Below are positions 1 to 64,000 of a stretch of DNA of 64,000 nt, in pieces. Below the pieces are notes generated by a model. It was given only the letters and a program-made list of their open reading frames with translations. It was not told the origin of the DNA and made no database searches. Positions within the stretch are counted from its first letter, which is position 1. Each line of letters begins with the position of its first letter. The DNA lies in NCBI GenBank assembly GCA_009746045.1, contig RPFO01000348.1, positions 522,350 to 586,349 on the forward strand, written 5' to 3'. The DNA is from Mesostigma viride. Lineage: Eukaryota > Streptophyta > Mesostigmatophyceae > Mesostigmatales > Mesostigmataceae. A program made the position numbers and the translations under genes.

Positions 1-147
1 CCTTGCTCTACGTCAAGCGTGGTGGGTAGACCTTTTCCTATCGTTTGTTGCCCATCGCCGCCATGAATGAGTCTCTTGGCTGGCTTTCACCTTGCGTGTG
101 CTAGCTCTTCTCCCTGTTTTTCCCGTTCTCTTCTCACCCTTAATTGA

Positions 148-6059
<5,912 letters not shown>

Positions 6060-6500
6060 GCTATGTCGATGAACATAGGCCCCAAGTTGTGGGGACAAAG
6101 CTTGAAGGGTGAGGGAAATAAGGGCTGGTGTACTGCTATTATCAGTGCTGTTATACTTAAAGCTGGGACCGTGACACACATTGATTGCTACTGAATATAA
6201 TGTCAATGGCCACAACACATTCTTGTGGGAACGGGCACCGGAGGCCACGGTTCCTCACCCGTGTATTTAAATGAATTAAAAAAAAAAAAAAAAACTGGAT
6301 TGCAATTGGCAGTTTTTGCCTACTTGGACATTTAGTAAAATGTATTCTTATCTGTCTCGGTCATTTTTATCTAATTTTATAAAGTGAGCAACTGTTGACA
6401 CATAGTCACATAGGCAACGTGGACAAGATAACGGCAGGCTCGAGCTACCATTAATTAATTACTTAGACTCGTGCTCCCGTTGGGGAGTCACGGAGCATTA
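6060..6500. other. Downstream flank of the helicase gene
   Basis: AT-richer sequence with an A17 run at 6278-6294. A Penelope-like 3'UTR scrap (GATAACGGCAGGCTCGAGC) lies at about 6417-6455, and a LINE-type hairpin end (CTCCCGTTGGGGAG) at about 6471-6496. No coding sequence was recognised and no clear polyadenylation signal was assigned. Confidence 0.5.
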
Positions 6501-6516
6501 ACTCGCGTTATTTCAT

Positions 6517-6562
6517 AACGCAATTTTTTGCGTTGTGAGGTTATAACGCAAAAAATTGCGTT
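6517..6562. repeat. Perfect inverted repeat, 18-bp arms, each arm near-palindromic
   Basis: Arms 6517-6534 and 6545-6562 are exact reverse complements (AACGCAATTTTTTGCGTT) around a 10-bp spacer. It starts just after a LINE-type hairpin end and could be one terminus of an unidentified insertion. The following 6563-7290 holds no recognised gene; short ORFs there lack family features. Confidence 0.8.
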
Positions 6563-7723
6563 GTTAACATGGGGTTCAAACAACTATTTCCCAATAGTTT
6601 CCGGGTCAAAGTAGTAGTTTCCAAAGAAGTTTACAACCCTAAGATCCTGTAAAAAAATACCTAGGGGCATCGGACAAGAATGCCAGAAGAACTAACAAGA
6701 TGTACACCACCAAAGTTAGGGTACTTCATGAGGACGACGACGGCGATGGCGGACAGATCATGTGCGTATTTTCAACCGTAGTACGCAATTATCGCGTGCC
6801 CGCGACCTACGGAAGTGACATCGTGGCTTTATTTTCGATAATTTCGAGGCCTGATATGTTATGGCTGGTTAGATGCGCAGGTTTGGGATCTGTATAGGGC
6901 TTTCATGGCCTTGTTCTGGCGCTAAGAGCTCGTATCGACCTCCAGGGCCAAGTAGATATCTGCCGGCATTTTACTTCCACTATTATCAACGGACTTCTAA
7001 TTTATATTTGCTGAAATGATATCGTAAGTCAATGTGTGGGGTAAATCGCAAGGATCGTGCTGCTCGGATCAACAATGTGGGAACGGCGTCAGGTCTGTTC
7101 GCCGGTGGGTTGCGCCTGCACGGGGCAGAGCGGAGATCGCTTGCCAACTGTGGGTCTATGACGTGGAACTTAGTGCCACAGCGTGTCACATACTCAGTTA
7201 CGTCTAATCCATCTGTTTCTCGTCTTGTTCTTGCAGCAACGCTTCCTTCTCTGGCCACCTTTGTGGGAAGAAGCCGATGGATGGATTAATTAATTAATTA
7301 ATAGACATGCACGTGACTGCGTCACGTGAGCATAAGTCCTGAACGACTCGAACACGCGGACAAGATAACGGCAGGCTCGAGCTATTTTTTTTACTGACTA
7401 GGTTGTCCCCAGTTTACAAATTAACAAAATTAACAAATTAACGCCGGCGGACTACCTGCGGACTGCTCGACGCGGAGTCGCCGGGCTACAAGTTCCGTAC
7501 TTTACCAAACTCAGCCTTAGAGGCCGCCGCACCAATTTTTACTTCTTTCCGTCACATGGCTTGCGTTGGGTTCATCGACGAGCATCGACGCTCATCGACG
7601 GTGCAATCTGACGGCGGAGAATAAGTTCGCCACAGCATAGCGCGACGCAAGGGCTAAGATCCGACAACGTGACATGCAAAGCTTTATACCGCATCGCTAA
7701 CCGGAAATTCCGTCCAACACCGT

Positions 7724-8358
7724 CGTACAGTACTGCCAGTCGACCGCACCTCTGCCTCTTAACCGTCGAATGCGCAATCGATCTAGAAAGTAGAAACGTC
7801 TCCGCGACACTTCCGCGATTTCAGTACTTTCCGTCACCCTTGACAGTTTTCGTACAATACTACAAATTTACGCCAATAGAAACTCGCCTCCATACATCAA
7901 AGAGACAACCAGCGCAGGCCAGAAATCGGGAGAATCCGGACCATGGTAGCTCGAGCGTACATAATTACATATATCTCGATAGAGGCGTGCGTCTTATTAA
8001 TTAATTTCAAGGTACCTCTTAATTAATCTCGCCCCCCCGTTGTAACACCGTCCCCCCGTTGTAACACCGTCCCCCCGTTGTAACACCGTCCCCCCCCCCC
8101 CATAAATGCGTCCCCCCCCCCGTTGTAACACCGTCCCCCCCCACGTACAGTACTTTCAACCGCAGCTCTGCCTTTTAACCGTCGAATGCGCAATCGATCT
8201 AGAAAGTATCCGCGATTTCAGTACATGCCGTCACCCTTGACAGTTTTCGTACAATACTACAAATTAACGCCAATAGAAACTCGACTCCAAACATATATCT
8301 CGATAGAGGCATGCGTCTTATTTAATTTCAAGGTACCTCTTAATTAATCTCGCCCCCC
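7724..8358. repeat. Direct duplication (about 210-bp unit) separated by a C-rich 19-bp minisatellite
   Basis: Copies at 7724-8037 and 8144-8358 share AACCGTCGAATGCGCAATCG and CTTGACAGTTTTCGTACAA. Between them, 8031-8143 is a small array of the unit CCCCCCGTTGTAACACCGT. The first copy has a 69-bp insertion that the second lacks (7898-7966, described separately). Sequence 7291-7723 shows only a Penelope-like scrap at about 7340-7385 and otherwise nothing recognisable. Confidence 0.8.
7898..7966 (-). mobile_element. Severely 5'-truncated Penelope-like insertion (69 bp)
   Basis: Minus strand ends with GCGCTGGTTGTCTCTTTG, the fixed 3' end of the Penelope-like family described at 35960-37153. The insertion is flanked by ACAT at 7894-7897 and 7967-7970. 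The second copy of the local duplication (8144-8358) keeps the empty site. Further end fragments of the same family lie at 8427-8473 (+), 26643-26672 (-), 26930-26960 (-), 37373-37424 (-), 47538-47571 (+), 48529-48548 (+) and 48787-48838 (+). Confidence 0.7.
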
Positions 8359-8514
8359 GGCCTCCGCTAATTTGCTAATTTGCTAAATTTGCTAAAAAAG
8401 AGCCAATTTTACCCCGACTACTGACGGTCCGGATTCTCCCGATTTCTGGCCTGCGCTGGTTGTCTCCTTGATAATTAAGTCCTCAGTGGAAGGGGAACAT
8501 GGGATGGAATATGG

Positions 8515-9590
8515 ATTAAAATTAAATTAAGTTAAATTATATAACATGACTCCGTTGGGAGATCATGCAGCACATATTCCCGTGGATGGATGGAGGGGGG
8601 GGCAAACCCGCGGAGCCGAACTAATCTAACTCTAATCTAATCTAATCTAGAAAACGTACCCTACCTATTCTACTCAGCAAAGCGCCCCTTCCGCTTGGGG
8701 GGAAGGGGGCTTGCCCACAGGGGCGGGCGTATGAGCCTGGACAATGGTCTTCCACCTCTTCTTGTCCTGCATAGCAGTCCAAGCAAGAGAGAGGGAGTGA
8801 ATGCGGTGTTCAAACTGAGCTGGGACCACTAGGTCAGCCAGCAACTGCTGTGGGTACGGGTCATGACATGTTTGCCTACCTTATTAGGAATGTCCTTGGG
8901 GCCAGGCCAGGTCAGGATATGCCGCCCTGGCTGGCAAAGCCGCTAGCTGGGGGCCGGCCAGACCGAGGTCGGTGTCGACCTGGCTGGTGCGAGCATGATG
9001 TCCTACGAATGCTATCCTACGCTGTCTAATCTCGTCCGAAATGCGAGGCATGCCCTGGTACAAAGATTCTAAAGACCTATGCATGGAAAACCCTACATTC
9101 AGGGCCGGCCTGACGGAGCATCCTGGTTACCATGCCGTCTAGCTTCAATGGCCGCCAGTGTGTCCGTGAGCGTCCATGCCTCGGCGCCATACGCCGGCGA
9201 GCACCGTGAGGACGAGGACCTTGAGGAGCATGCGCTTGCGGTGCTCGCCGAGGGCCTTCGAGTACCAGTAGGTTTTGAGCGAACGATGCCTAGCCCAGGC
9301 CAGGCCAATGCGGGTGTCCACATCGTCGGCGGTGTCAGGAAGCATGCTCCCCAGCAGTAATTGAAGCGATCACGAAACGGGACCTCCGTCCCGTCTAGCA
9401 GCCACGGCAGCGGTGGGCGACTGGAAGCCCCAATCACCATAGCCTCAGTTTTGACACTAATCTCCAACCCCACCGCCCTCGCCTGCAAGCCCAGACAGTC
9501 CAGCCAGGTCTGAATGTGCTCGGGGCGCGCGATGAGGGTGGTGTCATCCGCATAAATCAGGTCGGATAGGCGGTAGCCCGGGTCCATGGA
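8515..9590 (-). mobile_element. L1-like LINE fragment: reverse transcriptase C-terminal part and 3'UTR
   Basis: On the minus strand 9587-9099 encodes YADDT (the RT catalytic motif, as DLIYADDTTLIARPEHIQ) followed after a frameshift by AYGAEAWTLT and, near 9080-8884, MPRISDEIRQRRIAFVGH, all typical of the end of LINE RT domains. The 3'UTR runs through 8880-8545 and ends with the hairpin CTCCCAACGGAG (about 8546-8557) and an AT-rich tail (8516-8543). The element is 5'-truncated and carries frameshifts, so it is dead. A second copy of the same part is at 23926-24430, and an uninterrupted 3'UTR relative serves as the empty site for the piggyBac insertion at 19614. Confidence 0.8.
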
Positions 9591-9951
9591 ATGGATGGTG
9601 TAAGCTATCTAGGTCCTAGTTGCAGGGGTGTGGGCACCGCGGCCCGAATCGCTATGAATGCCATACGCGGTCACACGCGGAGGGCTCCCCCACAGACTTG
9701 GGGGTGGTCTCCTTCATCACTACTTGCCATCTATCCTAGCTTGCGTGCCATCTGCCTCCGTATTACAGACAAACCAGGAGGCTGCCTGGGCGTGAGCCCG
9801 TCGCGTCTCGTGTAGCACATGTCCATGCCGAGGGCTATCACGAGATCAAGTCAACTCCGGTGGCGGCCCGGCCTGCCGCGCGCGGCTTGGGGCACGCCAG
9901 GTGAGGACATATCGCCCAGGCTAGCAGTGGGCGGGTTTGGTGCCAGCTAGT

Positions 9952-10560
9952 CTATCTGATGTGTCTACCTGATCTGTGCGGGCCAGGTGCCCGGCTAGGC
10001 CCTAGGCGCCTGTGCCTGATAATGTGGGAAACATAGGGCAAATCAGCGTACAAATCCTCATTACTAATGTGCAAACCAAAGGGGATGTTAAGGGCCTTGC
10101 GCAGCATCTTGGTGACGTTGCCGACGAGTCGTTGCTCCAGCTCCTGCGTCAGTGTCCAGGTCTCGGCGCCGTAGCCGGTCAGGATCGTCAGAATGACGAC
10201 CTTGAAGAGGTCACGCTTGACGATCCGGGACCACGTAGGGCGGGGTTGCTCCACCAGCGGCGGTGGTCATGGAGGTACCGCCCACGCCATGCCGATCCGT
10301 GTCCTCAGGTCGTCCTCGGGAAGCCAACTGCGCCGAGCAGCTTGAAGCGGCCTGAATTAGGGTAGGGGACCTCGGTGTTGTCTAAGAGGCGAGTGTGGGT
10401 GGGGGCCCTGTCATGCCGAGGGCCAGGGCCTCCGTTTTGGGGCTGATTTCTAGACCAACCGCCCGAGCTTCGAGCGCCAGGCAGTCCAGCCAAAGTTCCA
10501 GGCAGACTCCGGCTTCTCGATGAGCGTGATGTCGTCAGCATAAATGAGGTCAGCTAGTAA
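9952..10560 (-). mobile_element. Second LINE RT fragment, diverged copy
   Basis: Minus-strand frames at 10254-9952 read GYGAETWTLTQELEQR, NVTKMLRKALNIPFGLH and PYVSHIIRHRRL, the conserved region after the RT catalytic core. The YADD-proximal part (TNKISLLIYADD-like, frame-shifted) lies around 10560-10305. Frameshifts break the reading frame. The stretch 9591-9951 between the two LINE pieces holds no recognised gene. The stretch 10561-10744 ends in a TTAATTAA-rich tract. Confidence 0.7.
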
Positions 10561-10744
10561 ATTCTGCTTGTTGGTCGGGCCCCCTTCTCCAACTCGTTCG
10601 TGATCGCTAGGCCGGGGGCACGGCCTGCAATGCTAGCAAAGCGAGCACGTGCCTGGCGCATAACATTAATTAATCTGGCACCGCGGCTTGATGCCAAGCT
10701 AATTGTTACACACTTATTAATTAATTAATTAATTAATTAATTAA

Positions 10745-13565
10745 TTAGGAACATACTCCGAGTAAATCAATAGTCCCAACGGGCCGTTGGTAGTATATGT
10801 AGCGCATAGCCCAGAGAGCTTGCATGACACCGCCGGCCTCACCGCCCAGGCAGTGAAGGACATCGCCGCCCAGCCGGTGCCTGCTGGCCCGGCCGGCGAT
10901 GCTCCCTCCACCTGGGCGGACTTGCTTAAGCAGCACACCACCTCCACCACCTCCACCATCTCGGCACAACTCAAGCAACAAGCCCTCGACCTTCACGAGG
11001 AAGCCGACATCGCGCGGCGCAGCCACAATGTCATCGTCAAGCACTTCGACCAGCAGGCAGGTGAGACCTCCACGAGCCTTCTTGAGGCATTTAAGCGCGC
11101 CATTCTTGCCCCCATGTTACTCACTGGTGAGCTGGACATGTCGGCTGTCCGCCTCCCCCGCGCGCGGGGAAGGCTGGCCCGGCACCCGTGCTCCTCACCT
11201 TTAAGTACATGGCGGACAAGCTGGCGTTCCTTAAATGCCGCAAGAAGCTCTAGGAGACTCGCTTCACGCTGGACGACGACTTGACCCTGGCCCAGCAACA
11301 ACGGCGACGCGATCTATGGCCGACCTACCTTCAGCTCCGGCAGAGCGCAAGGGGGAAGCCGGTATACTGGAGGGGGGCGGTCATCCACGTTGACCACAAG
11401 CCCTGGCACTGAGCCCCCTCCTGCCACCTCAGACTAGGAATATATATTAAAAATATAATTACTTACAGCAGAGTGAAATCACTCAAACCAAAGCAAACGC
11501 CCAGCTATAAACCTATATACAGAGCCATGTCAAAGCTCTATACTACGATAAGACCAATGGAAACGCCTAACGGAGGAACCTAATAGCCCTGCTGCACCGC
11601 AAAATCAGCCCGCGTACGGCGGAGCATGATGTCAGCCATGGCCCGAGTCAGCGCCACCGACAAGCGCTGACGCCAATATGACGTCCAGGTCCGCGCCGAC
11701 CATGGGGCCCGCTGGCCCTCCAGGTCCAGCCGGTCCTCCCGGAGCCGGCAACACTCCTTGAAGAAGGCGGAGGTCAGGGGCCCCATGGCCCCAAACTCCT
11801 CCAGGACAAAGGGCACCACACGATGGTGCCCGACGTCGCCGTAGGCCAGGAGCTTGGCCCGCTCCGCCCGGTCCGCCGTGTAACCTGCCGTGAGGGAGGC
11901 CCCAGCCACGTGGCTAAGAGCCAAGGGCCGCGCCACCGAAACGTCAATAAGCAGATGCCGGCCACCCCCCTCAAAGTCCAGCACCACGATGTCAGGCCGG
12001 TGGTTGGGGGAATAGAAGGCAGCGCCATCCGCATCCTCGGACCGGATGTTCGCGTGGGGGAAAACCGACCGAATCATGGCGAGCACCACCGTCAGGAGGA
12101 CAGTGTGCAAATACAAATACCAATTCTGATTCTGTTGGCCCCCATGCAGGCAAGGTAGTGAGTCCCCGTGGGATCCAGCGGCTGCCCACAGCTACCACAA
12201 GGCCGCCCGGCCGGAACAAGAGGCTGCGGGGCAAATAGCTGGTGCCGGAGCGCCACCGAGTAGTGGCTGGGAGCCAAGGCGAATGGGGGGGCCATGGGAA
12301 GAGCACGAAGGTACGCCGAGCCCACACTCCGCAAGGAAAGCGAGAACAGCCACGCACGTCCCTGGGCGTTGAGGTCCGCGAAAAGAGCAATCCAATCAGC
12401 CGTGTGCAGAATACCCGCGTAGGTTTTCTGGTGTTTATCGATGACGCGAGCAGGGAATGCGGCGGGAGATTGAACGGAGGCGACCGAGGGAGTGCCGCGA
12501 GGGAGGTGGCGCTGTACCGCCTGAGCGGCACGGACGGGAGAACAGGCCTGCTGGATCTCAGCATAGGCCTCCTGGATGGCGGTGACGAAGGGCAAAGGGC
12601 TGCTGGGGTCCAGGAGGTCAGGCGCTGCCGTTGCCAAAAGGGGCAGAAGCCGGCAGCTTTCCGCCCACGACTGAGCGACGGAGCCCAAAAAGGCTGCTGG
12701 GGCCAGCCGGGCGGCACGAGTCAGACCGCAGCCACCCATCCGTGCAGGCAGGGAGGCAATGCGAATAGCATGTGGCGGGAGGTCGGGGCCCGGGACCAGC
12801 TGCGCCAAGGCCGACTGGATGCGCTCGTCGTGGCCCTCGGCGGCCAGCCGGACCTGAGACGGAAGAGCGCCCCGGAGCCAGTGAACGACGCGAGGGTGAG
12901 CGCAAAACCACAGAAGCAGACCCTTGGTCTGCGAATCATGAAGGCGCGCAATCAAGGGCAGTACCTCAGTGCGTGCCTCGAGGGCGGCCCGCAGAGCATC
13001 GATGACAAACGCGGGGTCGCCAACCGGAACGCCGAGGACATCCAACCCATGGAGGCGCTCGTCCCGGCCCAAGAGCTGGGGCGGAAAGCCGGAGCAATCA
13101 CCTTGGGGCGAGTACACCGCGCACTTGGAATATATATACCAGTAGTGTAGATTAGTAAGGCTTAGCCTAGCATGTGGCCCACGCGCATGTGCGCCCATAA
13201 TGGCCCCCATGTGGATGATGCCTTCAACATTTAGCCATGCTTTGTCTATAATGGGACTCCCATGGATGTTGCATTAAGAATTTAGCCATGCTATGCCATG
13301 CAGAGAGATGCTCTCTGTCGAGAAGCCATGTCCTAGCTCTTGTATAGCCATGATGATCTTCCTCCCTCACAGGCATGCTCCCCCCTTACCCGGGCATAGC
13401 GTGATAGACCATGAGGGTGCAGGTGCCTTGGTGCACCTAGAGCAGGGGTAGCTTACATTCCCACCCTTGCATGAAGTAGCCTAGAATGTATTAAAAGCCA
13501 TATGCCCCTTCTCAGGGCTATGTGCTACATCTACTCCCAACGGAGTGATGTTGATAATTAATTAA
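10745..13565 (+). mobile_element. ORF1-only LINE derivative, copy 1 (interrupted)
   Basis: 10787-11412 encodes, with frameshifts, a LINE ORF1-like protein. It has a helical region (AEL/EEADIARRSHNVIVKHFD), then the C-terminal signature LTLAQQQRRRDLWPTYLQLR...GKPVYWRGAVI. In algal L1-like elements this signature ends the RNA-binding ORF1 protein. Instead of an RT ORF, a roughly 430-bp 3'UTR follows (to 11447, resuming at 13138). It ends in ACTCCCAACGGAGTGATGTT and a TTAATTAA tail at about 13550-13565. The 3'UTR is split by the LINE piece 11448-13126. Confidence 0.7.
11448..13126 (-). mobile_element. 5'-truncated LINE RT fragment inserted with an 11-bp target duplication
   Basis: The insertion is bounded by GGAATATATAT at 11437-11447 and 13127-13137. 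The minus strand encodes the RT downstream region: KCAVYSPQGD and LDVLGVPVGDPAFV near 13110-13020, then a zinc-knuckle-like CGSCGQPLDPTGTHYLAC near 12200-12140. After a small insertion and frame change at about 12105-12140 comes the C-terminal domain with HRPDIVVLDFEGGGRHLLID (about 12010-11950), to a stop at 11580. The AT-rich minus-strand 3' end (11448-11470) fits target-primed insertion. It is probably dead because the catalytic RT core is missing. Confidence 0.8.
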
Positions 13566-13572
13566 TTAATAG

Positions 13573-14213
13573 CCCAGAGACTTGACCCTGGCGCAGCAAC
13601 AAAGGCGACGGGAGCTATGGCCGACCTACCTCCAGCTCCGGCAGACCAAGGCGGGCCAGCCGGTGTACTGGAAGGGGGCAGCCATCTACGTCGGCCACAA
13701 GCCCTGGCACGCGACCCCCTCGACCACCGCGGCCCCAGCGACCCCAGAAGCCCCAGCCTAGGGGAATACAGCAGTAGTAGTGTAGAATAGATAGACCGTG
13801 GCCATGTACATGTACGCCTACTACAGGCACTATACTAGCTAAGTCACGCGCTTTATTTAACCATGTACATGCGTGCCGATGATGTGCCACACTAGCTCCA
13901 GATGATGCCTAGCTTTATTTAGTTATGCTGTGCCCATGCAGAGAGCTGCTCTCTGCTGAGATGTCACGCTCTAGCTTTTGTATAGCTATGATGATCTTCC
14001 CCCCCATGACAGGCTCCCCCTTCGCTGGGCATAGCTTGATAGATCATGGGGATGCAGGTGCCCTGGTGCACCTAGAGCAAGTGTTGTTTACTGTCATTCC
14101 CACTCTTGCATGAAGTAGCTTTGAATGTATTATAGGCTCATATGCCCCTTCTCTAGCTGGGCTATGTGCTACATATACTCCCAACGGAGTTATGTTCCTA
14201 ATTAATTAATTAT
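13573..14213 (+). mobile_element. ORF1-only LINE derivative, copy 2 (5'-truncated)
   Basis: Starts inside the ORF1 C-terminal domain (LTLAQQQRRRELWPTYLQLR, QPVYWKGAAIYVGHKPWH). The ORF stops at about 13760 and is followed directly by the 3'UTR, ending in ACTCCCAACGGAGTTATGTT and a TTAATTAA tail. At 14222-14400 an inverted 3'-end piece of the same family follows. 14401-14780 contains a further diverged 3'UTR piece with GCTCCGTGGGGAGC and no gene. Confidence 0.75.
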
Positions 14214-14780
14214 AATTAATTAATAGCCCAGAGAAGGGGCATATGAGCCTATAATACATTCTAAGCTACTTCCTGCAACTGAAGGGTGGGAATGTAAACA
14301 ACACTTGCTCTAGGTGCACTACTAAGGGCACCTCGGCACCACCCAGAGTTTCGGGCAACACCCATGCAGCTAAGGGGAGCCCGTCATTAATTAATTAATT
14401 AAAATCATAGCTCCGTGGGGAGCATATGTAACACACATAGCCCTGAGAAAGGGGCATCTATGGGTTTGTAATACAATCAGGGCGACAACCTGCAGGTGTA
14501 GGATGTACGACTATCACCTGCTCTGGGTGCACTAGGTGCACCTGCACCTCCATGATGGTTCATGCCTCCTAAACAAGCACAGGCACCCAGGGGGGGCTTG
14601 AGGAGAGGGCCTAGAAGGCCTGCATGACATATGGGGTGGAAGGTATGTGGCTAGGCTATAGCTAGGGTACACATGGCCTCTCAGCAGGGAGTAACTCCCT
14701 GCATGGGCAAAGCATGACTCGAAATTGCTACGGCTATTGTAAGGGCGGGTGTGGGCCCATCACGTAGGCATACATGGCCG

Positions 14781-17280
14781 CAGTTACATCGTTTTTCCCG
14801 TCTTTGTTCTTACCGTGTTGATTTCATCACGACTCTTGTTGAGCTCTTGCAGCGTTTATTGGTCAAAGGCTATGACCGAGCCATTATGCTCCGTCAAGTC
14901 CGATGTTTTTTGCAACGTCACCCATGCACATCTGTTCGGTGCTGCCCCTTGGCACAAGCTCTACAAACAGGTCGTGGACCGGCTGGATCGCATAGTATCT
15001 CCGCACATCTGAACCCTGTGATGCCAGATCTCCTTTGCGGCCGTTCCGAGCTTGGCACTGGATTCGTTGTCCACATCGTCGCGTCGCTGCCGCAACACGA
15101 TGTTTTCTGGCATCCGCGGGCTTTTGGTTCCCGCCGCACATTTGAAAGTGCTGTCCTCCGGCTTTTTGCCTTTGCACCGTGTGCAGTTCTTGGACGTTTG
15201 GAATCATGGCATGGCTAACGTGATGACTGACTAGCTAGACCTTTTCAGTGGTTTTCCATTTGCGGGTATTTCCTCGTAATTAACCCCTGAATGGGCAGAA
15301 ATACTGCCGATGCATCGGCTGTAACTTCACAATTTTGCAAACCAGATGCCATCCAACCCACCCATATCCAATGGCTGTCCTTGGGGGCCAAGCATGTCCA
15401 TGAGTTGCCCTTCGGGTTGGTATATCACAACCTTACATATATGCAGGGTAGGCCATGTATAACTGCCGTCAAAGTCAGGGGGGTCAAGACGAGCGTTTTC
15501 ATTTTTGGTAGAATGTGCATTTTGAATTATGTTGTAAGAGCTAGGCACCTACCACTTCAGGGACGATAAACAATTAGTTGCTGAACAGTTTGAGCCATTG
15601 GGGTCATCATTTGGGTGGGTATACCAGCAGTTACACCCAGTACAGCCCATAGGGGTACCGTTGGTAAAAAGCAACCAAGGGGGTAGGAGTGGGCATACTA
15701 CCTACTAATACCTACTAATATGGCCCCCAACCATGCCACACAATACATTTCCCTTCCACAATGATGGGGAAACATAACTGCATCATCACACTGCCCTTAC
15801 ATGGCACCTATGTGCAGGTGCCACCTTGTCCATGCACGTAGGTAACGTGGTACGGATACCCTACGCAAGGCATGCATTCTAGGAGGCAGCCACCAACAAA
15901 CTAGTGACTTTAAGCCTATTTCAGCTTGCCCTAGCAAGGATAAACTAGGCCTAAGCTGCTATAGCTTGCCAGGTGATGGCCAGCACACCTGGTGGCACAT
16001 GCTGACAATGGGAAGCTTCTACTCACCGGTTACATGCTTGATGATGCCACAGAGACCAGCCAACTGCCTCACACTCATGCAATATGCGTGTGGGAAATGT
16101 ATAACAAACATATATGGAGGTATTCAAACCCATACAGCCTCTAAAACTTATCACCATCACCCTGTGGCAGGTCAACTGACTGAGGGAAGCATCTAAGAAG
16201 GGTGTTTTAGAAAGGGGCCAGGCCAGGGTCAAGAAAGAGCATGAATAATGCAAAAAGAATGTGCTACACAAGCTAGAACGTACATATAAACGTCAAACAT
16301 CGATTGGAAAACGATAACTCAGCTTTACCAGGCATGGATGGCGTTACCTTGGCCCAGGCGGTGGCGGCAAAATGGCGCATTTCGGCACACCAAAGTTGTG
16401 CAGCATGGTCGCTGGATTCGGCGATTTCTGGCCACCCTTGCACGTTTACGACTACCATGTATCATAACAAGTACAAAGAAACCAATATATCCTTTAAAAT
16501 ACGCCGGAAAGGTATTGCTGTCAACGTTTCTATCGTCCGGCCTGATCGCAGTTTTTTCCAGCAAGAACGCTGCCGACACCTATCAAATGGCACTCCCGCG
16601 AACCAAAAATTGGCCTGTATGATCTTTAGGACGTATAAAATCAATATCCTAAGTTTGGCCAGAAAATTCGAACGCAAACGTAAATGCCATGCGTGGGCGC
16701 AAGCCGCCATGGCCAGGTCGTCGTTTTCCGGAATGCACGTTGTACGTGGAAAAGTACCCTGACCCCTTGTACTTTGACCGGCCAGAACACCTCTATAACT
16801 TTGTCAGAAGTATGCAAACCCTAGTACCATGCTGTGAGGAAAATTATAAACTTTCGATCTTCTCAGCTAAACGTTTCCTAATTCTCAATAGTTTTCGCGG
16901 CATTTGGTCCCCCGAGAAGGGGCCGACGTGTCGGCTGTAACTCAGTTTTAGGCGGAAAATCGGCAGCCAGACCATTTAGGGGTTAAATGGTGGGAGAGCG
17001 ATCGCAGCAACTGGTGCTCACCACTAGACACTCCCGGCCAGCTAGGCTAGAAACACACGCCCTGATCAAGCATGCTGTTTCCGGCCCCACCGTCTAGGTC
17101 ATCTAGTCGCTCCACATGTAAGCCAGCCATAATTTCAATGCACAAGGATACACATTTCCATCACCATTCATCTTCATCATCCTGAACGACTCGAAAACGC
17201 GGAAAAGATAACGGCAGGCTCGAGCTACCATGGTCCGGATTCTCCCGATTTCTGGCCTGCGCTGGTTGTCTCTTTGATAC
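14781..17280 (+). mobile_element. Penelope-like retroelement, copy A, split by a piggyBac-type MITE
   Basis: 14781-15279 matches the RT C-terminal part and 3'UTR of the longer copy at 35960-37153. After the MITE 15284-16982 the 3'UTR resumes at 16983 and runs to the conserved 3' end GCGCTGGTTGTCTCTTTGA at about 17279. The frame is broken by a 4-bp TGCA insertion at 14925-14928 that the two other copies lack. Confidence 0.75.
15284..16982. mobile_element. Non-autonomous piggyBac-type element (1,699 bp) with TTAA duplication
   Basis: TTAA flanks both ends (15280-15283 and 16983-16986). The termini are inverted: left CCCCTGAATGG, right (reverse complement) CCCCTAAATGG. Subterminal near-palindromes GCCGATGCATCGGC (left) and GCCGACGTGTCGGC (right), both followed by TGTAACT, add to the symmetry. 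The paralogous Penelope-like copy at 23571-23590 preserves the empty TTAA site. No transposase was recognised; internal ORFs up to 152 codons show no family features. Confidence 0.85.
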
Positions 17281-18545
17281 ATGGCCACGTCACTAAGCTT
17301 TCTAGTCTACACTACTGCTATATATTCCCTAGGCTGGGGTGGCTGGGGTGGCTGGGGCGGCAGGGGTCGCCTGCCAGGGCTTGTGGGCGACGTAGATGTC
17401 CGCCCCCTTCCAGTAGACCGCGGCTTCTGCCCCGCCGTCTGCCGAAGCTGGAGGTAGGTCGGCCATAACTCCCGTCGCCGCGTTGTTGCTGCGTCAAGGT
17501 CAAGTCGTCATCCAGCGTGTAGGCGGTCCCCCCAAGCCGCTTGCGACACTTGAGGAACTCCATCTTATCCGCCATGGTGTCAAAGGTGAGGAGCAAGGGG
17601 GATCCCCTCGAGGGGCCGGCCTTACCCCGCGAGCGGGGAAGGCGGGTCACCCCCCGCGGCTTGCCCTTACCAGTGATAGCCATGGGGACAAGGATTTTGT
17701 TCTCAAACGCCATGGCAAGGGTCTCGGGGGTCTCGTCCTGCAGCGGGTCGAAGTGCTTGACTATGACGTTAAGGCTGCGCTTGGCGAGCTCGGCCTCCTC
17801 GCGGAGGTCCAGCGTCTGCTGCTTAATTAAGCTGGGCGGCGACGGCGGAGGTGGTGGAGGTGGCGTGCTGCTTAAGCATGTCCGCCCAGGTCGGGACGGG
17901 AGGAGCATCGCCGGCAGGGCCATCAGGGGCTGGCCGAGCGACGATGTCCTTCACCGCCTGGGCGGTGATGCCGGCGGTGTTGTGCAAGCATTCGATGGCT
18001 ATGGCATTGTCCTGCAGGCGCTTGTCGATGGCGAGGAGCTGGGCGGTGAGGGCGTCGGTGGTGGTGGAGGTGGAGGCGAGGAGCTTGGAGGTGGCGGTGG
18101 TGGTGGAGGAGAGGAGGGGAAGCTCGGCAGCCAGCGTGCCCCCATGGCCGCCACATCTGCGGCGAGGGGGGTTACGTGCTGCACGAGGGCCTGGTTGATT
18201 CGAGAGCCCGTCATATAGGTGGGGAGATCAGCATAGCTATACAAGAGCTAGAGCGTGGCATCTCAGCAGAGACCAGCTCTCTACATGCATGATGGGCACG
18301 GCATAACTAGCTAGATAAAGCTAGGCATCATCTGGAGTGTGGCACATCATATAGGCACACATGTACATGGCTAAATGAGATTCGTGAGTCAGCTGGTATA
18401 GAGCCTAGCTGTAGTAGGAGGCTTACATGTACAAGGCCACGGTCTATCTATTCTACACTACTATACTGCTGTATTCCCCTAAGCTGGGGCGTCTGGAGTC
18501 GTTGGGGCCGCGGGGGTCGCATGCCAGGGCTTGTGGCCGACGTAG
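17281..18545 (-). mobile_element. ORF1-only LINE derivative, two minus-strand pieces
   Basis: Piece one, 18235-17281: minus strand encodes ORF1-like protein with a Pro/Ser-rich N-terminal part (HHR/PPP runs near 18240-17930), EEAELAKRSLNVIVKHFDPL, a short basic linker, and LTQQQRGDGSYG/GLLEGGG at the C-terminal end, with frame changes. Piece two, 18545-18240: the last ORF1 codons followed by its 3'UTR (ATGCCTAGCTTTATCTAGC). The pieces carry frameshifts and lack an RT. Confidence 0.65.
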
Positions 18546-18880
18546 AAGTGACGTGTTGTGGCACTTAACATAATCCACTACAATAATAAACAGGTATACG
18601 GCGACAGGACGCAACCCTGCCAGACGCCGGTCTGCAGTGGGCATGGCGGGGTAACTAAAGCCGTGTTGAGTGCGCACCGAAGTGGTCGACCCCTCATACA
18701 GCGTGCGGATGACGGTAATCAGGGGAGTAGGGACGCGAGCGTGAGCAAGTACAGCCCATAGAGCGTCCCAGAGGACAGAATCAAAAGCCTTGATGAAGTC
18801 GACGAAGATCAGGATGGCGGGAAACTCACTAATTGGCTGCAGGAGAGCGATTTCCTCGAAGATCGAGGCGACGCGCGACG
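18546..18880 (-). mobile_element. LINE reverse transcriptase core fragment
   Basis: Minus strand reads [20 protein letters not shown] (RT motif with catalytic-type FxDxxKAFD), VPTPLITVIRTLYEGS and, after a frameshift, LFIIVVDYV. These are the palm motifs preceding YADD. It is fused on one side to ORF1 sequence and on the other to a (GGAT)n array at 18885-18943, so it is a chimeric scrap. Confidence 0.75.
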
Positions 18881-18884
18881 ATGG

Positions 18885-18943
18885 ATGGATGGATGGATGG
18901 ATGGATGGATGGATGGATGGATGGATGGATGGATGGATGGATG
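18885..18943. repeat. (GGAT)n microsatellite
   Basis: About 14 perfect tetranucleotide units, followed by LINE 3' sequence GGGTGCAAACAGTCCTACC. The same short GATGGATGG motif sits at this place in other LINE copies (22811, 51066), so the array is an expansion of an internal LINE motif. Confidence 0.9.
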
Positions 18944-19029
18944 GGTGCAAACAGTCCTACCAGGCGGTCTAATCTATCTACAACAGCCAGTATCTACAAA
19001 CATCTATCAACATCAACTCTACCCTAGGG

Positions 19030-19103
19030 GACCTGTCGAGCTACCGGCCATGGTCCGGATTCTCCCGATTTCTGGCCGGCCTGCGCTGGTTGTCTCCTTG
19101 ATA
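19030..19103 (+). mobile_element. Short Penelope-like 3' end insertion
   Basis: Carries the family end with one internal 4-bp addition (CTGGCCGGCCTGCG where other copies read CTGGCCTGCG) and ends CTGGTTGTCTCCTTGA. The following 19104-19430 holds no recognised gene. Confidence 0.7.
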
Positions 19104-19613
19104 TTAATGATATCAGTAGTACATTGAGACATTGTTTCACTGAGGACTGGGATCTGGCAGAATTCGGATCTAGACAGTGAGCTAGTAGACAATATATAGG
19201 CACAGGATCGTCACCACGCCATGTGTCCTTGCAACTTTTTCTCTCCCAAACGATTTGTGAGGGCCAGTTTTTGGACAAACTAATACTTGTGAGCTAAGTA
19301 AGTGCGTGAACATGCACTGAATGCATGCCATGGAGTACCCGATGAGCCGTACTTCTCTACGCGGATACTGCACTCGCCAAGGCAGGTGGCGTGAGACTCA
19401 CTCGTCCAGGTGTGGAGTCGGACAAGCTATTAAAATTGAAAATTAAATTAAATTATAACATGACTCCGTTGGGAGATCATGTAGCACATATTCCTTGCTG
19501 GATGGGTGGAGGTGGGCGAAGCCGCGTAATCGAACTAAGCTAACTCTAAGCTATCTAGGCTAGAAAATCCTAACTACACTAGCTACTCAACGCAAAACGC
19601 CCCTTCCGCTTAA

Positions 19614-22466
19614 CCCCTCAACCGTCTTTGACTCGTGACTAAAATGAGTGACGAGTTGCACAGTATGCCACAGGTGCCCCCATTCAGCCTAATTATTTTT
19701 TCTAGACCATACTAGGAACCAAGCATAACCATATTAGGGCCCACCTAGGGGTATAGTGGGTGGTCCCAGTGCTAGCCCCCCCTGCTCTATAAATAGCCCC
19801 CCCCTCAGGGGGGTACGGTGAGTGCGCGCGGTGACACCCTTATAATGGATGATAGACCCCTTTCCTCGATGAGTTGACCCTGGGGTTGGTTTTGTAGATA
19901 GATTTTTTAGTTAGGATGGGATACAAACACTAAAAATTGTAACTCCCCCAGGGACCCATCAGCTGGTGCTAAAAATAACTGGTGACTATTTTGAGTCGCG
20001 AGTTTTTGGGGGGCTAAAATAGGCATCCTAGTGCAGTTTTGAACATGGAAACGATAGGTAAGCATGGAGTATGGGCAAACATGCATGCTAACACTTATTC
20101 CAACCTGTGTGCCACCAATACCTGCCATAACCACTGCAGGTCCCTGCCGGATATGATTGGAGACGACTACGCGCGGGCCGCGAGTACGGGGTTCACAACC
20201 TTATCATGCATGATGGAGCACGTATACCTTGGATTTCACCCTAGTATTTCAGGGGGGACTGCAACTGTACCCAAGCACTACATCCAAACACTTACATGTC
20301 TTGTTTCACCCAGGGACCCACAAGATAATGCTAAAAATAGCTGGTGACTATTTTGAGTCACCAGTTTGGGGGGGCTAGAATAAACATCCTAGTGCAGTTT
20401 TGAACATGGAAATGATAGGTAAGCATGAAACATGCATGATTATGTTTATTCCAGCCTATGTGGCACAAATATATGCCACAATAAGCGTAAATGCTTGCAG
20501 ACCCGCTGATACTGTGGTACTTATTTTTACATGCATGATGGACCTTGCACACAAAGTCAAAACATCCCAGCACTCCTAGATAAATTAGTGACCAAGGGAC
20601 CATGCATGCAGTAACACTGAAAATTGCCAACTAGAAATAGGTGGCACTGTGACCATCACGGAGCAGATTTTCAAACTGCACAAGTTATGCATAAACATGA
20701 AAGCTAATAAGACATGACCATGAAACAATAACCCATGCAGGCTAACAACATGAAACCAAATAACACATGCACAGGTGGGTCCATGAAACAATAACACACA
20801 CTTCAAACCATGCCGGCCCATGGTGATACACGGCGCGCATGAGCGCGGGCAGGAAAGGCCAAATGCCATGCCACGTAGGCAACAAATGCTAGCATTCTTA
20901 GTCAGCCTCCGTAGGACTATATCCCAGGCGGACATGCTCCGCCCTGAGATGGCGGCGCCGCGCCACCCCCTTGAGCTTCCGGGTGGTGGCTGCTGCCCCC
21001 TCGTGGTAGTGGCGCCCTTGAAATTCTTGGCGCATTCGCCACGCTGGGAGAGGCGCTGCCATACCCGCTGCTTCGTCACGTTGAAGTCCAGCCCCTCCAC
21101 CTGCCCGGAGTGGAAGAGGCCGAAGCAGTTCCGCTCGCTGTTGCTGCAGAACGCCATGTCACAGTGCTCGCACATGACCGAGGTCTTGTGCTTCCTGCCT
21201 TGCGCGCAGCACAGTTGGCACAGCACCTGCTCCACCCAGAAATTTGCCCATCTCATGCATTGTTAAGGGGTGCCACTCACGCTCACCTGGCTTGCCCGCC
21301 CCCTTGAGCTCAGCATAGTCGTTGGTCTCCTTGACAATCTTGGCCACGACATCACGTTGGGACCAGAAAAGGGAGAACAGCCCGAGGGGCCCAAACTTGA
21401 GCTGGGCAGGGGAAAGGTTTTGATAGCAGGCGGTACCCGTCATCGGCGACAGCACCGGAGTATCGGGAAAAGGAAACACACCTGGCTTGCCGAAACCAGA
21501 TTTCCAGACAGTCTCGGCTGGCTCCTCAGTGGCAGGCGTGTCGTTAGGAAAAACGAATCATCGAGCTCAGCCTCACCGCTCGGCACCGGACCCTCCGCAC
21601 CCTTCTGGTAAACAAAGTCGTCATCGGAAGCGTCCGAGACAACGCTCTCGCTGGCCGCCGCCTTGGTCTGACGGCGCCTTTTCGGGGCGTGGCTGATGGC
21701 TGGGTTCTTCTTCGGGTTGCCGACAGCGCGCTTCCCCGGCTCGCGTCGCTTGACCGGTGTGGGCAGCTCGATATCCTCGGATTTGTCGTCGTCGTCCTCG
21801 CCGGCGTCAGAATCGCTATCCTGGCCCTGCTCGCTATCATCGTCACTGCTACCTGCCGTTGGGACCTTCCTGGCTGCGCATTCTTTCACTAGAGCTTCGT
21901 ACTCATCTGAGCTGCACGAATATATGAAAATCTGCTCACGGGTGAATGGGTACGTGAGCTTGTCGTCCGGGAAATAGCACCGTGCACCATCTCCGGACCT
22001 GTTCACTGTCACTACCTTGCCCGGCAAACGTACCTCGCTGTGTTTTTCCCCATACTGCTCTATCGCCCAGTCTAGTCCGAATTTTTCCACAGGCACTGCC
22101 ATGAAAATGCCCTTCTTTACCTTGAAAGTCCGTATATCTGCCTGCATTTCGTCCGCCATGTCTACGTCCGCGCTCCCCCCTTTTTTCGCATCCTTCGTTT
22201 TCGTACGTTTTTGTCAATTTTTTTTACCGCCCAAACCTGCACCAGGGTACCCTGTTGACTTTGACCAGGGTTTCCACCCTGATACGGTGGTCAAATACGG
22301 TCAGACAAGTGTCCTACGGATAGAGTGAATCTAGATCTTTTCGGTGGTCTAGTTGGTTCCCGCCAAAACCTTCCCGCCAAATCCCTACAGGGCGCACAAA
22401 CTCATGCCGAATGTGAGGCATGAGAAAAACTCGCAGTCGAAAATCGGCACGAGGACGGTTTAGGGG
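19614..22466 (-). mobile_element. piggyBac-type transposon, 2,853 bp, internally deleted
   Basis: TTAA at 19610-19613 and 22467-22470. Terminal inverted repeats: left CCCCTCAACCGTC, right (reverse complement) CCCCTAAACCGTC. Flanks are LINE 3'UTR; an unoccupied relative lies at about 8691-8714. It carries a broken transposase gene on the minus strand (20585-22159). The remaining 19614-20584 has a duplicated block (19960-20060 and 20330-20430, sharing TTTTGAACATGGAAA) and no second gene. Confidence 0.88.
20585..22159 (-). pseudogene. piggyBac-like transposase (DDE_Tnp_1_7 type), catalytic core deleted
   Basis: Minus strand, ATG at 22159. The first ~200 residues have an acidic, Lys-rich region (SSDDDSEQGQDSDSD, then PVKRREPGKR and PKRRRQ), common before piggyBac catalytic domains. 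In a second frame (about 21460-21250) comes PLGLFSLFWS, IVKETNDYAEL and EWHPLTMHEMGKFLG, the conserved start of the transposase domain (ETNRYA ... W.P.T..E...FLG in the family). The sequence then jumps, out of frame, straight to the C-terminal Cys/His finger (CQLCCAQGRKHKTSVMCEHC, CFGLFH, about 21230-21110). The DDD catalytic region of roughly 300 residues is missing, so the protein cannot cut DNA. It may need a full-length relative elsewhere to move. Confidence 0.7.
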
Positions 22467-22683
22467 TTAATTGGGGGGAGGGGGCTTGCCCACAGGGGCT
22501 GGCGTGTGAGGCTGACAATCTTCTGCGACCTCTTCTTGTTCTGCATGCATAGCAGTCCAAAGAAGAGAGAGGGAGTGAATGCGGTGTTCAAACCGAGCTG
22601 GGACCACTAGCTAGGTCGGCCAGCAACATCTGGATGTAGTTCATGGCAGGTTTACCCAGCTTTCTAGGAATGTCCTTGGGGCC

Positions 22684-23918
22684 ATTTCATCACGACTCTT
22701 GTTGAACTCTTGCATCGTTTTTTGGTCAAAGACTATTAATTAAATAATTAATTAATTAATTTTAAAATTAGACTCGTGCTCCCGTTGGGGAGTCACGGAG
22801 CATTAACCCCGATGGATGGATGAATGGGTGCAAACAGTCCTACCGGTCTAATCTATCTATCTACAACATCTATCTACAAAATCTATCAACATCAGTCAAG
22901 TCGACCCTAGGGGACCTGTCTGGCATGCTTCCCGCATGTTTGCACACGCGGCCGGGCGCTTCCCCACGGGGGGGGGCTCGTTGTCCTATAGAGCTAGATG
23001 ACCTGGGCCCACTTGGCCTATAATTGTCCATAATCTTTTTCCAATTAATAAATCACGGAGAGGCCTAGGCCCCCCATGTCCTCTACTAGCTGTTCTTTGA
23101 AGGTGCGGGCCTTGCGGCGTCTATAGCATCACGGGGCCCGGCCCACGTAAGGAGGAGTCAAAGACTATGATGACCGAGACATTATGCTCCATCAAGTCCG
23201 GTGTTTTTTGCAACGTCACCCACATCTGTTCGGTGCTGCCCCTTGGCACAAGCTCTACAAACAGGTCGTGGACCGGCTGGATCGCGTAGTATCTCGGCAC
23301 ATATCTGAACCCTGTGATGCCAGATCTCCTTTGCGGCCGTTCTGAGCTTGGCACTGGATTCGTTGTCCACATCGTCGCGTCGCTGCAGCAACACGATGTT
23401 AATTCTGGCATACGCGGGCTTTTGGTTCCCGCCGCACATTTGAAAGTGCTGTCCTCCGGATTTTTGCCTTTGCACCGTGTGCAGTTCTTGGACGTTTGGA
23501 AACATGGCATGGCTAACAAAATGACGTCTGACTAGCTAGACCTTTTCAGTGGTTTTCCATTTGCGGGTATTTCCTCGTAATTAAATGGTGGGAGATCGCT
23601 CGAGCGATCGCAGCATTGGTGCTCACCACTAGACACTCCCGGCCAGTTAGGCTTGAAACACACGCGCCCTGATCAATTATAAGCAAGTTGTTTCTGGCTC
23701 CATGCACCGTCTAGGTCATCCAGTCGCTCACGTACGCCAGCCATAATTTCAATGCACAAGGCTACACATTTCCATCACCTTTCATTGTCCATCACCATTC
23801 ATAATATTCATCATCCAGAATTATGACTCGAACACGCGGACAAGATAACGGCAGGCTCGAGCTACCATGGTCCGGATTCTGCCGATTTCTGACGTACCTG
23901 CGCTGGTTTTCTCCTTGA
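22684..23918 (+). mobile_element. Penelope-like retroelement, copy B, with 13-bp target duplication
   Basis: Bounded by TGTCCTTGGGGCC (22671-22683) and TGTCCTTAGGGCC (23919-23931). It contains a 5'-truncated RT C-terminal part (22684-22735, 23157-23300), its 3' region, and the conserved end TTTTCTCCTTGA. It is itself interrupted by a LINE piece at 22736-23156. Confidence 0.8.
22736..23156 (-). mobile_element. LINE 3' fragment inserted in Penelope-like copy B (11-bp target duplication)
   Basis: GTCAAAGACTA occurs at 22725-22735 and 23157-23167. The insert reads on the minus strand as LINE C-terminal coding sequence (RKARTFKEQLVEDMGGLGL family at about 23110-23040), then 3'UTR, the hairpin at about 22776-22791 and a TTAATTAA-rich tail next to the left duplication. 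The orientation and tail fit 5'-truncated target-primed insertion. Confidence 0.8.
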
Positions 23919-24439
23919 TGTCCTTAGGGCCAGGCCAGGTCAGGATGTGTCACCCTGGTTGGCCAAGCCGCTGCTGGGGTCCGGTCACTGAGACCAAGGG
24001 CAGTATCTACGTCTGACTGGTGCGAGCAAGATGTCCTACACTGAATGCTATCATACGCTGCCTAATCTCGTCCGAAATGTGAGGCATACCGGCCTGATAC
24101 AAAGATTCTAGCAAATGACCTATGGCTTGGAAAACCCTACATTCAAGACCTGACGGAGCTAGCAATGTCCTGTAAAACGTGCCGTCTAGCTTCAATGGCC
24201 GCCAGTGTGTCCGTGAGTGTCCATGCCTCGGCGCCATACATACATAATAAGCACCGTGAGGACGAGGACCTTGAATTAAGAGCATGCGCTTGCAGTGCTC
24301 GCCCAGGCCCTTCTTGGAGCGCCAGTAGGTGTTGAGCGATTGATGCCTAGCCCAGGCCAGGCCGATGCGGATGTCCACATCGTCGGCGGTGTCGGGGAGC
24401 ATGCTCCCCAGCATGCAGTTTGATTGAAGCGATCATGCA

Positions 24440-24596
24440 TCGACCTGACGCCAGCCCAGCAGCAGCAACGCCGCGATCAGTGGCCCGACTACATCCGCCA
24501 CAAGACCAACCCCGAGAAGCCCCAAGTGTACTGGCGGGGCGGGGACCTCTATGTCAACAAGAAACAGTGGAAGCCCCCCCGGGCTTCCCCGGGATA
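24440..24596 (+). mobile_element. LINE ORF1 C-terminal fragment, second subfamily
   Basis: In-frame DLTPAQQQQRRDQWPDYIR, then PEKPQVYWRGGDLYVNKKQW and a stop at about 24596. This is the same ORF1 end domain as in the other copies but clearly diverged, so at least two ORF1 lineages are present. 24597-24992 holds a repeat related to 37895-38075 (shared AGCTAGGGCGCCCT) and no gene. Confidence 0.65.
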
Positions 24597-24992
24597 GAGC
24601 ACTCCTGCTAGTTGTCTAGATGGGGGCAATCGATGATGGGATAGCTTAGGCATTACAGCACTTGAAATGATATTAGCGCACAGCGTTATATAGTACCTTC
24701 AATTAGCTCTGGCACCTTAATTGTGGCCATCAGCTTGCGCCGACGTCTTGAGCCCACCTCACATTTGTAGCATAAGCTATGCGTCAGCCTACCTATGGTA
24801 TTGCACTGGTTGTATTGCACCCACAGTGTTGCGCCCCGGCATGATGCACCATGCCGTACGTGGAGAGAGCGCTCTGTGGCCTGCCCACCAGCGGCAGTGA
24901 GAGAAGCTAGGGCGCCCTCCCTCCTTCTCGCTGTGTATATAGGGTTGAAGGTTCCTTTACTCTGTATTGGCACCCATGTGACGCAGTCACGT

Positions 24993-24994
24993 GC

Positions 24995-25031
<37 letters not shown>

Positions 25032-25033
25032 CG
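24993..25033. repeat. (TTA)n microsatellite
   Basis: About 13 trinucleotide units adjoining a LINE RT fragment. It gives spurious poly-Asn and poly-Tyr frames. Confidence 0.9.
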
Positions 25034-26440
25034 AACGTACGGGACCTCCGCGTCCCGTCTAGAAGCCGCGGCAGAGGCGGGCGACTGGTCCAAGCCCGGC
25101 CCAATTACTGCATCGCCTCAGTTTTGACAATAATAATCTCCAATTCCCCACCGCCCATGCCTCCAAGCCCAGACAGTCCAGCCAGGTCTGAATGTGCTCG
25201 GGGCGCGCGATGAGGGTGGTGTCATCGATCCGCATAAATCAGGTCGGACGGGCGGTAGCCCGGGCCACCGCTGCCGTGTTCGCGCTCGTTAAGGATATGT
25301 CCAAGCCGGGCTCGAACTCAGTACTTAATAATAGCGCGCACGTGCCCGGCACATGATGTGATCCACGACAATTATAATGAACAGATATGGGGGACAGGAC
25401 ACAACCTTGCCACACCCCGAATGGGGCAATGGTGGGGTGGTGCCTTCCGCCGAGTCCGCACTAGTGCCTGTGAGCCCTCATACAGTCGACGAATGGCAGC
25501 AATAAACGCTGGTGGTACCCGATCCAGAGCGAGGATGGCCCAAAGAGCCTCCCAGAGGACCGTGTCAAAAGCCTTGATATAGTCAACAAAAATGAAGACC
25601 AGCGGCAAACCGTCAGGGCAAAGGCGACGCACCTCCTCCATCAACCGGCGCGCGACAAATACAGCCATGACAGTGTTACGACCACGAGGGAAACCCATCT
25701 GAGACTCACCCATGCAGGTGTGCGTCCAGCGCGGTGCGGAGCCTGTGCAGCATCATGCGCATGAAGACCTTCAGCGCGGCGCTCGGGAGGCAGACACCCC
25801 GATATAGTTAAAACCGGGGTCAGCAGCAGAGCCCTTCTTGTACAGCATGACGCGGATGGCCGGCCGTCTGCCACTCAGTGCTCAGGCGGAGGCTCGTCAG
25901 GGAGCACGACACGGTTGCAGAACGCCAGCAGAAGCTCCCTCACCGCCGTGTCAGGGGTCTTCAGCAGCTCAGCAGAAAGGTGGTCGGCACCGACCGCCGC
26001 GTCGTACCGCAGGCGAGCAAGGGCGCCGTCCAATTCCTCCAAAGTGAAGGGGTGGACGACGTCGTTGATGGCAAGGCAGCCCTCCTTCAAGGCGGGGACT
26101 TGGTAGTCCGCGGCCGAGGAGGGGGGCGCAGGCGGCGGGGGTGGTCCGGCAACACCGAGACGGGCGGCCGAGCTCGGGGTGAAGCGGCGGGGGGGGGGCG
26201 CGAGCCCCACCTGTCAAGGAAACATTGTGGGCCAACCAACGGTCATCAAGGCTGACCGGCGCCGTGCCGTCCCCCGTGTGCTCCACCGGGGTGCGCTGCC
26301 GCCGGCCGCAGAGCCGGTCGAGGTCAGGTATACCACATGTCCTTGCCTTGGTTGCGAGCTTGGCAGGCCTTGGCATCCGCGATGCACTGGGCCGCCTCTG
26401 CATCCTGAGCGTGTGCGTAGGCCTCCACAAGGGCGGCCTT
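25034..26440 (-). mobile_element. LINE reverse transcriptase domain, N-terminal and palm parts
   Basis: Minus strand, 5' to 3': VHPFTLEELDGALARLRYDA and VGADHLSAELLK (about 26080-25950), the frame-shifted segment AIRVMLYKKGSAADPGFNYI and FMRMMLHRLRTALDAHLHG (about 25870-25710), GESQMGFPRGRNTVMAVFVA, LVFIFVDYIKAFDTVLWEAL (RT catalytic-type motif), then GCVLSP and IIVVDHIMCRARA remnants near 25400-25330. A YADD-proximal segment follows at 25290-25034, matching 9372-9590. Several frameshifts; dead. The GC-rich 26440-26620 tail shows no further domain. Confidence 0.8.
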
Positions 26441-26994
26441 GAGCACCGGTTTTAGCAGCGGGTCCCGGTTACGCTTGAGGCGGTGCCGGGCGGCCAAGAC
26501 CTTAAGGGGTCCTGGCGGGAGAGCGGGCCTGGGCGTCGGCGGGGCATTGCCGGCAGATGCAGGGCCGCCAGCAACAGGGCGCAGGCCGCAAAGCCCGCAA
26601 AAATGGACAAGCTACATGTGAATGCTGAATTTGAATGTATGATATCAAGGAGACAACCAGCGCAGGCCTGAATTTGAATTTAGTTAATCATGATATCTTC
26701 GCCAGGATGGCAGGCCAGCCAGGTCCCATTGTGGTGATCGACCGCTGCAAGTAAACATTGCCACAAGAAAAAAAAGCTTCCCCGGGCCGGCGGTTGGCGC
26801 AGAAGTTGTTGTTGTAGCCCACGCATGGGCAGCAAAGATTCATGGCGCAGAAGTATCTATGCTGGCCAGCGTTCTATGAAACTGAAAGCTCGGGGCAGTA
26901 GGGTTGGCCGAAATCAGTTCAAGTATCAAGGAGACAAGCAGTATAAGTATCAAGGAGACAACCAACAGTATAAGCGTATTTACACTTATATACT

Positions 26995-27262
26995 GGTGCT
27001 CACCACTAGACACTCCCGGCCAGCTAGGCTAGAAACACACGCCCTGATCAAGCATGCTGTTTCCGGCCCCACCGTCTAGGTCATCTAGTCGCTCCACACG
27101 TAAGCCAGCCATAATTTCAATGCACAAGGATACACATTTCCATCACCATTCATCTTCATCATCCTGAACGACTCGAAAACGCGGAAAAGATAACGGCAGG
27201 CTCGAGCTACCATGGTCCGGATTCTCCCGATTTCTGGCCTGCGCTGGTTGTCTCTTTGATAT
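26995..27262 (+). mobile_element. Penelope-like 3'UTR copy C (5'-truncated)
   Basis: Nearly identical over about 265 bp to 17013-17279 and 36889-37153, ending GCGCTGGTTGTCTCTTTGA. Two head-to-tail scraps of the same end in the opposite orientation lie at 26930-26960. 26621-26994 otherwise holds no gene. 27263-27941 is low-complexity flanking sequence in which I see no gene. Confidence 0.8.
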
Positions 27263-27941
27263 ACTATACAGTATTTAGACTGCGGTATTTTGGAGCCGAA
27301 ATACACATGTACTGCAGTATATGCCACGTGTCATCACGGGGTTGACTGGCGGCCCTCCCCACTCATGACTTATCACTAGTTGGCACTTGACAGTTGGTGG
27401 ATACAACATGAAGAGGAGTAACCGTATCATGAGGTGGGTAGGCCGAGATGGCATGGGTACTTGGGTAGTGAATTGAGGGCATTTGGTATGTTTCGGGCGG
27501 GGATGAATAGGGGTCATGTTGGCAGATGTTGGTACCAAAATAGCCCATGTACAGGTGCGTGTATAGACTGGCAGTATATACTGAATATACCGGCAGTACT
27601 TCGACCCTGGAATACTGTATATCAAGGAGACATCAGACAACTGAAATACTGTATGTGGCCATCCCGACGGGGCAGTGTGCAGAATAAGCTTCAATACATA
27701 AATCAATGCTGCTCATGCACTCAGATGCAACCTGCAAGCATCAATCACAGATGCCATGGCCGCCGTGGAGGATGGGTGCTGCATGCATGCATCCTTATGA
27801 CGTGTAGGGCTTATTCATAACAGCGAGATCGATCACACATGTCATGCTGGCAACACCTCAGCGAGGGTTTATGTAAAGAGCAATCCGCTTAACTTGGACT
27901 GTGACCTTATAAAAATGCCGACGTCCTCATCAGTTATTGTA

Positions 27942-28664
27942 CAGGCTGGTTAGGCCAAAAGGGTCAAAATTGTGTCAGGTGGCCTTAACTTTTGAAATAC
28001 TTTTCCAAAAATACCGCAAAATATATCAAAATTCATGGGAAAATATATTTAAAACATCTACGTTGAGAAAATGCCACTTTTGCTGACCAAACTAGGGCTA
28101 AACAAGCATATTGTGCTTCCCCTTCTTAAGTTAACATGGAGACAAGCCCACAGCTCCAGCCAATAGTGTGGCAGGTCAAAAAAATCTGGAAAAATATTCA
28201 TCAAATCAGAAATAAGAAAAAAGAAATAAGTTCCTGCGGGACAAGGACAAGATTCCCATGAATCTGGCAGTTATTCACAAAGTAAGGATATAGCTGGCAG
28301 TTACAGCCAATGAACTATAGCTGGACATAACTTGACTTCCTGAACAATCTACTTGGAATCTCAAGGATCCGAGACCACTTTTGCCAAGCAGTTTTTCATG
28401 CCAGATTCAACTGCTGAGAGGGCGGCCGCAAAATATACCGGCTTGTCAGGTAGAAATCCGTATGTTCCTTGCAGAAATCTGATTTGTTGAGTCAAAGCTG
28501 CTACAACTAGTAGTAGATATAATTTTTTCTGACAGCCCCTTCAGCAGTTGCATCCGTCATGAAAAACTGCCTAGGAGATGTGTTTTCAGAATCTCGAGAT
28601 TCGGTCACTATAGTCCAGGAAATCATGCTGACACTAAAAGGGTCACTATAGCCTAACCAGCCTG
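27942..28664. mobile_element. MITE with Tc1/mariner-like features (TA target duplication)
   Basis: Terminal inverted repeats CAGGCTGGTTAGGC (left end and, reverse-complemented, right end), with further inward similarity around GGGTCA and GTGTCA. Flanked by TA on both sides (27940-27941, 28665-28666). It is 723 bp, AT-rich and non-coding. 28665-29110 is the upstream flank of the next gene; I saw no distinct promoter element. Confidence 0.65.
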
Positions 28665-29110
28665 TATAACCTCACGCTTCGCCTCAATCGCCTGACACAT
28701 GCATGAAATTCTGCATTCCGGCGCGGCATGAAATGCATAAATTGGAAGAGATGCTTATATAATTTGGAAACTGGTTAGAACGGCGTAGACTTAACTTTTC
28801 TATATTGATAGTCGGGATACACATTTTACAGTTGCACTAGCTGGTCCCGAATCGAAAACGCCGTTTCACATGCAGTGGATTACGGTTTGCGGTATTCCCT
28901 TAATGAAGTATAGCATTATACTTGTTGCGGGAGCAGAGGTTCGAAGGTTCAGGTCGGTTTGTCGGGAGGTCCAGCGGCCTGTAGTGAATTAGTTGCCATC
29001 CACTGCTTACCACGCAATCGGTTTATCCGGGAAATAAATATTCCCAATCAACAGGCATTGTTGTTTACCGAATGGCTGGCATTTCCGCTTAGCTCGTGGC
29101 TTAAGCAAAC

Positions 29111-32100
29111 ATGCAGTTGCAGCTAATGGCGTGGGCTCTTCGAGCTTACTGGGTGGCAGGCGCAGCGGCCGTTGCCGTCGCCGCCTTCCCGTGTCTCGGA
29201 GCTCCTCCGTGGCTTCGAGAGGTGATTCTGGTCGCGTGTTCCCGGGGGAAAACCTGGCGGCAGGAAGGCGGGCAATCCCACAAAAGCTCGCCATCGTGTT
29301 CTCGAAGATTTTCTGTCAAGGCTTCCCTGCTATTCAAGGTGGATATATACATTCAATTTGCTTTTTCTTGTAAGCACTAAGTGGGCAGAGCGAGCATAAT
29401 TATAAGGCCTTGCCTGTAATGTTGGGCATAAGCGATTTATGATTATAAAGCATCATTGCGGGCGAAGAACTGCCAAATCCTGAAGAGTGTTGGCGATGCC
29501 CACACGGCAGTGGCTGGTTGGTGCGGAATAGAGTGCAGGCGGTCGAGCGTGTGATGTGGGTGTGCTGTCAAGGGGGTCAATGAGTTCATCAAACAGCACA
29601 TTCGCTGCTTGCTGTCAGGTGGGAAGGGAAGCCCTGTCACTGAACCCGGCTCTCTCCCAAGCTGTGTTTCTCTCCTCTACTGCCTTCCTCACTGCTTCTG
29701 GCTCTAGCCTTGTGCTGTGCCTGTCGCCTGGTCATGCCTGCTACAGGTGATGGCCACTTGCCTGGTGTGGGGGTGCATCGGTTGCTACTGATGGGCAGTG
29801 GGGGGGAAGCCTGTCTTGTCGCTCATGTTGTCTCCTCATACTAATGTGTGGTGTGTGGGTGCCTGCTTGCTCCTTTTGAGCCCCGTGTCCGTGGGCTGGC
29901 GGGCTCGCGGTGGCCTTGTGGCTGCAGGGTGGGTGCTGACATTGTGTATGTGCCCGTGTGTGTGTGTGCGTGTGCATGTGTGTGTGCGTGTGCGTGTGCG
30001 TGTGCGTGTGCGTGTGCGTGTGCGTGTGCGTGTGCGTGTGCGTGTGCGTGTGCGTGTGCGTGTGCGTGTGCGTGTGCGTGTGCGTGTGCGTGTGCGTGTG
30101 CGTGTGCGTGTGCGTGTGCGTGTGCGTGTGCGTGTGCGTGTGCGTGTGCGCGTGCGCGTGCGCGTGCGCGTGCGCGTGCGCGTGCGCGTGCGTGTGCGTG
30201 TGCGTCTGCGTGTGCGCGTGCGTGTGCGTGTGCGTGGATCGCTGGGCAAGGGCCCCCACTTGCGAGTGGCCCAACATCTGGGCGCGCTTGCAGCTAGGTG
30301 TTATTGGGCATCACTGCTGCTGTGTATGGTGGCAACCGCCCTGCTGGCGTTACAGTCGGCACAGGGCAGCCCATTTCCTGCACGTACGTACTCGGGAACA
30401 GCAAAGGGTGGCATGGCCTCTTGGGGTGGCCTCCACTCGACTGGTCACCCGGCCCGCTGACTTGCCATGCTGGACGCATGTCCTGGTGGCTATATCACAT
30501 GAAATCAGCAATTAAATAACCAGATACAACCAAGGCCTATTTATTTAAATAGGCCTTTGTAGCAAAAAGAAAGGGTTGTCTTCCAAAGCCATAGTCCACA
30601 TACATGCATGCCTCTTGACGACGTACCCACTGACAATGCCAAGGCTTGTCACGTCGCCTCACCTCGCCTTGCAGAGCGGGATGCATCTGCTGATTCGTGC
30701 TTGCTGTGGCCGGCTCATCATGCAATCGTTGGCTGCCTCACTTTTTAAATTAAGGTTTGAAGCATCTGCCCCCGTGTCCTGCGCGACCCTGTGCTGCTAC
30801 CTCCATCCCCTCACCCACCGGTGTTTGACCAAGTTGCCCATCGACCACACCCATCCACCTCACCCATCCACGACACCCATCCACTTCACTCATCCTCCTT
30901 GCCCCAACTCCCATGCAGGGTGTCCACGTCCCCCACCGCTGGTTCATCCACTTCTACGTCGTCGGCTGTGCAGTGACTGCCCTTCTGCTGGCTGCCGCGT
31001 TCTGGGCCACGCCCCATGCTTCCGCAGACGCCAGAACGCCAGAGGCCGGCAATTGCCCCCTCCGCGGCACACATGCTGAGCAGGAGCCAGCAGGTGGCGC
31101 GATGTGTGGGCAAGTGACGGACGCAAGCAGCTGCCTGGCGGTGATGCTGGCGGCGCCCACACTGGCCATCAACCGCCGCTTTCACGCGTGTCGGGGCAGC
31201 ACGGGTGCCCATGCATGGTTCAGCGGCGGCATCAGGGACAGGGGCGAGCAGCCACTTGCACCAACGGGGTTGATCTCGCCACCTGCATCTGATGGCCAGG
31301 TGCCAGCCCATGCACTGGATACCGGCCGCAGTGGAATAGAGAGGGAGCAGGGTGGGCAGGACAGGGAGCAAGGCGGGCATGACAGGGGGCACGGTGGGCG
31401 AGAGAAAGAGGGACACCAGCGTGACCACCCTCATGACCCACACAACAGGGTGCCAGAGCACCAAGGCGGGCCACTATATGGGCCGCAATCTGGGCCACAA
31501 GGCGGGCCACATGACCCTCTGCCTCACCGTGGCGGTGGAGCTGTGCCCTTCTCTTTAGTGGGCATGGCTGGGCCTGCGTCATCGTGTTCTGTCGCTCCGG
31601 CCCGCGTGCGCTTCCTTCTGGCACTCTTCACGCTCAATGTGTGGCGCCATCTGCTCGAGTGCCTGTTCTTGAGCTCCTTTCGCCCCACGGCACGCATGCA
31701 CCTGCTCGGATACGCGGTGGGGACCAGGTGGGCGGGTGGGTGGGCATGCGGGAACGAACGCAGCGATTTGTGAGAGGCTGCCTGTGGAGCTGTTTGTGGG
31801 TAGAGAAGCAGCGGGCGCTTTTTGTGAGCCGGCGCTCATGGCCCTGGTCAGCGTTCCATGCCGCGGGGTAGTAAAATATAGTAATCATGTCTTCTATTCG
31901 ATAGATAGGCCTCCCCCCTGTCCCGGTGCTGCCCTGCTCCCGAGCTGCCGGTGAGCTGCTTCGCAAAAGATCCATCTTGACATTCTGGATCATCCATCCG
32001 TCATCCTGCATCATCCAATCATCCCATGTGAAAGCTATATTAGTTTCAGCTATCATTGGCACACACGTAAATGGTTAGACTTCGGCTTAACAGTTTCCGG

Positions 32101-35100
32101 TCTGCCTTCCTTCCCTATAAACCACAGAGGGTTAGCCAGTATCTCGGTACGCAGTTTGGATCGTGACTGACCAGCGGCCCCACTGCCCAGTGGATGATGC
32201 CTCCCTGTCATCGTAACCATCTGCCTGCTGCCAGCCGCCGTACAGCTGTTTCTCTTGCGGGAACACCCGTGGCAAGCGCACGGTTGGCTATTCTTGCACG
32301 CTCACGCTCGACTATTCTTCCGCTTCCTCTGCCCATGCCACACCCAACGTTTCGCCGCGGCCACATCAAACTACATTTGTTATCGCCAGCTACTATGTGA
32401 CTGCGCCGCTTTCTCTGGTTATCGATGAGCTGGCAGTTGGCCCAGCGCACACGGCCCTGTACGAGCACCCGCCCCCACGATACGTTGAGGCACCACGGTG
32501 TGCGGACGCCCGTGCCCCTCAAGTCATGGCTGCGCGTCTTGATGGGGAGCCGCACAGTCATGGGGATCAGCTGGCGCACCCTGGAGAATCCCCTGTCTCT
32601 CGCCGTGCTGATGCCAGTAGTGATTGCGGTGGTAGTAGTAGCAGTAGCAGCCGTGGCAGCGGTGAGGGCAGTAGTTGCAACAGTGCCGTGCCCAGAGAGG
32701 AGACGGAGGCATGCCGTGGTGAGGAGGAGCATGCTCACACTAGTCACCAGGGACGTACGGACGTTCCTCCGCACAGGGGTGGCAGTGGGCGGGTGTGGCG
32801 TCGCTTGAATGCGGCGCTGGCCCTGCCCGCCCTGTCTCTGGACTTGTCGACCGTACCGCTCATGCTTGGGGCCATGTTGTTCTTCTACGGGAGCCTCCGC
32901 CAGCACAAGTGCCACCGTATCTTGGTATGGGGGTGGGGCGGGTCAGTGCACGCGTCTCCCTTGCTTGTCCTGTCTGCATCACGTGTGCTGTCAGCTGGGG
33001 AGGGTGCATTCACGGGTCACACAGAATGCGCGTCCTGGTTTGACAGGTGGCACGAACAGTGTGCCAGCTTGTGGTCCGTAGTGCTCACGGGCCACCGCAG
33101 GCCCTTTGTCATGATGAGTGTGGCCAGCCTTTCCTGCGTTTGGCTTGCGTACTCGTGTGAGGCCTGGGGTCCTTATGTATGTACTTGCTGGGAGGCACCC
33201 TGCAAGGGCCGATAGCGAGCGACACCTGCTCCCTGGCCACACTTCGTTGGTTGGTTGATGCATCTACCGCGGCAAGCGCGCCACGTACTGATTGCCGGGG
33301 CTGGCACCTGGTCATCGCGGCAGCCCCAGGATAGTGTGTTGTGATCCCCCGTGCAGATATCGTGTTGTCATCCTTCAAGAGATACAGCGGCTGATGTCGG
33401 CGTCACAGGTGTCTTCTTCCCGTCCTCTTGTCCAGGTGGCGCTGTACGTATCACTCCCTCCCTCGCCAGCCTCCGCGTACACCCATGTAATTTTGGCTTC
33501 CACGATACGTCGTTCGCTGGGGAAATGCCCCATAGTTTCGTAGCCGATGGCCCCCTACCCAGTAGCTCCCCGTGTTATTCGTGTCGCTGGTGTGGTGATG
33601 ACTCCGGCCGCTGCCACGTGGCGTCCCTGTTTGCGCTTACGGTTGTGTGCATTCGCGCATGGCGTGGACGGCGGATGTGTAATCGTCTGTTGGTGGGGTT
33701 ACCTGTCCGCAGGCCAACTGCCGCAAAACCGGAGACTGCACGTACACACAAGGCGACGCCACCGCGGTGGGCCAGCTAGCACAGGGCGCGCCGCCCTCAC
33801 GTGATGCTGGGAGTCGTGGTGACAGCGCTGGCAAAGGGGAAGGCGTTCGGTACTGGGGAGCCCACCCACCAGAGGCACAATCAGTCAGCAGCATGGCGGC
33901 CCAAACTGTGGACCAGCGAGAGACCTGTGACGTCAATGGTGGCTACCATATACCCCGTGGCGACTGGTTCGAGCTGGTGTCCTGCCCGCACTATCTGGCG
34001 GAAGTGGTGAGGCCTGGGTTGCAATAGCAGAGGGTCGTGTGGCCCACACTAGAGCAGCTAATACAGCATTACAGAGGGGACGACCGTGTCTGTCTGTGGC
34101 CCATATCGCCTATGATAGATATAACCAGAGATGCCTGGATGGATAGGCGTTATGTGTCCTTACCTGGGCTCGATGATTCGGAGTGCATCTTGGCCCGCTG
34201 GTTGCGCCCCGCTGCCGTCTGTGGCATGCTCTGCCCCTAGCTACTCATATTTTATGGTTCTGCCCTCGCGAGGGCGATCCCAAATCTCAAAAGAGGGTCG
34301 GATGGCCTAGTTCTGGGCCACCTAGTATGGGGCTTGAGATGGCAAACAAAGGTCACCAGCGGCACTGTTTACGGCATGGTCATGAGAGGCCTGGTGGTGT
34401 GGATAATGGCATGCCTGATGGCTAAGCCGTTTGCCCTAACACTAGACGGTAAAAGTTGGAATCACGGGCTAGCTACGGCGGCTGGCGCATTAACTTGTCA
34501 GTACTTGAAAAACGTCGGCTTCTTTGCTGGGAACTGGTGGGGTTGGGGAACAGTAGCACGCTTGCGTGTGGATGGACATGGCACGGAGGCTATGTCTGTA
34601 TGTGACTTTGTGTGTGGATGGCCGTAGCACGGAGCGACGGCCCTTGATGACCATGGGTCCATTAGGCTTACATCTCAATGGACGGTAGTTGGAAATAATT
34701 GACGGTAGTTGGCAATAACGACAGGGCCCTTACGTGGCAGAGGATTGTGACCTTTGCGCTGAGCAAGAGCCGCTTAAGGGAGGGGCATGTCTTTCCACAA
34801 TGCTCAGCATGTGCGTAGCGCATGTTTGCTGCCCGTATGGAGTGTAGTGTCTGCCTTCAGTGCATGTGGCACCCAGTGGTGTGTCCTAGTCAGTACACTA
34901 TCTCTGCTTTGCGCCCTCCAATGACACACCCATGACCCCGCTCACTGACAGTGCGTGCGCTACTTTGTACGCTGTCCCCTGCATGACACAATGTTTCTGC
35001 TGCATGATGTTATGGGCCACCGCCCGCCTGTCCCTGCTAGGTAGTCTATTTGGGGCTGCTGCTGGTTGCTGGCGCCAGCACGGCTGTCACCGCATGGCTG

Positions 35101-35670
35101 CTCCTGCTGTGGGTGGTAAGCTGGCCCGCTGAACCTAGGACTATGTGTTCCGACCCCTTTGTGTTAAGTACTATATCGACTGTGCAAGGCGTGCCAGCAA
35201 GGCATGTCTGTGATATCAGGTGTAGCTGCCTGCGCTCGATCACCCGCATAATGGGTGGCAGGCGGTGGGCTTGGCTATCCGGGTGTTATTCTTGCTTGTC
35301 ATCAGAAAATGCAGCGAGCTGTGAGGGCTGGCAAGGTCCCTGGGATATCCCTGATGGCAGCATCCATTAATGAAGTGAGACAGCATCCATTAATGCTGGT
35401 CATACATGCATAGTATTTGTCGTTTATCTTCCGTGCGGACAGTTAGGCATTCCTGACTCGTTGGCAGCATTTGCTAACCACTCAGGCTTTCTGTCTGGCG
35501 TTGGCTCTGGCGCTCGCTGCCTCTGGCTACCTTCACGCTGGATGATCTTGTGTGGCATGCAACAGGTTGCAAACCTCACCTTGGGAGCCGTCCAAACACA
35601 TCATTGGTATAAGAAAGAGTTTTCTGGTTACCCAAGCAACCGAACAGCAATTTTCCCGCATATTTTGTAA
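29111..35670 (+). CDS. SRD5A3: Polyprenal reductase / steroid 5-alpha-reductase 3 homologue (plant DFG10 type)
   Basis: Six exons join in frame: 29111-29338, 30919-31727, 32390-32924, 33713-34006, 35041-35115 and 35566-35670 (TAA), giving 681 residues. The family acts in the ER membrane in the late steps of dolichol synthesis for protein N-glycosylation. Family landmarks in order are a membrane-spanning N-terminus (MQLQLMAWALRAYWVAGAAA), VPHRWFIHFYVVG, the segment LECLFLSSFRPTARMHLLGY, YYVTAPLSL, GAMLFFYGSLRQHKCHRIL, HIPRGDWFELVSCPHYLAEV, VVYLGLLL, and the end HWYKKEFSGYPSNRTAIFPH. The last two exons are typical of the C-terminal membrane half. Relatives are about 300-340 residues; this one is doubled in size by hydrophilic insertions in exon 2 (His/Gly/Gln-rich), exon 3 (Ser/Gly-rich) and exon 4. 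Start: first ATG in frame with the N-terminal helix. Identity is confident; exact exon edges are by eye. Confidence 0.9.
29951..30236. repeat. Hexamer array (TGCGTG)n in SRD5A3 intron 1
   Basis: About 285 bp of GTGTGC units, switching to GTGCGC units near 30146 and back near 30190. Alternating purine-pyrimidine DNA of this kind can adopt Z-form. All large ORFs on both strands here are repeat artefacts. Confidence 0.95.
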
Positions 35671-35959
35671 TGCCAATGGATTAAGTCATGCATGTCCTGA
35701 GCAAGGTGTATTTAGGGCATGCTAAAGTCATGTCCTGAGTAAGATAAATTGAAGGGTATTTGCGATCGCCATGCGTCCAGGCATAGTTGTCTCACTTCGT
35801 ATCTAACGTGACGCAGTTACGTGTACATTAATTAATTATGGAACTTAGCAGTGTGTATGTCCGGTGTGAAGCGCCGCGCTGGATGCTAGTACCCAACTAT
35901 ACGGTGCTTGTGGCTGAATATTTACTTTTGTAGTATGTTCAGTCTACCATAGGTAGATA
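35671..35959. other. Intergenic, SRD5A3 to Penelope-like copy
   Basis: No gene seen. It contains a 31-bp repeated word (CGCCATGCGTCCAGGCATAG..., 35767-35797) that recurs at 50921-50953 and 55775-55805. Confidence 0.5.
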
Positions 35960-37153
35960 TCGGACGTAAAGGGCTCCTTGCAAACCTCTATCTATACACT
36001 TATGAGCTTGCATTCATGGAGAATCTCATCGCTTCAAACGATGATGTTCTCATCAGGCGTTTTATCCATACATGTCGATACATTGATGATGTCATCGCTT
36101 TCGACAACCCTGATTTCGCAACCCATTTGTATATCACCGCTGGTCTGCCTGGCATCTACCCGCAAGCGTCCCTCACATTAAAGCTCACGTCGGAGGATAC
36201 TCATTGCAATTACCTCGATCTTAACATTACCCATAACAAGAAGGGCTGGCGTACGGCTGTCTATGATAAGCGCAAGGATCCTAAATACCAGCAAATTCCT
36301 TTTATTCGTTACCCCGATATTCACAGTCTCCTTTCCCACACAGCAAAATATGGTGTTGTTCTTTCTCAGTTACATCGTTTTTCCCGTCTTTGTTCTTATC
36401 GTGTTGATTTCATCACGACTCTTGTTGAACTCTTGCAGCGTTTATTGGTCAAAGACTATGACCGAGCCATTATGCTCCGTCAAGTCCGATGTTTTTTGCA
36501 ACGTCACCCACATCTGTTCGGTGCTGCCCCTTGGCACAAGCTCTACAAACAGGTCGTGGACCGGCTGGATCGCATAGTATCTCCGCACATCTGAACCCTG
36601 TGATGCCAGATCTCCTTTGCGGCCGTTCCAAGCTTGGCACTGGATTCGTTGTCCACATCGTCGCGTCGCTGCCGCAACACGATGTTTTCTGGCATCCGCG
36701 GGCTTTTGGTTCCCGCCGCACATTTGAAAGTGCTGTCCTCCGGCTTTTTGCCTTTGCACCGTGTGCAGTTCTTGGACGTTTGGAATCATGGCATGGCTAA
36801 CGTGATGACTGACTAGCTAGACCTTTTCAGTGGTTTTCCATTTGCGGGTATTTCCTCGTAAATGGTGGGAGAGCGATCGCAGCAACTGGTGCTCACCACT
36901 AGACACTCCCGGCCAGCTAGGCTAGAAACACACGCCCTGATCAAGCATGCTGTTTCCGGCCCCACCGTCTAGGTCATCTAGTCGCTCCACACGTAAGCCA
37001 GCCATAATTTCAATGCACAAGGATACACATTTCCATCACCATTCATCTTCATCATCCTGAACGACTCGAAAACGCGGAAAAGATAACGGCAGGCTCGAGC
37101 TACCATGGTCCGGATTCTCCCGATTTCTGGCCTGCGCTGGTTGTCTCTTTGGT
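35960..37153 (+). mobile_element. Penelope-like reverse transcriptase element, longest copy (5'-truncated)
   Basis: The frame ending at 36594 reads LLANLYLYTYELAFMENLI, then FIHTCRYIDDVIAF (YIDD is the RT catalytic motif), NYLDLNITHNKKGWRTAVYD, IRYPDIHSLLSHTAKYGVV and LHRFSRLCSYRVDF. The layout (AN-YL-E, YxDD, then a LDL...VYDKR...YP segment) differs from the L1-like RT in this window. It best resembles Penelope-like or a related single-ORF RT; the class is not certain. A 560-bp 3'UTR follows, ending in GCGCTGGTTGTCTCTTTGG. The 5' half of the RT and any endonuclease are missing. Confidence 0.65.
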
Positions 37154-37372
37154 AAATGATGCGGTGAACAGCCGTTTCTCAAGTGCGCGGACGTAAATGA
37201 CCACGGACGTGACATGTATCCTAGAAGCGAGACCATCTGTCTGTGCAGCATGCCGCGAGTAAAGGTGGTGTATGTGTGCTGGGTTGCATGAGCTTGAGAA
37301 AATTCTTGACCTGATTTCGGCACAATGCACTTGGTGTATCCTTCCTTGCTATTTATTCCTATTACTGTTATC

Positions 37373-38300
37373 TAGGAGACAACCAGCGCAGGCCAGAAAT
37401 TGGGAGAATCCGGACCATGGTAGCTGTTATGATTATTGTTGTTTTAAACCCTTGCAGGAAGTAGCCCAGAATGTATTAAAGGCCATATGCCCCTTCTCAG
37501 GGATATGTGCCACCTTTACTCCCAACGGAGTCATGTTCCTAATTAATTAATGGTTTCAAATACATTCCAAGCAACAACCTGCAGGTGGGGGGTGTATACT
37601 GCCAGCTAGGCCGGCTCTGCATGATGGACCCGTGCACACTTGATGCATGAGGTGCACCTGCACCACCACCATGTATTCAGCAGCAAAGACGTGCTGACAT
37701 GGGGTGAAAGGTGATCATGCAGCTAAACAATAGCTAGTGAATGGCTTCTCAGGCTCCAGGAGAGGCATTTCTCCCAATCCAGCGCCTTTAATTGCGTTGC
37801 AAGCCCATCGATATGTGGGCTCAGTGCCGGACCATGGGGCCGACTTACTGGATCCCGTGCTTTTGCTATGTCTTGAAGCTTTATTGCACGGCCCCCAGTT
37901 GCGCCCGCATCATGATGCGGATCGAGAGAGCGCTCTGTGCATGGCCTGCCAACTTGAGGCAGTGAGCCAAAAAGCTAGGGCGCCCTGCCGAGGCGGCGAT
38001 CGAGGCCTAGGTAGCTTCTCATTGTGTATACAGGGGTTAAGAAGGTTCCTTTATTGGTACCCATGCACGTGAATAGGTATGACACGAGCCACGAGATATA
38101 GCCATGGCTAGCTGACGGCAGCGCCCATAACTTTCACGTTTGGGCTCCAAACTTTGCCACGACTAAAAAAGACGAAGCGATTGTCAGACTTTTTCTAAGA
38201 TGCACGCGCTGATATATATTTTCCTGAAGTTATCACGCATTATTATGACGAGCAAACGCTCCTCGACGCAATGCCTGATGCAGCCTCGCGCCCTGGCCAC
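37373..38300. mobile_element. Mixed retroelement scraps
   Basis: 37373-37424 is a minus-strand Penelope-like end. 37440-37550 is an ORF1-element 3' end with ACTCCCAACGGAGTCATGTT and a TTAATTAA tail. 37551-38073 is diverged repeat related to 24840-24990. 38074-38300 matches the 5' part of the ORF1-only element at 48850-49060 (shared CATAACTTTCACGTTTG-like words). No intact gene. Confidence 0.6.
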
Positions 38301-39843
38301 CGTGTTCTCTGTACAGTAGCTGCCCACGTGCGGCGTGGGATACAGCTGAAAGGTCAACAGCTGACAGACTGACTGACTGACTGACTGACAGGAGCTTCCC
38401 TGATCAGGGCCAGACCAGGGCTAGCCGCCAAAATAAGAAAAATATAAATTCGTGGTTAAGGCGAGGTACACATCGCACGACGCAGTCCACGGAGTACGAA
38501 CTTGCAGGGCCTCCGGCCCCCGGCCCTCTCTAATCAGACCCTGAGCAGGAGTCTCACGAACTTTTTTTTTTTTTTTTTTTCGTGCACCGCGCGAGTGGTT
38601 CGCAAAGGCGATCCGTGGCATGTGCCATGCTTGACACGGAGTCCTAATGAAAAGCGATTACGACACCCCGCCAACGGTCAGATTCAGAACCTTTTCTGCC
38701 AAAAAAGATCAAGGATATCTCCGTACCAACGAAAAGGTATCACCATCACATGGCGGATCATCGGAGATACCGCACTTGTCCGAGCGACCACAAGGCTGAG
38801 CGTGCTGGAACGCCTGGGGGAAAAAAACCGGTCACATTTTGTGGCTCTTGCCGAACTGTACCAAAGTCAGACGACGGTCGTGATACGTTCATTTCGGCCG
38901 GCGTGCTCGGGCATCCGCGTACTGCGTAGGCATCAGTATCTCCGTAGATAGCTGCTCGATATTAACTACAGAGGTTGAAGTTTCGTTTTATGATTGATTG
39001 AAGGATATTCTGCATCGGGCGATATCTGAGAAGATTTTCCAAAAGTGTGCCTTTACTTCCAAAAGATATGTGCGGCTGTGGTCGACCTGACCTTTTGCTG
39101 ATCCCGGCGTCAGCGCTGACTCCAGGGCGGACCTTTGCCGGCACATCCAATGCGCTTTTGGAAAGACTTGGTGGAAAAGTTCCCGTACTAAAAACATCTT
39201 CCTTGAATGCACTTTTACGGCAGAATGCTTGGTGGAGAGTGGCCCGGGGCCCAAGTGTGGTGTAGAGCGAGGAAATACTTGGCGGGACGACGTTCGCGAT
39301 GCTGAGAACACCGTCCGTGCTACGATCCTGAGGATTTTCCTTCGCAGCCACAAACTCATTGAGCTCATGTGACCAAGGCACTTTTGAGTACACAACCCCA
39401 TTTTGCGTCAAGGACATAGTGAGCATAGCCGAAGGTGGCGACACCATAGCGAGAGCTTGAGAAAATTACGATGCTACGATATGAAATGCGCCCTGGGGAT
39501 TGAAAGACCAGTGGAGGGTCGGAATGCAACATGAGGTGAACTCCCGAGCAGTTGCGACGTAACTTTGTGCAAGGTATGCAGTTATGGCGCATGCGGAGTT
39601 TTCATACCACTTGGTAGGGGTACGAAAGCACATCAAACGGGAAATTACGGTATTGCAGTCGGGAGTGGGCCGATGATGCAGGAAATTTCGGTACAGGTTG
39701 AGCAAGCAGACGTCGGCCATGCTAGGTCTTATAATTAGCAGCTGCGCGCATTTTATTTGGTTAGGACAGGTTACTATGGAGTGCGCAAGTAGACACTTTG
39801 TAGCTTCTCACCCTCGTAAAATGTACGATTTATGGCTTCTCGC
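38301..39843. other. Upstream region of the CCA1/LHY-like gene
   Basis: Contains a (GACT)n run at about 38369-38390 and a T18 run near 38563-38580. The longest frames (38502-38951 plus; 38962-39447 minus) show no recognisable domain. A good splice acceptor (TCTCGCAG) ends at 39845, immediately before the first ATG, so an upstream non-coding exon probably lies in this region. No canonical evening element (AAAATATCT) was seen by eye. Confidence 0.5.
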
Positions 39844-39845
39844 AG

Positions 39846-42800
39846 ATGTTTGCACGCTCCGATGTCATGCCCTGGGGAGGTGTGAGAGAGGTCCAGCGCG
39901 AAGCTCCAGTGGTTGTTCCTGCGGATGCCCATGCCCATGGAAGCAATGGACGAACCGTTACTGCAAAGGTAAGGCTCATGAGACATACTTGCTTCATCGC
40001 TCTTCACGCTGTCTTTCTCAATTCTTTTCGCATTCGTTTCAATTTTTCTTCGTTGCTATATAATGAGGAGTGCTCAAATGGACGACGGAACTATGGTTTG
40101 TATGCGTGCAGGAACGGAAACCTTACACAATCACCAAACAAAGAGAAAGGTGGACCGAGCAGGAGCATGAAAAATTTCTTGAAGCTTTGAAACTTCACGG
40201 ACGAGCATGGCAGAAAATTCAAGGCAAGTTTCTCTTGCTACGTAGACGTCACACGTTCCTGCCCGACTGGTTTCTTTAGTTCCTGCCTGACAGTTCATAG
40301 TGTTGCCATGGGCTAACCTACACTCCTTGATTGCGTGGCTGGTTTCGCTTTCTGCAGACCACGTTGGCTCGAAGAGTGCCATTCAAATCCGGAGTCATGC
40401 GCAGAAGTTCTTCTCAAAGGTGAGAATTTCTGGTCCCTTTTCATTTCCCTAGCACAGTATCTTTTCCATGCTTACTCTTTTATGTCATCTTACAAGTCGG
40501 CCCCACCTTATGCCAAGGGTCACCGAAAATCAAGGCGTGACAACTCCACTAGGCCGGGCATGGCTGCCCTCCATTGCACCGCTCCTATTGCTGGTTCTCA
40601 CCTCCCGAGCTTGTTATTCAGATTGCCACCTTGCCTCGCTGCGTGCCTCTTGTGCCTGCAACATGCAGTTTGAGCGCGAGGGCTCCAAGTCGGGATCGGA
40701 CGTTGAGTGCTTCAGCATCCCGCCACCTCGGCCAAAGAAGAAGCCCGCGCACCCGTACCCGCGCAAGGCACGGTCGGGGACCTCTGGCGCCACCTCGCAA
40801 GCGCCTGAGGCGGTCGATGCCAATGAGCTGGTCAACGCGCAAGGGCACGTGAGACACCACCACTCAGCAGGGCCCTCCGTGCCCCCCTCCCACTTGGACC
40901 ACCATAACGGCAGCCGGTTCGGAGCATTACCAGGCCCGGGTGCCTCTGGGATGCCGCCACCACCGGCCGAGTACGGTGCCACCGGTGGCCCAGGGGCGGA
41001 GGAGCGGTTGAACGTGCTCCCCCACATGCGTGGGGGCCGGCCGCACCACCCGGACGAGGTGGGCGCGTTAATGGAATTATGGCAGCGGCAGCAGCAGCAG
41101 CACCCGGGCGGGTCACCTTCCTCGGACGCGCTCGCGATGGCCATGTTCATGTTGCGGGACCCGGCAGCGCTCAGCCGGCTCCCTGGAGCGGCAGCGGCTG
41201 CGGCAGCAGCGGTGGCGGCTGCTAGTGCCGGGGAGCGCGCTCTCTCGCCCTCCCCTTCCGCAAACAGCTGGCCGTCGGCACCGCATGCGGGCAGCAGCAA
41301 CCACAACGGCAGCGGCCGGTCGCTGGAGAAGACCGTCGCCACATACAATGGCGGGGAGGAGGATGGGAGCAGCGTTCTCACGCGGAAGGACTCCAAGGGT
41401 GCGGTTGCGATCGGATCGTCCCTTGTGCGCCCGCAGCAACAAGCCTCCGGCAGCATGGCCCCTAGCAAGGCCGGGTACGCCAGCAGTGCAAGCTCGTCCG
41501 CAGGGGCGACCGCCTTTGGCGGCCCCCACGCACCGCAGGCCAACGGGTGTGCCACCCGGCCCACCGCGACCGCGGCGTCTCCTCAGGTGCCGGGCGGGCC
41601 CCCTGGATGGCGCCAGTTTGGCACCGGGCGCGATCCCAGCCGGAGAGTCTCCGGTGAGGTGATTGTGCCCGTGACTTCATCGGCCAATAGCTTGTTGTCG
41701 CCCACTCGGCCGCGACCGCTGGACCTGGCGGCGCTGGCGGGGCGACGCAGCAGCAGCAGCAGCGACTTGACCATGGCGGTGACCGAGGTGACCGAGTCGG
41801 CGGCCAAGGTGGGCATTTCCGGATCGGGCCGAGTCAGCCCGTCCAACGCCTCGGTGACGGTGGTCAGTGGCAGCAGTTCGCGGATGGCCCGCGATGTGAC
41901 CTCTGGGTCGGAAAGTACCGGCCACGAGGTGCGTGCTCCCATCGCGCTGCCTGCCTCACAGCAGGCCAGCGGGGGGTGGAGGCAGGACCCGGGCACAGGG
42001 AAGGGCGTGCTGGACGCCTCCCCTGGACCGTTCTCCCCCTGGTCCAGCGGGCACCACCCTGGTGGGCCAGCGAACGCGGCCCCTTCGGGGGCAACGGGTG
42101 CAGCCACGAGGGTACCGGTTGCGCAGGCGGTGTCGGCCCCCGCGCCGGCCCCTCAGCCGTTTGACATGTTCAGCATGCTGCTGTCCACGCCCGCGTTCTG
42201 GAAGATGGTCCAGTCGCTCATGCCACAGTACGCGATGGGCAACGCGGGGGTGGCGCCACCCCCAGCCGCGGCGTCGATCGCCGAGGCGTCCAACCTGTTT
42301 GCACAGATGATGCTGGCGCAGCCGGGTGCGGGCGGTAACGGTGGCGGTGGCATGATGCCACAAGACGGCGGGTGGAACCCCGCGATGATCTACAGCGCCT
42401 TGTTCAACCAGCAGCCGCCGCAGCAACAACTACAGCAGCAGCCGCAGCAGCCGGCAGTGCCCAGTGGGTTTGCGGACTTGGCGGCGGCGGCAGGGCCCGC
42501 ATGGGGTGGCCCCTTGGCGGGCATCCTGGCTGTGGCGGCGGCCGCTCAGCAACAGGCGGCAGCAGCGGTGCAGCAGCAGCAGCAGCAGCAACAACAACAA
42601 CAACAACACGCGCCGCAGGCCCCCGCGATGCCCCAGATGCCAGCAGTGGTGCCCAACGCCGGCGGTGCCGCTTCCCCTTGGTGGAACTGGCAGCAGCAAG
42701 GTGCGGCTGCTGCGCAGATGCATTACATGCAGGGTGCCGGCGGTCCGGCGGCACGACCGGGTGCGCAGATTGGGGTGCCTGACGTCTCGCTCGTGCAGCA

Positions 42801-45800
42801 GTGGGTGGCGGCGGTGGCCGGGCAACTGCCGGGATTCGCGCCCCGGCCCAATGAGGGGGCGGACGTGGTCACCCCTGTGGCGCACCGGCAGCATCAGTCG
42901 GCGCCGCTGTCCACGCATGGGATGGCGCCAGGTAATGGTGTGGCAGGCTGGGAGGCGGGTCACGAGTGGGCAGCGCGCCACGGTGGTATGGCGGGAAGGA
43001 CCGGCGTGGACGCAAGGGACAGGGAGGACGTGCAGGGGCCGGAGGACGCCCTGGTTACCGCGCAGGTGCCGGCAGCACACACGCCGAGGGGCGGGTACGT
43101 GTCCGAGTCGTTGCGCCAGCCGTCGCAGCAACCCGTGCCGCAGCCATCCAAGTCAGGCGGCGCGGGGGAGCCCTCTTCCTCCTCAGGCAAGCGCGGGGAC
43201 CACGGCCCAATTGCGCACGCAGAGTGCGAGGATAAGACCAAGGTGGGCGCTGCGGGGGACCACGCTGGCGGCGCGCAGCAGCGCGGGGCGTTTGCGCGCT
43301 CGACCACGGGCGGCAAGCACGGCCTGTCGGCGTCATCGGCCGCGTCGGCGTGGGAGCTGCAGCCGCAGCAGCCGCAGCAGCCGCAACCATACGTGGGTGG
43401 CGCCGGTAGCAAGGACAAGAGCTGCGGGGAGAGGGAGCAGGCTGGGGCCGGGGGTGCCAAGAAGGGAGGCAGGTCATCGTCGAGCAACGATGCTGCGCAG
43501 CAGGGGCCCAACAAGGGGTCCCTGGGCGATGCCTTACCCCGTGCTGGCGACAGGGACGCCCCGGTCGTGGCCGCAGGTTCATCGGCTGGCAACAACAAGG
43601 AGGGCAGCAACCCGTCCTCTGATGAGGGGGTGATGACCGAGGGAGGTGGGGGGCGCAGCAGCGAGGGCGCAGCCGTGAACTTCGACGCGAACCGTGGCCC
43701 TGGGGGCAGCAATAGCGCTGGCACGGGACCCCATAATGCCAACAACGTTAACTTTTGGAAGAAGAAGTTTTCATCGCCGACCGACGACAAGTTTTTGGCC
43801 TCCAACGGTGCGATGGGGTCGGGACTCAACGTGGCCGGCGGCAGCCAGCACCGGCGCGGCCACGGGGGCGCGTTTGTGGTCCAGACGGAGCAGTCAACGC
43901 TTGCTGTGCAGCGCGGCAGCGGGAACAGCGGCAGCAGCCTCTCCAGCGGCGGCGGTGTGAAGTCGATCGAGGACGGGGAGGAGGCGATGACGTGCGACGG
44001 CGGCCCCGCCACGGGTGACAAGGAGGGAAAGAAGGGCCGGGAGCGCAGCGCGGACCAGAGCGACGGAAGCGAGGAGAGCGACTGCTTGCGCCCCATGTTT
44101 GTGCCTCGGTCGCTGCAGAGCGTGGCCGTGGGAGGGAGCGGGTCCGAGGGGCGATGCTTTGAGGAGGACGACGCCCAGCGGTCTGGAGACGGGTCGCAGG
44201 GGGAGGAGGAAGGGATCGCCTCGGGCGGCCAGGATGCGGTCGCGGCCTATTCGTCGTCCAAGTCGGAGGAGAACGAGCCGGACCGGCGCGAGACAGGCCA
44301 GAACGAGGCCACTGGCGCAGTGCAGTCAGAGTTTGCAGGCGACGGTGGTGCCGACAGCTGCCAGGTGGCGCCCGTTGGCAGCGCGCAGGGCGCCCCTGGG
44401 ACGTACAAGGGCGGCCCCGGCCGCATGCGCCACTACTACAACTACACGAGTGACAACACGTCGCGGCGGGGGTTCAAGGACGGGCACGAGGACGGTGAGG
44501 AGGAGTCGGCGCCGCCGCCCGATGGCGGCAACTACAACCCTAATGCGGCGGTGGGCGATGGCAAGAAGCGCGCACGCGGTGTCTCGTGCGAGGTGGGGGC
44601 AGACGCGGGTGGCGCCTCCAGTGCTGCCATGGCGCGGGGTGGGGGTGGCGCCGGGGGCGCCCACAAGGGCCCAGGTGTGGGGGAGGCCGGCGCGGCGGAC
44701 AAGAGCGCCAGCCGTGGCCGCACGGTGGCCAACGCGGGCGGTTTTGCGCGTGAATCATGGAAGAACGCCGAGTTTTACGAGGGAGACGCGGGCGAGGTGC
44801 GTGCGCCAGCTGTTGGATCGATGCCAGCTGCCGCGGTGGTGTTGTGTGGGTAGTGGCCAGCGTATGCTTCTGCCCTCTTATGGCATGGGAAGAGTTGTAT
44901 GTTTGCGTTCCGTCAAGTTTCAATCCCTGACTTCTTTTTTTTGGGATGAGAATTGAAGTTTCCAACCCCGTCATCGAGGGGGCTTCCCCGTACAGCCTTC
45001 ATTTTTTTCCCCTCACCCCCTTGTCCTGTCTGTGGGGTGTTCTTGCGACCTCCCCCTTGTCCCTCGTCGCTCCCCCCTGGCCCCTCGTTGGTGCATTGCA
45101 GGCGCACGCGTCCAAGGGCCGCACCGCGTTTGACAAGCTGTTCAAGCGGGAGCAGCTCCCGCGACGGTTCTCGCGTTCGCCTGGCGCGCAGGAGTCCGCC
45201 AGCCTTCACAACAGCGACAGCGACGGGAAAGTGGAAAGTGGGGACGGGATGCAGCCCAGCGCGGGCGCGCCCGACACCCCCATGGGCGACTCGTCGTCCG
45301 ACGGCAACACGAACAAGGCCTCGGGGCAGGACGAGAACAGCAGCGACGGGACGGGCAACGACGCCAACAAGAGCGTGCGGCCCAACGCGGCCAGCAACGG
45401 CACGGGCAGCAATGGCGACAGCAGCAATGGGGGCAGCAGGTCCAACCCGGAGTGCTGCGTGACGGACGAGCAGACGCTGAAGGGGGGGAGCGGGTCGGAC
45501 GGCGCGTGTGATGACACGAGCGATGACATTGGAAACCGCAAGAACGACTTGGGGTCGGGCGCGGGTGCGCACGGCAGCGGCAGCAGCGACGCGACCATGG
45601 ACAAGGAGCCGCAGCATGCCAGCGCGGCGGCCGCAAGCGCAAGCGCGGGCGCGGACAAGCAGAAGGGGCTGGTGGTGCCTGATGGCGCAGAGCCGCACGG
45701 CACCAGGCAGGAGCGCGAGGGCAAGAAGAGAGCCAACGAGAGCTGCCTTAAAGAGGTGAGCCCGGGGGGGGGGGGGGGGTGGCGATGCCAAGAGCTTTTC

Positions 45801-46525
45801 CTGTTGGCCTTGTGTGTCGTTTCCTTTCTGTTTCTTGGGTTTTGAGTGTGTGCGCTGCCATGGTGTGGTAACATGTAAAGGAGAGCAGCTAGCGGTTGAC
45901 TGAACCTTGGCAGGGTTATCAAGTTAGTGGCATGTCCGGATGCTGGTGAGTTGACAAGTGGTCCCATTCATTTATTCATTCATTCATTCATTCATTCGCG
46001 CGCCTCCATTGGCAGAGTCACGTGGTACCAACTGTTGAGTAGGTACCTTTCATCCCTGTTGGATGCACAGCAAGAAGGTGGAATCGGACCCCCCCCTTCT
46101 CTCGTTGCCTTGAAAGGCAGGCCACCGTTTTACTTGAACTTCTGGGAGAGTCTAGCAACTCCTGCGGGTGCGATAAGCTTTGACATAGCAAAAGCGTAGC
46201 GGATGCAGCAGGGCTGCCACGTGGTTCAGTGGCCACAAATAGGCTTGGAACTCATTTAGCGGCGCCCGGTTTGGGAGAATCTACAGGCGGAGCCTGAGGG
46301 GTTTTAGGGGCCTACCCAGGGTTCACCCGCCACCCCCAAGGGGTCCCTAGGGATGTTGTTGATTCCTCTTTTTGTGTTTTATTTATGAGATGTCCCTGCT
46401 TACACTTGGTGGGCCTCTGTGCTTCCGGCGTCTGCTCTTGGCTGCGCCTCCCTGTGCAGGCGTACCTGGAGCCCGCACGCAAGACCCCCAGGACGGAGGA
46501 TGACGTTGCGGAGGTGGTGATGTGA
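39846..46525 (+). CDS. CCA1: CCA1/LHY-type single-MYB (SHAQKYF class) clock transcription factor
   Basis: Six exons join in frame: 39846-39968, 40112-40223, 40358-40419, 40669-44796, 45102-45755 and 46460-46525 (TGA), about 1,714 residues. In plants and algae these nuclear proteins bind evening-element DNA and drive circadian loops. The MYB repeat runs from [16 protein letters not shown] through HGRAWQKIQ to [20 protein letters not shown], residues about 47-98, followed by the diagnostic [18 protein letters not shown]-terminal motif, [20 protein letters not shown] at the start of exon 5, matches the conserved tail block of plant LHY/CCA1. The 4.1-kb exon 4 encodes a disordered region rich in Gly, Ser, Ala and Gln, with a poly-Gln run (42571-42606), Ala runs and acidic Ser-rich stretches. 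The intron after 40223 starts with GC (AAG then GCAAGT) and ends in AG, cutting the MYB repeat. Most family members are 300-800 residues, so this one is very long. Family call firm; exon edges by eye. Confidence 0.92.
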
Positions 46526-46980
46526 AGTTTCTAGTATGTAAAGTGAGACTACTATTTCTGGACACAGACTTGCGGACTGGTTCTCAGTGGCCAGGAGGTC
46601 TGTCTTTGCAGTGATTTTTCACGGCATGTACCATTGCAGGTTAATGATCTCCCTCAAAACATTCGTGGGTTGTCTATTTATTGACCAATCGTTAGTTGTG
46701 TGTATTGAGAGACATTGCGCAAATAATAAGGACAGCTGCCATGCACTGGCACTGGCTAAACCGCTAGGTGTAGATGTCCGTTAATTAAATAGATGTCCGT
46801 CAGATTTCACTAATGTACATCAATTTCTTTCCCTGATGACCTATTGTTGATATTAGGCAGAACACGCGTGCAAATTTGGACAAGATTTCTCATTGGTAGA
46901 CGGGCAAGCGGGTTCCAGTGCAGAGCAGAGCTCTGCGACAGAAAGCGTTAATGTGGTTTGTCATTGGTTACTGTGCAGTA
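46526..46980. other. Downstream flank of the clock gene
   Basis: TGTAA, the polyadenylation-signal word of many green algae, occurs at 46537-46541, but it is only 12 bp past the stop, so its role is doubtful. No gene recognised. Confidence 0.35.
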
Positions 46981-47442
46981 TCTTCTGATCAGACACTCCG
47001 CAAAGGTGAAAACCTTTGCGTTCAGTGCCAGGCCGCGGAAAACGCGGAAAACGCGATCTGCAAATGAATCCGACCGGAATCGAAGTGGGGACCTCTCGCA
47101 CCAATTTTGCTGACTATAGGACGGACGTCTCCGGTTACCATGGCATCGCCAACTTACACCTACAGTCATCCGCAAAAGTTCTCCTGTCCGGGGAGTGATG
47201 CAAGCCTTTCGGATTTGGTACTAGATAAATCACTCGAGATCTGTGTGTAGGAGTACTACACACGTGTCTGCACGCGAGACTTGTTCAGTCTCGCACCGTG
47301 AGACGGGCTGAACACGGCTGAATCCTTCTTTTTAGTAGAAGGGGGCGTAGCCGGTACTATCGAAATCAGCCAAGCGTATATTCTGATCAGACACTCCGCA
47401 AAGGTGAAAACCTTTGCGTTCAGTGCCAGGCCGCGGAAAACG
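46981..47442 (-). mobile_element. tRNA-like SINE, long form, minus strand, plus a partial repeat of its end
   Basis: 46981-47389 is the inverted counterpart of 47947-48346. On its minus strand it has a box A-like TATAGTCAGC and a box B-like AGTTCGATTCC-type block spaced as in RNA polymerase III promoters. 47383-47442 repeats the GATCAGACACTCCGCAAAGG end. Confidence 0.6.
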
Positions 47443-47630
47443 GTGCAGTATCTTGTGATATTTAAAATTATGCCAATGCCTACGAAACAATGATGCCAAC
47501 GCTGACTGCAATTAGTAATATATTGTAACTTGTAGCTCGGATTTCTGGCCTGCGCTGGTCGTCTCCTTCACATGCACATCTCAACACGCTGGTTTTAAAA
47601 AATTAAATTTAGTTGGAACATATCGCCGGA

Positions 47631-47783
47631 GACGTCCGTCCTATAGTCAGCAAAATTGGTGCGAGAGGTCCCCAGTTCGATTCCGGTCAGATTCATTTGC
47701 AGATCGCGTTTTTCCGCGTTTTCCGCGGCCCGGCACTGACCGCAAATGGTTTTCACCTTTGCGGAGTGTCTGATCAGAATATC
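47631..47783 (+). mobile_element. tRNA-like SINE, short form
   Basis: Contains only the tRNA-like head (TCCGTCC, TATAGTCAGC, then AGTTCGATTCCGG) and the tail ending CGGAGTGTCTGATCAG. ATATCGCCGG occurs at both edges (about 47620-47629 and 47776-47785), consistent with a target duplication, although part of that word overlaps the SINE consensus. It precedes an ORF1 fragment. Confidence 0.55.
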
Positions 47784-48780
47784 GCCGGTGTACTGGAAGG
47801 GGGCGGCCATCTACGTCGGCCACAAGCCCTGGCAGGCGACCCCCTCGACCACCGCGGCCCCAGCGACTCCAGACGCCCCAGCTTAGGGGAATACAGCAGT
47901 AGTAGTGTAGACTAGATAGACCGTGGCCATGTACATACGCTTGGCAGAATATACGCTTGGCTGATTTCGATAGTACCGGCTACGCCCCCTTCTACTAAAA
48001 AGAAGGATTCAGCCGTGTTCAGCCCGTCTCACGGTGCGAGACTGAACAAGTCTCGCGTGCAGACACGTGTGTAGTACTCCTACACACAGATCTCGAGTGA
48101 TTTATCTAGTACCAAATCCGAAAGGCTTGCATCACTCCCCGGACAGGAGAACTTTTGCGGATGACTGTAGGTGTAAGTTGGCGATGCCATGGTAACCGGA
48201 GACGTCCGTCCTATAGTCAGCAAAATTGGTGCGAGAGGTCCCCAGTTCGATTCCGGTCGGATTCATTTGCAGATCGCGTTTTCCGCGTTTTCCGCGGCCT
48301 GGCACTGAACGCAAAGGTTTTCACCTTTGCGGAGTGTCTGATCAGAATGTACATGTACGCCTCTTAGAGGCCCTATCCCAGCTAAGCCACGCGCTTTATT
48401 TAATCGTGTACATGTGTGCCTATGATGAGCCACACTCCAGATGATGCCTAGCTTTATTTAGTAATGTTGTGCCCATGCAGGGAGTCACTCTCTGCTGAGA
48501 AGCCATGCCATAGCTCTTGTATAGCCATGCGCTGGTTGTCTCTTTGATGATGATCTCCCCCCTCACAGGCATGCTCCCCCCTTACCCGGGCATAGCGTGA
48601 TAGACCATGAGGGTGCGGGTGCCCTGGTGCACCTAGAGCAAGTGTTGTTTACATTCCCACCCTTGCAGGAAGTTGCTTAGAATGTATTATAGGCTCATAT
48701 GCCCCTTCTCAGGGTTATGTGCTACATATACTCCCAACGGAGTTATGTTCCTAATTAATTAATTAATTAATATCTCCGTT
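47784..48780 (+). mobile_element. ORF1-only LINE derivative, copy 3, interrupted by a SINE
   Basis: Begins in the last ORF1 codons (VYWKGAAIYVGHKPW) and runs through the 3'UTR to ACTCCCAACGGAGTTATGTT and a TTAATTAA tail. It is interrupted by the SINE 47947-48346 and by a 20-bp Penelope-like end at 48529-48548. Confidence 0.7.
47947..48346 (+). mobile_element. tRNA-like SINE, long form with extra 5' module
   Basis: About 400 bp, flanked by ATGTACAT (in CCATGTACAT at about 47929-47936, and at about 48347-48354). The uninterrupted host 3'UTR reads CATGTACATGTACGCC. The extra 5' 240 bp contain the perfect hairpin CCTTCTACTAAAAAGAAGG and a run of GTGTGTAG/CTACACAC palindromes; its origin is not recognised. 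The tRNA-like head (box A, box B) follows and then GC-rich tail sequence. Confidence 0.65.
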
Positions 48781-48842
48781 GCTTACACATGGTCCGGATT
48801 CTCCCGATTTCTGGCCTGCGCTGGTTGTCTCCTTGATATCTC

Positions 48843-50863
48843 CGTACGGCCCCATGAGCCACGAGGTAGCCATGGCTGACGGCGGAGCTCACAACTTTCA
48901 CGTTTGAGCACCGAATTCAGCCGTGAATATCACAATCGATGCGTCTTTCTACGACGCACATGCTGATATAATTTTCCAAAGCTATTACGCAATATACGAT
49001 GAGCATACGCCTCTCGACGCAACGCAGCCTGGCGGCTGCGCTCGGCAATGAAAATACGCCTGCAGCCTCGGCCGCAGCTTCGCCCCCCGGCCCAGACGGC
49101 GACGGTGACACTAGTCGTGCACTGGTGCTCGCCCAGCCCTCCGGGCATGCCTCGCCATCTGCATTGCCTGAACCTAAGCGCAGTCGCTCTGCTGAGCCGC
49201 CCTGGGAAGAGATCACCTTTAACATCAACGCCAATGGATTCTGGAGACGCAGCCCAGGATTCTTCATGGACGACGTGTTTTTTGGCACGCACGCCTCGCT
49301 TCTAGCCCTGTGCGTGCACCTCACGTCACACAACCGCGGCCGCTGGCCTGGTCAGTGCTGGCCAGCTTGCCGACCCTGCCGAGGCTCTCCCAATCATTCA
49401 CTGCATGAATCGCCCCAAGCTCCAACGCTTCGCCCTCTGGTCCCTCCTTGGACGCTCCGAAACCGCGATCTGGGCTTCCCCACCCCCCCACCCCACCTTT
49501 CCCACCGAAGACACCATCCGCACCCTCCTTTCGAGCAGCACGTGACCTCCCTTGCCGCAGATGTGGCGGCTGTGGGTCGCACGCTGGCTGCTGAGCTTCC
49601 CACCATCCCCACCGCCACCGCCACCCTCCTCGCCTCCACCCACCCACCCCCCTCCGCCTCCACCGACTCCATCCGATGGGCGGTGACCGCCCAGCTCCGC
49701 GACATCGACCAGCGCCTCAAGGATAATGCAAGATTTCGCTATCGAGGTCCTGCAGAGCACAGCCGGCCTCACCGCCCAGGCAGTGAAGGACATTGCCGCC
49801 AAGCCAGCCCCGGCTGGCCTGGCCGGCGATGCTCCTCCCATCACGATCGACCTGGGCGGACATGCTTAAGCAACATACCACCTCCACCACCTCCGCCGTC
49901 GCAGCCCAGCTCCAGCGGCAGACGCTTCCGCTGAGGAGGCCGAGCTCGCCAAGCGCAGCCTCAACGCCATACTCAAGAACTTCGACATGGAAGAAGGTCA
50001 GAATTCCGAGAAGCTTGCACGTGCGTTAGAGAGCAAAATCCTTGCACGCATGCATGGGCCTTCTTGGTGAGATCAAGCTGACCGCCCACCGGCGCCTCCC
50101 CCGCGCGCGGGGTAAGGCATGGGGGCGCCTCCGCTTCTTCTCATCTTTGAGAGCCCAGCGGACAAGATTTCGTTTCTCATGCAGACGCCGCAAGCGGCTC
50201 GAGAAGACTCACTTCACTGTGGACGACGACTTGACCAGGCTGGCACAGCAACAACGGCGACGGGAGCTATGGCCGACCTACCTCCAGCTCCGGCAGACCA
50301 AGGCGGGCCAGCCGGTGTACTGGAAGGGGGCGGCCATCTACGTTGGCCACAAGCCCTGGCACGCGACCCCCTCGACCACCGCGGCCCCAGCGACTCCAGA
50401 AGCCCCAGCCTATCTAGGGGAATACAGCAGCTGTTGTGTAGAATAGTTAGACAGTGGCCTTGTACATGCCCGCCTTCTACAGGCACTAGATACCAGCTGA
50501 GGCCTAGCCTTTTTAGTCATGTACATGTGTGCCTATGATGAGCCACCCTCCAGCTGATGCCTAGCTTTATTTACTTATGCAGTGCCCATGCAGGGAGTCC
50601 CTCCCTGCTGAGAAGCCATGCCCTAGCTCTCGTATAGCCATGATGATCTTCCCCCACATGGCATGCTCCCCCTTACCTGGGCATAGCGTGATAGACCATG
50701 AGGGTGCAGGTGCCCTGGTGCATGCACCTAGAGCAAGGGTCGCTAACATTCCCACCCTTGCATGAAGTAGCCTAGAATGTATTAAAAGCCATATGCCCCT
50801 TCTCATGCAGGGATATGTGCTACATTTACTCCCAACGGAGTGATGTTCCTAATTAATTATTAA
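48843..50863 (+). mobile_element. ORF1-only LINE derivative, most complete copy
   Basis: From about 48843 (just after a Penelope-like scrap flanked by TATCTCCGT) to the TTAATTATTAAT tail at 50863. An ORF1 frame opens at 48999 (MSIRLSTQRSLAAALGNENT). It continues through an Ala/Pro-rich N-terminal part, a helical region (LAADVAAVGRTLAAELPTI, EEAELAKRSLN) and, with frameshifts after about 49700, to LTRLAQQQRRRELWPTYLQL and QPVYWKGAAIYVGHKPW, stop about 50443. A 400-bp 3'UTR follows directly; no RT frame is present. No active product is expected from this copy because of the frameshifts. Confidence 0.75.
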
Positions 50864-51006
50864 TATCTCCGTTGGCAGTAAATGTCTCACAACTACCCTA
50901 GTCCTTCCACGGCGTTGGATCGCCATGTGTCCAGGCACAGTTATGTCTCACTTCATATCCTTGAGAAGGGGCTTATGGCTTTTAATACATTCTGGGCGAC
51001 TTCCTG

Positions 51007-51294
51007 CAATTAATTTGTTAATTAGACTCGTGCTCCCGTTGGGGAGTCACGGAGCATTAACCCCGATGGATGGATGGATGGATGGGTGGGTGCAAACAGT
51101 CCTACCGGTCTAAGCTATCTACATCAGCTACCTACGACATCTATCTAACAGCAACTAACTACAACATCTATCTATGCAGCATCACGTGGCCCTAGGGGAG
51201 CTGTCTGGCGTGCCTCCCGTGGGTTTGCACACGCGGGCGCTTCCCCACAGGGGGGGGCTCGTTGTCCTCTATGACCTGGGCCCACTAGCTTGGC
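51007..51294 (-). mobile_element. LINE 3' fragment, left of the hAT insertion
   Basis: Tail near 51007-51020, hairpin CTCCCGTTGGGGAG near 51030, GATGGATGG run, then 3'UTR. The same LINE resumes at 63364-63570 with the coding segment FKEQLVEDMGGLGLSVIWKK on the minus strand. The intact order is seen at 22768-23156. 50864-51006 holds short repeats, including the 31-bp word at 50921. Confidence 0.75.
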
Positions 51295-51494
51295 CAGTGA
51301 AAAATAGTACGGCGTATAATACGATTAGTACGCGTATTATACGTAATACGTAGTTTTACCGTACGAAATATGTGGTTTTCGTACGGTGCAGCTGTACGAC
51401 CGCGTACAATACGCGTATTTGGCACGTACGAGATAATTTCGCGCGTTTGGAGGGGCCTGGGAGGCTGCGGCTCGGTCTTTTTGCTTACTCCTAG

Positions 51495-54400
51495 TGTCAC
51501 GTCCGTGATCATTTACGTCCGTGCACTCAAGAAGTTACGCGGTTGCCGTAATCGGAATCGTTACCGACGTTTGGTTGGTTCCGATTCAGTAGGCCGCAGG
51601 CTTTGTTCCTTGGGCCGGTGTGGAGCGCCGCGCCGGAAAGGCCTGAATTTCTAGAGTGACAGTCTTAGGTGACCTGACTTAGGTTCAGGCGCAAGACTTT
51701 GGGGCGCAAAGCCTTGGTGGCTTGCGCAATATTCCGGTGCGTGACATTTGGCAGTTATGAATCTTTTGTATTGTCCAGACGGAATGATGTTCAGTCCATC
51801 TGACAAAGCTAGATACGCAGATCGTAGTGTGCGGTGTGCTGGCTCGCACGTGGTTGTCGAACAGACTTGCTCTGCATTTTGCTGGCAGTCTAACTGCACG
51901 TCAGGCGGCTTGCTGGCAAATGCGGCAGCGCATGGATGCCGGGATTTTTGGAGGTATTTAGGAGCAGCGCAGCGGCCATGGTGGTCGTTGTTCGCTCGTT
52001 TCTCTCCCTCACAACTAGTTTGTTGTCTTCATGGGGTTAAACTTCTCGAACAGCCCGGAGCAGCCCCCGTGAGTGGTTGCATGTCGTTGCCATGACGATG
52101 GTTGATAAGATTGACAATGGTTTGATCCGGTTGGGATGTTGTTGGCATTGTGGACGAGAAACGTTCTGCTGACCCGGGAACAGTCCCGGGAAAGGGCCGG
52201 TTCGTCGTTGGCCAGTGTGCCAGTAACTGGGACATGAGCGCAGAGTCACACAGTTGATATAGATTATGACGTAAGTAAACACTGTTGCGCCACAGTGGCG
52301 TCATGGTCGGTCTGTGGTGATTTCGATGGGTCTCAAGGATATGTAGTTACTCTTACAGTTGCGGCAGCACAACTCGGCATTCATTGTAATTTGTCAAATG
52401 TTATGGAATGAATGGTTTGGGCATTGCTTTCATCATAAAGCATTATTGCAATCTTCATAATATAAATATCGGCTGGCTGCGCTGCCTGTCATGAAGGTGG
52501 TGGTGCCGTCAAGGACCACACCTATCATTTCCACTACATTTAAACGAGCGAACAACCCTTGGCGGGTTCAGTTCAGACAGCCTTAGCCGGAGATATACCC
52601 AAGCTGCTTGCAGAATCAAGCACTTGGAAGAGCTTATCCTTTAAAAAGCTATGAAGAGGATTAGGCTTATCCTTAAAAAAGCCATGAAGAGGATTATGCT
52701 TATCCTTGAAAAAGCACTGAAGAGGTTATTGCTTAGCCTATTTGAAAAGCATGTGTGGTCCTGTCGTGGGAATTTTTTTTCCCTATGTAATCCTCTTTTT
52801 GACTTTTTGGCTCTTCCTTTTTTCGAGCTAAAAAGTGGGGGGGAATATAGTGGATCACACACAAGAGTACTCTATTGCTATGGATATGCCTTCCAAGTGA
52901 TAGGCTAGGATATAATGGCACGCAAACGCGACAGCTGTCACGTCCGTGATCATTTACGTCCGTGCACTCAAGAAGTTACGCGGTTGCCGTAATCGGAATC
53001 GTTACCGACGTTTGGTTGGTTCCGATTCAGTAGGCCGCAGGCTTTGTTCCTTGGGCCGGAGTTAGGTTAATATTGTGCGGAAACCTTTTTGCCACTTGGG
53101 CTTCTCAGGTTCCGCACAATATTACCGGCGATAACCACTCGCCGGACACTCAAGTTCACAACGTTGTGAACTTGAGTGTCCGGCGAGTGGTTATCGCCGG
53201 TAATATTGTGCGGAACCTGAGAAGCCCAAGTGGCAAAAAGGTTTCCGCACAATATTAACCTAACTAAAACCTAGCCTCTTGGGGCGAGGACGAATCACTA
53301 GGCTCGGAACACCCGTATGCATGAATATGATCGAATATAAGCATCTCGTTGGTGCAAATATCGATATGAATATGATCGAATATGAGCATCTCCTTGGTGC
53401 GCATATGATTAGAGCCGGGTGCCAAATCGGAACGAATTATTCCCCAAATAATCCGCTTCCGAGTGGATTCGAACCTGCGCCCCGCAAGGATCCAGGTCTT
53501 AGTTAGGTTAATATTGTGCGGAAACCTTTTTGCCACTTGGGCTTCTCAGGTTCCGCACAATATTACCGGCGATAACCACTCGCCGGACACTCAAGTTCAC
53601 AACGTTAACTAAGACCTGGTTCCTTGCGGGGCGCAGGTTCGAATCCACTCGGAAGCGGATTATTTGGGGAATAATTCGTTCCGATTTGGCACCCGGCTCT
53701 AATCATATGCGCACCAAGGAGATGCTCATATTCGATCATATTCATATCGATATTTGCACCAACGAGATGCTTATATTCGATCATATTCATGCATACGGGT
53801 GTTCCGAGCCTAGTGATTCGTCCTCGCCCCAAGAGGCTAGGTTTTAGTTAGGTTAATATTGTGCGGAAACCTTTTTGCCACTTGGGCTTCTCAGGTTCCG
53901 CACAATATTACCGGCGATAACCACTCGCCGGACACTCAAGTTCACGACGTTGTGAACTTGAGTGTCCGGCGAGTGGTTATCGCCGGTAATATTGTGCGGA
54001 ACCTGAGAAGCCCAAGTGGCAAAAAGGTTTCCGCACAATATTAACCTAACTGCCGGTGTGGAGCGCCGCGCCGGAAAGGCCTGAATTTCTAGAGTGACAG
54101 TCTTAGGTGACCTGACTTAGGTTCAGGCGCAAGACTTTGGGGCGCAAAGCCTTGGTGGCTTGCGCAATATTCCGGTGCGTGACATTTGGCAGTTATGAAT
54201 CTTTTGTATTGTCCAGACGGAATGATGTTCAGTCCATCTGACAAAGCTAGATACGCAGATCGTAGTGTGCGGTGTGCTGGCTCGCACGTGGTTGTCGAAC
54301 AGACTTGCTCTGCATTTTGTTGGCAGTCTAACTGCACGTCAGGCGGCTTGCTGGCAAATGTGACAGCGCATGGATGCCGGGATTTTTGGAGGTATTTAGG

Positions 54401-55073
54401 AGCAGCGCAGCGGCCATGGTGGTCGTTGTTCGCTCGTTTCTCTCCCTCACAACTAGTTTGTTGTCTTCATGGGGTTAAACTTCTCGAACAGCCCGGAGCA
54501 GCCCGGCCCGTGAGTGGTTGCATGTTGTTGCCATGACGATGGTTGATAAGATTGACAATGGTTTGATCCGGTTGGGATGTTGTTGGCATTGTGGACGAGA
54601 AACGTTCTGCTGACCCGGGAACAGTCCCGGGAAAGGGCCGGTTCGTCGTTGGCCAGTGTGCCAGTAACTGGGACATGAGCGCAGAGTCACACAGTTGATA
54701 TAGATTATGACGTAAGTAAACACTGTTGCGCCACAGTGGCGTCATGGTCGGTCTGTGGTGATTTCGATGGGTCTCAAGGATATGTAGTTACTCTTACAGT
54801 TGCGGCAGCACAACTCGGCATTCATTGTAATTTGTCAAATGTTATGGAATGAATGGTTTGGGCATTGCTTTCATCATAAAGCATTATTGCAATCTTCATA
54901 ATATAAATATCGGCTGGCTGCGCTGCCTGTCATGAAGGTGGTGGTGCCGTCAAGGACCACACCTATCATTTCCACTACATTTAAATATAGTGGATCACAC
55001 ACAAGAGTACTCTATTGCTATGGATATGCCTTCCAAGTGATAGGCTAGGATATAATGGCACGCAAACGCGACA
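51495..55073. repeat. Tandem duplication of a 1.44-kb unit, second copy interrupted
   Basis: Unit 1 is 51495-52935 and unit 2 is 52936-55073. Nearly identical blocks: 51495-51618 with 52936-53059; 51614-52540 with 54052-54980; 52847-52933 with 54987-55073. Unit 2 carries the 992-bp foldback insertion and lacks the roughly 300 bp 52541-52846, which contain a 33-bp unit repeated three times (GAAGAGGATTAKGCTTATCC, about 52642-52740). No convincing gene; the 82-116-codon frames repeated in both copies show no domain. Confidence 0.85.
53060..54051. mobile_element. Nested-palindrome foldback DNA element, 5-bp target duplication
   Basis: Flanked by GCCGG (53055-53059, 54052-54056); the empty site is at 51614-51618 in the other tandem unit. 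Layout: perfect 206-bp palindrome (53060-53265, centre AAC/GTT at 53162/53163), a 240-bp block X, one 103-bp palindrome arm (about 53503-53605), block X inverted, and a second 206-bp palindrome (about 53846-54051) with a single mismatch near its centre. Both termini are AGTTAGGTTAATATTGTGCG. Block X contains a box-B-like GGTTCGAATCC. The identical 61-codon ORFs on both strands are palindrome artefacts. Confidence 0.9.
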
Positions 55074-55831
55074 CTAGTATCTATGCGTACAATTGCAAGG
55101 TTACCGGGCGACGTGGTTGCTCGGAATGCTGCCAAGCTGGCCGGAAAACACAGAGACGAAGGCATTACAGGCTGTACCTACTGCAAGTCTGTGTACCCCG
55201 GCATTGTTGGTGCTAACAATTCGACAAAACCCTAAGCTCGTCTGGATTTGTACTAGAACACGCAATTTGTAGTTCATTTTGAAAAGTTGTATTTTATTGA
55301 ATTTAAAGTTTCCACTTAAGTCTCTGAGGAAGGGGAAGTTCATAGGACCCGTGACACCGTGACATCGTGACACCGTGACACCGTGACACCTCAAAATGCA
55401 TATAAACACACATCTTTGCAGGTATGCAGTGATTATTAATGGGGATGATGTATTCAATGGGTCATTGCAAGTTTTACCTATGCTTCTGACACCGTGACAC
55501 CGTGACACCGTGACACCGTGACACCGTGACACCGTGACACCGTGACACCGCAAATACCACGTATACACCTTCATAATAATCCTAGTAGAGACATTCATTT
55601 CTCCATACATCTCGGTCATCTCACCATATATCGTCTCATGTTGATGTATTCTTGTTGTGCGTGTAGGTACCTTGCCGGGTCATGACAAGTTCAGCCATTC
55701 CTCGTTTATGCGGTCCAACGTCGCTTCAATAGGGCATGTGATTAATATCTGGTAACAACTTATATATGTTGGCACGCCATGCGTCCAGGAATAGCTGTCT
55801 CACTTAATATGCATGCAAGCAACCATCAAAA

Positions 55832-56236
55832 TCACTTTGTCATGAAATCACTTGCCGGGATTTCAGTTTCTCCCTGGCCGGCCTGAAAAAGCTGGTTCTT
55901 TATAAACTCTTTCCGATCCGCAGGCTTCTTAGACCACATGTCGGTCCTCATCGTCCTGAGCTCCTCGAAATGCACGCTTCTCAAACAATGGCGGCCACAA
56001 CCACAGTCCCAGTCCCTGCAAAGTGCCGCAGCCAAGGACGAATCCTGGGTGCATTTCGCCAACACGGCGGCTGCAGATAACCGGACCCCGCGCCTCGCCA
56101 TCATATTGAACACGACGACGCCCAGGAGTAATAGCAAGAAGAACATTCCCAAAACCTGCCAACCCAGCGCCCCCGCACTGGGCTCCATGAAAACGCCGGG
56201 TCTCGCCATGGCTATGTCAACTGGGCAATGTTGCAA
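55832..56236 (-). CDS. Small hypothetical protein with one membrane segment and Cys-rich part
   Basis: 134 codons from ATG 56236. A hydrophobic stretch (VLGMFFLLLLLGVVVFNMMA, residues about 28-47) is followed by a Cys-rich segment (CRDWDCGCGRHC) and a charged helix-like region (FEELRTMRTDMWSKKPADRK). The charged region loosely recalls N-terminal segments of algal transposase-associated proteins, but I do not recognise a family. It lies within the repeat-rich insertion, so it may be a remnant exon or chance frame. Confidence 0.3.
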   Translation of the reverse strand: MQHCPVDIAMARPGVFMEPSAGALGWQVLGMFFLLLLLGVVVFNMMARRGVRLSAAAVLAKCTQDSSLAAALCRDWDCGCGRHCLRSVHFEELRTMRTDMWSKKPADRKEFIKNQLFQAGQGETEIPASDFMTK

Positions 56237-56451
56237 ACATCATTTGTCCCCCCCCTCCCCATCTATTTCTACGTTGGCAGATGGCAAACGTAGATCCCCA
56301 CGCCATGTGTGGGGGGGAATAAAACATGGCAGACCGGGATGTCACGCCAGCCCGGTCTGCCCGAGTTGTTTAGCCCATGTTACCTCATTTGGCAGCGATC
56401 ACCATCGCTGCCGCTCTCGTGAATTCGGGGTGAAAGCGCACGGTGTCACGG

Positions 56452-56736
56452 TGTCTCAACATGTTTGTAGTTGGTTTGTAGTTGGTGTCTCGGTGTCTCA
56501 GAAACTCGTGGTCCGCATTGAGTGGGTGTCACGGTGTCACGACATCTGATTGGCCCGGTTCAGATTCGTTTTTTTTTTAATTTTTTTTTAATTCGTTTTT
56601 TTTTTTTTTTAATTTGGGGCGAATCTGAACCGGGCCAATCAGATGTCGTGACACCGTGACACCCACTCAATGCGGACCACGAGTTTCTGAGACACCGAGA
56701 CACCAACTACAAACCAACTACAAACATGTTGAGACA
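56452..56736. repeat. Inverted repeat, 117-bp arms around a T-rich loop
   Basis: Arms 56452-56568 and 56620-56736 are near-perfect reverse complements, including GGCCCGGTTCAGATTCG and octamer GTGTCACG units. The loop of about 50 bp is almost all T with AATT breaks. 56737-57541 shows no firm gene. Confidence 0.85.
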
Positions 56737-57541
56737 TGGGTGTCACAACCGATGTCACAAGGTGTGCAGCAGGTATTTCCTTTCAATCCCCGAGGAAATT
56801 ATCAACCATTCATCGGCCATTCTGGTCAGGATAGCTAAGAATGGCTAGCGAATAAAAAGGCAGTATCGAGGCTGGAAATTTTAGTGTATGCTCCTAGGGT
56901 CATATATTACTTGCCGTTATTTTTTTTCGCCACAAATTCTGCGGAGTCCTTCCATTTTGGCGTCATTCACAGGTGGGTGCCTGTTTTGTCGCCGATTTTC
57001 TCTCGACCCCACCTACCTGCAGCAAAAAATTTTCCCGATGAAAGTCGCCCTAACATCTGGTTTTTGACACTAACCGACGCAGTTTTTAGTTTTTAAGGCC
57101 TTGACCGAAGCACTTTTTTCATTACCGGCTCAGTTTGCTTTAACCGAGCTGGCGCGATTTTTAATCCAATTTCTAGGCTGGGCCAGGCGTCGCAGACCCG
57201 TAATCCGTTTTTAAGTGCTTTTGTGCCCGATATCGTGTCTTTTGCAGGCGTTCTTGGCATCAAAGACGCCGTGGCGTCAGGGGCTAAAACGGACCTCCGC
57301 ACGTTCGTTAACTGCGGCGAGCATGTCAATGCCGCCAGCAATTTTTGCTGCCGCGTCTGTGAAACGATTGCGATGCAAGACCGTTGTCGACGTGACGGAG
57401 TGGTATGTGCACATTCAGGTGCGAATTTCTTCGCTGTTGAAACCCCGGCCGGTAGCAGACAAGTATTTCACCGTATCCCCTTTCCCCGAGTCTCTCTTTT
57501 CCGTCATGTTTTCATCTTACGGAAAGCGCGTATAAAGCATC

Positions 57542-57679
57542 AGTGAGCGACAGTATGATGGCGAGCCGTTTGCTCGCATCAGGGCTGTGCGGCTTATTCT
57601 AGAGAGAAGCGACATCAAGCAGATTTTGCAGCCGGATGTGAGGGAGGGGCCCTGCTGGGGTGGGAATAAACTGCTGTGA
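57542..57679 (+). other. Open frame fragment before the tetranucleotide arrays
   Basis: Reads YDGEPFARIRAVRLILERSD, IKQILQPDVREG and CWGGNKLL then TGA. The composition is protein-like and may be an exon of a transposon gene cut off by the arrays. On the far side, 58741-58920 reads MHHMRKEDTKSFTNHRRKLG in the frame open through the repeat. I do not recognise either. Confidence 0.25.
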
Positions 57680-57691
57680 GTGACCGATCCA

Positions 57692-58562
57692 CTCCCTTCC
57701 TCCCTCCCTCCCTCCCTCCCTCCCTCCCTCCCTCCCTCCCTCCCTCCCTCCCTCCCTCCCTCCCTCCCTCCCTCCCTCCCTCCCTCCCTCCCTCCCTCCC
57801 TCCCTCCCTCCCTCCCTCCCTCCCTCCCTCCTCCTCCTCCCTCCCTCCCTCCCTCCCTCCCTCCCTCCCTCCCTCCCTCCCTCCCTCCCTCCCTCCCTCC
57901 CTCCCTCCCTCCCTCCCTCCCTCCCTCCTCCCTCCCTCCCTCCCTCCCTCCCTCCCTCCCTCCTCCCTCCCTCCCTCCCTCCCTCCCTCCCTCCCTCCCT
58001 CCCTCCCTCCCTCCCTCCCTCCCTCCCTCCCTCCCTCCCTCCCTCCCTCCCTCCCTCCCTCCCTTCCTCCCTCGTGAACTCACTCGTGGACTCACTCACT
58101 CGTGGACTCACTCCCTCACCCACCCACCCACCCACCCACCCACCCACCCACCCACCCACCCACCCACCCACCCACCCACCCACCCACCCACCCACCCACC
58201 CACCCACCCACCCACCCACCCACCCACCCACCCACCCACCCACCCACCCACCCACCCACCCACCCACCACCCACCCACCCACCCACCCACCCACCCACCC
58301 ACCCACCCACCCACCCACCCACCCACCCACCCACCCACCCACCCACCCACCCACCCACCCACCCACCCACCCACCCACCCACCCACCCACCCACCCACCC
58401 ACCCACCCACCCACCCACCCACCACCCACCCACCCACCCACCCACCCACCCACCCACCCACCCACCCACCCACCCACCCACCCACCCACCCACCCACCCA
58501 CCCACCCACCCACCCACCCACCCACCACCACCCACCCACCCACCCACCCACCCACCCACTCA

Positions 58563-58598
<36 letters not shown>

Positions 58599-58740
58599 CT
58601 CACGCACGCACGCACGCACGCACTCACTCACTCACTCACTCACTCACTCACTCACTCACTCACTCACTCACTCACTCACTCACTCACTCACTCACTCACT
58701 CACTCACTCACTCACTCACTCACTCACTCACTCACTCACT
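57692..58740. repeat. Kilobase tetranucleotide array: (CTCC)n, (CACC)n, (CACG)n, (CACT)n
   Basis: 57692-58072 CCCT units, 58113-58558 CCCA units, 58560-58623 CACG units, 58621-58740 CACT units, nearly unbroken. Rare irregular spots have 3-bp units (TCC or CAC). All six-frame ORFs here, up to 390 codons, are artefacts. Confidence 0.95.
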
Positions 58741-58920
58741 AGTAACTTGCACATGCACCACATGCGCAAGGAGGACACCAAGAGCTTCACCAACCACCGT
58801 CGAAAGCTTGGCTGTGATGCCAAGGGCAAGGGTGTGGGGGTGTCCATGTTGACACAGTGCATGAAGGCTGACAAGGTCAGGCAGAGATTGTGCAGGGAGG
58901 TGCCACTACCTCCTAGCTAG

Positions 58921-59342
58921 CGATACCGAGATGAGGGCGCGCAAACGCATCAGCGCCATGCCGCGTGTTGAGTAATTTGCAACTACATTACTTGGCATGC
59001 TGTGGGTGCACGTGTAAAATGACCTTTCTAGCCATGCATGCGACAGCTGCCAATATTATGTTCAGCAAGCTCCTCCCTATAATAGAAATTGCGTGAGCAT
59101 CCACATGGCCACATGTGCATATTGTCAGCTGTGTCTATATCAATGAACTTTTATGTATGTCTCCTGGACGGGTTGTCTTACATCACTCGTGAATGGTTTC
59201 CATGTTTTAGTGAGTCATCTTATTTGAGTTGACCAGATTGTCTCCTTGATATTCCACACTGGCAGTTTCGCATCCATGGGTAAGAATTTGTAATGGAAAC
59301 TGGCAGGTATGGCATTGATAGCTCTACCAAATAGAACATGAT
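58921..59342. other. Unannotated stretch inside the hAT insertion
   Basis: No gene seen. A short Penelope-like end (GATTGTCTCCTTGA) at about 59237-59250 precedes a partial first unit of the following satellite. Confidence 0.4.
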
Positions 59343-59840
59343 CGGCCTGAATTTTTGTGGAATGTCTAAAATCATGATGGCTAAGATGCATGCAAGTTTC
59401 CAGCCTCAACAGAGCACATCTTGTACGGAAACTGCACTGAAATGTGATGAAAAATACGAAAAACGTGCATTTTTGGTAACATTTGTGAGCAAACTGACAT
59501 CAAATACCCTCTGATGGTTCTGAATTTTTGTGGAATGTCTAAAATAATGATGGCAAAGATGCATGCAAGTTTCCAGCCTGAACTGAGCACATCTTGTATG
59601 GAAACTGCCATGGAATGTGATGAAAAATACGAAAAACGTGCATTTTTGGTAACATTTGTGAGCAAACTGACATCAAATACCCTATGATGGACCTGAATTT
59701 TTGTGGGATGTCTAGAATAATGATGTTTAAGATGCCTACAAGTTTCCAGCCTCAACCGAGCACAGCTTGTATGGAAACTGCAATGAAATGTGATGAAAAA
59801 TACAAAAAACGCACATTTTTGCTAGCATTTGGTGGCATTT
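59343..59840. repeat. Satellite with about 173-bp period, roughly three copies
   Basis: TTCCAGCCTSAAC recurs at 59398, 59571 and 59743, and GAAAAATACRAAAAACG once per unit. Copies differ by a few substitutions. Minus-strand frames of 60-120 codons follow the period and are not genes. Confidence 0.85.
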
Positions 59841-60087
59841 TGTTACCAAATGCGGTTGGATGACCATCAGATCTTGTGTACAGTCATTAGTCATGAGTAT
59901 CAACTTACTTGCAAACAGCCAGGTCAAGAACTCTTTATTTGCATATTAGAATGTATTTGTTTATATTAAAATCTGGAAAACTGCTAAAAATAGAAATGCC
60001 AAAAATAGGTCAGCTGAGGTCCGGTAAGTCCGGAAAGTTGCAATCCTTCTACTGGTGTCCTGAACATGCTACCTACCAAGATCTAGC

Positions 60088-61090
60088 ATGTTTCGACAAT
60101 ATTTGCATCGTACAGGAGTTATAAGGCTGTTTTTTGGCACTTTCAGACCGTTGTGTGCGGAGCATGACGATGGAACGGGCGTAGCACGGCCAACGGGGGA
60201 GGAGACTGAGAGCGCAGTTGATGCGGGGACACCCGTAGGTGATGAAGGGCGGGGGAATAAGAAATCGCACGTGTACGTCAAGGTTAAGGCCCTGACCGAG
60301 AGGGTCAATGCTTTGGAGAACCAACGAAGAATGCCATCCACCCCAGCAAGTGCTGCACCCAGCTCCAGCACTGGCGTTGGCACGGAGCTTCGCCGGCCCG
60401 CTGCGCCTGCCGCGTTGGGGCAACGCGAAAGCTTCAGCGCGGCCCATGGCCAAGTGACAGGACTGCAACCAGCACACCGTCAACAAGAGCCACGCGCGCG
60501 CGCAGTCGCAATGGATGGGCCGAGGCAGCTGGATCGGGAGGGGGAACCGTACGGCGAGCACGGTGTGTACGCGCCGTACGACCAAGGAATGCATGCCCAG
60601 CCTACTGCCGCTGGCAGGCAAGCGGCCAATGCTTATGTATACCATGCCGGCATGTACGATCCACAGCCTGGCGAAGGGTCGGCAGCTGATACACATCAGC
60701 CTTGAGGTCGCGGCACATTGCAACAAACCACCTACGTTGAGAACCCTGAGCCCGTGCAGCATTACAATGACGGCACTTACCGTTATGCCGCAGCCCCCCC
60801 TCTAAGGAGATCTCCAAGGAAGACAAAGCCGAGGCCCCAAATCCCCAAGGCCGCCGGGGAGCAAGACTGGCAACATCATGTGATGAGTGATGAGGGAGGA
60901 GGTTATGCAGCCAGGGATTCTCATTTCATGGGTCATAGTCATTTTGATGAGCAAGGGACGTGGGCCTACAACGCCCACGTCCGGCCGGCCCCACAACCAG
61001 GCACATGCCCAGGCTCCACCGCGGAAAAGGCCACCCTACTCGCAAGATGTAGACGAGTCGGGGCAACACGATTATTATGGTTCATATTAG
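60088..61090 (+). pseudogene. Decayed ORF, Pro/Gln-rich with short coiled coil, unknown family
   Basis: One frame runs from 60088 through a TGA at 60703-60705 and on to about 60980. A shift near there gives a natural-looking basic/Tyr-rich end (PPRKRPPYSQDVDESG, QHDYYGSY, stop at 61090). Features: a coiled-coil-like KVKALTERVNALENQRR near residue 75, a disordered Pro/Ala/Gln-rich middle, Tyr/His-rich segments (QHYNDGTYRYA) and a basic RRSPRKTKPRP block. This could be the accessory or gag-like protein of a mobile element. I do not recognise a family. 61091-61400 is AT-rich with no gene. Confidence 0.4.
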
Positions 61091-61399
61091 ATTGGGCATG
61101 TATGGTTTTGATACGGCATTTGCTTGGCACCAGATTCTGCATTAAAGAAAGCTGTATGCAAATCATTGTCAGGTAAGTTTAAGCTAATTTATACATTATT
61201 TTATCTTGCATTTGATATTAAAGAGGCAGAGAGACACAGTTGGCAGATGCAAGTTTGCTAGGCCATGTAATAGGGATTATTGGTCATCCATCATATTCAT
61301 AAATTTTCTTTTATTTATACATGGTTGCATAATACATTAATGTTGCGTTAATACTTTGTGGCACTAAACAACAAAATCATGAAATGCTAGTGCTATCGT

Positions 61400-62160
61400 G
61401 TCATATTGTCACTATCATGCTGTCACGGTGTCACAATGTCACGATGTCACGGTGTCACAATGTCACCTCATGTTAATCAGTGCTTCTGGGCAATGTAATA
61501 TCATTGTTGCAACCCCATGGGCGCCACATTACCTTGTGACACCATACAAAATCGTAAAATACTAGCGTTATGGTGCCATCGTGTCACGGTGTCACGGTGT
61601 CACGGTGTCACGGTGTCACGGTGTCACGGTGTCACGGTGTCACGGTGTCACGGTGTCACAATGTCACCTCATGTTAATCAGTGCTTCTGGGCAATGTAAT
61701 ATCATTGTTGCAACCCCATGGGCGCCACATTACCTTGTGACACCATACAAAATCGTAAAATACTAGCGTTATGGTGCCATCGTGTCACGGTGTCACGGTG
61801 TCACGGTGTCACGGTGTCACGGTGTCACGGTGTCACGGTGTCACAATGTCACCTCATGTTAATCAGTGCTTCTGGGCAATGTAATATCATTGTTGCAACC
61901 CCATGGGCGCCACATTACCTTGTGACACCATACAAAATCGTAAAATACTAGCGTTATGGTGCCATCGTGTCACGGTGTCACGGTGTCACGGTGTCACAAT
62001 GTCACCTCATGTTAATCAGTGCTTCTGGGCAATGTAATATCATTGTTGCAACCCCATGGGCGCCACATTACCTTGTGACACCATACAAAATCGTAAAATA
62101 CTAGCGTTATGGTGTCACGGTGTCACGGTGTCACGGTGTCACGGTGTCACGGTGTCACAA
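61400..62160. repeat. Composite tandem array: GGTGTCAC octamers alternating with a conserved 120-bp block
   Basis: A block containing CTCATGTTAATCAGTGCTTC, GGGCGCCACATTACCTTG and AAAATACTAGCGTTATGG occurs four times (about 61455, 61660, 61840, 61995). The blocks are separated by 3 to about 11 octamer units. Larger period is 155-205 bp depending on octamer number. Confidence 0.9.
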
Positions 62161-62290
62161 CATGTTGGGACAATAACCTACATGCTTTGGACTTACGAGA
62201 GGCCCTAAATAACAAAGTTTGAAAAATCTCAATTTGTAGTAGTGTTCTAGTACAAATCCAGACGAGCTTAGGGAAACGTCTACAGCAGCC

Positions 62291-62938
62291 ATGGGAGACG
62301 AAATTGGCGATGCTGGTGATGGCCCCTTTGGTGGTGACGGGGATGAGATGGCTGTGCAACAGGAATCTGTTTGGACCTTTATATCAAAGGATAAACTTAT
62401 CAAGGATGGATGGGCACCTGACAGGGAATTACGCAATGGCATGCCTGACATGCAAGGCGGCCTTAATGGCACTGCCACGCGGGCGAAGGCTCACATCATG
62501 GGTAGCCAATATGCAACCTTCAACGGGGTGAGCAAATGCATGAATCCGCCAAAGGCGTTTCGTGTCAGGCTGCTGCAGGAGGAGGCGGAGGAGGCCAATT
62601 AGAAGCGGCGACGGCAGGATGCTGCTCGAGTAGAGATGGCGGGCGAGGTCCGGGACCTGCGTAGGGAAGGTCTGATGAATGAGGAGCCAGAGATCGAGGA
62701 GAGTGATGCACGAACGTGGAAGTGTGCCCGTGCTAGCACTAGCAACACCCGAGCTGGGTCCAGCGCATCGCAGAGCAAGGGGCGTTCCGATAATGTATCA
62801 TTGGCCATGGATGGAGTCACGTGCAGTTTTTCAAATGGGATTGCAATCGAATCCAGCAACCATCCTATTTCTGGTCTTGATATTAGCAGCGTGCACGTTG
62901 ATATTTGTGTTTTCAGGGCCGTCATGCCATGTTAAGGT
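62291..62938 (+). pseudogene. hAT-like transposase N-terminus with BED-type zinc finger, broken
   Basis: ATG at 62291. SVWTFISKDKLIKDGWAPD precedes a finger-like region. In one frame ACLTCKAA supplies the CxxC; after a +1-type shift the other frame supplies LNGTATRAKAHIMG and VSKC, together the C-x2-C...H...C pattern of BED fingers that open hAT transposases. A TAG at 62600-62602 splits the same frame before KRRRQDAARVEMAGEVRDLR. The dimerisation and DDE parts are missing. It lies 0.4 kb inside the right end of the hAT-bounded insertion. The family call is inference from pattern. Confidence 0.45.
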
Positions 62939-62961
62939 TTCACTATTGACGTTAACACTTG

Positions 62962-63181
62962 ATTGAACATTAGGGTAAATGAAGGTTTATTCAGCAAGCA
63001 TGATGATGACGGTGGCTTATATTCAGTTGATGCCTTGCCGTGTTGGACTTATTACATGTGAAAACACTTTATTGAACATTAGGGTAAATGAAGGTTTATT
63101 CAGCAAGAATGATGATGACGGTGGCTTATATTCAGTTGATGCCATGCCGTGTTGGAATTATTACATGTGGAAACACGTGTA
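62962..63181. repeat. Direct repeat, two 109-bp copies
   Basis: ATTGAACATTAGGGTAAATG starts both copies (62962 and 63071). They differ by a few substitutions. It lies between the BED remnant and the right hAT terminus. Confidence 0.85.
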
Positions 63182-63363
63182 TTTTGTCATGTTTAAGGTG
63201 GTACATGCTCAGGTATTCTTAAACCTCCAAAAAACACAGAAAAACAAGCCATTTAGCATGGTACCGTACTAAAACGTATTATGCACCGTACTAGCGTATT
63301 ATACATAGTACACCCCGGGACCGTATTTTACCGTACTACGTACTATTTAACTCTGCACTTGGC

Positions 63364-63650
63364 CTTGTCCATCATCTTCTTCCAAATCACGGAGAGGCCG
63401 AGGCCCCCCATGTCCTCCACTAGCTGTTCTTTGAAGGTGCGGGCCTTGCGGCGTCTAACATCAGGGGGCCCGGCCCACGTCAGGAGGTGCCGGTGCCAGG
63501 CTGAGCTGGTCGCAGTCCTGCGGAGGGCCACGTGAGGTGTCTACCTGGTTGGTGCGAGCTAGGTGCCCTACTTCCTGCAAGGGTAAGGTGTAAACTACAC
63601 CTGCTCTGGGTGCACAAAGTGCACCTGCACCACTGTGTATTCCAGCAGCT
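63364..63650 (-). mobile_element. LINE C-terminal coding fragment, right of the hAT insertion
   Basis: Minus strand reads RRRKARTFKEQLVEDMGGLG and LSVIWKKMMDKAK, continuing the LINE interrupted at 51294. 63571-63650 is a diverged ORF1-element 3'UTR scrap. Confidence 0.7.
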
Positions 63651-63846
63651 AAAAAATTAAATTAAGTTAAGTTATACCGTGCCTCCGTTGGGAGACCATG
63701 AAGCACATATTCCTTGATGGATGGATGGAGGTACGGGAGGAAGCCGCGTATGATGCAGACGATATTTGTTTAAACTTTTGTGTAATTTTTTTTCTAATGA
63801 GATTAGCATAGTACTCCGTGGCATGCCTTTGCGGATGACACGCAAG

Positions 63847-63936
<90 letters not shown>

Positions 63937-64000
63937 AGCCGCGTAATCGAACTAACCTAACTCTAAGCTACTGATCTAGTCTACTAGGCCAAGTGAGCCC
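63651..64000 (-). mobile_element. LINE 3'UTR end, interrupted by a short retroposon
   Basis: Minus-strand 3' end with the hairpin CTCCGTTGGGAG near 63679 and AT-rich tail at 63655-63670. It resumes after 63936 and runs off the window. It matches 19431-19609 and 8515-8700. Confidence 0.75.
63751..63935 (+). mobile_element. Short retroposon with (ACTT)n tail and 10-bp target duplication
   Basis: AAGCCGCGTA flanks it at 63741-63750 and 63936-63945. The 185-bp insert ends in about 22 ACTT units (from about 63845). The head (TGATGCAGACGATATTTG...) has no clear box A or B, so it may be a truncated LINE 3' end rather than a SINE. Confidence 0.75.

Follow-up and report, generated by a model that had tools for sequence, protein, structure and literature searches.

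The DNA considered here, a 64,000-nucleotide stretch of the Mesostigma viride genome referred to below as the window, contains repeat copies that differ from one another by insertions of four bases. In these insertions a dinucleotide, XY, is expanded to XY followed by its reverse complement, rc(XY), and by XY again. The preliminary description of the window had listed 15 such sites within 8.5-51 kb. Those limits mark only where the repeats can be aligned, for the same events are seen at loci elsewhere on C1. Twelve of the listed sites withstood inspection, 11 of them as a single 4-bp gap against the relative originally named or an equivalent one. At 22541, 23891 and 24274 the 4-bp gap has one mismatch beside it, and at 23700 the gap is split against the named relative and clean against another. 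The remaining three are messy, with a 6-bp gap at 24411, a gap beside mismatches at 9103 and several gaps at 25093.

Expanded sites and TTAA elements in the window

The insertions described here are given on the plus strand and were recovered in a strict indel set, a looser one, or both, except for that at 51285-51290. The expansion of CA to CATGCA at 14923-14926, with its relative at 36505 in a 499-bp pair of 98.4% identity, was also observed by direct inspection of the listed site. At 22542-22545 the event reads as TG to TGCATG or CA to CATGCA (both sets and direct inspection). Further members of this group are CA to CATGCA at 23701-23704 (both sets; absent from five other copies) and at 50804-50807 (both sets and direct inspection; six copies without, one with), and TG to TGCATG at 50719-50722 (likewise; five without, one with). 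The looser set alone adds CA to CATGCA at 7308-7311 and TG to TGCATG at 37938-37941, both new. The change of CT to CTAGCT is found at 22607-22610 (both sets and direct inspection; three copies without, one with) and, by direct inspection only, at 51285-51290, where it terminates a BLAST pair. Both sets contain the same change at 14153-14156 (six copies without, one with), 13892-13895, 18307-18310, 8942-8945 and 9736-9739, none of which had been listed before. GG becomes GGCCGG at 19074-19077 (looser set and direct inspection) and at 22949-22952. The latter site, TC to TCGATC at 25224-25227, AC to ACGTAC at 23893-23896 (12 copies without, two with) and AA to AATTAA at 24274-24277 are each supported by both sets and by direct inspection. 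New in the looser set only are TT to TTAATT at 17827-17830 and CC to CCGGCC at 19046-19049.

Two elements flanked by TTAA, with no strand assigned, lie at expanded sites. At 23581-23584 (plus strand) one repeat copy reads AATTAA where three others read AA, and in yet another copy that very site is occupied by a TTAA element. This element, of the piggyBac type as judged by its TTAA ends, extends from 15284 to 16982 within the AATTAA form of the site. The second, at 19612-22470, has the flanks TTAA[..]TTAATT, and four other copies read TT at the point where it is inserted. Excision of piggyBac/TTAA elements was rejected as the maker of the insertions, given that the words CA, AG, GA, AA, AC and CC all occur.

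The insertion rule in 256 kb of the genome

The window and 192 kb of further sequence from this 440-Mb genome, namely 22 of the 24 loci L001-L024 (L019 and L020, all N, were excluded), together 256 kb, were compared with themselves. This yielded 254 HSP pairs covering 95.7 kb of aligned sequence. When each side had to match at 10 or more of 12 bases and neighbors were merged, 213 distinct indels were obtained: 70 of 1 bp, 36 of 2 bp, 25 of 3 bp, 54 of 4 bp, four of 5 bp and five of 6 bp. Indels of 4 bp in these repeats are thus nearly as common as those of 1 bp (54 versus 70). With ten exact bases required on each side the numbers are 22 and 23, and 14 of those 22 obey the rule.

Of the 54 distinct 4-bp indels, 24 follow the rule and 30 do not; retention of XY on both sides of the addition, as seen in the 24, is inherent in the rule. 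Random genomic 4-mers gave a mean of 0.71 and a maximum of 5 fits in 2000 trials, and random indels are rejected as the source. When the real inserts were permuted among sites, the mean was 4.1 and the maximum 10. Of the 30 4-bp indels with at least 2 bp of microhomology, 24 obey the rule, as compared to a null fraction of 0.087 (p ~1e-20). Where the microhomology is exactly 2 bp, 14 of 16 carry a central rc(XY) without being tandem duplications. For 4-bp insertions with six exact flanking bases and exactly a 2-bp repeat, rc(XY) occupies the middle in 12 of 12, and without the demand for exact flanks in 21 of 25. The looser set places 34 of 87 rows (33 distinct) on the rule. These data confirm the palindromic 4-bp insertion rule as a real observation. 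For longer words in the looser set, one of 21 six-base and none of 13 eight-base indels fit, with no clear class for word lengths of three or four; the run excess for a length of three is small (49 versus 39±6). Inspection of the 3-bp indels by eye for a partial-P class revealed no pattern.

The other copies indicate gain rather than loss, in keeping with the direction first proposed. At 18 of the 24 rule sites the insert is absent from at least two other copies, which always outnumber those that share it; examples, as copies without and with, are 12/2 at 23893, 8/0 at L016:5309 and 6/0 at L016:2249. Of the remaining sites, two stand at 1:1 and four have one other scorable copy.

Self-complementary words behave differently. 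TA, AT, GC and CG account for none of the 24 4-bp rule events and give additions of 2 bp instead. Within the strict set the window contains CG to CGCG at 17481-17482, TA to TATA at 18462-18463 and AT to ATAT at 23301-23302, all on the plus strand. Exact 2-bp duplications involve self-complementary words in eight of eight cases, clean ones with six exact flanking bases in seven of seven, and those of the loosest set in 13 of 16, the other three being non-self-complementary. In longer dinucleotide runs only four of eight 2-bp indels are self-complementary. Among all 2-bp indels, 13 of 36 fit the expansion of X to X rc(X) X, which is within the range for permuted inserts (mean 8.0, maximum 14). 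The self-complementary share of the pooled events, eight of 32, equals the genomic share of these dinucleotides (0.239).

A CACTA/EnSpm family with a 2-bp target duplication

The genome contains a transposon with inverted repeats that begins with CACTA and ends with TAGTG, with CACTAGGAACTCGTTGGTGG at both ends. Its exact 16-base termini occur 28 and 32 times in the genome, and the reversed control not at all. The element encodes Transposase_21 (tnp2, PF02992; 60.1 bits with a cut-off of 28.6), and a match to DUF4218 scores 26.0 bits against a cut-off of 27. DUF4218 typically follows tnp2 in CACTA/EnSpm elements. After the tnp2 block, read without exon structure, no secure C(2)C of the RAG1-like C(2)C and H(3-4)H motifs was seen. 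Among 239 candidates in this genome, 150 PF02992 matches were scored, most of them free of stops and many sharing the same score; none of 14 control genomes gave a match. Within the first 8 kb of CACTA sequence a search for inverted repeats gave no result, and L026:958, a candidate for the element end, was dropped after the true termini had been read.

Flanking sequences were fetched for 20 copies of one subfamily, and both ends were readable in 12. In 11 of these the target site duplication (TSD) is exactly 2 bp: TT, TA, CA, TT, CT, CA, CA, TT, GA, TG and TA. The twelfth, which sits in a tandem array, allows 2, 6 or 10 bp. Two empty paralogous sites, both on the plus strand, agree with a 2-bp TSD. 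In the window, 17277-17370 is the empty counterpart of an insertion on contig C2, whose joined flanks fit it with one TT, and 48852-49113 that of an insertion on C777, with one CA/CG, in each case with no extra junction base. It is thus shown that this CACTA subfamily duplicates 2 bp of arbitrary sequence on insertion.

An alignment of 20 copies (19 of 20 fetched plus L026, to which they are 96-99% identical) contains a single 4-bp indel outside a minisatellite, CT to CTAGCT, and a single 2-bp indel, TA to TATA, each a fresh gain in one copy. Among the CACTA copies compared, none of the sites has the element in one copy and a scar in another. The 256-kb sample contains no end of the family, only look-alikes with two mismatches that do not continue into the element.

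Origin of the insertions

The 4-bp and 2-bp additions are what would be expected if both ends of a break finished in the same XY, were capped by hairpins, opened by a nick 2 nt from the tip, and then annealed. Such a pair of ends predicts, in turn, a cut-and-paste transposon with a 2-bp TSD, and the CACTA/EnSpm family described above came to light when this prediction was tested. The mechanism offered previously, a 2-bp staggered break with hairpin-type fill-in, fits the data but lacks a source for the two XY ends. The insertions are probably the excision footprints of such a transposon, most likely the CACTA/EnSpm family of this genome. Insertion would give XY[element]XY, as is observed for the one CACTA subfamily. 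Excision by the transposase would leave both host ends hairpin-capped, each ending in XY, and a nuclease like Artemis or Pso2 would nick them 2 nt from the tip to yield overhangs of 4 nt, XYrc(XY) and rc(XY)XY. With the same XY on either end, the outer two nucleotides would always anneal, and filling and ligation would produce XY rc(XY) XY, a gain of 4 bp. With AT, TA, GC or CG all four nucleotides would anneal to give XYXY, a gain of 2 bp. The two kinds of product are both seen; we infer the hairpins, their opening by a nuclease of the Artemis type and the role of CACTA as maker. The 30 off-rule 4-bp indels are left over by the excision model. The scars are far denser than the CACTA copies, so that the model needs many excisions for every copy that survives.

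The same end chemistry (a filled 2-nt stagger, a hairpin cap, opening 2 nt off the tip and annealing) might operate at breaks from which no transposon departs, made by a nuclease, by Spo11-like cleavage or by a transposase that cuts abortively. This would account equally well for the rule, for the behavior of the self-complementary words and for targets that show no obvious consensus, and scars are dense in a 256-kb sample where no 2-bp-TSD element was seen. It nevertheless requires hairpins of unspecified origin at filled-in 2-nt breaks, and we regard it as rather unlikely; the genome contains a CACTA transposon with exactly the TSD needed. If 2-nt overhangs were simply filled in, every word would yield XYXY, yet non-palindromic words contribute 0/8 exact duplications, 0/7 with exact flanks and 3/16 at the loosest. 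That another superfamily with a 2-bp TSD is the maker and CACTA a bystander seems improbable. A single CACTA subfamily was read to its ends, and a 299-bp insertion at 52545-52843 of the window shows a 2-bp overlap without inverted repeats. On the other hand, the 256 kb contained no other recognizable element that combines inverted ends with a 2-bp TSD, and the elements of TTAA type insert at TTAA or TTAG. Among the 476 inverted-repeat pairs of that sample, 38 have an outside 2-bp direct repeat, close to the 1 in 16 expected, and most of these lie in TGTCACGG arrays.

Replication slippage, template switching or tandem duplication is largely refuted and highly improbable. In seven of the 54 4-bp indels the microhomology reaches 4 bp or more, so that these could be tandem duplications; four of the seven also obey the rule. 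However, the 14 non-tandem cases with rc(XY) in the middle led us to reject tandem duplication and slippage as the source, and no clear equivalent exists for words of three or four bases. An assembly or sequencing artefact is scarcely credible. Some events are singletons, and all were judged from the assembly rather than from reads, but the inserted length is common to at least one other copy at seven of the 24 rule sites, the TTAA elements at 15284 and 19612 occupy expanded sites, and word-dependent additions of 4 and 2 bp match no error mode known to us.

The excision chemistry of CACTA elements is, to our knowledge, little known biochemically. The element resembles the CACTA/EnSpm group (CMC/CMCT clade) in its CACTA...TAGTG ends, Transposase_21, subterminal repeats and many alike copies. 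It differs from plant CACTA elements in its 2-bp TSD, those being described with 3 bp in passages of PMC4158355, although the clade range is 2-5 bp in the account of PMC12730594. According to the latter, CACTA/EnSpm transposases share motifs with Transib/RAG1, RAG1 derives from Transib, and the hAT TSD is usually 8 bp. The proposed footprint departs from that of other CACTA elements in being one uniform product per word. As related in passages of PMC5873905, Ds excision leaves P-nucleotides via hairpins, with microhomology and Pso2/Artemis involved, and 28 kinds of footprint were found among 128. The likeness proposed lies in palindromic additions that stem from opened hairpins, with microhomology frequently used for joining. 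The hAT palindromes described, however, have the complement of the border base at their center; those in this genome are even, with a fixed opening at 2 nt that is more uniform than those Ds footprints and a gain of 4 or 2 bp. Artemis cuts hairpins at the apex or 2-4 nt away, as stated in part of PMC13041557, and the hairpins proposed here would likewise recall the P nucleotides of V(D)J coding joints made by RAG and Artemis. Unlike in V(D)J joining, both ends would carry the same dinucleotide, so that joining would be uniform rather than diverse and the product a scar rather than a receptor. For mPing, a Tourist element, TSD-derived microhomology guides end joining (PMC4561436) as it would here, but its repair is mostly precise, as opposed to additions of 4 or 2 bp. 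Among the papers listed on such footprints and on 2-bp-TSD CACTA elements, no title or opening abstract line described the XY rule.

We give an even chance to a broader proposal: CACTA transposases, as kin of Transib/RAG1, would cut like RAG and leave the host DNA ends sealed as hairpins, to be opened 2 nt from the tip by a nuclease resembling Artemis, and the 2-bp TSD would yield one deterministic "coding joint" per word (+4 or +2), such scars being a main source of new palindromic sequence in this lineage. If the excision model is true, the genome of this species holds a readable genome-wide record of transposon excisions in which each jump has left one scar. The +4/+2 rule would then reveal, from sequence alone, how the ends left by CACTA are structured, where they are opened and over what length they anneal. 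A plant-type transposon family would be linked to V(D)J-style joining, and studies of mutation would need caution, as one indel class can be largely transposon-made.

Scars would accumulate genome-wide and may create TTAA targets for TTAA-type elements. The earlier suggestion that rule insertions seed palindromic tetranucleotide repeats is plausible, and the model would supply a mechanism for the birth of such microsatellites and of TTAA sites. The sequence CATGCATGCATG occurs 3019 times in the genome, as compared to 189 for the reversed control.

As a secondary statistic, period-4 runs of exactly six bases in the palindromic phase number 634 versus 461±18, and 383 versus 299±15 in non-repeat DNA. 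An order-4 null shrinks the excess (634 versus 576±16). The phase-shifted class has an excess of its own at seven bases, 186 versus 111±7, mostly in repeats. In Escherichia coli such runs number 275 versus 232±13 at six bases, with a deficit at eight.

The four-base rule and its direction

The preliminary description had listed 15 sites at which one repeat copy carries four extra bases, XY becoming XY rc(XY) XY for any dinucleotide XY; upon re-alignment of each, 12 held and three proved to be messy. The source genome of the window comprises 440 Mb in 2243 contigs, and the sample employed here consisted of the window together with 22 fetched stretches of the same genome (24 were fetched, but two were all N), 256 kb in total, compared with itself by blastn. 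Overlapping tandem pairs were excluded, and a gap was retained only where each side had 10 or more matching bases out of 12. The comparison yielded 213 distinct indels, with lengths of one base being the commonest (70), four bases the second (54), and five bases accounting for four. At this flank threshold, the rule is obeyed by 24 of the 54 four-base indels; the other 30 stay outside the explanation offered below, and several of them look like misplaced gaps. When random genomic 4-mers were set at the same places, a mean of 0.71 and a maximum of 5 obeyed in 2000 trials, and when the real inserts were permuted among the sites, the mean was 4.1 and the maximum 10, versus the 24 observed. Given a microhomology of at least 2 bp, 24 of 30 four-base indels obey, as compared to 8.7% expected. 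Where the repeat is exactly 2 bp, rc(XY) lies in between in 21 of 25 cases in a looser set, in 12 of 12 with six exact flanking bases, and in 11 of 11 with eight. When ten exact flanking bases are demanded, 22 four-base indels remain, of which 14 conform. Note that three rule-breaking insertions, at window position 9683 and in two fetched loci (L016:5866 and L017:9736), resemble by eye two adjacent 2-nt flank palindromes.

The direction of each four-base event was scored by its presence or absence in the other copies at hand. Of the 24 rule sites, 18 have at least two other copies without the insert, and there the lacking copies always outnumber the sharing ones; two of the remaining sites stand at 1:1, and four have a single scorable other copy. 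An alignment of about 1.4 kb was also prepared for 20 copies of a CACTA/EnSpm transposon, namely the reference copy L026 and 19 of 20 fetched stretches (L074, which gave no match, was left out). These copies are 96-99% identical to L026, with 43 substituted columns. Outside of a 10-bp minisatellite, the alignment contains a single 4-bp indel (a CT to CTAGCT insertion) and a single 2-bp indel (a TA to TATA insertion), each in one of the 20 copies and each a fresh gain, in addition to a tandem duplication of 15 bp and five gaps of a single base. The minisatellite (AAAAGTGGTA), positioned near the CACTA end at about L026:730-770 (alignment columns 85-128), is variable between alike copies.

Among maximal period-4 runs starting in the palindromic phase, those of exactly 6 bases outnumber the expectation from an order-3 Markov model (634 versus 461±18), with no excess at 5 or 7 bases under the same model. 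In non-repeat DNA the 6-base count is 383 versus 299±15, and runs of exactly 8 bases number 69 versus 34±6. Because an order-4 model shrinks the 6-base excess (634 versus 576±16), a phase-shifted class is in excess at 7 bases (186 versus 111±7), and E. coli displays a weaker 6-base excess (275 versus 232±13), this statistic is secondary; it supports the case and does not carry it. In the 256-kb sample, rule insertions at existing 4-bp palindromes (8-base runs) seem over-represented, possibly reflecting preferred targets or a second kind of event involving fill-in.

Two-base duplications and a hairpin model

No self-complementary word was found among the 24 rule insertions. Exact 2-bp duplications, on the other hand, involve self-complementary words in eight of eight cases (seven of seven with six exact flanking bases; under the loosest criteria, 13 of 16). 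For longer dinucleotide runs, in which slippage is expected, the count is four of eight. Among all 2-bp indels, 13 of 36 fit a one-base form of the rule, which is no excess over permuted inserts (maximum 14). The self-complementary share of the pooled events, 8 of 32, matches the genomic dinucleotide share of 23.9%. Simple fill-in of 2-nt overhangs does not account for this pattern, since any word would then be duplicated.

In the mechanism proposed here, both DNA ends would finish in XY, as do the flanks of an element with a 2-bp target site duplication (TSD), and each end would be closed by a hairpin that is subsequently opened 2 nt from its tip. The resulting overhangs, XYrc(XY) and rc(XY)XY, would have complementary outer two bases for any XY, and joining would produce XY rc(XY) XY. 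With a self-complementary XY all four bases would pair, leaving XYXY; thus opening 2 nt off the tip would yield both rules and their ratio from a single mechanism. The ingredients are already known, each separately: one account of Ds excision sites describes P-nucleotide footprints and microhomology, with Pso2/Artemis implicated (PMC5873905), in a second paper Artemis opens hairpins at the apex or 2-4 nt away from it (PMC13041557), and a third has mPing repair using TSD microhomology (PMC4561436). The model requires a cut-and-paste element having a 2-bp TSD at arbitrary target words.

CACTA/EnSpm elements as a candidate source

For such an element we take CACTA/EnSpm to be the best candidate. 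A search for Transposase_21 in this genome gave 150 matches scored out of 239 candidates, most without stops and many equal-scoring, and no match in 14 control genomes. One subfamily, followed to its ends, carries CACTAGGAACTCGTTGGTGG at either end, and its exact termini occur 28 + 32 times genome-wide (reversed control, 0). Flanks were tried for 20 copies, and both ends were readable in 12; for the other eight an end was missing from the fetched stretch or mutated, or the contig edge was reached. The TSD is exactly 2 bp in 11 of the 12 (TT, TA, CA, TT, CT, CA, CA, TT, GA, TG, and TA), and the twelfth copy lies within a GGGA array compatible with 2, 6, or 10 bp. Two insertions interrupt repeats of which the window contains an empty copy (at 17277 and 48852), and both fit a 2-bp TSD. 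Plant CACTA elements, in contrast, are described with a 3-bp TSD (PMC4158355), and an account of the wider clade gives 2-5 bp and motifs common to Transib and RAG1 (PMC12730594), which makes a RAG-like hairpin step in CACTA a reasonable supposition. An identical flank with the same CACTA insertion end is present on two contigs (C1491:1111283-1111603 and C1392:136438-136758), representing a haplotig or a duplication.

The remaining serious rival to CACTA excision is a transposon-free break with identical end chemistry. Among the copies at hand, no site carries the element in one allele and the rule insertion, or scar, in another, and scar density is far above CACTA copy density, so that excision would demand frequent jumping. 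Over many generations, a low-copy active family could in principle make such a density of scars.

TTAA elements and other features

At window position 23584, one copy reads AATTAA and three others AA, and in a further copy a 1.7-kb TTAA-flanked element (15284-16982) sits exactly there. A 2.9-kb TTAA-flanked element (19612-22470) lies within TTAATT at a site that reads TT in four other copies, and a third insertion, in L017, is at TTAG without a scar. On the simplest view, TTAA sites arise through scars and are then used by these elements, piggyBac-type by their ends. TTAA elements were rejected as the scar makers because most scar words lack TTAA. In another fetched locus, a piggyBac element between TTAA sites (L024:107-2892) contains an 848-aa open frame matching DDE_Tnp_1_7 at 118 bits.

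The window also contains a near-perfect foldback of 992 bp (53060-54051), in which 444 of 448 scanned arm positions pair, with 5-bp direct repeats GCCGG; it sits within nested duplicated pieces that are 99% identical (51495-54985). A very abundant repeat (36367-37158) gave 1986 candidates, and the 40 scored in full are 99-100% identical. The adjoining open reading frame (35953-36591) has by eye the look of a Penelope-type reverse transcriptase, with no Pfam match. Long tetranucleotide arrays (CTCC/CACC/CTCA and TACT) occupy 57692-58740 and 63847-63936. Among the fetched loci, an open-frame cluster at L013:4046-7630 resembles by eye a Polinton-like virus, two scanned L013 frames (1357-1980 and 5011-6330) giving no Pfam matches, and L021 contains a KilA-N frame.
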